A model generated the notes under the pieces. It saw nothing but the letters and a program-made list of their open reading frames with translations. It did not search any database and had not been told where the DNA came from. Of a DNA stretch of 64,000 bases, positions 1 to 64,000 are shown piece by piece. The position numbers and the translations under genes were made by a program. This DNA comes from Pocillopora verrucosa (lineage: Eukaryota > Cnidaria > Anthozoa > Scleractinia > Pocilloporidae): the NCBI RefSeq assembly GCF_036669915.1, contig NC_089325.1, positions 5,254,900 through 5,318,899 on the forward strand. The letters are read 5' to 3'. Within the stretch, counting starts at the first letter, position 1, and the number at the start of each line of letters is the position of its first letter.

Positions 1-299
1 GAGTAATCCTTTTTTTTTTTCTAACATCTGTATATATCATCTTTACACAATTACTTAACTTGATGAAGTTTTTCTCAACTTCAATATGTATTATGTCAGT
101 AAAACCTGCCTCATTTTTATACAGAGGAAAAAGCGAAAGCGGTGAGCATAATTTTTTCTTGCAAGCATACAGTCATGTAATTTGCTCTACACTCAGAACG
201 AAGTAAAGTTCATTTTTGGCAATTTTGATAGAATTGGCTGATTTAAGGGGTGTGTGATTTGTAGTCACCTGATTCACCTAGGGTATTATATGCTCATAG

Positions 300-402
300 G
301 ATGGAGGATTCCTGCCATATCAGTTTGGTGAGTGTGTATGGACTACACCTCACAACATGGATCATGGATATGTGCGTGATATTATAGCTGTTGGTTTGCA
401 TG
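300..402 (+). CDS. Candidate internal exon, unrecognised gene
   Basis: Open segment bounded by a good acceptor (ctcatag) and a consensus donor (gtaagt). It reads 34 codons and one base with no stop, including the stretch YVRDIIAVGLH. I do not recognise the family. It may belong with the open frames at about 746-927 and 1016-1128, but the splice phases I could derive do not join cleanly, so a shared gene is not established. It could be a remnant of a mobile element. Confidence 0.2.
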
Positions 403-745
403 GTAAGTAACTAACAGCAGCACAATATGTAACTATATTTTGTGAGAGGTTACCAATCTACAATCAGTAGTCATGCTTTTTACCTGTACTAATATCAATA
501 TTAGTACAATGTTGTGGTTACCTCTTCCAGGAGGGTCTTTGTTTCTTTTGTAATTGGTTTTAAAGTTCTGATTATTTTAGAGTGAAAGTGCTGTAACAAG
601 TAAGTTACTGAGGATAACTGATACCTTACCTGTAACACAGATAGGGGCTGTTATATTGTAGAAGTTGGTATTTTTGGGGTGTCTTTTGTTTTCATGAAAG
701 GAATACTGACCACTGATAAGCTATCACTGCTTTCAACATGGACAG

Positions 746-927
746 GAATCAAAAGACAAATATTATGGAAGAATAAAAGTATGGACACACTATGGTGTAC
801 ATGGCAGCAACATCCCATTAAAATCAAGTGTTGCGAGCATGAACCAGAAGCCAAAACATAGAGTATCTTTAAAGTCAATATGTCAGGCACTGCAGAGGCA
901 GTGGTCCCACCTGCTTCCAAGGTTTAT
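746..927 (+). CDS. Candidate exon, unrecognised gene
   Basis: A frame rich in charged residues stays open for about 70 codons (upstream limit is a TGA near 695) and ends at a consensus donor (gtaagt after position 927). It contains YYGRIKVWTHYGVHG and SICQALQRQWSHLLPRF. A possible acceptor is gacag just before 746. No domain was recognised and the junction to neighbouring segments is unproven. Confidence 0.2.
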
Positions 928-1015
928 GTAAGTATTCATTCAGTAATTTTTGTTTTATCTTATGCTCATGAATGTAATCTTTTTTTCTTAATTAGACAAG
1001 TTTTAAACTGGTTCC

Positions 1016-1128
1016 AATCTTCATTCTAAGAACAAATCCACAAAGCTGGATGACAGCCCAGTCTTCGGTGGAGGCTGCAAGCATGAAGTGCCACTGAAGT
1101 TTTTCAGCTTAAAGAGAGGAGAAGGGTA
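1016..1128 (+). CDS. Candidate exon, unrecognised gene
   Basis: Short open frame with a coding-like composition, containing LDDSPVFGGGCKHEVPLKFF. It runs into a possible donor (gtatgt) at the start of a 127-bp tandem repeat, so three copies of this donor-like context follow. No family recognised. Confidence 0.15.
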
Positions 1129-1494
1129 TGTATGGGCAAAAGAAAATTTATACTAAAACTACTATTTACATTATTGGTTGGCTATTGTTAAGGGATAGGT
1201 GAATAGGGTGCCTTGTAAGATGCATAAATTAAGAGACATGTTATAGAGAAGGGTATGTATGGGCAAAAGAAAATCTATACTAAAACTACTATTTACATTA
1301 TTGGTTGGCTATTGTTAAGGGATAGGCGAATAGGGTGCCTTGTAAGATGCATAAATTAAGAGACATGTTATAGAGAAGGGTATGTACGGTCAAAAGGAAA
1401 TCTATACTAAAACTACCATTTACATTATTGGTTGGCTATTGTTGAGGGATAGGTGAATAGAGTGCCTTGTAAGATGCATAAATTAAGAGACATA
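1121..1494. repeat. Tandem repeat, 127-bp unit, about 2.9 copies
   Basis: The unit starting gaagggtatgtatgg occurs at 1121, 1248 and 1375, exactly 127 bp apart, with only a few substitutions between copies. The third copy decays near 1494. Confidence 0.9.
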
Positions 1495-1972
1495 TTTCTT
1501 TTTGAGTAGCATATTTAGATGACTATAATGTTGGTTCCTAAGAAAAGAGTTTGTATATGTAAGTCATGTACAGCTGTATAACGGCACTCTGTTTTATATT
1601 AAACCAATTATATTAGGCTACTCAATGAAACTAGGGTACAAATAAATTACTGCATGGAAATTGTGACTAATGAGGATTATCATTTTATTAAACAGGATTG
1701 GAAATGCTGTGTATTTGCCAGTAAGAATGGATTAAAAATCATGTGCACAACAAAGCTATCAACATTCGCTTCTTCTATGTTATCGCATGTGTGCTGGATA
1801 CACATTTGAGAGTAGGATTTTTGGGCAGTTTTATTTTAATTAAGTTGTTGTCATGGTACTCTCAGCTGGCATTTTTGCTCTGAAAGATAAGGTAGAAATA
1901 TGATGCATTATTTTACAATTTGTAACACTTAACATGTGATGATATTCTCAAATCCAAATCCAAAACAGCCTA

Positions 1973-2183
1973 TTAACCCTTTAACTCAGAGATCAAATTT
2001 GTAATTCTCCTTACTGTCAACCATACAATTCTTACAATGTTAGATCAGAGAATTAAGAATTGGATCAACTAGTTATCCCAAAATTGGTATTTTTCTTTAT
2101 TCTCATCACTTCTCTGGTTGATATTGTATTGACATTGTCAGGAAAAATTCTGTCTTGGTCACTCATGGGAGTTAAAGGGTTAA
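1973..2183. mobile_element. Short TTAA-ended MITE-like repeat, copy 1
   Basis: About 210 bp with ends ttaaccctttaactc and ggagttaaagggttaa, which are inverted complements. Related copies lie at about 11940-12143, 12190-12372 (5'-truncated) and 24527-24746. No coding capacity seen. Confidence 0.6.
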
Positions 2184-2289
2184 ATAATTTCAATCTGCAT
2201 TGCTTGCTGTGTCCAAATAAATTCTGTACTAGGGATAAAGTTGTCTCCAATCCCACTGCCATGTCAAACAAGAATTTAATTAAGTTAAG

Positions 2290-2646
2290 CATAATACAGA
2301 ATATCCCTCCATAAATGATTTCTCAAACTTGTCTGGCTCAGAAAAACATGTACACTTCACTTATAAATCTAAATGAAGTACCTATTAACTGGGTAATATT
2401 CACAATACATCTATGACTTCAAAGCAGACAAAAACGAGAGAAAGGGAGGGGCTAAATCATTTCATTTATAATATCCCTCCAAATATGATTTCTCAAACTT
2501 GTCTGGCTCACTACAAACACATACACTTTACTTACAAATCCAGATGAAGTACCTATTTACAGGAGAATATTCACATTATAGCAAAAATAATACAAAATTG
2601 CAGTATCTATGGCTTCAAAGCAGACAAAAATGAGAGAAAGGAGGGG
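2290..2646. repeat. Tandemly duplicated 3' flank of receptor 1
   Basis: Two about 170-bp copies (from 2290 and from 2468) each contain tgatttctcaaacttgtctg and atgaagtacctatt. A related segment lies downstream of receptor C (50295-50430), so it is probably a shared 3' UTR or flanking segment of this receptor family. Confidence 0.6.
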
Positions 2647-4202
2647 TTAGACCATAAACCAAACCATCAAGATGGGAACTATGATTGTAGCAGAAACAGC
2701 CCCTGTGATGACCATATCATTTGTGTTACCTGTAATTACGAAAGAAGAAAAAGAAAATTTAAAGTAAACAATGAGAAGTACAAGTACACAAGCTGTATGA
2801 GATTCTAACTGCAGTGAAGCCTGCTGTCAGTCAAGACATTGAGTGGGATGAATTCATAGTTATATTATAATTATGTGACTTTTGTTGTCATTTTACATTT
2901 AGAACAAATTAAAGCAAGAAAAACTGTATAATGAACAGTGTGCTAATTTGTCTCACAAGAAAAGCTTTTTCAGCTAAGACACTTTCATTTGTTAATTATT
3001 ATTCTGCATGAGCATTTCCTCATCACATACACCTTTTTACCTGAAGAAACCCATTCTGTGGGGCCTGAGTCTGTCTCAACTGTTGTCACTTTTGTTGGCT
3101 CTGGCTTATCTGCAATGATGAAAAAGCAAGTTTGTGTCGTCACTTTTTCACATTAAGTTACAATGTAGCTGTTGGCCTTTTCAGTAAACAGATACCAAAA
3201 GTCAAGTTGGAAGTCAATGTGATTCTACCATATAAAAGTGTCCTAACCTAGGGCCATGAGGAGTATTTTTCACAACATAAATGCCTTATCCTATATTCTA
3301 ATTTTTTTCCTCATTATATATGAGCCACAATTTACTTGGTTGTAAAATCACATTTAAGTTGCACAATCACTAAATTTAACTCAGCCTTAATTTTTTACAC
3401 CACCATCAGGGCCACAGTCACTTAGCTTGCAGAAACCTTAGATACAATTTTGAAGTATTCAAGAAATAGCTACATGTAGACAATTATTATTCTGCTCCAG
3501 CATTTCCTCATTAGATACACCTTTTTACCTAGTGAAGAAACCTGCTCTGCAGGGCCTGAGTCTGTCTCAGTAGTTGTCATAGCTTCATGCAAGCAAAGAT
3601 GCTCTTTAGATATATACACTAGGCTTACTGAGATAGAAGCACATTCTAAGGAATTTTATTTAAAACAACAATGGAGGCAACCAGGATATTCTCTCCTCTA
3701 GGTGCTCCACATTTTCTTGTAAATTGGTTATGAGAATTTGGTGTTTCATCAAGGTAATATCTTGTACCTGATAATTTCAAGTATTCTCGCAACCCATTTT
3801 CTGGATAATGTATGCATGTTACAGGGGAGAAGTTGCATGTTAATTACTTCTGGGAGTTAAAAGGTTAAAGTAAGTGATCTGACTCTACCTTCAATGAAGA
3901 GCATGAAACTCTTTAAAGGTTGGCGTGTTGTACAGTTATGGTTAGTTCCTAAGCAGTATGGATATAACCTGTAAAAGCCCTCCATGGACTTGGTAATCTC
4001 TTTTAATGTTATATTTAGAGTTTTGTCTCCTGAATGTCTAAGACAATAGTTTTTCTTGCACCCAGGTACCTCATTGTAACAGGCACCACAACCATCTTCT
4101 CATTCTAGGAGCTTGATCAGGTGGGTAACAGGAGAGCCTTCACCAAGGTATACATAATTAGCTTTTTGATTGTTAAGTGATATGTTTACCATCATACGGG
4201 AA
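2647..4202 (-). pseudogene. Receptor 1: Ig-domain membrane receptor remnant
   Basis: Three minus-strand exons join in phase 1. An Ig-like exon (3889-4202) ends in FMLFIE. A Thr-rich stalk exon (3041-3109) reads KPEPTKVTTVETDSG. A final transmembrane exon (2647-2729) reads VITGAVSATIIVPILMVWF and stops after two more residues, so there is almost no cytoplasmic tail. The Ig exon is homologous in layout to the second Ig exon of receptors A, B and C, with a Thr/Asn-rich strand then GFYRLYPYC in place of GRYLCIKYS. It contains an in-frame TGA after HLIKLLE, and its best acceptor does not give the usual phase 1. A decayed second stalk copy lies near 3527-3585. No signal-peptide or first Ig exon was found upstream. 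Probably a broken copy; a sequencing error at the stop is the alternative. Confidence 0.55.
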
Positions 4203-5465
4203 CTGTTGAGAAAAGAAAAAGTATAACCAAATTAGATGTCATATTTGTCGTACACTTATACAATTCTTGAGACCTTGGGCAACTAAAAGATATATTGAAA
4301 CATATATTGCTATTTTAACCTCAGTACGTACCTGGACATAACCAAGAAGCTGCCTTAAATTTGTTAGAGAATGAGTTACTAACTTACTATTAGCTGTAGG
4401 TTAAGAACAGGGGTGGGAAATTTATTCTTTGACACCTTCAGTGGTCACCATGAGTTTATATTATTCAGTCAAAAGTCAAAAGTGATTCTCTCTGAAGGCC
4501 TTGTTTTTGCTGATAATGTCCTTGTGAATGCGTTGAACGACTGATGTTTAAGAGCCAAAAACATGCAAATCAGTTAATAGGTAAATTATAAACAGAAACA
4601 TATTTTTCACCTACCACTACAGTTCTCAACACTCAGGTTGACAGCTCGTACACATGTTGGTGTAGCTGTTAATTAAATGAAATATTGTGATTCCTAAGTC
4701 TTTTGCAGTAAAAAGTATTTGCACTTTTTTAATAAGTCGTAAAATCCGACTCTTTGGAGAGTCGTCATGATGTAAGCTTCTTTGAAAGATCCTGTGATTC
4801 CACTTTGAGCCTCTAGTCCTAAACCACAGGGTTGTGGCAATGAAATAGATTGTATACTGCCTATCAAAGTGTCATCCCTTCTGTGAAAGGATGGCACTAC
4901 TATGGGATGCATGGGTTTAACGCTGCAAACAAATGTGACGCGTTTCATTGCATATGCCCAATCGTGACTCTGAAAGTTCGATTAAGAGTCCTACAATCAC
5001 ATGATAGTAAATGTCAGCATGCGATTTTGATAGGACGAGGTCGTGGTGAGACCAAATTTGCATATTGATGTGCGCGAGTCAGCAAAATATCATGACCACG
5101 AGGTTCTCGTGGCTCACGCGAATTCAATTTTCTACCAGCATACTCAGACCAAAATTATTGAGGTTTTTTTTGTCTAAAGTGAACAAAAATGATTACCTTA
5201 ACGGAAAAATACCAATAGACTTTGTAAAATGATAAAAAGATCACGATCTATGTCGACATTTAAAAATATGAAACTTACGCATGGTCGCATTCCCGCCGCG
5301 CTCTAGTCTAATATTTTGATCCTTGACGCGAAAATGAAACTGAAACCCTTGAGTCGAACTAAAACCAAAATTTGTTGTTATTACACCTACCTCTGTCAAG
5401 AAATATTATGAAAAATTAGACAAGCAGACAAGACGTAATCTTCAGACTAAATTCCAAGACAGTAG
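4203..5465. other. No confident gene
   Basis: Noncoding as far as I can see. A minus-strand segment near 4627-4670 (TPTCVRAVNLSVENC, between possible splice sites) could be a further receptor exon, but nothing else supports it. Confidence 0.3.
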
Positions 5466-6296
5466 AGAGTTTAAGATACGGTCACTACGGACTACGGACT
5501 ACGGACTACGGACTACGGACTACGGTAATACACGGCGAGGACCTGGTTCGAGATTTACTGCGCATGCTCGATAGCACGTGGGTTTCGCAGTCCGTCATGT
5601 GGTTGCAGGCTACGGGGAGTAGTCGAGGAGATTCGCGTAGTGAGGACTACGTAAGTATTTTTTTGCCGATTTTTGACCAGTTTTGAGCTTTATTGTTGAG
5701 AAAATGTTAATTTTACTTTCAATTAACACAAAGCTTAACAAATCTAAGAGGAAAGTCATTTCTGAGAAAAATTATGAATTTTAAATTAAAATCTTAATTA
5801 AATCGAAATAGCGGCATGGGTATGCTAGTCGTTTTAGCAGTAAACAAAGTCCTTCTAAGCCACTGCAAACTGTTCCCTGTGGGCACTTGAAACTCGCCGG
5901 AATCCGCAATGCGTTCAATAACATCGGAATATCATCCTTGGCCACCCTGAAGTGAGCTTCGCACTCGCAAGAGTCGAACACATCCAAACAGAATGGATCA
6001 AAATTCCAGTACGGAAATGAAGGATTAACGGGTTGGTAATAATCGTAAAGAACAATAAACTCTTCATCATCCAGAAAACCATCCGCATAAGCGATTAAAA
6101 GGGCGTTTCTAGCATCTTCGAAGGACATTTTTTTTTCCAAGTGCAGCCGTAGTCCGTAGTCGTTGTCACGATCTTAACGTCAAACAACACTCCAATTTTC
6201 GCGCCCTTTTAGCGTAGTCGGCCCAGTCCACGCGTGGCTTGGATTCTCACGCCCAGACGTAGTCCGTAGTCCGTAGTGACCGTATCTTAAACTCCC
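5466..6296 (-). mobile_element. Truncated PIF/Harbinger-type DNA transposon
   Basis: About 831 bp with terminal inverted repeats that read gagtttaagatacggtcac at the left end and its complement at the right end. They continue into ggactac heptamers (about six copies at 5484-5525). A TAG triplet flanks both ends, a candidate 3-bp target duplication. Inside is one minus-strand ORF matching the start of HARBI1-like transposase-derived proteins. The nuclease part is absent, so this is a non-autonomous deletion derivative. Confidence 0.75.
5781..6140 (-). pseudogene. HARBI1-like transposase N-terminal fragment (119 codons)
   Basis: The ORF starts at MEKKMSFEDARNALL and includes FDPFCLDVFDSCECEAHFR and a helical stretch GLEGLCLLLKRLAYPCRY. 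That is the N-terminal helical region of Harbinger-derived nucleases as I know the family. It ends at a stop soon after FDLIKI, where full-length members continue into the DDE nuclease. No catalytic residues remain. It lies wholly between the terminal repeats of its element. Confidence 0.7.
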
Positions 6297-6349
6297 TAGT
6301 AACTCGGGGCAGTGATGTCACTAATGTGCGTGACGTTATGTGCTTTGAA

Positions 6350-6585
6350 TTACTGTGAGTATAGGAAAATCATGTATGTGAACTGCGGACTAAAGAAGTA
6401 AATATGAAAGCGATTATCGCAGTAACGAACACTACTTCAGCAGCGAAAAGAAGGCTTGAAAAAAATTCAGGCCTTTACAGGAGTTGAACTCGTGACCATT
6501 GCGATACCTGTGGAACGCTCTACCAAATAAGCTAACAAGCCAACTGGGAGCTGGTCACTACGTTGGCTCCAAATAAACCCGTAAA
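6350..6585 (-). mobile_element. tRNA-derived SINE
   Basis: On the minus strand a tRNA-like head has an A box (tagcttatttggtagagcg, 6516-6534) and a B box (ggtcacgagttcaactcc, 6480-6497). It is followed by a body with gcctgaatttttttcaagcc and a tail ctgctgaagtagtgttcgtt. A second, headless tail lies at 6595-6690 and another at about 29238-29330 on the plus strand. Confidence 0.75.
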
Positions 6586-6881
6586 GTGATGAATAAATGA
6601 CTGTGAATCTAGGAAAATCACATATGTGAACTGTGGAAAAAGAAGTGAACGTGAAAGCGACCATCACAGTAATGAACACTACTTTAGCAGTACAGCGCTT
6701 TGTGGTATAGTCTTTCTTTGAAGACTCAGGGGTCTAAAAAAAGATTCCAGTCTGACAAGGTTTGTTGAGACTGTGTACAACAGCTCCCAAACCTCGGGAA
6801 AAAAGCGGGATGGGTCCTTTACCTTCTGTTAAGAGTTCTTTAGAAGATCAGATGATATAAAAATGTCTGTTTATAATAATT

Positions 6882-7009
6882 GACTGGTTTGTCTTATAAA
6901 TTCTGTTGCGTGACGTTATGTCAAAGGGAGGGTCCCCTGAAACTAAAGTATAAAGTATAAGGGACTTTGACCTTATGTCACGCAACAGAATTTATAAGAC
7001 AAACCAGTC
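6882..7009. repeat. Perfect 33-bp inverted repeat (hairpin element)
   Basis: Arms 6882-6914 and 6977-7009 are exact inverted complements starting gactggtttgtcttataaat, with a 62-bp spacer whose edges also pair imperfectly (tatgtcaaaggg). Fold-back MITE-like element. Confidence 0.85.
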
Positions 7010-7522
7010 GGAAATTTTAACGCAAGCGTGATTTGGAGATTTTTTTGTCACGTGAGTCGTGATTTAAAATTTGATTTAAATAAACGTGATTCGTGAATGA
7101 AGAGATGAATCAAACGTGACTCGTGAACCATTTTGTTTTGCGCGATATATCTCACTCTATTTCGAAGAGCCAAACTCGGAGGATTAAGAACTTTAAAAAC
7201 AGGTATGAAAGAGTGAACATTTTAATTGGTGAATCTGGCTTTTATTTTTAATTCGAAACGTGATCATCTTGAATTTCACGTGAACGTGAAAGAATTTTGG
7301 ATATTATTTGTGGTGCGTGAAAAGGCCAAGAACTTTCTTTGCGTCACAATATAGTCTTACACATTCGCTATTGGGAAGACAAAGAGCGTATACTGTGTCC
7401 TTATTAGGACATATGTTAACGTTACAAGTTCGTGGTCGTTTCAAACCAAACCATTTCAAAATTTCTAAACCACAAGCACGGAGCGGGGGTTGGGGGGGGG
7501 GGGAGGGGGTCATTATATATCA
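7010..7522. other. No gene; G-rich tract
   Basis: Nothing coding seen. A G-tract of more than 15 bases with single interruptions lies at about 7488-7509. Confidence 0.5.
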
Positions 7523-7643
7523 TCATATTTTGTAAAACTGATGTTCAATGCTTCCTCCGTCCACGGTGAAGGGTGTGTTTTCTAGACGAGTACTGCTTGT
7601 AAGATCAATATTGCTCCCAATACTTGACATACAGGCTGAATAC
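7523..7643 (-). CDS. Orphan candidate 3' terminal exon
   Basis: Acceptor tttttcag is followed by one base and 40 codons ending in TGA. The reading includes MSSIGSNIDLTSSTRLENT and a C-terminal HQFYKI. It could be a cytoplasmic-tail exon of receptor A, whose transmembrane exon is otherwise missing. A weak hydrophobic segment (LRIICFTVIDMVVSVLLL, minus strand near 7790-7855) has no good splice sites. The assignment is uncertain. Confidence 0.25.
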
Positions 7644-9349
7644 CTGAAAAAGAATGAAACGTATGAGTGACTTTAATTAATTAAGGGAATCAAAACTAAC
7701 AAAAAGAAATTTTTTTCGTATTTCCTAATTTGTATAGCCTAGAGATTTCACCTCACACTATTTCAAAATATTAGCATTTTTCTTTCTTTCTTTTTTAATT
7801 CAGCAGCAATACACTCACAACCATATCAATAACAGTGAAGCAAATTATTCTCAGTCCTAGATATCCTACATTTTGACTCGCTTCTCCATCGCACTTCACT
7901 TTATTTGAAATTCAGCGCCTACATGGTGGCTAAGCGCTAACTTGTAAAATAAGGCCTGAACTGATATTCTCTTGCTGTGCATTTTACCAGCTGTTTCAGT
8001 CCTTTCCTGCCTTTACACACCTGAGCATACTGCAAACCGCTCTTGTAATTCCTTAATTACGACTTCATCCTATACAGCACTACTCTCGCCACATTATTCT
8101 ACGCAAGTACCACGCACCCACAGACGATCCTCTGTGCAACTCGGCACTACTTCTGTGCACTCAACGCCTAACATCTCCATCGGACTCTTTTCCCACAGCA
8201 ATCTAACACATTCGACAACTTAATTCCATTACTCACAATCTGATGTTACTCACAATCTGATGTTACTCTACAGCACTCTTCATCACTCACACACAGTTTA
8301 CACTTCATCCCCATCCAGATTAATTCATGCCATTCCACACCAAATAAAACCCTGTCTCACCAAAAACAAGCTAGTTTAATTGTATAATGCACTAGTGCAG
8401 ACTACAAAAAGTCAATCCCACCTGCGTCCACTGTGGCTGACGACTCTCCTAGTACTTTGCTCCTCTTTAACACCACCTAGAGTACACTATAAGCCACGTT
8501 AAGTCCCTCCACGCATGATACATGGCTCATGCTGCACTACGTACATTCCACTCCACATCGTTACAATCATTTTCAAATTTAATCCAACCACTCCATGCAA
8601 CTTCAGGCCTATACTTCTTACGAAGTCCTTGAACTTACCAGCCTGCGAGTAGGCCCTAGTTATTAGCGCTGCGGGACGCGCGTTTCTCTGCCCGCATAAA
8701 GATTGGAGACGAGTCGGGGAATGGTTTGCTGCGAGAGTCTGGATCGCCGTTTTGCGTAGCTCAAAGTCTCATAATTTCCCACGAGCTCGTGCCGAAGAGT
8801 TGATAATAAGGGCCTTCTCGACGACAATGCATTTACCGCTTTACAACACCACTCTACATTTAACCGTTCCCTTCTGTGCATACTTTATATTATGACTCTA
8901 TCTTTTCTTACTCTACTTTCCTATCGACTCATTTTCTGGACTCTTTTACTGGTAGGGCTTACAATCGATACTTACTGGAATAACTGCTTTTTGCCCTGGG
9001 AGCTGATGTTTCATCGTCAATTATTTCTACAGTTGGTCTCTCTAATAGAAGACATAAAAGAAGATGGCAAAGATTAATGACAAGTTGAAATCAGCACGCT
9101 GGAAATTTCCTAAGATAAACTGATTTTAAAACAGCGCATGGGTGAGAATTTTTTTTTCTTTTTCAGGCCCTACCAGCAAACTCAAAGGATTGCACCTGGA
9201 GCAGCTAAACTTATCACGGATTAAGTTGAGCAAGTAATTTCAAAAGAACAAATGAAAGAAAATTCATGGTCTTTCTTAAATTCAGCTCTGGTTAAAGATG
9301 GGCTGGCTGTAATGTCAGTAAATCATTCAAACATACTTGCTTACGTTAC
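7644..9349. other. Noncoding, left part of segmental duplication unit 1
   Basis: From about 8340 this matches 20665 onward (shared caagctag, gtgcagactaca and ctggatc contexts) and marks the left edge of the duplicated block. The stalk and transmembrane exons of receptor B lie outside that block. No supported exon here. Confidence 0.5.
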
Positions 9350-11309
9350 CTTGTACATTAAGATCGATTTCCTCGAATGTTGTATTGTAGAGCCCCGATG
9401 AATACTTTATACACAGGTATCGACCAGCATCTTGAAGGGTAACATTTCTTAGTTTGAAAGAAACGTAAGTTTCGTTCACTAAGAAGGAATCATCAGAACA
9501 GGGTGTAGGTTTTGGAGTAACATAATGAGAGCAACTGAATCTGTTATCTTCTCTGTTCATTCCAATAATGAAAATGCTTGTGTTATCTTTTTTGAGTGTG
9601 TACTTGATACGGTCAGCAGTTCGGTCGTGTTCCGATCTTGTAAACGATAGTTCAAAAGGTTCCATCATGTAGGCTGACTCTAAAAAAAATTAGAATATCA
9701 GAATTTTGAAGTCTACATTTCATTAGTTTTATAGGGTTAAGGATATCACTGAATTAATTTGCCTTACCTTTACGGACAATCGAGCTGCCATTTTGAACCA
9801 CGTACGAGAGTCCTGGTATGATAACAATCACAGAATCCTTGAGCGGCAGCTGACTCAAGCCAAGCTCAACATTCACTCCGTACATTCCCTGATCTTGGAT
9901 AGCAATGTTTTTCAGAATGAATGTTAATTTGTATTTTGAGTGGCTCCAATCCATTTTTCTATCAAATCCAGCAAGAAAGTTTCGCCATGTATAGATTTAT
10001 AAATGCCAAAGCTGATTTCGTAAACGTCTGGAGCACCAAATGGGCCAACTGGATTGCCTCCCAAATCGTTGAATGAGAAGCTCCAGCCCAGAGCGACGTC
10101 GTCATCTAGTTTGGCCTTTATTGTACGGTCTGGTATGTCCCCTGTGAAGCTTATACTACAAGCCACTATTAAAAATAAATATCAAGGAAATGAGAAAATA
10201 CAAAATCAAATGATTAATAATTAATTAATAGAACAATCAATTCAGGCGTAATTTTGTAAGTTATGAAAACTTTAATGCGACTCGTTTATCGCTGAGCAAT
10301 CATGACCTGTAAACGACTAGTTTAAATTGTCTTGGTTTTTCTTAAAACATATTTTTTCAACTCACTCTCTACTCAAATGGTCAACAATTTTATTGGCACC
10401 TTCTCTGATTTACAACTCGTGTCAATTACTCTTTTCCATAATCAACAGTTCTCTTTTTCCAACCCAGCACACCGATGTTAATGCTTTTCATTTACCAGAC
10501 GATCATCAAATTTCCGTGGTGATCCACTATGTCGCGAAATAGCACCATCATGTTAACGCATTATGCTTGGCCACCAAATCCTCTTTTCGATGCGATCAAG
10601 TTCATATCGACGGGTAACCGTTCTTTGCTTGTTTTTTTCTTTTTTCTTTTTCTTTTTTTTTTTTTTTTTCAAAAAATTTTGAATCCAGAAATCTGTTTCC
10701 ATCGATTGTTGAGGTTTTTTCTTCTCGAGAAATACGTCCTCCAATCTCATCACTACGTATGTTGTTGACAACATACGCTAAAATTGTCGGGTTTGGCGCC
10801 GCTAGAGACGTGAAACCCATCCGGCCACTCGTCGAATTCTTCAGAAAGTGTTTAACAATTTTCTCCTCGTCGTTTGCCTTGGTTCTGCTTCGCTTAATGC
10901 CTTTGAGCTGGGTTATTTTAGTCTCGTTCGCAGTCGTTTTACTTGTTGCTCGTATCATATATGATATTTCCGAGAAAAGCAGTAAGCTCTTGAAAATCAG
11001 TGGCTGTGGATGCCTTCAGAAATATCTTCTAACTCAGTAGCGAACGATGAGTCATTTCAAATAATTCTAACAATTGTGTGGTAAGTTTTCAACGCAGCGC
11101 TTCGAACCTCAACTTTGTTGTCGAAAGGCACGAACATATTCGGAGCATCACTTTCCGATCTCACTCTTTAATTTCAAAGCTTTATAGATTCTATTTTACT
11201 TACTAACGTTATCATCTCCTCGTACATGCTGCCAGCATTAAAACTTACCTTGAAGCAATGTCACCATGCAAAAACTGCCGAAGGGAACTTTGCGCAAACG
11301 TAAATCCAT
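9350..11309 (-). pseudogene. Receptor A: two-Ig receptor copy with frameshift
   Basis: Exons on the minus strand: signal peptide 11249-11309 (MDLRLRKVPFGSFCMVTLLQ), Ig1 9768-10165, Ig2 9350-9679. The splice sites match those of receptor B. Relative to B, Ig1 lacks 49 bp near 9960-9970, between FGIYKSIHGETF and the KMDWSHSKYKL strand. That shifts the frame into a stop after about 13 wrong codons. Ig2 (330 bp) is intact: MMEPFELSFTR, paired-cysteine region TPCSDDSF, and the Ig signature DAGRYLCIKYSSG. No stalk or transmembrane exon is seen next to it, because the duplicated block ends first. Most likely a pseudogene. A truncated secreted product is possible. Confidence 0.75.
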
Positions 11310-13544
11310 GACAGCCATTATACATATGTCGAGTTAGCGTTTTCATTGAATTGCATCATCCATGCGCTATTGTAATAATGACAGTGCATTTTCTTGGGTT
11401 TCCGGGAATGCCCTGTAAACATCTTAAGAGTATCAGATGTCTGTAAAGAAATTTAATCAGTTCAACTGAGGAATCGTGTCGATGTTCTACTTTACGAAAT
11501 AACCGTACTTCAGGGTACAGTGAAATCGCTATGTCTTAGCAGGTCCTTGAAACCGTAGAATCTTGAACCAACTGAATTAAGAGCCGAGATCCTAGAATCG
11601 CTCGGAATGTCGGCAGAAACAAGGAATCGAAGAGTCTCAAGAGGTTTGCATGAAGTTTTCCGCGGAAGTTTGGTCAATATTTAATTTCTGACAACCGTAC
11701 TGTCCCCATAATTCAAAGGGGACAACATATCGATTTTATAGTATGCACAAATTTGGGTATTTTGTCTATCAAAAGACAAGCATAATTTTTTAAGATCACT
11801 TGATATTGTCAGATGTGATTCTTAGAAAAGTTTTGATTGCAGGGAAGCCCGCTCTGTTGGGCCTTCATGGCGTGACACGTCAACAATGAAATTCTGAGAA
11901 GTGTCTTTCTTCATAAAGCATCCTGTCTACCTGTGATTTTTAACTCCCTTAACTCCCAAGATGTCTAAGGAATTCTCCTTACTGTCTGCCATAAACTACT
12001 AATCATTTCAATTTGGAGAATTTGGCATTGGATCAATTTGTAGTCTCCCTTCTTCTATTTTCTCCTTACTCGTCTGCTTGATTTTGTGTTGATATTGTAA
12101 GGAGAGATTCTGTCTTGGTCACTCATAGGAGTTAAAGGGTTAAGCAGCAGGAGCTTGATTTAGATGGTGACAGAAAAGTTCTTAAAAGTTCTTACTCTCC
12201 TTACCGTCAACCATACAATTCTTACAATTTTAGTTCAAATAATTTAGTATTGGATCGACTCATTGTCCCCAAATTGATATTTTTCTTTGTTTCATCACTT
12301 ATCTGGTTGATAATGTATTGATATTGTAAGGAGTAATTTTCTCTTGGTCACTCCTGGGAGTTAAAGGGTTAAAACTTATTTTGGCGTCTCTCCAGCGAAT
12401 CTTGATGTGTTTTTGGTAAGGCTTCGTACACTTTTCTGATTCTCTCACCAACAGGTAAATGCTTCCGCATTCTTCTGAACCGTATGCGACTCCTATCCTG
12501 TATTTATAGCAAAAGCTAAAGCAAACTAGACTCGATGAAAGTTTATCTTAGTAGTGTTTATAAATTAAAATGGAGATTACTACAAGGGTTGGTTGTCGGG
12601 CCAAATCAAATTGTAATTCACCCTGCATGTAGCTTCCTTTATTGCTTGAAGCTCGAAGGCTCTTTCCGTTTTCGAGATTGTTCACTGAAACGACAGGATT
12701 GTACTTATAAACATTTCTAAAAGAAATGAAAAGGCACATCATATTTGATTAAACTGTTTTGATAGTTTTTTACGGAATTCATTGTCGACCGTTTGGTACA
12801 ATCGCCCTTACTAAAAAGGCAAATCTTTTGCATTTTATGATATCTTGTTCTATAACTCTTGGATACAAGGAAACGTGTTGTTTAAAAGTGTTGCTTTGGA
12901 AAAAAAAAATATGTATATATATCTATACATGTAGCGCAGAAAATTGTATTCTTGCTTTATTTACCAAAGTTAGGCCAGATTACAGGTTTTAATTTTTAAA
13001 AGTTCTCTCCTATCAAGCCTTTCCATGCCAATTAAGGTAGCAAACAATTCAGTTGCAAGTTCTTGGAATTTTTTCAGTGATTGGGTTGTGTTCCGAACTA
13101 ACATTGTAAAACAAGGATTTTGAGTACCGATGCACTCATCAAATAGGTGCGTCAGAATGTTATTCAAAGACTAGTAGACGATTTTTGTCAAAGCAACTCA
13201 TTTCTCATTTTCTCGATGAGAAAATTTTGTCCCGTCAATAACATGAATCGATCTGTTTTAAAGTTTTCTATTTTTCCTTAGCAATCATTTTAAAGCACGC
13301 TTATAGTGTACTACAATAACGCAAGTTTTATTCCTAACTTACCAGAACTATCGGGTCAGTGGAGACAATTTAGAGGCTTAGGAGCAGAAACCGGCAGGAA
13401 GTTGAGAAAGAGAAAAAATTGGAGAAATTGTATCACTACTTTCGTTACTATTTCGGCATACCAGCTAATGATGCATTCCATGATAGAGTATGATCAAGGT
13501 ATACTGTTCAGTCACTAATCCGCAGCCTCCTCATCGACTCTGGG
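11310..13544. other. Intergenic, with MITE-like repeats
   Basis: Contains two copies of the 210-bp TTAA-ended repeat (about 11940-12143 and 12190-12372). No supported exon. Largely alignable by eye with 23860-25850 of the second duplication unit. Confidence 0.5.
11940..12372. mobile_element. Two TTAA-ended MITE-like repeats
   Basis: Two consecutive copies end in ggagttaaagggtta. The second lacks its 5' end. Same family as 1973-2183 and 24527-24746. Confidence 0.55.
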
Positions 13545-16309
13545 CTAGATCTTGGCAGTTTCGGAATGCTCACCTGATGCTTTTTCATCAGTATGCTGCT
13601 TGTAAGCGAGGTTCCTTTTGCAGCGGTGCCCACGCAAGCGAAAGACAACCACTGCAGCTATTAAAAAAACTGACACACCTATGACTACTGGAAATAACCA
13701 CACAGGACTTCCTCTATCATGTGATGTTTGTGTTGGCATATGAGGAACTAGAAAAAAGTTAGAAAGCACTTTAGCAGGAAGGATGATTATCATTATAATC
13801 GTCGTCATTATTTCTGAGCAGCTTCAGAAGTAATACTTATACAAATTCAACAACAAGAGACCTCAAAGACTAGAGGAGAGGCCAGGGGAGACCACCTCGG
13901 TTATCAGTCTGTCTGTAATTAACTTGTGAATGAGCGGCTTGGCCAATTCAGAAAATTGAAAATTGAAAACTTTTTTTTTTAATGTATAAATAAGCTAATC
14001 GAACCGATGATCGATATCAGGAGAAGATATCAAATTGTGGGACCTTGTTAGAGTAACGTGGACTGCTTAAGATTACAGGGACATTGATGTGGTCGATATC
14101 ATGACTTGTGCGAAAGAGATCCTTAGCTTAAAAAAGATCAGAGAAACTAACTCCTTGAATAGGTAATGATTCCATTCGGTTACTAGTGAGGGAGTGTTTG
14201 TAATTTTCAAATCGTTTAACACAGAGCGCGCCGATGGAAATGCTCTGGAAATGAAAATTCAGTCACCAACATAAGAATATGCATTAGCAATCTAGTTCAT
14301 GGGTATTTATTTCGACAAACAAATTGTTAAAACCTGTTAGCTTTTTTGATCCATAATTATGCTCCAAAACCGTAACCACAATCTCCTTATGGTCTTCACC
14401 AGCCTGGTTGTGAGCGCTGCACAGGTAGACTCCGCTGTCGTTTGGCGTTACTCCATTGAGAACCAATGTATCATTACCAACAGTTCTCCCTTGTTTCGTC
14501 CATGTTATGGTTGGTGCAGGAAGACCCTTTGCTTGGCTGTTTATTCGCAAGCTGTCCCCAACGTTCACAAAAGTTTTCCTGTTTGGGACTGGTTATCTTA
14601 GGAGAATCTGTTTAGATATTTGAGAATAAGGTTTTTCTAAATCAGAAGTGAAAGTCAAAGAAGGAAAGCCATCACATTTTCTTAAAAGTGGCTAAGATGG
14701 GGTCCATAATTGGCCACTGAAAGACTATGGGCAAGGGGCTCTGAGTGGCCAGAGGCACATACTCAGAACATATTTGCCCAAGTACCCCCGCTTCCGGGTC
14801 TGTGGCATTCCTCCACAAATGAAATGTAACAAATATATTACCCTCAAGAAGAAGCATCACAGGATCCGTCAAAGGAGGCTGATGAAGGCCAAGCTCAACC
14901 TGAAGACAATAGTGATTCTCATCCTTCATGGTTAAACCATGGAGTGTGAATGCAACTTGAAGCTTGGACATGTTAAAGTCGCAGCTAATTTTCTTTTCGT
15001 AGTTTGGTCTTATCAGTACCTCACCATGTCTATCGATGGCCAAGAGTTTTGTTTTCAGGAATCCTGGATCTTTCCAGATTCCAAACGCCACTTCAAATAT
15101 GCTACTATTCCACGTCTCTGAGGGAAGCAATCCAAGCGTCCAATTAAGCGTAGCTTTGTCTTCGCTACGAGCAATCAGGGGATCACTTGGTCTAGAAACA
15201 ATTTTAGGATGCCCTCCTTGGCAAAATACTGTTAAATCGTGGAAAGAAATGGAAAAGAAAAACAATAGAATGGTTATTATTGCCTAAATGCAGAATCAGA
15301 AGCGACTTCGTAAGCTAAGTTGTCAAATCTCTCCGTTGACCAAAGACCGAAGAACTCCTTCCGTACTTTTTCCCTGTAACGGAATTGTTCTAGAAGTTTT
15401 TTAAAAAGCTAATAATAATGTATCAGTTTGACAAGTAGACTGATCAAATGCAAATGGTCTCTAGGTGCGTGTTAACGATTTGTAGTTTCCGCGTATTTCA
15501 TTTCCATAATTCTAGATTCCTTATTTTCCATTCGTGTACTGAAACACTGTCAATTGATTTATGCACAGACTGAACCTAAACAATGGCCTTTCTCTTTGTC
15601 TTGTTCTTTCTCGGAAATAAATCATCTGAATATTTATCAAAAATCGTAGTTCAGATGTCGCTCTTTAGCTTTTGAATATTTTTTAGAATAAACCGGTAGC
15701 GACTACATCGCTAAACATAGGGCCATTTAATTATTTATGAAAGGTCTTCCACAAGCAGTGTCTTCAGCCGCTTCAAAAATATAGTTCGCGGTCATCTCTT
15801 TCTTAAACCAACCGTTTGCCGATCCTGTTTTTCAGATTTCTCTGTTGGGTCGCAAAATCCTTGCTTTCAGGTCTGGAAATTCGAAATGTTTTCATTCTAA
15901 TTTAGACTTTGTTAAATCTAGTAAGTCTTAATATATCTTCCGTACACCAAACATTAAATTCTCTCTTATTGATGATTACTTTCACTTTCACCTTAAGCAG
16001 TTAATCTAGAACTAAAAAACCTTTTTTTTGTCCGTGTTAAGCATCAATTGCTTTAAATATTGTTTCCGGTGTTAAAATCAGGCTACAAATGTACATAATT
16101 CCGGTTTAGACTTAATTTCCTAATTTAAGGTGGTATGACGAAGAGGCACTTCCGGGTTTGTGCGTTTATCCGATCGTGCATTGTTGTAGAAGGTCACGAT
16201 GAAAAAAAAGAAAAGAATGAAGAAATCGTTTGATTACTGACAATGTCAACACTGTGTTCTTAAACCTACCTGGGAGCCACAGAGACATGATGAGAGTAGC
16301 TGAAATCAT
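13545..16309 (-). pseudogene. Receptor D1: two-Ig receptor with 2-bp frameshift
   Basis: Exons: signal peptide 16270-16309 (MISATLIMSLWLP), Ig1 14842-15228, Ig2 14334-14607, transmembrane and tail 13545-13747. Ig1 carries FEVAFGIWKDPGFL and VELGLHQPPLTDPVMLLLE, shared with D2 and the RTK. Ig2 is an I-set-like domain (LPAPTITWTKQGR, DSGVYLCSAHNQAGE). The last exon has the helix VWLFPVVIGVSVFLIAAVVV and a short tail ending ETAKI. Compared with D2, Ig2 lacks two bases just after KQEN, which shifts the frame and stops within the domain. Its donor is also weakened (gtttta against gtaatt) and the tail stops earlier than in D2. Probably non-functional, but a truncated Ig1 product could be made. Confidence 0.8.
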
Positions 16310-16834
16310 CGTCGCCTTCGTTCGATACGGAGGGTCGATTCACCGCTTAATGGAATCTCGGATTTTCTTAGTTGTGATACCAATGCAGCTATTTTTAATG
16401 GTTGCGACTCGGAGAAGAGGACTTTCAGACTTAAAAGAAAAGTAGTTTCAAACCCTGACTATCTATCTGATGTTTTGTTGATATTCGCCATTATTTTCAT
16501 GATATTGTTTCCGAGAAATTTAACCGTATAAGGTCATTTGAATTTCTTAACAAATAACATAACTCTAGAAGTAACCGGCAAGCCTTGCGGAAAATGATAA
16601 AACTACCAACAACCCAATAGCTGTGACAGTAGCTAAAACTCCAAGTAACTATTAATTCACTTAGTAAATGAATTGTTTTTTCTTTGGCTATTTAGCTGCA
16701 GCCAACCACAGTATATTGTAAACATCACAATAGTTATGCAGGACCGTACAAACACATCTTAAATGTCAACATTTGGACGGCAATCCCATGAAGGTATAAC
16801 TAACTTGTTATTTCATGTCATTTCTTAATTTTAG

Positions 16835-16920
16835 GAACCGGCAACAAAAATGAGGCTGTCATCCCTGTTACTATTGGGGCTGTTGCAGCTTTATTCCTGA
16901 TTGGAGGAATTGCAATGTGA
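16835..16920 (+). pseudogene. Orphan transmembrane exon on the plus strand
   Basis: Acceptor ttttag is followed by a phase-1 exon reading NEAVIPVTIGAVAALFLIGG, then IAM and a TGA. After the stop the frame goes on with TAG and a basic tail CCCKKKGGRPRS, as if Trp codons had become stops. A Thr/Asn-rich stretch (NDKTTNNPIAVTVAKTP, about 16590-16644) upstream may be its stalk. Remnant of an oppositely oriented receptor of the same type. Confidence 0.45.
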
Positions 16921-19539
16921 TACTAGTGTTGCTGCAAAAAAAAGGGCGGACGACCAAGAAGTGACGGAAAACACATCCCCATAGGAAAATGTACTTGACA
17001 GCTTAGGTATCTTAGTTCCTGAATGAATCATTCTGATCTCCAATATATTTTTAATGAGTTCTTTGGGATATAAGTTTCTGTGTAAACCAGTCAGATTTGG
17101 TTTGTAGTATGAACCTTACTCTTCAGCAACTAAGTTCCTCAACAAACCAATGACATGGAAGAATATATGTGACGTCATGTCTTAATTAGGGTTTGTCTGT
17201 TTTATTTATGCTAACAACAAATAAATAAGTCTGTATATGTAGTAAATTATTTCCTTTGAGGCTGTATTATTTTCATTAGCTCTCAATGCTTTTTGTAAGG
17301 CCCTGCCTTAGTAGTAATTTTGCAGTAAAAAATCAGTTACAATCATTGTATTTCATCGTACAAATATATTGAACTTGAACCCCGGACCACCAGATTACAA
17401 GTCCAGTGCCCTAACCACTTGGCTACACTGCCTAAAATGTATAACAAGCAAATGGTTCGTAAAATTTTTCCTTTGTCAAATACAATATCCTAATTAAGAT
17501 TAGAATAAATATGGTTTGGGTTGAATAGAAAATTAATTCTCTTTGTATGATTACTACAGATTTGGAATATTTCTGGAATAAAATTTTTCAATGGCAGGAA
17601 ATTAAGTTCGTAAATTTATAATGAGATAGTGAAAATTGTAATTGACAATTGGTCATGACACCTACTACTGTGAGGTAGCCCTGCCCATACAATGAGCCTA
17701 ATAAAGTTGACCAGTATGCATATCTGTTCATGTTGCACAAGGGTGAAGATAAAGGATTTCTGTGGGAATGGGAATTGAAATCTGATGATCTAGTTTTAAA
17801 TAAAACTACTTCCATATGGTTTATGCACTAATTAATTTAAAGCTTCAACATTCACACCTCCCATCCCCTCTGTTCCATACTCCAAGGTGGGACATTTTTG
17901 AAACTTGCCTGGGTGGGGAGAGGAATATGAAACAGCAGAAGAAATGAGTTTTGACATTAAATATGGACGAGTTTAAAGGTTAAGAGTCAGCTTTTGTGAG
18001 CAAATGTCATTCAAGAAAATTTTAACATCATAGAATGATGCTAATAAGCAAAAAATCAAACTCTCTGCTGCACCAAAAACTAAGAGGTGACTGCTAAATT
18101 TTTCCATATTCATAGATCACACAAAGAATCATTCAATTAAAGAAAATGTGATTGTCAGGTGAATTTGAGCCCAATTTTCTTCAACAAATCCTCAAAAATT
18201 AAAATTTGTCGAGAGTTGCCAAAGAGTGGAGGGGGAGGGGATGACCTATTGGTCATTTTCAGCTTTCTGCCTTAAAGAGGGATTTTTTTGTGATGCAATG
18301 ACCATGATACACATTGCAATCACATGAGGTAAAATCTCTTGTTTGGTTTTTTAACAGGATATCTGCAGTGTAAGTCTGTGATAGGATCTTGCAGCTTATG
18401 TAGTGTTACAGCTGGACAATATCTTCTTGTCCCTAGTACACAGTGACTGAGACAAGTGTTAATGCTAATCTTCTTGGACAGGTTGTTAATTCAAGAAAAC
18501 TACCCCAGTGATTCAATAAGTTACCCTATTAACACCTAAGAGTGATTGGCATCTAAAATCACTGCTAAATCAAACAATAAAGTCATGATAATAAAGGGAA
18601 TGATCACCAACTAGAGCGGCTCTTGGTAGATGAACAAATTCTTCATGTTAGCTCTACAGAAATATAAGACACAGATCAGTATGGAGAATATGGATACCCA
18701 TGATAGGGTGGAGAAGGTTAAGTTCACCTGACTGGTTTCTGGTGTACATTTCTTTCCCTGGAGAGAGGCACTGTTACAGGAGTGTGTCTCCTTAAAATAG
18801 AACTAAAAAAACTGACCAATTATTGGCTCAAGCTTGGACCTTTGGAGTCTAGCAAGGTTTTTCTGGGGCCTAGGTGAATCTTGCTATTCGATCAAGGAAA
18901 TGAACATTTCTTACTTTTATTAAGATGACTTTTTCTTGATCAGATAGGAGTATCTTCGAACAACTTAGGAGAAAATTGTAATGCATACATTCTTCCAAGC
19001 TTATGTGTGCTAAAATGTTTCCAGAATCTCCCAAAGGTTTGGAAGTAGCTTGGATAGTTAAGAACTTGACATTGGACATAAAATAATGAATCTTACAGCT
19101 TGCGCAGGCAAGCCCTTCACTGGACTATGAAAAACACTCAGTGCTATTACCCCACCTCCCCCTAACCAGGATAATCTATTCAAATCTAGAATGGGCTATA
19201 AAATGATTAATTATGCAAAATATGTAAAGTTAATTTTCCACTACAACTGCTTCTCGTAATACCACAAACAAAAAAGGAAAACATTTATTACATTATCACA
19301 ACCATAAAAATGTCTCCTGCTAACAATACTTCTCCTAATTGTTATAAAAGTTATCTGAGTGTATATTTTAAATTAAAAAAAGCCATATTTAGTCTACTTA
19401 CATCAAACTTATAATTAGCACAAGGATAATGACTTCCATGCCCCTGATAATTGACACTGTATAACAGCATTTGCATTTTCCTTAAAAAGAAATATTTATT
19501 CTGACCACATACACAAGACATTCAATTTGAAAAGTTTAT
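16921..19539. other. Intergenic
   Basis: No supported exon. Holds a tRNA-like SINE head near 17379-17435 and, at about 19140-19345, a segment matching the duplicated 3' flank of receptor C (49800-50220). Confidence 0.5.
17379..17435 (-). repeat. tRNA-like SINE head or pseudo-tRNA
   Basis: Minus strand reads tagccaagtggttagggcac (A box) and ccggggttcaag (B box), with a tRNA-Thr-like anticodon arm cttgtaatc. The T stem cannot close (ttcaa where cccgg is expected), so it is not a functional tRNA. Confidence 0.5.
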
Positions 19540-22500
19540 TTAGGATGAGTCACTCCGTGTTCTAATATACGCAACTTGACAGCATCTTGATATGCGCGTC
19601 CTGAAACCAGGGTGCACACAAAAAACCACCAAAAAAACAATCAGAGAGACGACTATGACTGCAGCAAAAACTACCCCTGCGATGACGGCAGGATTTGTGC
19701 TACCTGTACATACAAAAGAAAAATAGAAAAGTTAAACAATGACAAGTTCAATTTATGATTGAGGAGAAGTAATAATTGAGATTATTAAACTTGGTTAATT
19801 TACACAAAAGAAATGCATTCCAGATGAACTTTCAGCTTAATCAATAGGCATAATTCATGCTTGTGTTTATTGACGGACTGAGTGACTGACAAATGGATGG
19901 ATTTTCCAATTTAAAAGCATCATTCTTAAGAAATCTATATATCTTTTGAATACAAGAACCCAAAATTTGACTTGTGTAATGTCTATTGGAAGAAAAAAAT
20001 TGCTAACAGTTACTGAGTGTAGATAATTGATCTATGATGTACATGTAGCTGCCTCATGTTGTGTAGTGGCTTAGTAGTAAACTAAACGTGTGAATCAATT
20101 TGCAGATGAACTGAATTACTTTTATACCCAATATGATGGAGCTAGCTTCACACTCCATCTTTTTGTTAACCATTAGGTACCTAAATTTAATCTCTAATTT
20201 TTCATCCCAGCTCATGAATGATGCCTTTTTACCTTTAGGACTTGTATTGGTTGTAACTGTTGTAGCCTGCGTTGAATTTGGTTTACCTGCAGTAATAAAA
20301 ATATTAAGTCTGTAGCATGCATACTATAGTAAGTAAAAAAAAGAAAAAGAGTCGCACAAGACTTATCAGATTCTGACTGTGGTGAAACCTGCCATCAGTC
20401 AAGGCTTTGAGTGGGATGAATTCATAATTATATTATAATTATGTTACTTTTATTGTCATTTTACATTTAGAACAAATTAAAGCCAGGAACACTGTATAAT
20501 TAACAGCGTGCTAATTTGCCTCACAAGAAGAGCTTTTTTGGTTCAGACGCTAAGTATTATTATTCTTCGTGAGCATTTCCACATCACATACACCTTTTCA
20601 GCTGAAGAAACCCTTTCTGTAGGGCTTGAGTTAAGTGCAATCAGGTTAGGTTACCCTTTCCTCACCAATAAAACACTGTCTCACCAAAAAACAAGCTAGC
20701 TTAATTGTACGATGCACTAGTACAGACTACAACAAGCCAATCCCACGCAAGGCCACTGTAGCTGAGACTCTCCTAGTACTTCATTCCCCTTGAACACCAT
20801 CTACAGTACACTGAGCTCAACTTTGTACATTTCACTCCACAATCATTTTTAAAACTGACTTAACCACTCCATGCAATTTCGGCCCTATTCTTCCTCCGAA
20901 GTCCGCCCGCGGAAAGTTGCGAGACGATTCGGGGAAAATTTTGCTGGGAGTCTGGATCCCTCACAGACCTCCCGTCGTTTCGCGTGGCTCAAAGCCTCTT
21001 AGTTTGGACGAGCTCGTGTCGAAGCGTTGATGATAAGGGCCTGTTCGAAGGCGATGCATTAACTGCTTTACAAAACTACTCTACACTTAACCGTGCTCAT
21101 CTGTGCATACTTTGTATTATGACTCAACGTCATCATACTCTAATTTCCTATCAACTCACTTTTTGGACTCCTTTACTGATAGGGTTTACAATTAATACTT
21201 ACCAGAATAACTACTCTTTGCGCTGGGAGTTACGGTTGGTCTCTCTAGTAGAAGGCATAAAAGCAGATGGAAAAGATTAATGACAATTTCGAATCAGTAC
21301 ACTGGAAATTTACCAAGGTAAACTGATTTTCAGGCCAACTAGAAACTTCGAAGGGTTGCATAAAGAGCAGCTAAAAATATCCCGGATTAAGTTGAGCAAG
21401 TAATCATCAAATATCAAACTGCAGTATGAAAGAAAATGAATGGTCTTTCTTAAATTCAGTTCTGGTCAAAGCTAGCCTGGCCCTAGTGTCAGTAAATCAT
21501 TAAAACATACTTGCATACGTTACCTAGAACTTTAAGATCGATTTCCTCGAATGTTGTATTGTAGAGCCCAGATGAATACTTTATACAGAGGTATCGACCA
21601 GCATCTTGAAAGGTAACATTTCTTAGTTTGAAAGAAACGTAAGTTTCGTTCACTGAGAAGGAATCATTAGAACAGGGTGTAGGTTTTTGAGAAACATAAT
21701 GAAAGCAACTTAATTCGTTATCTCCTCTGTTCTTTCCAATAATGAAAATGGTTGTGGTATCTTTTTTGAGGGTGTACTTGAAACGGTCAGCAGTTTGGTC
21801 GTGGTCTGATCTTGTAAACGATAGTTCAAAAGGTTCCATCATGTAGGCTGACTCTAAAAAAAAAGGTAGAATATTAGAATTTTGAAGTCTACATTTCACC
21901 ACTAGTTATAAACAAAATAGGGTTAAGGATATCACTGGATTAATTTGCCTTACCTTTACGGACAATCGAGCTGCCATTTTGAACCACGTACGAGAGTCCT
22001 GGTATGATAACAATCACAGAATCTTTGAGCGGCAGCTGACTCAAGCCAAGCTCAACATTCACTCCGTACATTCCCTGATCTTGGATAGCAATGTTTTTCA
22101 GAATGAATGTTAATTTGTATTTTGAGTGGCTCCAATCCATTTTTCTATCAAATCCATCTTGCACACTAAAATTTCCACCACTATTGACAACAACAAGTTT
22201 CTCGCTCAAGAAAGTTTCGCTATGTATGGATTTATAAATACCAAAACTGATTTCGGACACGTCTGGAGCACCAAATGGGCCACCTGGATTGCCTCCCAAA
22301 TCGTTGTATGAGAAGCCCCAGCCTAGAGCGACATCGTCATCTAGTCTGGCCTTTATTGTACGGTCTGGTATGTCCCCTGTGAAGCTTATACTACCAGCCA
22401 CTATTAAAAATAAAAATCAAGTAAATGAGAAAATGCAAAATCAAATAATTAATAATTAATTGATAGAACACTCGATTCAAGTGTAATATTTTTATAAGTT

Positions 22501-23855
22501 ATGAGATTTTTAATGCGACTCATTCATCGCTAAGCAATCATGACCTATAAACGACTAGTTTAAATTGTCTTATTTTCCCTCAATACATATTTTTTCAACT
22601 CACTTTCTGCTCAAATGGTCAACAATTTTAATGACACCTTCTCTGATTTACACCGACTCGTATCAATTACTCTTTTCCGTTATCAACAGTTCCCTTTTTC
22701 CAACCCAGCAAACCGATGTTAATTCCCTTTTCTTCACCAGACGATCATCAAATTTCCGTGGCGATCCACTATGTCGCGAAATAGCACCATTATGTAAACG
22801 CATTATGCTTAGCCACCAAATCCTCTTTTCGATGCAATCAAATTCATGTCGACGGGTAACCGTTCTCTGCTGGTTTTTTTTTTTTTCAAGCAATTGTAGA
22901 TCCAGAAATTTTTTTCCATCGATTGTCGAGGTTTTTTTTCCGGAGAAATACGTCCTCCAATCTTATCACTACGTTTTGGTGTGAATACCCTTGTCCACAA
23001 GTGAAAATTTGTGACTCAAATCCCGAGCATGCCATCAAACAATTTCAAATTCAAAACCGTTTCTGATTGAAGTGAGATTATTATGTTCTACGAGGGACTT
23101 TGGAAAAATCAAGACGGCGTTCGTAACGACAGCGTGGTGAAACAAAAGATTAAATGATCAAAAAAATCTAGCTTTGTTCATTTCTTATCCTTCGATTACC
23201 AGCCGTTTTTCGGGAAATGAGCCTGCACCCATCGAAGAACAAACTCGAGGAAACGTCGGGAATTAATCCTGTTGACGACATACACTAAAGTTGTCGGGTA
23301 TGGCGCCATTTGAGACGGGAAACCCATCTAGCCACTCGCCAAATTCTTCAGAAAGTATTTAGTAATTTTCTCCCTGACGTTTTCTTCAGTCCTGCTTCGC
23401 TCAATGCCTTTCAGTTTAGTTACTATAGTCTCGTTCGCGGTCGTTTTCAAGGATGTCACGCAGCGTTACTTCAGTTACTTGTTGCTCGTATCATGTATGA
23501 TATGTCCGAGAAAAGCAGGAAGCTCCAGAGTAGTTGAACAAATTAATGGCCGTTGATGCCTTTAGAAATTTCTTCGAACTCAATAGCGAACGATGAGTCA
23601 TTTCAAACATTTTTAACAACTGTGTAGAAAGTTTTTAATGCAGAGCATCGAACCTCAACTTTGTTATCGAAGGGCACTAATATATTCGGAGCATCACTTT
23701 CCGGTTTCACTATTCAATTTCAAAACTTTATCAATTCTCTTTTCCGTTCTACCGTTATTAACTACACGTACATGATGCCAGCATTGAAACTTACCTTGAA
23801 GCAATGTTACCATGCAAAAACTGCCGAAGAAAACCTGTTGAAAACGTAAATCCAT
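19540..23855 (-). CDS. Receptor B: two-Ig membrane receptor, apparently intact
   Basis: Five minus-strand exons in perfect phase 1: signal peptide 23795-23855 (MDLRFQQVFFGSFCMVTLLQ), Ig1 21954-22400, Ig2 21524-21853, stalk 20233-20286 (KPNSTQATTVTTNTSPK), transmembrane and tail 19540-19703. Ig1 has ISFGIYKSIHSETF and a C-terminal strand VELGLSQLPLKDSVIVIIPG. Ig2 has DAGRYLCIKYSSGLY and several N-linked sites (NET, NTT). The helix is VIAGVVFAAVIVVSLIVFLV, then a 30-residue basic, Cys-containing tail ending RTRSDSS with one Tyr and no kinase or recognisable ITAM. About 350 residues: a type I surface protein of unknown ligand. Exon sizes and phases agree with receptors A and C. A remnant of a further stalk exon near 20600 has lost its donor. 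Confidence 0.85.
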
Positions 23856-26800
23856 GCTAGCCACTTTGAGTCAAAGCAACCGCGTGAAAAATATGCCAAG
23901 TTAGCGTTTTCAATGAATTGCATCATGCACGCATGACAATGCGTTTTTCTGAAAGCCCGCCGGCAAAGTCTGCGCTGGAATGTTATTTTCAGTAAGCGTC
24001 TTAAGAGTATCAGATGTTTGTTAAGAAATTTTAAACGATTCAACTGAGGAATCGTGTCGATGTTCTACTTAACCGAAAAATAACCGTACTTCCGGGTTCG
24101 GTGAGATCGCCATATTTTAGCAGGTTCTTGAAACCGTAAAATCTTAAACAAACTGAATTAGAAACCGAGATTTTAGAATAGCTTGGAATTTCGGCACATA
24201 CAAGGAATACTCTCAAGCAGTTTGCATGGGGATTTTCTGCGAAAATTTGGTCGACATTTAATTTCGACGACCGTCCTGTGACCATAATTCAAAGGGGACA
24301 AAATATCGATTTCATAGTATGCACAGGCTCGAATATTTCGTCCATCAAAAGACGAGCATAATTTTTAAAATCGGTTTAGATTGTCAAAGGAGATTCTTAG
24401 AAAGGTTTTGACTGCAGGGTAGCCCTCTCCAGACTGCGACTGACTGTTGGGCCTTAAGCGTGACCCGTCAACAATGAAATTCTGAGTAGTGTCTTTCATC
24501 ATGAAGCATCCTGTCTACCCGTGATTGTTAACTCCCTTAACCCCCAAGATCTCGTGAGTAATTCTCCCTACTGTCTGCCATAAAATACTAATGATTTCAG
24601 TTTGCATTGGAGAATTTGGTATTGGATCGACTTGTAGTCCCCCTAATTGAATTTTCTTTCATATTCTGCTCACTTGTCTGCTTGATTTTGTGTTGATATG
24701 GTGAGGAAAAATTCTGTCTTGGTTCCTCATTGGAGTTAAAGGGTTAAGCAGCAGAAGCTTGTTTTAGGTGGATACAAAGAAAAGTTCTTAAAACTAATTT
24801 TGGCGTCTCTTCAACGAAATTTGATGTGTTTTTGGTAAGGCTTCAAACATTTTTACGATTCTCTCACCTACAGGTAAATGCTCGCGCATTCTTCTGAACC
24901 GTATGCGACTCCTATCCCGTGTTTATAGCAAAAGCTAAAAGCAAACCAGACTTGATGAAAGTTTGTCTTAGTAGTGTTTATTAATTAAATAATCACTTCC
25001 TTTATTGCTTTAAGCTCGAAAGCACTTTCCGTTTTCGAGATGGTTTACTGAAACGACAGGATTGAACTCATAAACATTTCTAAAAGAACTGAAAAGGCAC
25101 ATTACATTTGATTAAATTGCTTTAATAGTTTTGTACGGAATTGACTGTCTACCATTTAGTACAATCGACCATGCTTAAAAGGCAAATGTTTTGCATCTTA
25201 TACAAGGAAACGTGTTGTTAAAAAGTGTTTTGAAAAAAATATTTATACATATAGCACAAAAAATTGCATTCTTGCTGTATTTACTAATATTAGGCCAGAT
25301 TATAGGTTTGAATTTTTAAAAAGTTCTCTCCTACGAAGCCATTCCATGCTACTTTCGGTAACAAACTCTTCAGTTGCAAGTTCTTGGAATTCTTTTCAGT
25401 GATTGGGTTGTGTTCCGAACTCACATTGTAAAACAAAGGATTTTGAGAACCGATGCACTCATCAAATGGGTGCGTCAGATTGTTGTTCAAAGACTAGTAG
25501 ATGGTTTTTGTCAAAGCAACTTATTTCTCATTTTCTCGATGAGAAAATTCTCTTCCGTCAATAACAAAAATTGATCTGTTTTAAAGTTTTCTATTTTCCT
25601 TAGCAATCATTTTAAAGCACACTTACAGTGCACTACAATGACGCAAGTTTTATTTCTAACTATCGGGTCAGTGGAGACAATTTAGAGGCTTAGGAGCAGA
25701 AACCGGCAGGAAGTTGAGAAAGAGAAAAAAGTTTGATAAATTGTATCGCTGCTTTTGCTACTATTTCGGTATACCAGCTAATGGTGCACTCCATGATAGA
25801 GTATGATCAAGGTATACTCTGTTTCCTGTTTGCCCGCTTTTCTATCGTCTCTCAGTCACTAACCCGCAGTCGCCTCATCGTCTCTAAGCTCGATCTTGGC
25901 AGTTGTGGAGTGCTCACCTGTTTCTTCATCAATATGCTGCCCATAAGCGAGATTCCTTTCGCAGTAGCGCCCACGCAAGCGAAAGATAACCACTGCAGCT
26001 ATTAATAAAACTGACACACCTATGACTACCGGAAATAACCACACAAGACTTCCTCTATCGTGTGATGTTTGTGTTGGCATATGGGGAACTGGAAAAAAAG
26101 TAAGAAAGCACTTTAGCAGGAAGGATGATTATCATCACCATCATCGTCGTCATCATTTCTTAGCAACTTCAGAAGTAAAATTAATACAAATTCAACAGCA
26201 AGAGACCTCAAAGACGGGAGGAGAGGCTGGGGGGAGGCCATCTCGGTTATCAATCTGTCTGTTATTAACTTGTGGATGAGCGGCTTGGCCAATTCAGAAA
26301 ATTGAAAATTTTGCACTTTTTTTAATGTATAGAGAAGCTAATCGAACCAATGATCGATATCAGGAGAAGATATCAAATTGCAGGACCTTGTTAGAGTAAC
26401 GTGGACTACTTAAAATTACAGGGACAATGATGTGGTTGATAGCATGACTTGCGCGAAAGAAATCCTTAGCTTAAAAAAGATCAGAGAAACTAACTCCTTG
26501 AATAGATAATGATCCCATTCGACTTCTACAGTGGGGGAGTGTTTGATATTTTCAAATCGTTCAACACAGGTATATGCATCAGTAATCTAGTTCATAGGTA
26601 TTTAAGTCGACAAACAAATTACCTGTTAGCTTTTGCGATCCATAATTATGCTCCAAAACCGTAACCACAATCTCCTTATGATCTTCACCAGCCTGGTTGT
26701 GAGCGCTGCACAGGTAGACTCCGCTGTCGTTTGGCGTTACTCGATTGAGAACCAATGTATTATTACCAAAAATTCGCCCCTGTTTCGTCCATGTTATGTT

Positions 26801-28230
26801 AGGTGCAGGAAGACCCTTTGCTTGGCTGTTTATTCGCAAGTTGTCCCCAATGTTCACGGAAAAATTTTCCTGTTTTGGACTAGTTATCTTAGGAGGATCT
26901 GTTTAGATATTTGAGAGTTAGGTTTTTCTAAATCAGAAGTGAATTTCAGAGAAGGAAAGCCAACTTTTTGTCTCGGGTGTGACTGACCATAGCCTGTACG
27001 TATTTTACAACGTAAGTTCTTTGTAAGGCTCTGCATGGTTAATACAACAGATCTGGAGGATAACTGAGAACAGTTTGAGATTTCTCTTTAACACTGGTCA
27101 AAGGAATAGATATTTCCCTTTGCATACATATGAATCAAGCAAGAACGTATGTCTATATAGTCATGGCAAAATCTATGCACTTTGCAGCCACGACATGATT
27201 ATGTGATAGGATGGGGGAGCAATCTGTGGCTCCTAGGGGGGGAGGAGTACTTTCTAGTTATAAGCTTATGGGGATGTGCCACTGGATGGACTCACATTTT
27301 CACGGCTATAATTGATTGACTATAATTGGGCAACATTTTTCTTGTAGTCATTAGAATAGGGTCGCACATTTTGGGGATTTTGGAGGTGAGAAGATTCTGG
27401 TAAGTGGGGATTAACAAATATGTCAATTCATGTTATAATGACCTTCTTAAAATGCTTTAAAAGGTACATAAACAGAATGTGACTAAGTTGGGATCGCGAA
27501 AATTACATTTTCTTAAAAGCGGCTAAAATGAGATCCATTATTGGCCACTGATTGACTATGGTTAAGAGGCTCTGCGTGGCCAGCGGCACATACCCAGAAC
27601 ATACCCCCTCGTCCGGGTCTGTGGCATCCCAGTGCAAATGAAAGGTAACAAATATATTACCCTCAAGAAGAAGCATCACAGGATCCGTCAAAGGAGGCTG
27701 ATGAAGGCCGAGCTCAACCTGAAGACAGTAATGATTCTCGTCCTTCATGGTTAAATTATGGAGTATGAATGCAACTTGAAGCTTGGACATGTTAAAGTCG
27801 CAGCTAATTTTCTTTTCGTAGTTTGGTCTTATCAGTACTTCACCGTGTCTATCGATGACCAAGAGTTTTGTTTTCAAGAATCCTGGATGTTTCCAGATTC
27901 CAAACATCACCTCAAATATGCTACTGCTCCATGTCTCTGAGGGAGGCAGCTCAAGCGTCCAATTAAGCGTAGCTTTGTCTTCGCTACGGGCAATCAGGGG
28001 ATCACTTGGTTTAGAAACAATTTTAGTATACCCTCCTTGGCAAAATACTGTTAAATCGTGGAAAGAAATGGAAAAGAAAAATAACCGGATGTGCAATGTT
28101 GCATAAAAGCAGAATTAGAAGTGACCTTGTAAGTTATTAGATCTCTCTCAGCTGTGCAATAACCGAAGCACTCTTTCAGTACTTTTTCCTCGTAGCGGAA
28201 TTGCTCTTGAAGCTATTTACAAAGCCTAAC
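20665..28230. repeat. Segmental duplication unit 2 (partner about 8340-15370)
   Basis: This block, carrying the B Ig exons and D2, repeats the block carrying A and D1 in the same orientation at an offset of about 12.3-12.8 kb. Identity extends through introns and intergenic sequence with small indels. Boundaries are approximate. Confidence 0.75.
23856..25858. other. Intergenic, matches 11310-13544
   Basis: Second copy of the duplicated spacer. Contains the TTAA-ended repeat at 24527-24746. No supported exon. Confidence 0.5.
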
Positions 28231-31200
28231 CAAGTACTTAAGAGCTACTGTCAACATGCATCAGACAAACAGCGGCAAGTCACCCAAAATTCTTTTCCTC
28301 TCCTACTTTCATATTTTGTAGCCCAATATGTCCTAATAATTTTGGTGTAGTTTTTTTGTGAAAATATATTTTCGTTTTCGAGAAATGATTGTTTTCTTTC
28401 GACCGCTCAAATATGCAAATTTTCAACACCCACACCCACATACAAGAGAAGACGCATCGCCTCAATACCTTTGCAAAGCAAGTTGGCCTGAACATCAGCA
28501 GCAAGAAGACTGAAATTATGGCACTGAACGCTACCAACACACGACCAGTCCAGATTGATAACGAAGAGCTTCCTTACACAGACAGATTTACCTACCTCGG
28601 CAGTATCATCAGTAGAGATGGAGGAACTGACCTGGACATCCAGAGCCGTCTCAACAAGGCCAGAAATTCGCTCAATATGATGAATAAGGTATGGCGTTCT
28701 TCTACCTATAGTACTCGTACCAAGCTGAAGCTCTATCATAGCTGCGTCCTTACAACCCTCCTGTATGGCTCAGAATGTTGGCGCTTAACGGAGAAGGATC
28801 TATCAAAACTCTCCACTTTTCACACCAAAAGCCTTCGGCGTATTTTACGCATCTTTTGGCCTAATGTCATTTCCAACAAAGATCTTTTTGAACGGTGTGG
28901 AACCGAATCAATGGCTACCATTCTGATGAGGAGACGCTGGAGGTGGATTGGCCATGTCACCCGTCAAGAAGCTTCCATTGCAAAAACTGCTATGCATTGG
29001 ACGCCAGAAGGGAAACGCAAGCGGGGTCGCCCCAAGATCACATGGCGACGGACAGTTGAGAAGGATATAAAGGAGATGGGGAAGACCTGGGAGGGCATCA
29101 AGTTCATGGCAAGGGATCGCCTGATGTGGAGGGAACACGTTGCTGCCCTACATGCCTGTTAGGCGTAAAGGGCATGATGATGATGTGTGACCTCATGTAA
29201 CGAATTTACTTGACCTCCGGTATTTCTGCCGGCATAATGCTCAAGTAGTGTTCATTACTGCGAAGATCTTTTTCATATTAACGTCTTTATCCGCATTGCA
29301 AATATATGACTTTCATATATTCACATTCGAAATTTTTACAGTAACTTTATAACCGGGTGTCTACAAAACGAAGACCGAAGACCGAAGACCGAAGACCGAT
29401 AAACGAAGACCCTATTTTTTTTGCCCGAATAAGGCACGGACAGTTAAAAAACCAAGCAAACAGATGTGAAAATAACGGGGATCTTCGTTTTGTAGAAAAG
29501 ACCCCCTGAATCTACAAAACGAAGACCCTTACTAAAACGCTTTGTTAGACCCCAATTGACGCGAAATCAAGGGGGTCTTCGTTTTGTAGAAAAGACCCCT
29601 GAATCTATAAAACGAAGACCCTCCCTAAAACGCTTTGTCAGACGCCAATTGACGCGAAATCAATGGGGCCTCGTTTTGTAGAAAAAGCCCTCTGAATCTA
29701 TAAAACGAAGATCCTTGCTAAAACGCTTTGTCAGACCCCGGGGAAGGGGGGGGGGGAACTCCTATACATTGCCTATAGGGGTATGTGCTGCCCGACGGGG
29801 TCATGATTTCGGAGCTCCTGATTTAGAACGAGCTATCCAATTTAATGACGGAGCTTCGGTTCGTGGGCGTGAGTTTCCGATCCTGTCGCCCACTGACATA
29901 AACCATATGCGAAACCTGTCACTGAGTCAGCTATGGTGCTAGCTTTTATTTTCGAATTCCTCGAAAATGAAGCTATCGGCGATGTAAAACGGTTTTCCTT
30001 GATTTATTTGAGATCGTACATGGCTTGAGAAAGCTTCAGATCGGCTCACGCGCTTGCACTTAAAGTTTATTTTCAAACATGCTTTTACTTCATTATGTAA
30101 ACAATATTAATTAAATTTTAGAGTACACGATTACATTGATATGCTTTTGATACAATTGTTGGTCCGAAAAGACATATAGTACAGTAATTTTCGCTTCCTT
30201 GAGATACGATTTTCCGCACGGAACGATCTCTGCAAAAAGCTTTATGTTAGAAGTATAGTATTATGATCAATTTCTTTAGGTACCTTTTGTTAAATCAAGG
30301 TAGATATAGGAGTTTAGAAACTGTGCTTATCTTGCCTGGAATCTCTTAAATAGAAGCAGTGATGCCGAGGTTTCTGCATGCTGTGCCTCAATTCTTAACG
30401 CTTTCAAACAAGGATTCTTAAAACTGACAGGTTATAACTGAATATAAAAAGACACTATAAAAATTGCACATATTTTGTAAAGGAAGTTAGGAACGGTTAG
30501 TTAGGCATGTTAGGAACGCTTTGGCTTGGTTTTTTAACTGTCCGTGCCTTATTCGGGCAAAAAAATTAGGGTCTTCGTTTTTCGGTCTTCGGTCTTTGGT
30601 CTTCGGTCTTCGGTCTTCGGTCTTCGTTTTGTAGACGTCCCTTTATAACCGTCCTTTTGTCTTTCAAAAGCAAGAAGCTCAGTAGACTCTGTCATATCGG
30701 TCATTGTTAAAACTGTCTTTGTTTTGATGCTACTTTTCGACGTAGAAAAAGTATGTCGGACAAAAATATTCACCAAAAAATAAATACGTCTTTGCCAGCT
30801 TCAATAATGACAGGGGATCAAGTTTAGATGATAAAACAAAGGATTATGCCGGCAGAAATACCGTTAAGTAAATTCGTTACACGAGGGCACACAACTCGGG
30901 TAATATTCAGGGTGAAAATTTGCATATTTGAGCGGTCGAAAGAAAACAATCATTTCTCAAAAACGAAAATACATTTTCACAAAAAAACTACACCACAATT
31001 ATAAGGACATATTGGGCTAAAAAATATGAAAGTTGGAGAGAAAACGAATTTTGGGCGACTTGCCACATTATTTCAAATTTGTTTGATAGATGCTGACATC
31101 CTCTCTTAATAACGACCAATCTACGAGAACAAGAGAGAACTAAAACCTAAACAAAAATCCCCGTTGAGGACTCTAAGAAAGTTAAAGGACAAACCCAAAC

Positions 31201-32718
31201 ACGATTAGCGGTGACGATTATTGCACGTGTATTAAGCCACACTAAAACGGTCAAGGACACTACTCTCAAAATAATGCGTGATCTGGCAGCACATGACAAA
31301 CTAAGGCTCACAAGACTCGCACGAGGATTTCACTACAATATAACAGGCCTAAGCAATTCCCAAACACTTAGTTAAAACAATTTTTAATGCAGTTCATAAC
31401 AATTGTCCTGAAATCTTGAAGAACGGAGTCATCAGTTTGCCAGTCACCGCACAGTAGCAACTGTAAAGTTAAAATAGAAAATATGGCACAGAAATAGAAA
31501 CATTTCATCCCATTTTGAAATAATTTGAATATTGACTGGAAAGGCGCACCATGCATTCAACTGCCCTGTGTAAGCATACTCTTTCTGCATATCAATCTAT
31601 TATATAGCTTCACTACTTGACTATCGACTCCCGCTTTGCAATTCTTCTAAAAAAGTGTGATATACAATTCGTCAGGAAAAACATCGTCCGTCTAAACTGT
31701 CGTTCCAGCATTTATTTAAGACTTTTGACCTGCTCATTGATAAAACGTGGTTTGAAAAATACTAAAAATATAACATTCTTTTTCCGTTCTTCAGGTTTTC
31801 TGATTAACGATCGTTTTGAACACTGAGGTAGGACTTTTAATTGGCCGGTAATAAATCATGTTCAAAAACTCACCACCTCCTAATCGAAGTACTGTTTGAC
31901 TGACCTGTGACGCAGTGAATCACAAGATAACAAAGATAAAGTATCGAGGGTTTCTTCATCGCTTTGATTAATCCAATTTAAGAGAAATAAAATTGTTCAA
32001 CGATAACTCTAACGAACCACTGAAGCCAAAGACAAAAATTAAATGTATGCGGAATATGCCAGATTAGATCATTTCGCTAATTTTCCAGGAAAAGGAGGGA
32101 CATCATTTTCTATTTTTGGTTTGTCTTTAAGTGTTTTTTTCAGAAGTGGCAAACGGAATCAGTCGTAACGGATGTCTAAAATACCTGACCTAGCTGGACA
32201 TTTCTGATTTAAAATTTAACTATTAGGACAATCAACTGAGTGAAATCACGACATGTCCCTCAGGTAAAGAAACTTGAGTCACTTTGTTAATGGAGCTGAC
32301 AAAATTTCTTGATTTCAGAAAGCTAATTACCATGTAATTTACACATCTGCTTTGCTGGTAAACCGACGTCGTGTTCGAAGCGAATTTCCGTCATTTGCCT
32401 TCATTTGCCTGAAATTCGTAACATCCTTTGTGTCTAAGAAGGGGCATTGTAATTTGCAGTTGAATTAGGTTTTTTATGGATATTGAATCTCTCGCTCTGC
32501 AATCAAGTTTAGAATATCGAAAACTGTGGGTTTTATGTTTTTCGGTTTCCTTATAATAATGTTTGCCAAAATGTTCGGTTATTCCAAAGTATAACGTGGG
32601 GTTGATAATATTTTCAATAACATTCGAATTTTCAACACAGGAACGACAAATCTATGTTAAGCTTACCTGTGAGGCACTGAATCACTCCGTACAGGATCGA
32701 AAGTATATACACTTTCAT
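25859..32718 (-). CDS. Receptor D2: two-Ig membrane receptor with two candidate first exons
   Basis: Core exons: Ig1 27661-28047, Ig2 26623-26898, transmembrane and tail 25859-26088, all joining in phase 1 with no stops. Ig1 has FEVMFGIWKHPGFL and VELGLHQPPLTDPVMLLLE. Ig2 is I-set-like (LPAPNITWTKQGR, DSGVYLCSAHNQAGE). The helix is VWLFPVVIGVSVLLIAAVVI and the tail ends IELRDDEATAG. Two signal-peptide exons with matching phase-1 donors lie upstream: 31905-31959 (MKKPSILYLCYLVIHCVT) and 32667-32718 (MKVYILSILYGVIQCLT). A 2.9-kb transposon lies in the intron between them and Ig1. A third possibility is translation from a Met in the extended Ig1 exon (MHIRLFFFSISF, 28096). The exon core is strong; which first exon is used is inference. 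Confidence 0.75.
28430..29190 (+). mobile_element. 5'-truncated non-LTR retrotransposon (LINE) fragment
   Basis: A 257-codon frame (28389-29162) carries the C-terminal end of a non-LTR reverse transcriptase. It shows the thumb-region stretch QVGLNISSKKTEIM, then FTYLGSIISRDGG, VLTTLLYGSECW, the characteristic RRRWRWIGHVTR and GKRKRGRPKITW, and stops at HVAALHAC. The catalytic FADD motif and the endonuclease are missing, so insertion was 5'-truncated. A short atgatgatg tail follows the stop, as in RTE-like and related clades. It interrupts the left arm of the TTAA-flanked element. Confidence 0.85.
29355..30641. mobile_element. Non-autonomous DNA transposon, about 100-bp TIRs, 9-bp TSD
   Basis: The left end (gtctacaaaacgaagaccga from about 29359, then cgaataaggcacggacagtt) is repeated inverted at 30523-30641. 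The 9-mer tttataacc flanks both ends (29346-29354, 30642-30650). Nine-base duplications are typical of Mutator-like elements. Three subterminal units of about 105 bp (29479-29745) each contain a cgttttgtaga / tctacaaaacg palindrome. No transposase ORF. Confidence 0.75.
31905..31959 (-). CDS. Signal-peptide exon candidate 1 for receptor D2
   Basis: ATG with 18 codons and one base, then donor gtcagt. Sequence MKKPSILYLCYLVIHCVT: a basic start and a hydrophobic core. Phase 1 matches Ig1 of D2. Confidence 0.6.
32667..32718 (-). CDS. Signal-peptide exon candidate 2 for receptor D2
   Basis: ATG with 17 codons and one base, then donor gtaagc. Sequence MKVYILSILYGVIQCLT, clearly related to candidate 1 (shared IL-Y, VI-C, T pattern). 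Possibly an alternative first exon or the start of a lost paralogue. Confidence 0.6.
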
Positions 32719-34418
32719 CGTCAAGATAAAAAATGCTGCTCTGCTTTGAATATCCTTGGGTATTAAAGCTTAGTCGTTCCCTCTTCAGAAACTAAGCAAA
32801 AAGATTCGAAAATACACACCGGCAACAGCAAGCTTATCTTTACGATTCGGAGATTTAGCTAAAGAGACGACTTTTCCATGAATACTTTATAACATGAGGA
32901 CTGAAAAGCTTTCCTTGATTCCGAGAAATGATGAATGTGATATGCATGATTAAGCAGATCGGGTCAAAATGTCAATCAATCAATTACTCATACAAGGCTG
33001 TTACTTAAGGACCTATACTTGCATATAGTTGTGCTCTGATATTGCAACAGTTCCATAACATAACAATGATCCTAATTAACATTTTTAATGATAATTAGTT
33101 AATAACACGAGATTCCTAGAACATGCAGCACAGTGACATGACCAAATCAGCGCAATCAAGACATTATTCTAAGACTCTGAGTGGACTTGCACCCAGCTAC
33201 ATTAAGGATTAAGTGAGATACATGCATGAGTTCGAATCATGAGGAAAGATCCTAAAACAGCCGGCAAAAAACGTATGGGTATAGGATGGGTCATACTCAG
33301 TGGACTGAAACTATATTGAGGCAATTATCACCAGTAGCATGGATTAGTACCATGCTAACGACTTATCTGTTAGATGTTGCATTTTCTTCTGTGCAGGTTA
33401 TGTAGATTCAGTAGTATTTTACAGCATGAAGTCTGGCGCTTGAGAAATCAATTTCTATCTCATGTAATTTTTTTTTATTTTGAATTTTCCAGAAATCTTT
33501 ACTGGGATTTGCCGGTGCTTACTCCTGAATTTTGCAGAAAGTAACGGCTATAATATTATACTGCCCAATATTATTGATACCGGTAAAACACATGCGGGTC
33601 ATGTGCATCGATCGGCAAGAAAAAAATCCTTGAGGAAGTTTCATTGTTAAAAGATGAACCGTGATCACTGCCTTCTTAGGAAATTAACTTAATTGAGTTA
33701 TTTAAGAAACTTTGCTCATCCACTCTGGCCGGAAAGTGAAATCAGAACTGCTTCTCCTTACACAACTGATCTGCTCGTTACAGATTTTTGTGTGTTGAGT
33801 CAGTGTTGCCACGTAACTGGAACACTGTGAAAGGAAAATTGTGGCAGCTTCAAGGCTGTAATTCCTTTTCATTGAGTGGCTTTGCTGCCAGACAGTGTGT
33901 TACTTTCACTTTACCGAATTTTGAACTTAAGCCAATGCAAATATCAAACAGCAAAACAATGCAAAACACTGCTTTAGTTGACGATTTCCGTCACAATTCT
34001 AAGAAATATATCAGCCACTTGAGGACAATTATAAATCTTTGCGTCAGCATGGCTAAGAGGGTATACGAACTTAACCGGATCGAATGGTTGGCTGATGTTC
34101 TACGGATATGTAAACGAGATTAAAGTTCCTAGAACTCAAATCGTTTTTTTTTTCCCTCGAAACATAGTTGCTTTCCTTTCCACCCACTCATTTCCGCTTC
34201 ATTGGCGATCATGTTTGCCAAGAGATATGTTTCAAGACATCAAAACAGCACTTAAATAGTTTAGTTAGGCTACTACTTCCACGTCTATCAAGTTTATCTC
34301 AGACTTATCGGCCGTTTAAGCTAAGTTACTCGGTAACAAAGAGTGACCATTTGCGCCGGAGAATCTGAATTTGCACCAAGGAGCACCCGATAAACTCACT
34401 GACGGCTGAATGAACAAA
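32719..34418. promoter_or_regulatory. Shared divergent 5' region of D2 and the RTK
   Basis: About 1.7 kb separates the minus-strand signal exon at 32667 and the plus-strand signal exon at 34419. No supported exon. The open frame at 33788-34123 has no recognisable features. It probably holds the promoters of both genes; no specific element could be identified. Confidence 0.35.
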
Positions 34419-34473
34419 ATGGACCGATGGCCGAAAGAAGTCCTTTTTGTCTCCTGTGTTTTTGCAGCAACAG
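34419..34473 (+). CDS. RTK exon 1: signal peptide
   Basis: ATG in a good context (acaaaATGg), 18 codons plus one base, [18 protein letters not shown], then donor gtatga. Phase 1 fits Ig1. Confidence 0.75.
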
Positions 34474-37400
34474 GTATGAGTAAGTAGTAACTAATAGTCT
34501 GCATTCATTCATCAAGATTCAATGGAATTAATTTGTCTCTGAATGAGATTTCTTGAGGTGAATTTAGCCTCTGACTTAGGTTTCCAATGACTTCAGGAAG
34601 AGCTGAGATCCAAAGGACTAAAATCCGAGAAAAAGGCTTGAAATTAATCGACAAATAGTGGTTTTATAACGCTTTGAGCAACTAAGGAGAGCGACCAAGC
34701 ATTCGCAACCCCCGCGAAAGCTGGGTCTCGAGATTTTGAAAGTGGAGTTTCGAGTTATCGTTCCGTTCACAGACCAGTGTGCCGCTTACCCTGTAATGAG
34801 CTTGTCGTGAGATGTCAGATTACGAATTAAGTGCTCTTCCGTTACATTTAATTTTGATAGCATGTTGTGGCTTAACCGTTTGACTCAAAACATTTCTGTT
34901 TGGACAAATAGATATTAGTATAGGCATGTTCCTGTTTGGAAATATTATGTCTGAACATCTGTTTACTGAGTGAAAGTGACCTTCGGGTACAATTAAAATT
35001 TAATAAACGAAGAAAGTTATGTCGGCTTCTCCATGTTCGCGACAAATTTCCTAGCTTTACAACAGAAAGGTGGCTTACAAACTTAATACAATTTTCTTAT
35101 GTTATGAGCAAGCAAGGTATCTAACAGATGCGAAATATAGCTTTAGTTCACCTGAACTTAACCTCTTCATTTCTAGGAAATTGGTAGTCAGTCAAGCGTT
35201 ACTTCTCAGAAATGTTGATACAATTTCCCACTTATCCCTTTCCGTTTTTTATGGATCGATGGCCGTTTTCATACCTAAGACATATTATTCCTCTGAAAGA
35301 ACTTTGGCTAGTAATAGTATTTGTGAATATTTTATACTTTTACGCACTATAAAGGTAGTTCATGTGGACGCATAATGCGTCTCTTCGAAGAAAGACTGGC
35401 AAAAGTAGCATTATGCGTTTATCGAAACCTTGCTCCGTAATGCGTCTTGAAGACGCAATACAAAGTTAGTTCATCTGAAGGCATAGTGCATCTCTTTTTT
35501 TAAAGACGGGCAACAGATAATGCACGTTTTAAAATGAGATCGTGTTATAATTAGAAAAAGAGCCACGGGTGATGTGCTTAGTAAATGGTCTCCCTGAACG
35601 ATTAGTCTTTAAAGTCGCTCAGAAGAAATTCAATTGTCTCGAGATACCCACGGTACATCTCAGGGCTCATCTCAGATTTGGTATTTATTCGTCCACCATT
35701 TTCTGCTCCTCGACTCCTCAGGACATTGCTCGTTTCTGTTTCTTATTGAAATCATGGTCTTCTTAGCGACTTCCTTCGCCCTTCGTCTGTCACAAGACAA
35801 TTTTACAACTTCGAACACGGCCGAGACTGAATTAGACATGGTTTGATGCTACTCTGGTTTAAAGATTTAATGAATGTAACCGAGAGGTTACAATTCATAG
35901 ACCCAACGTTTCGACACTCCTACTTAGTGACCTCATCAGGGTTGATCTAAACGCTGCAACAAGAGGTCTTTTTATACGCTCATTAATTAACTGCCCTTTT
36001 TCCTGACGAGGTGTAAGCGTCAGGAAGCAAACGCCATCATCACGATCTAAAGGAGCGTGGGCGGAGTTGATATGCCAGACTTCGAAATAGTTTTACACTT
36101 ATCCCCCCCCCCCCCCAATTGTACGGTTAGTTAGGCATGTGTGCTCCGATAAAGCCCAATTTTCTTTTTTGCAAAAGAAGACCGCTTTCTGATGCTCTTT
36201 TAAACGTGTACCAAATTGACGTTTGGTCTGTCCGATATACTCGTTATCACAATCATTGCACGGAATAGAATAAATAGCGTCGGTTCGTGGGCAGGTTTAC
36301 GATAGACACTTGTCTTTAATCGTTGACAATCAGCCAGCTGGACGTTTTTTGATTGCGGGCATTAATCAAGGATTCATTCTATATAGTTTCCAGTCATTAT
36401 TTATCGCCTGTGGAGGAATTTTCGGGGGGAGTGGGGGAGGGGTGAGGTCACGATGTTCACGGAAGGGGGGATCAGTCGTGGCCGACAGGGGGGAGGGGAA
36501 TTATAGAAAACTGACTCCCAATAAGGGGGAATCATTAAAATACTATAAAGACTTGACGGGGGGTTAAGTAAACTTTATTGTGACACAACCAAAATCTTCC
36601 CATCCCCTCCCCCCTGCCATAAATAATGACCGGTGCCTTGCAATGTCATTTACAGGATCCATTCAAGGTCTAGTCTATCCAAGTATAATCTCTGCTCCAG
36701 AAAAGCCAACAAAAGCCTTCACTGGCGAGACTGTGTCATTAAAGTGGCACTACAATTCAGGAGATCTAAAGAATGATCTTTTCGAGGTGGTGTTTGGTAT
36801 TTGGAAGAGTCCTGGGTTCCTGATGAAGTTGATAGCTGTCAACTCGAGTGGTTTTCCGTTAATGAGGTCTTCCCATAAGTCATCGGTGGGTTGGGCAGGA
36901 AATTTGACATCCTCTGTCGCAGTGTTTGAACTTTACAACGTAAAACTTAAAGATGGCATGAAGTATGGAATATTGGTGGAATATGGTCTCCATCATATCC
37001 CGTTGACCGACACAGTTCAGCTTCAAGTTAAGTCCAGGCGTAAGTAATATCGTTCATGACAGCTCGGACTATGTTGGCAGTAACTCAAAATTGTACTTTT
37101 GGTTGCTGTGATTATGGTTCACTCGCAAGTTTTTAGACGGAGTCCGCTGAAAAGAGGTACATGCATGTCTCTTCAATGAGGGCACCAATTGATAAGGTGA
37201 TAAGGTCATTGTTTGTTCTGTTGGGATCAAAGTTAGAGTTCCTTGACCGGAGGGGTCCCTGAATTATCAAAAGAAATCGATAAAGATAATTTCGGAAGAT
37301 TGATCTAGATAATTTTGTTTGCAGCCATTTCTGATTTTTTGCAAAAGAAGACCGCTTTCTGATGCTCTTTTGAACGTGTACCAAATTGACGTTTGGTCTG

Positions 37401-40400
37401 TCCGATATACTCGTTATCACAATCATTGCACGGAATAGAATAAATAGCGTCGGTTCGTGGGCAGGTTTACGATAGACACTTGTCTTTAATCGTTGACAAT
37501 CAGCCAGCTGGACGTTTTTTGATTGCGGGCATTAATCAAGGATTCATTCTATATAGTTTCCAGTCATTATTTATCGCCTGTGGAGGAATTTTCGGGGGGA
37601 GTGGGGGAGGGGTGAGGTCACGATGTTCACGGAAGGGGGGATCAGTCGTGGCCGACAGGGGGGAGGGGAATTATAGAAAACTGACTCCCAATAAGGGGGA
37701 ATCATTAAAATACTATAAAGACTTGATGGGGGGTTAAGTAAACTTTATTGTGACACAACCAAAATCTTCCCATCCCCTCCCCCCCTGCCATAAATAATGA
37801 CCGGTGCCTTGCAATGTCATTTACAGGATCCATTCAAGGTCTAGTCTATCCAAGTATAATCTCTGCTCCAGAAAAGCCAACAAAAGCCTTCACTGGCGAG
37901 ACTGTGTCATTAAAGTGGCACTACAATTCAGGAGATCTAAAGAATGATCTTTTCGAGGTGGTGTTTGGTATTTGGAAGAGTCCTGGGTTCCTGATGAAGT
38001 TGATAGCTGTCAACTCGAGTGGTTTTCCGTTAATGAGGTCCTCCCATAAGTCATCGGTGGGTTGGGCAGGAAATTTGACATCCTCTGTCGCAGTGTTTGA
38101 ACTTTACAACGTAAAACTTAAAGATGGCATGAAGTATGGAATATTGGTGGAATATGGTCTCCATCATATCCCGTTGACCGACACAGTTCAGCTTCAAGTT
38201 AAGTCCAGGCGTAAGTAATATCGTTCATGACAGCTCGGACTATGTTGGCAGTAACTCAAAATTGTACTTTTGGTTGCTGTGATTATGGTTCACTCGCAAG
38301 TTTTTAGACGGAGTCCGCTGAAAAGAGGTACATGCATGTCTCTTCAATGAGGGCACCAATTGATAAGGTGATAAGGTCATTGTTTGTTCTGTTGGGATCA
38401 AAGTTAGAGTTCCTTGACCGGAGGGGTCCCTGAATTATCAAAAGAAATCGATAAAGATAATTTCGGAAGATTGATCTAGATAATTTTATTTGCAGCCATT
38501 TCTGATTTACCGAGAATCACAAACGTCAGTAAACCGCCGCTGCTCAGGAAAGGACAGAGCGTGAACCTTATATGTAGTGCCCAAGGCTTGTCTCCTGTTC
38601 AAGTTATATGGAAAAGAAATGACAAAGTATTAGTCAGCGGTATTTTTAAAGCCATATTGACCCTAAGAAACATCACAGCTGAGGACTGCGGCGATTACGT
38701 TTCTGTCGCTAAAAACTCCGCCGGAGAAGATACTAGGACTGTTATCCTACGAGGTAAATGGTTTCACATGATAATGCTTGCCAGACAGAGTTTCTTAAGG
38801 TGATTCCTCAGAAAAAGTTATCGAACAATTTTTTCAAACTGTCCTTAAGTGTTCCCTACTAATGTCTGTTTCGAAAAATACAATAAAAAAGATAGGTCAT
38901 CGAGCTTGTTTAGGATATATAACGGGCCAAACTTGCCCCATTTATGCCTGTACTAGCATCAATCACGCGCGTCATTTCATAGGTTCACGGTGCATTTTGC
39001 TGCAACTGGAAGCAACAGTTTTTGAAGAACCACTTGAAAAAATCTTGATAGGTAGAGAGTCTCGAGCGTATGGAACAATTTGATATATAATTGCGGGAAA
39101 ATCACACAAAGTTAACCGACATCGACATAAAACGTTCCTCGAGTCGTTCCTTTCAAGTTCACAATTTGTAACGAGCTTCGAGCACGCTTTTAGCTTTATC
39201 TTTTTTTCCCTTCCAATATTTTTTTTATTTCCCCTAGGGGATAATTTTTTCTCCAAAGTCATGCAACAAAAAATATGGGTCACCGTCCTTGCTTAAGAGC
39301 TGAAGACCATCGTACCTCTCTACCTGGTCCATGGATTGAAAACAATACCGTGTTCTCGGAATGCGCGTGCGCTCATTCTTATAATTGCATTATAATTGAT
39401 TTTTATGCGCAATACAGGATGCGTAGAGCAATACTGAGGAATCACCTTAATATGAAGTTTCGAGCGTAAGCCCTTCGTCAGAGCCCTTCGTTCTGACTAC
39501 CGAAAGGTCAGCTTTAGAAACTGCATAAACGATGGCCAATTTAACACGGCATTATCAACTCAATTGATGAAACCAAATTATCTTGTGAAATCCCTAACTG
39601 ACGCAGCTCTACGGTTTCTAAAGAAACTTACCCCCTTTAACGCAAGATAAACCGACCACCACTGATCTTGTTAGTCCTTCAAGCAGATCGCATAGAAATT
39701 CAAGGAATTTCCCTATAAATCATTTTTGTTATGTCAACTTTGCATTCCTCTCAATGCTCAAATATGAATACTAAAATGCCTTCTCATTGATCACCGCACG
39801 AGCTAACGAGTACACTTTTGACCGTAGCCTTTCATTCTATTTCCCCTGGAATTCCTCATTAACAACTAAATTTTCCTGCTTGAAACAGTACTTCCGGAAA
39901 GTCCAACTATACTGAATTCAGACAAAATAGTGACCAGTCCCAACTGGACGCTACGATGGTCAGCGGTTGAAAGTGAAGGAGAGCTGCAGGTGACGTATAC
40001 AGTTCTGCAAAAACGTGAGGGTGAAGAATATTGGCTACTGGAAAATGTTACAGTAAACATATTTCAAATTAGACTTAAGGATAATACATCTTACTCGTTC
40101 GTGGTGAAAGCTTGGAACAAATGTGGAGAGAGTGGGTTGGACAGAGACAAAATGCTGAACATATCCACCGACTTTGAAGACAAAGTTACACAAGGAAACG
40201 ACATATCTCTCAAAACAGTTCCGACAGGTAGGAAAACATTAAATCTATAGACCAGAAGATTGGTGAAAAAAAATCATTATCACTGTGCTATGTGTTTCTT
40301 CATAGTCAATTTATTTTCGGTCATTAGGTCACATAAAAGTTTGCAGGTACATGCTGGCTGCCATCAGACTCAATTTTGCTCATTGGCGTAACTGATTTAT

Positions 40401-43400
40401 GTGTATCTGACCGTTTCATGGTTATCGTAGACAAAAAGCTGTATTAACGGAAATGACTTTAAAGCCCAGAAATTGGGTTGTTTTGTAATAGAATGGAGAG
40501 AGGAACTACGCGACTTAAGTGTCTTGGCCAAGAACACAGAGCTGGGAGGGAAAAGTAATGACCGGCTAGGCTCAAACCGTGGACGCGTCAATCCAGTGAA
40601 CCAATCAAAACCTCACCCCATTTCCTAGATGTTAACTAATTTCAAATTTCATTCGACAGAGAGTGAGACTGCACTGACTCCATTCTCCAGCAGGGGACAA
40701 AAAGACGTTGAGTCCCCGTGGAAAATTGAATTCATAATTTTGATAGTACTGGGCATCACTTTTTTAGTGTTAAGTGCAATCGTGTTAATGCGAATAAAAA
40801 TTATCCAAGACAAAGGAGATGACCAAAGTAAGTAACTTAAAGCGTGCCCTTCGATTGAATTTCGTAAGACAAAAACTGTAGTACATGTTATAACAGAGGC
40901 CAATCAGAAGAAAGGATAATTTTGGACTCATATTAAATGGAGTCAACTAGAGCTCAAAACAAAAACAGGCAAATTGCCTCCAGAGCAAGAAAACACAATT
41001 CATTCGAGCCGCCAGTGGTTTTAGTTTTGCATCTGATTGGCTGGAGAGTTACTTACAATCACAGAGCAGAGTGAAGTAAACCATTACAATTTAGATATTT
41101 TTTGTAATAATGTATGCCTTACAGCTTAACCATCGATGATGATGAAGACGAGGATAAAGCTTTCAGTCTTTTGAAGACGTGAAATTACATTAGAGTGAAA
41201 GGGAAGGAAACATCATAGATAAAAGAGTAACAATTTCCCTATTTTTCTCTTCAAAACTCCATAGGACCTCAAGATTTAAGGAACGGAGGGTAGGCATTCA
41301 GTGGCGAAGTAATCCTTACGAGGCAAATTTCAGTATCTCACATCTCATATAGTTGTTATTATTAGAGATGATGTTCAACTTTCTCTAATTTTGTAGATTC
41401 CCTGGAAAAAGTCGAAGTTCAACGAACTAGACATCAAAAACTCTATGTATTAAACTCTGCGTCAATCAATATGATTTTTTCATTTATTAGAATAAGTGCT
41501 CGCAATGAATTAAAAGTTAAGTCGATGAGTTGATGAATAACAAAAAAATGGATTTTCAATTTCTGATATGCATTGCTTTTTCAGGTTAACCATATTGCAT
41601 TTAATTTTACAAGAAAATTCTGCGTTTGATCAGGTGGGGAAAGTGTAATCTGTATGGTCTCTTTTAGTGTAAACTAAATCAGCTCAAGGCGTTGAAGGCG
41701 CGCCCTGATTAGCCACTCAAACGCCGAACATCCCTTGCTATTCACCGCTGAGCAACTCACGCGGGATTTAAGCTCGGAAATATTTTAATCGTTGAAGGAG
41801 TAAATTAGTCAAGATCATCTTTTTGTGCTATTTGGTATATACTTAAACAACTATTCACCTCATAGTCGGTGGCTAGCGGTGGATAATTACCTCACCGCAT
41901 CGCAGCTTGGTAAACATCCACCACTAACGTTCATCTACCACGAAACTTTCTCCATTTCCGTAAATAGTTATTAGTTACCGTTGGTTTAATCCAAATATTG
42001 CTTTACTATTACTATTTCCAGTTCCTCTCATTGCCACAAAAAGGTCGAGTGCTCCAGGATAGTTTGATTTTGTCACCCGAGTTGATAATGCGAATTAGCC
42101 ACCATGAAGAGATTAAGGTCAGCTTTGTTAGAATGGCAGAATTTAGTTCATGCCAAGAACAAAAACCGATCCATACACTGATCGACCCACCACAAGTACC
42201 ACCCAGTCCTGAAAATTGAAGAATAAGAGTTACTAAACTTTCTGAAATAATCTCTTTTACCCTTGACGTAATCTCATCGCCTTCAGAGAGTTAAGTATCT
42301 AACCTCCAACAACATCAATTTATTGTATGATTTATTTGCAGGCTCACGCGGATTCTTTAGAAAGAGAACCATTGACGACAGTGGTGACTTCACTGGGACT
42401 TTCACGATCCTCGTTGACGATAGAACAACCAGTATCAGCAATAGATGCTAACACTAAGGAAGGAATAGGAGAGACACCTGAGATGAGCTCCGTTCCTGCT
42501 GCATGCTCATCTGGTCAGCAGGTCATGCCTTTTACGAAGTTTTCTTCCCGTGAAAATTATGAGAGTTCTTTAGAAAGAGAACCGGTGACGACAGTGGTGA
42601 CTTCACTGGAACTTTCACAATCCTCGTTGACGATAGAACAACCAGTATCAGCAATAGTGGCTAATACTAAGGAAGGAATAGGAGAGACACCTGAGATGAG
42701 CTCCGTTCCTGCTGCATGCTCATCTGGTCAGCAGGTCATGTCGTGTACAACGTTTTCTTCACGTGAAAATTATGAGAGTTCTTTAGAAAGAGAACCAGTG
42801 ACGACAGTGGTGTCTTCACTGGGATTTTTACAATCCTCGTTGACGATAGAGCAACCAGTATCAGCAATAGTGGCTAACACTAAGGAAGGAACACGAGAGA
42901 GACCCGATACGAGCTCCGTTGCTGCTGCAAGCTCATCTGGTAAGCAGGTCATGTCTTGTACAAAGTTTTCTTCACGTGAAAGTTATGAGGTGTTGCACAA
43001 CTTCACTGAAGTGAACGCCCAAGTTGTTACAGCTCCAAATGCAGGGAATGAAAACATTGTCCGAGTTCAAGAGGAAACGACAGTCCGACGTCTTGACACG
43101 TTCAGAGAGAACAAACTTGAAGGAGTGAATCATTCAGAAGATTACTTGCAACCGGTGGAACACTTACAACCTGCGTTTCAAAACAGAAAAAACTCCAGAT
43201 GTTTTCAGGGAAAGATACAAACCTTGCCCCAAGGTCGTCCTGTACCTAAGCCTAGAGGAAAATCGTCCACGTTTGCAGGAATGACCTTAACTTCACGATT
43301 ATGTGACAGTCAACGTGCAGGTGTCGAACGAGTTAACCAATCAAGGTTCTGCACTCCTCATCCAAGAGTTCTACACGAAGAACACAGTTATCAGAATGAT

Positions 43401-46400
43401 AGATGTACAGGAACCCCACACGAGAGCCCAAGATATCCACGATCAGTGTTAGCTTCTACCTCCAGGAAGGAGTCACCATACACAAAAGTGCAGAGCAACA
43501 CCAACTGGGAAGTTCCCGGCGAACGCTTGAGACTATTTAAAAGGATCGGTGGTGGAACATTCGGTCAAGTGTGGGAAGGTGCGGTGTTGGATGTGCGTGG
43601 TACTCAAGGCTGGTCTATTGTGGCTGTTAAGATGCTAAAGGGTATGTGTTACTGCTAACAAAATATAAAAATGCCTATAAATCCGTACTGACTATCGACA
43701 GCTTTTAATGCGAAAGGATGAAGCGTTACATCTTATACCTCAGAGCGGTGCTTGCATGCACTGCTAAAAAAACTTAGATTCGTAAATGATGTTTTCTCTG
43801 AGATAACTAATCTATGACTGGGAAACGTTACATAATCATGCAGTTTCTACTTTCACTATCTCTGCCACACAGAAACACATGTTATCATTTAAAACCAAAG
43901 GGATAATGTTACATTAAAACTACTAGAAAGTTAAGATTCGGCTCCGTTTTGTAATGAGTGAGGAGTTCGTCGCATGTGCTGTTGGATCATCAGTAATAAG
44001 AATCGATAAAGGCACATTTTTATGCAAGCAATACTTCTTCAAAAAGGAGGAAAGAATTTTGTGTCATATCAATAAGTAAATGAGGAGGTAGCAAGTCGCA
44101 AATTAATCGGGGAACTCTTTACTTGTGTGTAAGAATACGCTACGTATTTAAAGCCTCACAGCTAAAACTTAAAATGAACGAATGAACAAAATTTAGTTAG
44201 AAATATTGTAACTAAAGTTTTCATAACATTCGCTGTTGCAGAAAATTCCTCGAAGTCGGATCGAATGGATTTGTTGTCAGAGCTGGACCTGTTGAAGAAA
44301 CTTAAACCTCATCCTAACGTAATACAATTGTTGGGCTGCTTGACGAAAGACGTAGTCCGATGTAAAGGAGGGCGAGAATTTAGTGAGTTGGATTATTTCT
44401 ATCCTAAATGAGCAAAGTAAACAGTCGGAAGGAAAATGCCAGTCTTTGTTGTGTCAAAACTGAAAAATATGCAACCCGAAGAGATTTGACTTCCTTGTTT
44501 GCTATTGTTGCTTGTTTGTTTGTTTGGTTTTTTTCTTCATAACCACATCCTAGTTGCGTTTGTCGACGGGATGAGAGAAGGATGGTCGTTTTTACCTCAG
44601 GTATTGTTGTTTCAAAAACCAGGGCTTATCAGCAATCACAAAATAAATTTTATTAGCGGCTTAATGCAGTTATTTGACTGCTAGAGTCACAAAATAATTC
44701 ATCTTTGTCTATTTCAGAACGCTATTGCATAACTTAAACACCAACGATTCATTTTCTTTGCATATTCAGGGCCGCCGCTTGTTATCCTGGAGTTTGTATC
44801 TCATGGCGATCTCCTTGGATATCTAAAGAAAAGTAGAGGCGAGACAGATGACTACTACGACGTTAAATGCGCTGAAACTTCATCGAAAATACCAACAGAA
44901 CAACTTTACAAATTCGCTTGTGATATTGCCCGGGGAATGGCGTTCATATCGGCTCACCAGGTGTAGCATTTCACTTAATCTGTTCCATTTTTATGACACG
45001 TGATATATTTAAAAATTACTCAGCGATATATTTAACAATTAAATATCTACCGCCAGCCACTACCACTGAAATGAAAAGTTGTGTAAGTGTAAACTTAAAC
45101 ACTGAGATAACATAGCACAAAAGATGATTTTATCTAATTTATTCCTGCAAAGATTACAATATTTTCGAGCGCAGGTTCAGCGCGAGTTGCTCGGAGGTGA
45201 ATAGCAAAAGATATTTGGAGTTTGAGAAGCCAATCAAAACGCGTCTTCAACACCATCCACGGTTTTAGCATATACTAAACTCAAGTATACACTTTTTCCA
45301 TACGTGATATTTCAATTTTTATACTTCTAGCTTACATACCAACAGACATTTACTCGTGTTAATAGCGCTTAAGAGGAAACTAACTAAAGTTGGACAAACA
45401 CGAAGTTAAGAATTAAGAATAAGAGGTGTAATTGTCAAAATTGGAAATACAACAGTTCAAACTGAACTGCGAAATCCCTCGTGGAGGTCAATTCTCAATG
45501 AATAACGATAATTCAAAACGATGGTGATGAGAAATTTATTTCACGAGGTTAAACACAGGGTAAAATATTATTCATCAAATTGTTTGTTCACTTGTAGTTC
45601 GTTCACCGAGACTTAGCAGCGAGGAACGTGTTGGTTGGCGAGGGTCTGCGCTGTAAAATCACTGACTTTGGAATGGCGAGAGATCTTGGCAAAGATAAAA
45701 TTTATGTCAGGAGGTCGAATGTAAGTAAGCATGTACCCACAAACAGGTTCGGTGAGTGCGCACTGCTTCCCACCACCCCACTCTCCCGCGACCTTTCAAA
45801 TTCGTTACTTCTCAGACTTGATCACATTGACCCTGGTGTCTCAGGCTTGAGGAACTTAAAAAAAAACTTTGTTGACAACTGAACTCACAAAACACTTATT
45901 CTGGTTTTATACCGAAGGTGATTAAATTGTTATTGCGTTATTTTACAGGGAGTTGTACCAGTGAAGTGGATGGCAGTTGAATCACTAACAAAACAAATTT
46001 TTACCGCAGAGAGTGACGTGTAAGTAGATCGATAAGCTTGAATTAAAAGTGATAGCACTTTCCCAAATGGATATTTACTCAGTGCATTTCTTAAGAGTTC
46101 AATGTCTCTTTAGCGTGAAATCAAATCTTCATGTTTCCCATCCGACTGTTTCCTGCTGAACAGTTACCTGATCATGTAAGAAAGCGAGAAAAGTTCCTTG
46201 TATACGATAGACTTTTCGATAGTCTACATTACGAGAGACTCTTCGCAAACCAAAAATAGTGATAATCTCCTGAGACAGATAGCGGTAATATGATTTTTTT
46301 TTCTCAGTTCGTGAGCGGGCGGTACTCTACAAATCCTGCAATCTGATTGGTTTCGAGAGCGGGCAGTATTCTCCCCATCCAGCCCACTCACAGTTCTTTT

Positions 46401-48117
46401 CGCAACCATTTGTTAGGTTTTAGAAAAAAATAAAAATGTTATTCACCAGCCAAGGTCGGTCTGTATTGGGAAAAACTGTGCCCTCTGTCTTGGATACCGC
46501 CCGAGGCCGTACACAAGACAGATGGCACAGTCTTTCCCAATACGGACCGATCTTGGCTGGTGAATAACATATATATATACGTAGTACTTTTTTGTCTTTC
46601 TTTTTGTCTTTCCCTTTTTTTAGGTGGAGTTATGGCATCGTCCTACATGAGATATTCACACTCGGTAAGTGGATTTTTCCAGGTTTGTGGGAGACTTGAG
46701 GTTATTTGGACTCCAATTTCAAGCGTCGTCAATTTTTTTTTTCGGAGTAAAAACAGTAATATGGCGGAGAAAGCCAGAGGATAACACGATATCAGCTTAA
46801 CTAGGTCACCTCTTTTCGAGGAGACCAGACAATCAATGTAGACTGTTAAACTGGAATGTCAAGTGCGATCGTGAGGGGCTGGTATCGAACCTGCTAACAG
46901 AAAGTATGACTGTGATCATTCGGGAATAGTAGTTCCTTTTCAGAACTACCATATCACGGACGAGTAGACTACACAATCAACTGCTGCTTCAGGTTTCAAA
47001 CCTTTCACTCCACTGAAAAGAAAATTTGCAAGTCTGTTATCACTCAGTACTATCTTTTCTACAGAATCTTTTTTTTTTCAGCTTTCTGGGAGCTGACATC
47101 TTTTAAAGTCTTCGCAAAAAAACTAACTTATACTTTTATCTTTGCAGGGGGGAACCCTTACGATGGAATGAGCGGACAAGAAGTATTTACATACGTGTCG
47201 CATGGTCACAGATTGCGAAGGTCGTCAGGCGTGAGCCGAGAATTGTACGTAGAACACGTTCCATCTACATTCACACTTATCAATAGGCCTTAATTACAAT
47301 AAATGTTATAGAACGCTTTTGGATTAAGTGTCTTAAAAAAAAAACAAAAATAATCATTGCGGCTTATCAGAAGAAAGAAAATATCTCAAAGAGCCAATCA
47401 GATCTCAAAGTAAAACGAGCAAACTGCCGAAAGCGTGGGAAAACGCGAGTGATGAATTTGTGATTGGTTTCAGTTTTGAATTTGATTGGTTGAGAGAGAA
47501 GCGCAACTTTTCTGGACCAGTCAAATAGCAAAGAAAAGCAAAACCAGTACAATCCGGATTACTTTCGAAAATCAATTGAAAATTGCTGTATTAAAAGCTA
47601 TAGTTGAGGAGGTGCTTTGCCTTCATGTAAGTAATTCTCCACAAGGTTCTACTAACCTAGGGAATAGATCTTTATTTTACCTTGCGTTCGTATTATTCAG
47701 GCTCATCGCCACAAATGTCATTTTAATGACGGGTTTTGGCCCAACTATTCAAATCGTCATACCATTTGTTCTTTTACTGAGCGGCTGGTTACATCGAAGC
47801 TTGGTGAGAAAAACCGACTCAGGACTTCACAAATGTCTTTAATTGGTTACGTCTTGTTTACCATGAGGTGCGGTTTATAAATCACAAATTTTCCTGAATT
47901 TAAAGCAGTTTTGATAATTGGGGTTTTGGGTTTATCCCGCGAAAACCGATCATTAAAGCAGAAAAAGGCAATGCTTCTACATTCATTCGGACAAGTTATT
48001 ATCTTGACAACATAATCACTTGATTCCCACAGGTATAAATTGATGCTTCGGTGCTGGGACCAAGAGCCATCCAGGCGACCGACATTCGAATCAATTACGT
48101 CTTGGATGGAAACTTAA
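34419..48117 (+). CDS. Receptor tyrosine kinase, Ig-Ig(-Ig)-FN3 ectodomain
   Basis: A complete multi-exon gene whose exon phases join throughout: signal peptide 34419-34473; Ig1 36656-37039 and its duplicate 37827-38210; Ig2 38496-38753; FN3 39889-40227; transmembrane 40660-40827; juxtamembrane 41397-41446, optionally 42022-42117; cytoplasmic repeats plus kinase start 42342-43641; kinase 44242-44361, 44770-44960, 45598-45720, 45949-46019, 46624-46664, 47148-47244, 48033-48117. The kinase has a glycine loop [11 protein letters not shown], lysine in [22 protein letters not shown] and [14 protein letters not shown], so it is expected to be active at the plasma membrane and to autophosphorylate on Tyr. 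Closest to the FGFR/RET/Cad96Ca-like group by motif. The ligand is unknown. Oddities: duplicated Ig1, APE motif read as AVE, and almost no C-terminal tail. Confidence 0.93.
35872..36345 (-). mobile_element. Penelope-like element 3' fragment with GIY-YIG domain
   Basis: Minus strand reads the end of the reverse transcriptase ([13 protein letters not shown]), then after a deletion the GIY-YIG endonuclease start [19 protein letters not shown] and [25 protein letters not shown], and the C-terminal block [15 protein letters not shown]. Downstream is an untranslated segment with a ctgatgag...cgaaac core. Frames are broken and the element is dead. A C-tract near 36103-36117 interrupts it. Confidence 0.8.
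35897..35945 (-). ncRNA. Hammerhead-ribozyme-like motif in Penelope-like 3' region
   Basis: Minus strand has ctgatga (35939-35933), a potential stem gtcact / agtgtc with one mismatch around loop aagtagg, then gaaa (35912-35909) and the self-complementary acgt. This is the minimal layout described for hammerheads of Penelope-like elements, where a palindromic helix III pairs only in dimers. Helix I pairs poorly (cc with gg, then a mismatch), so activity is doubtful. Confidence 0.4.
36656..37039 (+). CDS. RTK exon 2a: Ig1, first copy
   Basis: Phase 1-1 exon of 384 bp, V-type Ig-like: [40 protein letters not shown], and [19 protein letters not shown]. Followed by donor gtaagt. It carries its own copy of the Ig2 acceptor and 12 exon bases, then breaks into Penelope-like sequence. 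Confidence 0.85.
37341..37515 (-). mobile_element. Second copy of the Penelope-like GIY-YIG fragment
   Basis: Same [19 protein letters not shown] reading as at 36171-36260, carried along in the 1170-bp tandem duplication and not by a second insertion. Confidence 0.85.
37827..38210 (+). CDS. RTK exon 2b: Ig1, second copy
   Basis: Identical in translation to copy 2a as far as I compared (one synonymous change, tct to tcc). Because the exon is symmetric phase 1-1, both copies can be spliced in tandem or one skipped without a frameshift. Confidence 0.88.
38496..38753 (+). CDS. RTK exon 3: Ig2 (I-set-like)
   Basis: Acceptor tttgcag, 258 bp, donor gtaaat. Contains [20 protein letters not shown] (first Cys and Trp) and [19 protein letters not shown]. 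The second Cys of the usual Y.C position is read as Val with a Cys in EDCGDY, so the canonical disulphide may be shifted. Confidence 0.88.
39889..40227 (+). CDS. RTK exon 4: fibronectin type III domain
   Basis: 113 codons, phase 1-1, with the FN3 landmarks [19 protein letters not shown], an NVT glycosylation site, [20 protein letters not shown]. Downstream acidic and Thr-containing linker leads to the membrane. Confidence 0.85.
40660..40827 (+). CDS. RTK exon 5: transmembrane segment
   Basis: Phase 1-1, 56 codons. Helix [20 protein letters not shown] followed by the stop-transfer stretch [10 protein letters not shown]. Confidence 0.88.
41397..41446 (+). CDS. RTK juxtamembrane exon (candidate)
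   Basis: Needed to move from phase 1 to phase 0. Acceptor ttttgtag, 50 bp reading [16 protein letters not shown], donor gtatta (weak). Fits both flanking phases. Confidence 0.45.
41646..41885. repeat. Interspersed repeat in RTK intron, orientation 1
   Basis: Contains ttgctattcaccgctgagca and a following aaattagtcaagatcatctt. An inverted relative lies at 45049-45300 in another RTK intron (ctcggaggtgaatagcaa). Family unknown. Confidence 0.6.
42022..42117 (+). CDS. RTK optional juxtamembrane exon (candidate)
   Basis: Phase 0-0 open segment of 96 bp between acceptor tttccag and donor gtcagc, reading [20 protein letters not shown]. Could be a cassette exon. Confidence 0.3.
42342..43641 (+). CDS. 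RTK cytoplasmic repeat region and kinase N-terminus
   Basis: A 1300-bp exon, phase 0 to phase 1. It begins with three 71-residue repeats (42354-42992), continues with a low-complexity region with a PVPKPR stretch that matches the PxPxPR SH3 ligand pattern of CIN85/CD2AP, and ends with [13 protein letters not shown] and [10 protein letters not shown], the ATP-binding loop and lysine. Confidence 0.92.
42354..42992 (+). repeat. Coding tandem repeat, 3 x 213 bp
   Basis: Units start at 42354, 42567 and 42780. Each opens with SLEREP and includes [12 protein letters not shown], ending FSSRENYE (third: FSSRESYE). Each unit has one tyrosine in an acidic context. Confidence 0.95.
44242..44361 (+). CDS. 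RTK kinase exon: alpha-C helix
   Basis: Reads [20 protein letters not shown] and [11 protein letters not shown]. The Glu of SELDLL is the probable salt-bridge partner of the catalytic lysine. The 3' boundary (donor gtaaag) was chosen by phase. Confidence 0.85.
44770..44960 (+). CDS. RTK kinase exon: hinge and insert
   Basis: Reads [20 protein letters not shown], an acidic Tyr-rich insert DDYYDV, and the helix [18 protein letters not shown]. Phase 1 to 0. Confidence 0.9.
45598..45720 (+). CDS. RTK kinase exon: catalytic loop and DFG
   Basis: [31 protein letters not shown]. Phase 0-0. All catalytic residues are present. Confidence 0.93.
45949..46019 (+). CDS. RTK kinase exon: P+1 loop
   Basis: [19 protein letters not shown]. 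The usual APE of this loop reads AVE. Confidence 0.92.
46436..46570. repeat. Inverted-repeat MITE in RTK intron
   Basis: Arms of about 55 bp: atgttattcaccagccaagg at the left and its complement ending gaataacat at the right, with tattgggaaa / tttcccaata inside. Confidence 0.8.
46624..46664 (+). CDS. RTK kinase exon: alpha-F helix
   Basis: 41-bp exon reading [13 protein letters not shown], phases 2 and 1 fit both neighbours. Confidence 0.92.
47148..47244 (+). CDS. RTK kinase exon: alpha-G region
   Basis: [19 protein letters not shown]. The donor gtacgt after position 47244 was preferred over one 4 bp later, because only this one keeps frame with the last exon. Confidence 0.88.
48033..48117 (+). 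CDS. RTK last kinase exon
   Basis: Reads [18 protein letters not shown] and stops after SITSWMET, leaving no tail beyond the kinase fold. Confidence 0.92.
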
Positions 48118-50460
48118 ACGCATCCTTTCTGTACAAAAATTCGGAATACCTCGCAAATTATAAGCTAGGCGTAATGTATAATATATAGATTTAGCCAAGC
48201 GTACAAGCGGACCTCTTATTAGCTTTATTTCCAGCCCTTCATTTTAATTAAAAAATGTAAGAAAACTCTTCAACACTGGCTGTAAAAGAGTTTTTTCAAG
48301 GGGATTTGGGGACGAAGTCTGGAACCTGGAGACGATGTCACAACTTGCAAAGCGATGAACACGCATGCTAGTCAGCGGTAAAGTCAAGCAGCTGAGGAAC
48401 TTTTTTTTATTGTTTCTGTTAAGAGCAAATTTTCGAAGATGGGGAATGTATCTCCTTCAGTTGGAGTGTATGATTTCAACACCAGTTGAAATTAAATTCT
48501 ATTGAGCGTGACTGATAATTTCGGTTTGGCAAAATGAGCCAAAATTGAAAGAAACGACGTCAAACTACTTCGCATTAGACATCTCCGGTCGATTGAAGAG
48601 TATACACGTGAGAACAGTGAGTCAGTAAAATAATATGCCAGAATCGTATAGGCTTCTCATATCTTCTCTTGAAATTGCCAGGTATGACTGCTTGCCCCAC
48701 CGTTTTTCTTTAACGTTTCAACCTGATAAGCGTAGAAAATTAAAAAGAAAAGTCATTTTCAACTCGTGTTTGAATCTGTTATTTCTTTTTTTACTTTTTC
48801 TGACTTTTGGCTATTCTTGATTCATGATTGTCCTCTAGCTGGAAAAACACGGTGTCTTTTAGAGATTTTTTCTGTTATTTAATACGGCAAACTCTGCTGT
48901 AACTGCATATAAAGTAGGTGTCTTAAAGCCAACTGTCTATGATCTCAGTAATTCCAGCTATGGAAATACGAAATTTGTTTAACATGTTTCTTGCGCTGCG
49001 AAAGTTTGTTTAAAGGAAGACAAGCTAAGCTAAGCTAGAACCAGAATACCATGATTAAAACTTGATGACGAAGAGAGACTTAGGATTCGACGATGAAGAC
49101 ATTTGTAGAAAGCTTGAGATAATACCTGGATTTCATTTGTACATCACGGAAATCAATTCCAAACATCAGTCAAGTTTTCTCTTTAGTTTAAAAGTGGAAT
49201 TGATGTCGTTATTGGCTATATTAAATAGGTTGAAAAGTTTTAGATGGTTTTTCTCATGTTTGCAAATAATTGAATTTGCTGGATGGTGGATTTGTTGCAA
49301 CGTGTTAACATGAAATACAGCGAAAAATCTTACTGATATAAAAGTTTCGTTTCGACCATCTACTGGCAAACCTTTGAATAATATTTCAACCCAACCATTT
49401 TCCACAAGTTGTAACCACCATTACATGTCCATAATAAACTAACAGGATCGAGGAGAGTGCATTTGGGAATAGGCTCTGTTGTCTGTATCATTAAGTTGCT
49501 GATCGCTTTTGCAAGTCTGCGCACGCATTTATCCTTTGCCTCTTTGGAAGGCTCTCGGAGCTGTTTAACTGTCATCTGTACCTTCAGATACGTTGCAAGG
49601 CGTTTATGAGAACAACCTGCTTTTCTTCACATTGCAATTGAAGCAGGCGCACCCTCTGGTTCATCTCAGTCTCAATAGCAACTTTGTCAATCGTGGTTGC
49701 TGCACGTTGCCATAATGCCTCTTTCTGGTATCTTAGCTGCTGCTAAATACTGCAGCACTGTTCTGTGTATTTGGTGTCTTGTGTTTTCGACAAAGAAAAC
49801 AGAAAACGCCAGTGCCATCACCCCACCTCCCCTACCCAGATTAAACTATTCAGATCTAGAATGGGCAAAAAATAATTAAAAATTATGTACGCAAAGTACG
49901 GAAAGTTTTTTCCACTACAACTGCTTATCCTAATTCACAAACAAAATGGGAAAACATTTATTACATCACCACAATCATAATAATGTCTCCTGCTAACAAT
50001 AATACTCCTAAAAACCACCCAGTGCCATCACCCCATCTCCCCCTAACCAGATTAATCTATTCAGATCTAGAATGGGCCAAAAAAATAATTAAAAATTATG
50101 CAAAATATGCAAAGTTAATTTTCCACTACAACTGCTTATCCACATACCACAAACAAAATGGGGAAACATCTATTACATCATCAAAACTATAATAATGTCT
50201 CCTGCTAACGAACTACTCCTAATTGTTATAATATAGTCATCTGTCTAGTTAAATATTTTTTAAAATAATAAATTTTACAGCTTGTGCTGGCAAGACATAA
50301 TACAAAATATCCATTCATATATGATTTCTCAAACTTGTCTGGCACAGACAAACACGTACACTTTACTTGTAAATCCAGATGAAGTACCAATTAATAGGGG
50401 AATATTCACATTACAGTAAAAATGATTTGCCTCCACAGTAAAGGTCAGCATGATATGAAA
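48118..50460. other. RTK 3' flank and receptor C 3' flank
   Basis: No supported exon. A minus-strand frame at about 49360-49620 (LREPSKEAKDKCVRRLAKAI) looks coding-like but is unrecognised. Two tandem copies of a 200-bp receptor-family 3' flank lie at 49806-50005 and 50021-50222. Confidence 0.45.
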
Positions 50461-53162
50461 TTACAAAGGAACCTTTTCTTCAGTAGTTGTTGTAGTTTTA
50501 GATTTTTTTCTCTTGCAACGTGAGCAATAACAGCAATAAATAATCACTCCAATAACTATGGCTGCAGGAAGAACAACCCCAATGATGACTGCATGATTCT
50601 TGTTATCTGTATCTGCAAAAGAAAAAGAAATGTTTTAAAACCAAGAACCCCAAATTTGACATGTTCTGTCTATTTGCAACAAAAAAACTACTAACAGTAC
50701 CTGAGTGTATGTTTATTTGTGATATATGAGTAGCTGCCTCATAGTGTGTAGTAGCTTAGCAGTAAATTAAGTATAACTAAATGTGTGAATCAATTTGCAG
50801 ATGAACTAAATTTATTTTATACTCCATATGATGGAGCTAACTTCACCCTCCATCTTTTTGTTAACCATTAGGTGCCTAAATTTAATCCTCAATTTTTCAT
50901 CCCAGCTACATGAATAATGCCTTTTTACCTTTAGAAACTGTACTGGTTGTAACTGTTGTAGCCTGCGTTGAATTTGGTTTACCTGCAATAATGAAAATGG
51001 GAAGTCTGTAGCATGCATGCTAAGTAAAAAAAAAGGAAAAAGATTCACACTTGTAAGCCTTATGAGATTCTGGCTGCAGTGAAACCTACAGTCAGTCAAG
51101 GCATTGAGTGGAATGAATTCATAATTATAATTGATACTAACCGGAATAACTGCTGTTTACCCTGGGAGCCAATGTCTCATAATTGATTATTTCTATGGTT
51201 GGTCTTTCTGATAGAAGGCATAAAAGAAAATGGCAAAGATTAATGACAAGTTTGAATCAGTACACTGGAAATTTACCAAGATAAACTGATTTTAAAACAG
51301 CCTATGGGTGAGAAACATTTATTTTTCAGGCCCTACCAGCAACTTTGAAGGGTTGCATCAGGAGCAGCTAAACTTATCACGGATAAAGTTGAGCTAGTAA
51401 TCATCAAATATCAAAAGAAAAAATGAAACATAATTAATGGTCTTTCTTAAAGTCAGTTCTGGTTAAGGCTAGCCTGGCGTTAGTGTCAGGAAATCATTAA
51501 AACATGCTTGCATACGTTACCTAGTATGTAAAGATCAATTTCCTCGGATGTTATATCGTAAATCCCTGATGAATATTTTGTACAGATGTATCGACCAGCA
51601 TCTGGAGGGGTAACATTACTTAGTTTGAAGGAAATGTGAGTTTCATTCATGGAGAAGGAATCATCAGAACAGGGTGTAGGTTTTGGAGTAACATGATGAC
51701 AGCAACTAAATTTTTTATCTTTTCTGTCCTTTGCAATAGTGACAATGGTTGTGGCACCTTTTCTGAGTGTATATTTAATACGAACAGCAGTTAGATTGCG
51801 GTCTAATCTTGTAAATGATAGTTCAAAAGTCTCCATCATGTAGGCTGACTCTAAAAAAACAAAAAAAAAAAGTAGAGTATCAGAATTTTGAAGTCTTCAT
51901 TTCATCAGTTTTACGCTGATATAGGGTGAAGAATACCACTGAATTAATTTGCCTTACCTTTACGGACAGTGGAGTTGCTAGTTTGAGTGTACGAGAGTCC
52001 TGGTATGATACCTTTAGGACTTGTACAGGTTGTAACTGTTGTAGCCTGTGTTGAGTTTGGTTTGCCTGCAATAATGAAAATACGCTGTCTGAAGCTATGG
52101 ACTCAGTCATCAACGACAGAAGATCAAGTCCTGGTATGATAACAATAAAATCAAACAAATGAGAAAATACAATATCAATTAGTTGATAGAACCAATTCGA
52201 GTGAAGTATCTTAATTTTAGTTTGTATGTTTACCAATTTAAAAGTAACATTCACAAGAGTTTTAACTATCTTTAAAAAAAAGAACCCAAAATTTGACATG
52301 TCTATCCGAAAAAAGAAAAAAAAACTACTAACAGTACCTGAGAGTATATGAATTTATGATATATGTGTAGCTGCCTCTTGGTGTATAGTAGCTTAGCAGT
52401 AAACTAAGTGAAGCTAAATGTGCGAGACGATTTGCAGAATAACTGAATTAGTTTTAAACCCAATATGATGCCGCAAGCTTCACCCACCATCCTTTTGTAG
52501 ATTAGATACCTAAATTCAATCCCTAATTTTTCATCCCAGCTGCATGAATGATGTCTTTTTTACCTTTAGGACTTGTACTGGTTGTTACTGTTGTAGCCTG
52601 CGTTAAGTTTGGTTTGCCTGCAATAATGAAAATGGGAAGTCTCTAGCATGCAAGCTGAGTGGAAAAAAAGGGAAAAGCTTTTTCCTCGTTCCTGCTTCGT
52701 TCAATACCTTTAAGCTAGGTTACTACAATCTTGTTCGCAGTCGTTCTCTATGATGTCACGCAGCGCTGCGTCAATTTTGAATTGCTAGTTGTTCGTATAA
52801 TGTATGATATTTTCAAAAAAAAGCAGGGATTAATTCGAAGCTCCCGAGTAGTTGAACAAATCAATGGCAGTGGACGCCTTCAGAAATTACTTCGAAGTCA
52901 ATAGAGTACGATGAGTCATTTCAAACATTTCTAACAATTGTGTGGTAAGTTTACAATGCCGCGCTTCGAACCACCACGATTTTGTTGCACCAACATAGTC
53001 AGAGCATCACTTTCCAGAATCACTAATTCAATTCCTCGTTTACCTCCTACCGTTATCAGCTACACGCACATGTTGCCAGCATTAAAACTTACCTTGAAGC
53101 AATTTTACCATGCAAAGAATGCCGAAGAAAACTAGGCGCAGACGTAACTTCACGTCAGCCAT
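50461..53162 (-). CDS. Receptor C: single-Ig membrane receptor
   Basis: Minus-strand exons, all phase 1: signal peptide 53093-53162 (ADVKLRLRLVFFGILCMVKL), stalk 52564-52617, chimeric stalk/Ig1-end exon 51958-52065, Ig2 51521-51850, stalk 50929-50982, transmembrane and tail 50461-50612. Ig2 has MMETFELSFTR, TPCSDDSF and DAGRYICTKYSSG. The helix is AVIIGVVLPAAIVIGVIIYC, then a Cys/Lys tail with a TTTTTEEKVPL end. The main part of Ig1 is gone; only its last 18 codons remain, fused in frame behind a stalk exon. Stalk exons read KPNSTQATTVTT and should be O-glycosylated. No stop or frameshift seen, so it may be functional. Confidence 0.75.
52081..52122. repeat. Short hAT-like fragment in receptor C intron
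   Basis: The sequence ctcagtcatcaacgacagaa matches the hAT C-terminal region at 59785-59810 with one or two changes. A fragment of the same element family. Confidence 0.5.
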
Positions 53163-53177
53163 TTTAAACCACTGCCT

Positions 53178-56100
53178 TGCCGGAAAGCACTATATAACAT
53201 CGTCCTAAACCAGATGAGCCCACGACATATCAGCGGCATCTTGTATGAGTATCCGCAGTTTACAATGTGACTTCCGCTTTTTCTTGTTGATGCGTACTCA
53301 CAGTGTACTCGAGTGTTAGGAAGTTCGCGTAGTGCGTCTGAGCCAGTTTCTGCCAGATTTGAACAGAAAAACAGGTCCTTTGTTGGACTGTAATGATACT
53401 TTGATGGCGCTGTTAGCGAAATGTTTGGCCGGTTCGTAAGTTGTCAACCTGGTTTCGGTCGATCTGATTGATTGCCAACACCTCTTGAAAATCCTGCACA
53501 CCATCGACCTAAGCCTCATAGCTGCCAAGTGAGCAGAAGAACAATGACATCAAAATACTCGAGAAAGATAAGTATTAATTTTAATTGCATTTGTGTTAAA
53601 CTTATATGTACAGAAATTTCTGAAGAGGTACTTAATCAGAAGTTTATCTCATGATAAGCCTTCAAAGTTGTATTAAATAAATTGATGTACATATTTCACA
53701 ATTTTAAGATGATTGTGTGATGACAATACACCGACGGTCAACATTCGAATATTCAGCTTGAGCTTCCTCCTAAATGTTAAGTATTTCAATTTGAACTTGT
53801 AGAATATAACCTATGGATTAAATGTGGGTCTATAAGTATCATCCATGAAATTCTTACAGGCAATTTTCATCATGATATTAAAGCACCCCAAACTCAAGAA
53901 CAAGGAAAAATAAGTTACGCAGAAAACTGAGTTAGGCAGAAAACTGACGGAGAAATTCATAGTTTTCATAATTTTGAATTCATTCATAATTTTGAATTAC
54001 AAATCATTCAGACCATAGCCACATATAGACTTTTAGATTGTCACTGCTTTTCTTTTGGTGATTGCATGATATGGTACCCGTCTTGACGTTCTTGGGAAAG
54101 GAACCATATCATGCAAGTCCAGGCAGTTGATGTAGTGTTTGCGCATTTTGTCTTGGTCATATGACTGCGCTGTGGGGTCTAGGCCATGGCATAAATCTGT
54201 AGCAAATGCCAGTGCAAACAAGCCACTGTCATTTGAATTTGTTTGCTTTTGCCCTCTTTCATTAGAAAAAGTGACTGTAGAACCAGTATACAATAGCATG
54301 CGACATGAATGATCAATGGCAACCACGCTTACATTTTGATATAAGCTGTCATACACCTTGACAGTTCCAGGACTAGTAGCTATTGTGCTCAGGCAAACCC
54401 AGTGTGAGCCAGTGTTTGTGATCTGTACAAACTCACTAATGGCTGGAGTGACTTAAATGCACCCACAAAAACAGGGTCCTTAGACCATCTACAAGAGGGA
54501 ATTTTTGTTTTAGGAGGATCTGACCAGCATGTATCTCAGAATCACACAGCCATGTTGTCTTGTTTAAAATGTGATCCTTTGAATCTTCATACAGTCTGTT
54601 GGTTAGATCTGGAGGCTGTTGGCCTGTGAAAAGTTCCTTCTTTACATAATGATGCAGGTGCCGTTGCATTTCAGAAACACAATTAACACCACTTCCAACA
54701 AGCTCATGAATTTTTTTAACCAGTGTCTCATCAATAGGCTGAAGTAGCCCAGCAGTCTGATTACACAACAAGAAAGAAAGAATAATTGCTTTATTATTTA
54801 TTCATTTAAAAAATTACACAACCTCATCCCCAGGTTTTCTTGGTCAATGGTTCAATAACCTGGAGCCAGCTGCTTTTGATGTCATTGGTTCAATATGAGA
54901 AAATTTTTTCCAAATTTGGTCAATAGCAGCTGGTTATGATGAAATATGTGAGTGGTTTTAACCTTTCAGAAACAGGGAAATATTTTGAATTAATAATAAT
55001 GCAAATTATACCAACATTACTATCGGCAGTCCTCTGGTAGGGCTTTTCAGTAATAGTTACAGAATGTTATAATTACAGAGTACTGAACACTGTATTTTTA
55101 AGAAAATCCATTTAAAAAGTCCATGACAGCATTCCATTAAAACAGTGCCAGTGGAAATCCCTCTCCGATAAAATTGTGATATTATAGTCTTGACATTGAG
55201 TTTGAGGAATGAGTGCCAGTGTAGCTAAAAGAAGCTCTACATGTAGTACATTTTATTGGTCTTTTGTTGTGATGTATAATCTTTATTCATTCTTTATATA
55301 TATTCGACATGACAGTGGAAGCAGCACAGTCTACAGTAGACTGATGATCTGTGTGAAGTTAAGTCACCTTAAATTCCCTACCAAACTTCAGTTTCCTGAT
55401 TCCAAAAAAATTTAATTGATGGCCAAGTACTTACCCTCCCCATGGGGTGAAATAAGTGATCCGTAAGTTTAGGAAGTAATATGTAAATACGCTCCTCTGT
55501 AGCTATTGTTTGCTTCTTTTCTGACTCTAGGGATGTTCTCAGAAATTTTGACATTGTCTCCCTTCTACTCTTTGTGTTCTCTGAAATCTAACAATAAAAT
55601 GTTTTAATTAAAATAATATTTGAAAAATTGGTTTCTAAAATATTCACTCTGTTTCCATTACAGGTAATGTCCAGGTTGTCTTATCATATGTCCACTTCAC
55701 CTACATGTAACACAAGGCCCATTGGGATCAAGCACCCTTTATTAGGCTAGTGGTCATTCATGTTAATGGTAGTGTCCCCTGAACCCTTATTCAATAATTA
55801 AAATAAACTGACCTTATTTTCAGGATACTTGATTATTTTCCTTAGGTGGATCTTTGCTGGACACTCACATTTCTTCGTATCCTGTACTATAAAGCGCTGT
55901 TTGGTGTTGTTATAGCAGTGATCAGCATTCTCCTTCTGAAACCAAATAGATTTATTGGATTGTTAGATAGAGCAGTCATATGGGAATAGTCAAGTTATCA
56001 ATAAACTTAGAAGTAATGAAAAGTATCCTTTAAAATAGTACTTGATTCCTACCTTGTAAACTGCAGTCACAGTGGTCCTTTTTTGCGACTTTGCTTATTT

Positions 56101-58190
56101 TAACAAATAAAATGTGATATGTCCTTTTACTTGCAAGTGGTAAAAAAGAAAACATTATTGCCTGCTATTAGCCCTGAGGGAGAGGTGAGTGCTCACCAAC
56201 TTGCTTAGAAAAATCAGTTGGGACTTACCACCTTGTTAGCTTAAGAGCAAATAGGTGAAGGTAAATCAATAACTATGTAATGCCCTACATATGATATCCT
56301 CTTTGGGAGTCCTTAAGTAATAATATCATCTTGTTTACATTCTTATTTAGTTAATTAATATGCATGCTTACATCTTTTTGTAGTCTCTTTTGAGCCTCCT
56401 TCCTTTTGAGTGCCTTATTTCTGTCTGGCCCATTTTGGCATTCTAAAACTTTGACCCCCACAATTTGGAATGGGATGCCATCAAAACTTAGTCTGCATCC
56501 TGTCATCTCCTGTGAGTGAGCCCATTGTATACGGTGGTTCTTAGCATTTTTATCTGCATTTTCTTTTATGTGAGAAGAGGAACAAAGCTAAGTTAGCAAT
56601 ACGATACATGCACACAAACACATACGTACATATGTACACATGGGTGCTTAAAATGGAGGGCCTGAAAATCAAGCCTGCCCCACCCAGATGTAGCCCAAGG
56701 ACTGGTGTAATGGATGGGGATGCTGGCAGCTGTGTGTCAATAGCACTGAGTAGGGTTTTGACACTTTAAGCTTGATCTTAATTAATTAAGCATTTCTTGC
56801 CAACTCTTGCTGCAGGCTCACAGTAAATTGACACTTGAAGCTAAGTTGAATTTTAATTACATGTTAATTTTGAAAGTCTAACTGACCAGGGTAAACCGAA
56901 GAATAATGATGTGTACATGTATTCTTAAGATATCAATAATTATTGGAAAAAAGTTAAATCCCTTTTTTTATTTTGATTTATCTATATTTCATGTTAATAA
57001 CACGATCTCACACGCCCCTGGCTTTAAATACCTATAGTGTCTAAATAAAGTTATACTTCACTTTACTTTACTGTCAGTATGGTTTATTTTGTAAATCTTT
57101 ACATGTGAGCTTACTTACCCAGCCTACTGCAATTTGAAAATCCTCCTGTTTGTTTAAATACAGTGAAGCGTGTCGTCGTAGCTATCTCGCACTGTTTTAT
57201 GAGTTCGTTAACATACCCGGAATAAGGGTCAAACTGTACGGTCCATCTTGAAGCCCAAGGTGTACTGTTATCAGCCATGTTTGTTCTTCTACCAAACATT
57301 TAGATTTCCCGCCAATATTTACCCGCGAGCCGCAAAACATAAATGCATGAGTGTTAAATATTAACTGGACCACCCTGGGCAAATATATTTATTAGTAGCA
57401 AATAAGATGTTGAACAAAAAATTAAGAGATCATGGTCAAATAAAACGTAAAGATAATTTATTACAAGCAGAAAAGAACTGTATGTTTGTTCCAATCGAAA
57501 GATTTTACAGTGCAAAGTTATGCAAATGATCTTTGACCTGAATCTGCTTTTGGTCGATGATAGCGAGGTCAGAGGATAACATCGACCGAAACTATTAGGC
57601 CGGTCATATTTAAGTGTCGATCCTCCTTTTAACGCCTTTATAACAGGCTAGATTTTTTCTTAAATATGTGATCTAGACAGAAATTAGTTTGTACAAGTTA
57701 TGGGAAGAATACTTTCGCAATAAAATATTGAAGAATACGACGCTTTATCGTCAGTCACACAGGTCACGGTCTCTTGATTCGCCGGAAACGAGCAGAAAAA
57801 TAGAAGACTCTCGCTACGATTCCGCTGACGTGTCATGGGCTCATCTGGTTTGGGACGATGATATGTATTGCCCTAGGGGTGTTGTCAATTAATCAGATCG
57901 ACCGAAACCAGGTCGACAACTTACAAACCAGCCAAACATTTCATTAACAGCGCCATCAATCAAAATGTCATTACACTCCAACAAAAGACCCGCTTTTCTG
58001 TTCAAATCTGCCAGAAACTGGCTCAAACGCACTTCCTATTCCATGAGTACACTGTAAAATACGCTTTAACAAGAATAAGCGGAAGTCACATTGTAAACTG
58101 CGGATACTCATACAAGATGCCGCTGATATGTCGTGGGCTCATCTGGTTTAGGACGATGTTATATAGTGCTTTCCTGCCTTGCCTAGGCCG
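53178..58190. mobile_element. 5-kb transposon bounded by 300-bp inverted repeats
   Basis: Sequence 53178-53480 recurs inverted at 57891-58190 (shared atgagcccacgacatatcag and ctggtttcggtcgatctgat). Between them lies one transposon-type gene with an Ulp1-like domain. Part of the right repeat (cgctgacgtgtcatgggctc, 57818) is present twice. Superfamily not determined. Confidence 0.6.
54033..57278 (-). pseudogene. Transposon-encoded protein with Ulp1-like (C48) domain
   Basis: Exons joined by phase: 57119-57278 (MADNSTPWASRWTVQFDPYS), 56372-56562, 55813-55935 (VQDTKKCECPAKIHLRKI), 55435-55587, 54033-54756. The last exon carries the protease fold: a start LLQPIDETLVKKIHEL, then NTGSHWVCLSTI with the catalytic His, VKVYDSLY with the Asp, and QTNSNDSGLFAL where Ulp1 proteases have DCG, so the nucleophile is Ser. 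Two single-base deletions (after LVDGL and after LQPLV) shift the frame; the exon length of 724 bp agrees. The N-terminal Cys-rich segment resembles DNA-binding regions of coral transposon proteins. Inactive copy. Confidence 0.65.
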
Positions 58191-58910
58191 AAATGTACTG
58201 GACACTAATCAAAATACTCTTAAGGGGTTGGTATCTAGTACTTGTAACGCCTGATGATTCCAAGCTGATTCTTGCTTCTTTTTTTAATCTACGGGCATAG
58301 ATACTATGCTACCCAGCGTACAATTCCGTCCGTCCGTCTGTCTGTAAAAATAGAAATCTTCGGATAATGCTCGGAATTCAGTTCCGTCTTCTCCGATATC
58401 GTCTGATTTTTCGTATCAGGCGTCGGCGATCGGATCAGGATCGACAAATAATTAACGACTGTCTTTCCGTGTCAAGTCTTCCATGTGCATTTCTTTATTT
58501 TCGATCGCCACTCCTATTTGTTGGAAGTAAGTTATTACTCACTATTTCAGGGCTGCACATAGTGGGGAGGAAGGGCTGCACATAGTGGGGAGGAAGGGGG
58601 GGGGGCAGATGCCCCCGCCAGGAAAACTAAATTTTTTTTTTAACATAGTGTTTGAGTTTGTTGGGCTATTTCTTGAAGCTATATTGGTCCGAAATCTCAA
58701 GAAAACCGACTAATTGACTGAAAAGTCATCCTTCAATGTAAATTCAAAATAATTATTTTGGAAAATCTTTCGAGGTAAAAGCCAGTACGAGTTTTCTTGT
58801 GAAAATAATGCTTATGTAATTTGGGCTACCTGAGATTTAGAATTTGGCGGGAAAAAGTTGACGCGTGTTTCTTGCCAACGTTTGCAAAACGTTTCTCTCT
58901 CAATCCGCTG
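58191..58910. other. No gene; short repeats
   Basis: Contains (tccg)n/(tctg)n at about 58326-58346 and a direct duplication of ggctgcacatagtggggagg at 58552-58598 followed by a G-tract. Confidence 0.5.
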
Positions 58911-58914
58911 GGAA

Positions 58915-58953
58915 AATGTCGAGAAGAAAGCGCCCGGCTTCCTCTCAACGAGG
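58915..58953 (+). CDS. Candidate first exon
   Basis: ATG with MSRRKRPASSQR, then a possible donor gtaatg. The very basic start resembles transposase N-termini. No link to the following hAT fragment could be shown. Confidence 0.2.
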
Positions 58954-59227
58954 TAATGGACTTCTTTGACGCCAATAAAAGGTAAGTATCAACTTGAGAA
59001 CCAAACAAGTGAGGAATCGACTAGCACGGAAGGTACGTTGAATACAATTTATCATTTGACTTTAGATTCGGTTTTCGCAAACCATCGTCATCACTCAACG
59101 GTACTCTAATTTTTGGAGGGCTCATTGATATGATTGACTGAAGAAGCTAAGTTGCAGAATCTTCCTATGATGGTTACGTAGCAATTAGTTTTCTTGTATG
59201 AGTATTTTCATAAGTATATTCCCTCAG

Positions 59228-59910
59228 GTGGAATCATGATAGAAGAAAACCCCTGGCCCATTGAAGTTCTGGTGGACATTTTTAAGTGGCTTTCAATAGA
59301 GGAACGACGAAGAAGGTGTGGAGTCGAATCAGCCAAGTAGCTGACTCTATTAACGTCACCCTGAAAGCCTCGCACAACGCCATCGAGCAAACACCACACA
59401 CAAGGATCGGCCATCAGACCATTACAGGATTAATGTGTTCTACCCATTTATAGATCACGTTGTCGGTGAACTTGAAAGGAGATTTTCAATCCAGCACGAA
59501 GGCCTGATTACCGCTCAAAACCTGTTCCCTTTGTACTTGCCCAAGTCAACTGACAGGCATATCGAGAGGATCAAGAACTACTTCAGCAAGCATCTAGATT
59601 TCTCGGAGAAGTCTAATTTTGACGCAGAGCTGGCAAGGTGGTGGATGAAAAAGGCAATGGAGCTAGAGTCAGAACAAGAGGGAGCGATGCCTGATTGCAG
59701 TCCGCAAGAATTTCCCGCCATTCATAAGGTGATGTCGTCAGTTGCGAACGCTCCTTCTCAACCCTACGCCGTCTGAAGCTACGGACTTAGTCATCAACGA
59801 CAGAAGATCGATTAAGTGGCCTTGCTGTGCTGTTAATTCATCGCGGAACGGACTTCATTCCCACTCCAAAAGAGATCTATGACCTGAAGTCAAATTGGAG
59901 AAGAATCTAG
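59228..59910 (+). pseudogene. hAT transposase C-terminal fragment
   Basis: Frame from about 59416 reads YRINVFYPFIDHVVGELERR, SIQHEGLITAQNLFPLYLP and CSPQEFPAIHKVMSSVANA, the helical and dimerisation region of hAT-type transposase relatives (ZMYM/THAP12-like proteins in databases). After a frameshift it continues STLRRLKLRT, a TAG stop, then TEDRLSGLAVLLIHR, the hAT C-terminal motif. The catalytic core is absent upstream. Dead fragment. Confidence 0.75.
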
Positions 59911-59914
59911 AATA

Positions 59915-60630
59915 GCCTAATATAGACTCGATTTTGAGACTTGGTATTCTGATACCGAAACCTGCAATTTTAGCTCAGTTCCTTCAAGCCAATCTCTGTT
60001 CACACTAACGAAGGCTTTCAACGCATTTTTGATACCATCCAACAAAGTGTAAAACTGCTGTTCACATTATAGCTTGAGTTAAAGAGGGTATATAAATAAT
60101 CATTGTGTAGCAGAGACCTCGGGGCAATTTCAAACTAAACAAGGTGTTTATGCCGTGATAAATCATGACAATTTAAAACAAAAAGCATCAGTGTGGTTTG
60201 TTTCTTTAAAGGTCTTAGAGGCAACCTTCTCTGTAGGGGTGAAAACAAAACGTGCAACTAGAAACCCTGTCTGTATACGGGAGACCCCTGTGAAGGTGTG
60301 CGGAGTTTGCCCCAGGAGACAAAAAAATCCTACATATGGCCCTGTAATTGCCATCTATTTATTATTTTTTCCTCCGTAATCACAGCAATGCGACAGAAAA
60401 ACTCCTTCGGGGGCAAACTATTTCCTTTGCGGAGCAAATACTTGCAGCAATGCGACACAAAACTTTCAGGAGACAACAAAATCCCTTCGGGGAAGAAATA
60501 GTCTCAACAAAAGGGCACCAAACGTCATTCGGGATGTAAAGAATGGCTTTCAAAGTTGTAGTAGTTCTAACAATGAGACACTAGATAGCTACTGAGATGC
60601 GCTAGCTAAACAAACAATTCAGAATGCCAA
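59915..60630. other. No gene seen
   Basis: Contains three imperfect repeats of a gcgacagaaaa / ttcgggg motif at about 60385-60520. No supported coding sequence. Confidence 0.45.
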
Positions 60631-60639
60631 ATGCTTGTG

Positions 60640-61205
60640 CATACAATCAGTTATGAGAGCTCTGTCTGGTCTTGAGAATAGGAATATTTATTGTCATACT
60701 ACTAACATTGATGATGTAGGTATTTCTCATACACCCCAAAGCATTAAAAATAACAGACATTCTCGACCAAATTCCAGAGTTTTCATTCACAGAGTCAGAG
60801 ATAGGGATCCATCTAGAATATCTTTATGAAAGGTTAGGCAATAATTGAAATATAAAAAATTGAGAAGAAAGCATAAAAAAATGTTCAAAAAAGCAGTTCC
60901 TGTTTCATCAGTTTTGCATCTTATTGCATTAAATTATAAGCAGTGGTACATCACATATACTCATAAACATGAAAGTCTCTACAGTCATTATTTTGTGAAG
61001 ATTAAGAATTATAAAAATCCTTTGTAATATTTCCAAAGAAAACCGTTTACTTTCTGGAGATGTTGAATTGAACCCAGGTCCTGTGACAAATAACGGTACT
61101 TTATCAAGATCAATTGCTAATCCTCAGGCTGACTTTGTGTTGAACTATAGACTGCTTAGACATGGCTTAAGACCACTTGATCAAGGTGGAGAAGGGGACT
61201 GCTTC
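60640..61205 (+). pseudogene. 2A-peptide and OTU-like transposon fragment
   Basis: Plus-strand frames read LHLIALNYKQWYITYTHKH (60905-60965), then a shifted frame NRLLSGDVELNPGP (about 61040-61085), a classic 2A ribosome-skipping motif D(V/I)ExNPGP, followed by RLLRHGLRPLDQGGEGDCF, which matches the start of OTU-type cysteine protease domains (DxGDCF). Such 2A/OTU combinations occur in animal transposable elements. Stops and shifts show it is dead. Confidence 0.6.
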
Positions 61206-61207
61206 CT

Positions 61208-62180
61208 TTGTTTTTGACTGAAGACGATATTCCTGGAAGTTCTTTAGATGGAAGAGATCTTAGTCAATCTAAAAATTCGGAGTTGAAGTTTTGGCTACAA
61301 TGTCGGGGTGATAACTGCAAAGGATTATCCACAAAAAGCGCGAACTTGTCTATACTCGAAAACGCCAAGAACGTAGCTATTCCCGTGAATGGCTGGAGCA
61401 CGTCGCTGGCTAAAAGCCCCATGTTTACCCAAGCAGAAATATACAAACACGTGAATAATTCAGAAAAGAAGTATCGAAACATTGGATATTATTCACTACC
61501 ATCAGGACTGAACAAAGCCAAGGCATTTCTGGCGGATGAATATTTACACGAAATCCAAACTCACTGCATGTGATCAAAGATATTTCTATTTCCGCGCAAA
61601 GTGCTTTCATAGATTTAGAGTCCATGAGACACCACACAATTTAAAGCTTGTTTTTTCTATTGTTTCTGGAGACGCAGAGTGTGCCTAGTGTGGAATAAAT
61701 TGTTTTGCTGCGAAATCAGGCTTTTGCAACCACATTTTGGCTCTGATGATGAAGGTATGTTAATACTCTCTATATTACTGTAAATATTTTCGGAACCTGA
61801 AGGATGAGGAAGATGAAAATCCAAGCACAGTGTGTACTTCAGAATTACAGAATTGGCACAGATCAAGAATGGATGGTGTCAGCTCGCAGCCTGTAATGCA
61901 GGTAATTGTTTACAATCCTGTTTACAATGCTAAGAATGCGAGGCAGGGGGTCAAGAAGACTGGAGTGACCTGCCTCTTGACCGAAGCAAGGAGTGGGAAA
62001 AGTGATCAGAAGGAAAGACTAGAGGACTTGATAAAGTCTCTCCAAGAAAATAGCCCAAAACTTTATGGAACTAAAGTTCTTGATACCACAAGTATTGATG
62101 CATTACCTGTTGTTAAAACTTGCTTTGGGCAATGTCTAGTTGGTTCATTTGGATCTTATCAGCTTTCAGTGACATAGTCC
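61208..62180 (+). pseudogene. SWIM-type transposon-associated protein remnant
   Basis: First segment 61208-61573 reads IPGSSLDGRDLSQSKNSELK and FWLQCRGDNCKGLSTKSANL, a SAP-like region. A broken middle part (61675-61755) has CGINCFAAKSGFCNHILALM, a SWIM zinc-finger CxCx(n)CxH remnant. The last segment (61830-62177) starts CTSELQNWHRSRMDGVSSQP and contains VTCLLTEARSGKSDQKERLE, as in the linker before a YqaJ-like nuclease in related proteins. Several frame changes. Confidence 0.55.
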
Positions 62181-64000
62181 ATTTACGGTTACATTTGTAA
62201 CCGCATTTTAAGGATTTGACCAGGCAGATTCTTGTACAGCAACAGAATTTCCTCTATACCCCTCATTTCCCTTGGAAGATTGTATTGGATCACTTGTGAC
62301 ACCTGATGATCTAAGTGATTAAGAAAGATTTTTTGGAAAGCTTAAGAGTTGATGTAATTCAAGCCAACAACATGGAAGAAAGGACAAGAGGACAAGCAGA
62401 TTGTGAGGAATGGATTACATATTAAAACTAAGCAAATTCCGCCTTTCTTTCGCTCTATTCCAGTATTCCAATCCTTCCTTTCCTTATATATCCCATTATT
62501 CTTTGCAAATTTGTCACATTTGCGAAAAAAATTCGCAGGAGTGCGGATCATCGTTGTATTTTTATTTGTATATATTTTTTTGAATTTTCGCGTGTATTAA
62601 AGGTCATCCGTCTTCTGATTCTGGCCCCTCTAAAGAAAATTTCATGAATAGAATCCAAATTCAAGACGATGTAGAGGCGAAATGCTAGCGATGATCGAGA
62701 ACAAGAAATTGCGTGAGCAGGCTGTGTGCGAGTTGTCTTCATCTCAAGAATCTTCATTCACACAGTCTGTAAAGGAAATTTTGCGACGCAGGATTGAACA
62801 GAAGCGGGTGCAACGAAATGAAGAGCGTTTTTCTAGATCGCAAGATAATGCTACTCTTTCGAATTGGGCTTCGATCTTGTCAAATCTTGGTTATTTTTGT
62901 GAAATGCGGTCGATAATTACCGCATGCGGCAAAATTCACGGTGCCTATTGTCGCTTTGATCATTGAAAAGTCAAGAGTCAGTTTCATCTTAACTAGAACT
63001 GTCCCCAGAACTGCTGCTTCCCAAGGTATTTTCAAAATATTCACACCACAAGCGTCCCAAGCTCACTGTTATTCCTGTTATAAGACGAAGTTAACGCTGC
63101 GCACTTCGATTTCGACTTTTGTATAACAGGAATAACGGTGACGGCAAAGCAAGCTTAAAACGGCAGAGAACGCTGGAAACCACAACGAGTACAAAAAATG
63201 TCAGTAAATTCTATTAATTTAACGAGTAAAATGTTCATATTTCGAAATATTTATCGTTGTAAATCAACCATATTTCGTTCCCCATGCTATTCCATATAAC
63301 ATGTTCAAATTCTCAACGGTTCCTCCGCAAGTTAACACCGAGTCACACAACATGTGACGCTTTCATGAATTAATCGTTTGCTTTTCATCAAGACGTGAAC
63401 CTAGGATGGGTTTGTTCATATGAATGAACAAACGCAAGCAGCCTTGTATCTCTCTGCTGTTTTTCTTTCAATATATTAACGAGTAAAGTTAGAAATAAAC
63501 CAGGCGCTAATCTTGATTGGTCGATATGCTCTCGTAGGGAGTCCTAGTTCGCGGTAAATTCAAACTAATAGACTTGTCTGTGAAAACGCCGTGACAAAAA
63601 TACAGAGCAGTTGTAGGCTCCAAGTAATGGGCTCCTGGACATATCTATTTTGACCAAGTTCAAGGGCTTATGGGCATATCAGGTGCAAACTGGAGCCCAT
63701 CACCTGGAGCCTCCATACCCACTTTATCATTAAGTCAACCTTTACTCATATCTTTTTATTTTTAGAATTGTCTCAAGTTTCGATTTTACGTGAAATTGGG
63801 CTGTTTTCTCCAGCGTCCGCACTTGATACAAAAAAAATTGGCGGCAAAAACAAAAGGAAGCTGATTCCCTTTTCAAGAAATCCTTTTTCCGATATTCTTG
63901 AAAGGTCTGTCAACAATTACTCATTTCCAGCCAGGGAAACCTGGTAACCTTTAAGAGCTGTTAATAAATAATAAATTTTTCTCTTTTTTGTTGCGAGCCA
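62181..64000. other. No supported gene; palindromic repeats
   Basis: The 94-codon frame at 62682-62966 is charged (ILRRRIEQKRVQRNEERFSR) but unrecognised. Two palindromic elements lie at about 63066-63137 (arms ttattcctgttata / tataacaggaataa) and 63610-63712 (arms ggctccaagtaatgggctcc / ggagcccatcacctggagcc). Confidence 0.45.

Follow-up and report, generated by a model that had tools for sequence, protein, structure and literature searches.

Receptor tyrosine kinases clustered with kinase-less copies of their Ig ectodomains in the coral Pocillopora verrucosa

Why does a complete receptor tyrosine kinase (RTK) lie among a series of Ig-domain receptors that carry no kinase? The question is raised by a 64,000-nucleotide stretch of the Pocillopora verrucosa genome (the window), in which predicted exon models place five kinase-less Ig receptors on the minus strand (A, B, C, D1, and D2) and one RTK on the plus strand between positions 2647 and 53162. 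A first-pass annotation had reported minus-strand Ig-receptor genes and an RTK within these limits, and both limits match our models exactly: 2647 is the stop of the transmembrane (TM) exon of receptor A, and 53162 is the ATG of the signal exon of receptor C. That observation holds in the main, including the phase-1 symmetry of the exons, which was borne out for the ectodomain exons; its receptor count and an orphan TM exon did not stand, and the cluster proved larger than is visible in the window. Gene structures here are sequence-based models, and signal exons are predictions throughout.

The plus-strand RTK

RTK1 (34419-48119) was modelled in the order Ig1a-Ig1b-I-set-FN3-TM-juxtamembrane-kinase. 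A candidate signal exon (34419-34473) is followed by Ig1a (36656-37039), by Ig1b (37827-38210), which lies inside a 1.17-kb tandem copy of 99.6% identity, by an I-set Ig2 (38496-38753), and by the FN3 (39889-40227) and TM (40660-40827) exons. A juxtamembrane exon containing three 213-bp repeats (42342-43641) precedes seven kinase exons (44242-44361, 44770-44960, 45598-45720, 45949-46019, 46624-46664, 47148-47244, and 48033-48119). The 5' junction of the juxtamembrane exon is provisional, as the donor at 40827 is phase 1 and the best acceptor, at 42342, is phase 0, so that the phases mismatch; an acceptor at 42352 was dropped because no AG is present there. With this provisional junction, the predicted model has the order of an RTK: candidate signal, extracellular domains, one TM segment, and kinase. 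The kinase domain is complete, as had been claimed (Pfam PF07714, 8.8e-85, profile positions 2-256 of 258; K, HRDLAARN, and DFG present), and a tail-motif scan found SPYTKV in the RTK.

By bit score, the best single-domain PDB matches of the kinase were RET (263-268 bits) and then FGFR (approximately 232-236 bits); the top row by E-value was a tandem EGFR construct with 145 bits per domain. In these scores, the kinase appears RET/FGFR-like. FGFR carries Ig domains in its ectodomain. RTK1 resembles the RET/FGFR class in its complete tyrosine kinase and single membrane pass, and FGFR in its Ig domains, but differs in combining an IgV domain that has no Pfam match with I-set and FN3 domains and three juxtamembrane repeats. 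The orphan plus-strand TM exon was not found in the window: a stricter scan gave none on that strand, and a looser scan gave only the exon of the RTK itself and three weak candidates (30671, 52018, and 58622).

Kinase-less receptors on the minus strand

Receptor B (19540-23855) is an open model, with a predicted signal exon (23795-23855), Ig1 (21954-22400), V-like Ig2 (21524-21853), linker (21203-21244), stalk (20233-20286), and a TM exon with a short tail (19540-19703). Receptor A (2647-11318) is pseudogene-like. It retains a predicted signal exon (11249-11318), an Ig1 with a 49-bp deletion relative to B (9768-10165), V-like Ig2 (9350-9679), linker (8976-9041), stalk (3041-3109), and a truncated TM exon (2647-2729), and is interrupted by an insertion of approximately 5.3 kb (~3.1-8.3 kb). 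Adjoining segments of B match A on both sides of this gap (B 20331-20631 with A 2762-3070; B 20655-21330 with A 8330-9127), which indicates that A was split by the insertion. Thus, of the six minus-strand receptors first counted, five stand, and "receptor 1" was rejected as a gene of its own, being the 3' end of A. Among the matches listed, none to Ig1, I-set, or V-like domains exceeded the inclusion threshold in 2.6-9.3 kb. Positions 9753-9970 of A (minus strand) are near-identical to 21939-22156 of B, including uninterrupted identity over 132 and 85 bp, whereas 100-bp windows outside this stretch show 76-96% identity; judged from the sequences, the near-identity is gene-conversion-like.

Receptor D1 (13545-15228) is a likely pseudogene that comprises an Ig1 (14842-15228), an I-set Ig2 with a 2-bp loss relative to D2 and a weak donor (14334-14607), and a TM exon with a short tail (13545-13747); a search for its signal exon gave no convincing one. 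Receptor D2 (25859-32718) is an open model, likewise kinase-less, with a candidate signal exon at 32667-32718 (alternatively 31905-31959), Ig1 (27661-28047), I-set Ig2 (26623-26898), and a TM exon with a short tail (25859-26088), a little downstream of which an AATAAA was seen by eye. A+D1 (8.3-15.4 kb) and B+D2 (20.7-28.2 kb) form one duplicated block, whose pieces share 79-91% nucleotide identity. Receptor C (50461-53162) is open and lacks both Ig1 and kinase; its exons are a predicted signal (53093-53162), a stalk (52564-52617), a fusion of stalk and Ig1 tail (51958-52065), V-like Ig2 (51521-51850), a linker (51142-51207), a second stalk (50929-50982), and a TM exon with a short tail (50461-50612). 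Receptor C, with Ig1 lost, and RTK1, with Ig1 doubled, look like products of phase-1 exon exchange. The birth and decay noted previously was confirmed by the open models of B, C, and D2 beside the lesions of A and D1.

The wider cluster and its Ig1 domain

A search of the 353-Mb genome, whose GFP arrays are consistent with an anthozoan, revealed a lineage-specific RTK cluster of approximately 370 kb on C14, of which the window forms the left edge. The cluster has 5 RTKs and at least 23 kinase-less copies, and a smaller related set lies on C2. The dense, duplicating cluster of Ig receptors described earlier was therefore correct but understated. Members of a RET/FGFR-like family of RTKs with Ig ectodomains have multiplied in situ, and beside these RTKs the exons for the ectodomain recur in many kinase-less, single-pass, short-tailed receptors. 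The RTKs have two ectodomain types, Ig1 and X, neither of which finds the other in genome searches; both types occur on RTKs and on kinase-less copies, the X copies numbering five, four of them known from the Ig exon alone. A TM exon is kept beside all ten E copies. Lesions were found in at least five copies (A, D1, D4, E2, and E6), and the E8 stalk has a stop. An Ig1 at C14:5415584 was set aside as the RTK3 ectodomain, since it contains stops and an X exon lies directly upstream of the RTK3 TM/kinase exon; the RTK3 label in the Ig1 tree is therefore doubtful. A second Ig1, at 5373707, is a candidate part of RTK2.

Among the 13 domain sequences compared, the RTK Ig1 matched those of D1, D2, and B by blastp at 1e-22 to 3e-13. 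The RTK belongs to the cluster and is no mere neighbour, its Ig1 being homologous to that of A, B, D1, and D2. That the Ig1-like exons might be unrelated to one another is excluded by sequence, in agreement with the IgV model of the Ig1 of a close paralogue (AlphaFold pLDDT 93), a predicted V-set-like fold; Ig1 itself has no Pfam match. The V-set assignment of the B-type Ig2 comes from a sub-threshold Pfam match, its AlphaFold model being of low confidence (pLDDT 44.8). Relatives of Ig1 were confirmed for 0 of 102 pattern hits in viral contigs and 0 of 91 in prokaryote genomes.

Comparison of paralogues shows mostly purifying selection on Ig1, with dN>dS in 2 of 78 pairs and a pooled pN/pS of 0.46, from which RTK1b, RTK2a/b, RTK3, the D copies, and B (9 of the 22 tree rows) were left out; A and D4, whose Ig1 is broken, entered neither the tree nor these counts. 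Only the first ~30 alignment columns reach a pN/pS of about 0.8-1.2. The Ig1 of D and E1-E5 is under purifying selection, selection seems relaxed in E6-E10 (0.66 when pooled, with some pairs >1), and neutrality would fit the Ig2 of A/B/C. Hypervariable Ig1 was not seen between copies; pN/pS speaks against such loops between paralogues and is silent on alleles. Kinase loss rather than gain is the inferred direction of change; the Ig1 tree is unrooted and has long branches and a weakly supported E group (56/96).

Possible roles of the cluster

In vertebrate paired receptors of the SIRP, PIR, and KIR type, one cluster encodes common ectodomains with differing signalling parts. The coral cluster is similar, as ectodomains of the Ig1 and X types are common to members whose signalling part differs, but its signalling partner is an RTK and not an ITIM/ITAM receptor. 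A motif scan found no ITIM/ITAM consensus in the tails of B, C, D1, and D2 and only YNSI in that of E1, and hence no opposed ITIM and activating motifs in these tails; any inhibition would need to be via competition, and the cluster can be said to work like paired receptors, not to be one. By this analogy, we favour, in an evenly balanced judgement, an RTK system resembling paired receptors, with the kinase-less copies acting as competitors of the RTKs or as their partners in trans. The N-terminal IgV domain would be the recognition module, and the RTK may bind a surface molecule, from a microbe or from the host, or else an IgV domain carried by a cell in contact. Ligand-bound RTK would dimerise and signal through its kinase and the conserved SPYTxV site. 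The threshold would be set by kinase-less copies that bind the same ligand class without signalling, whether they serve as decoys in the membrane, as dimer partners without activity, or as ligands in trans; paired-receptor systems are the parallel. The phase-1 symmetric exons would allow domains to be swapped, lost, or doubled with the frame kept. The arrangement suggests self/non-self or microbe recognition, with one receptor family supplying signallers and non-signallers.

A tentative alternative is that the RTK family serves innate immunity or senses symbionts, its ligands being carried by microbes or algae; this overlaps with the paired-receptor-like system and differs from it in the ligand alone. 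Should the function prove to be immunity or symbiosis, the locus would still be a clear natural experiment, in which ectodomains of RTKs were duplicated without their kinase.

An Alr-like complex, in which IgV alleles differ between colonies and like-to-like trans binding decides fusion or rejection, seems unlikely. According to passages of the published accounts, the Hydractinia ARC holds 40 Alr and Alr-like genes on chromosome 3, with 3 putative homologues outside it (PMC11876637), and its IgSF membrane receptors form a duplicating cluster that includes pseudogenes and V-set-like domains (PMC11876637, PMC11999971). The C14 cluster likewise gathers many IgSF genes, pseudogenes among them, on a single chromosome with few outliers, its N-terminal domain is IgV in the predicted fold of the close paralogue, and allorecognition is described in corals (in a passage of PMC12018476). 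However, the Ig1 paralogues are mostly under purifying selection without hypervariable loops, RTKs belong to the same family here, and the passages cited on the Hydractinia ARC mention no kinase in it. The likeness drawn here is one of architecture. No Alr chain was among the listed Ig1 profile and model matches (best 60, 50, and 50), which is not evidence either way.

Equally doubtful is ordinary tandem birth-and-death, whereby kinase-less copies are mainly low-function by-products and the RTKs alone matter. The five copies with lesions, the relaxed E6-E10, and the pervasive tandem duplication described in corals (in a passage of PMC10236652) agree with it, but B, C, and D2 are open multi-exon models, the Ig1 of D and E1-E5 is constrained, and every E copy retains its TM exon.

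It is quite improbable that the cluster is a coral self/non-self locus, with the RTK as built-in sensor and the kinase-less copies of the touching cell as variable ligands or blockers. If it were, recognition and signalling genes would co-evolve in one cluster of exchangeable exons. No coral histocompatibility gene was found in the literature searched, which covered few subscription papers; a compact locus of RTKs and many copies of their own ectodomains offers work on coral recognition a specific candidate that can be mapped.

The sponge Geodia cydonium has kinase-less Ig adhesion molecules related to its Ig-domain RTK, and we know of no sponge cluster of RTKs and kinase-less copies. The G. 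cydonium RTK resembles RTK1 in its Ig-like ectodomain (cited in a passage of PMC12018476). Finally, an assembly artefact that inflates copy number is scarcely credible: copy number is known from the assembly alone and the Ig1a/Ig1b repeat, above all, is suspect at its near-complete identity, but the other paralogues differ mutually in sequence, flanks, and lesions.

Receptors in the window

Gene models throughout are predictions from sequence. Six-frame ORFs, splice scoring and self-comparison revealed five minus-strand kinase-less Ig receptors (A, B, C, D1 and D2) and one plus-strand receptor tyrosine kinase, RTK1. All modelled exons are open in B (19540-23855), C (50461-53162) and D2 (25859-32718), each on the minus strand; A and D1 are damaged. 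Self-comparison also revealed one duplicated block in two copies, A+D1 and B+D2, with 79-91% nucleotide identity between pieces. The first-pass annotation had described six minus-strand receptors around the kinase; its outer limits coincide exactly with the stop of A's TM exon (2647) and the start codon in the signal exon of C (53162), and five of the six were found. The other, "receptor 1", belongs to A as its 3' end and is no separate gene, since the B pieces 20331-20631 and 20655-21330 nearly abut, while the A counterparts they match, 2762-3070 and 8330-9127, lie about 5.3 kb apart. The ~5.3-kb insertion in A (3071-8329) includes a 130-aa ORF (5781-6173) that matches nothing in Pfam; Rfam gave a tRNA match at 6469-6541.

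In the predicted models, A and B share the order signal, Ig1 (an N-terminal ectodomain exon type with no Pfam match), V-like Ig2, linker, stalk, TM and short tail. C has this layout minus Ig1, whose final residues persist, fused to a stalk exon. The D class consists of signal, Ig1, I-set Ig2, TM and short tail, with AATAAA close by; a candidate signal exon was seen in D2 only. The modelled first intron of D2 contains an element (28274-31064) with inverted 152-bp ends (94%) and, by eye, a reverse-transcriptase-like ORF (28389-29162). An inverted pair of ~300 bp (53182-53485 and 57875-58174; 88%) lies close upstream of C, and a tandem repeat of three 127-bp units (96%) occupies 1119-1493.

RTK1 is predicted to comprise a candidate signal, two Ig1 exons, an I-set Ig2, FN3 (Pfam match under the cut-off, 0.003), TM, a juxtamembrane exon and a complete kinase, the TM-juxtamembrane junction being provisional. 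Both Ig1 exons fall within a 1.17-kb repeat of 99.6% identity, which may be either a very young duplication or an assembly effect. The juxtamembrane exon holds three in-frame 213-bp repeats (42353-42989). Among single-domain PDB matches to the kinase, RET ranked first and FGFR second.

Extent of the cluster

In the host genome (52 contigs, 353.4 Mb), where the window occupies C14:5254900-5318899, the D2 Ig1 query gave 32 matches at E<=1. The window's contig, C14, holds 25 of them at 5.264-5.619 Mb, equal to 24 exons (one split in two); two lie on C2, one on C13 and four on C6. Other queries added a partial exon on C2 and more distant places on C6. The RTK kinase query gave at least 70 matches at 1e-12 (a lower bound, with 135 of 968 candidates scored); five RTKs in the C14 cluster contribute 21 of the 70, and a sixth, RTK6, at 19.95 Mb on C2, two. 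Ig1, Ig2, FN3 and TM are common to RTK1, RTK4 and RTK5. At least 23 copies on C14 have no kinase: A, B, C, D1-D5, E1-E10 and five of a second Ig ectodomain type, X. These are all on the minus strand, and four of the five RTKs are on the plus strand. A TM exon adjoins in all of D1-D5. E1-E10 consist of Ig1, stalk and TM, the last two adjoining in 10/10; the flanking sequence examined gave no match to Ig2 or FN3. Six B/C-like TM exons also lie outside the window on both strands (C14:5235586, 5241359, 5249196, 5338697, 5345954 and 5357863), with no Ig exon nearby in the Ig-exon scan; a partial E-type tail at C14:5441041 has no adjoining Ig1 match.

X, whose sole Pfam match is a weak one to V-set, serves as the RTK3 ectodomain at C14:5409154, where the TM/kinase exon follows it directly; at C2:19948549 it lies just upstream of the RTK6 kinase. 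Of its five kinase-less copies on C14, the one with flanks examined is followed by a TM exon and short tail, with no kinase; the other four are so classed solely from the absence of an adjoining kinase match in the genome-wide search. The C14 theme recurs in a second, smaller set at C2 19.936-20.009 Mb: it contains RTK6, three Ig1 places, one X exon and one E-type TM exon, the last two both with stops. On C13 (from 11667290-11667649 onward), an RTK2-like Ig1 shares one ORF with a cysteine-rich tail, which closes with CCSEDLCNGA, and a hydrophobic end. This layout resembles a Ly6-type GPI-anchored protein; it had no Pfam match.

Evolution of the Ig1 exons

The Ig1 tree (22 rows, unrooted, long branches; the row labelled RTK3 is a broken Ig1 that may not belong to that gene) grouped the D copies at 93/92 and, with weak support (56/96), the E copies beside RTK1, RTK4 and RTK5. 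Between D1 and D2, dN/dS was 0.24 in Ig1 (bootstrap 0.09-0.54), 0.55 in Ig2 and 0.69 in TM; for Ig2 it was 0.98 in A/B, 0.60 in A/C and 0.66 in B/C. The interval excludes 1 for D1/D2 Ig1 alone. Pooled Ig1 pN/pS over 13 of the 22 tree rows (RTK1, RTK4, RTK5, E1-E10) was 0.46, with dN>dS in 2 of 78 pairs. By group, the ratio was 0.53 in RTK1/4/5, 0.28 in E1-E5, 0.66 in E6-E10 and 0.23 in D (four of five copies); along Ig1 it fell from about 0.8-1.2 over the first ~30 columns to 0.1-0.5 beyond them. These figures take in the broken copies D1 and E2. By these ratios between paralogues, the kinase-less Ig1 exons have been kept by selection, with some relaxation, and their loops appear not to be hypervariable from copy to copy. 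Over the 3' half of Ig1, A is identical to B in two stretches, of 132 and 85 bp, a pattern expected of gene conversion, to which selection could contribute.

Signalling and possible function

B, C, D1 and D2 end in tails of about 24-41 residues, in which a motif scan found no ITIM or ITAM; the E1 tail has one YxxI. The RTK juxtamembrane region carries SPYTKV and one YEVL, and SPYTxV precedes the kinase in all three RTKs examined (RTK1, RTK2 and RTK3). Together, these features suggest that the RTK would be the signaller and that the kinase-less copies would act, if at all, through binding.

The structure of the cluster and its copy pattern are well supported. On the leading reading, it may function as a paired-receptor-like RTK system. 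A possible allorecognition role is a live rival. In the Hydractinia allorecognition complex, according to PMC11876637, chromosome 3 carries 40 Alr/Alr-like genes, with three putative homologues outside, and the Alr proteins are highly polymorphic and thought to be homophilic. PMC12018476 reports allorecognition in Stylophora and a sponge RTK bearing Ig domains; PMC11999971 and PMC8662651 give further background. Receptor families are pervasively tandem-duplicated in corals (PMC10236652); the word "kinase" occurs 0 times in its main text. No description of an RTK cluster with kinase-less copies was found in the literature searched, most subscription papers being outside its reach.

Separately, GFP-family matches, which are absent from 14 control genomes and consistent with an anthozoan, were found at 74 places, all on C1, with two large arrays at 0.67-0.88 and 28.36-28.79 Mb.
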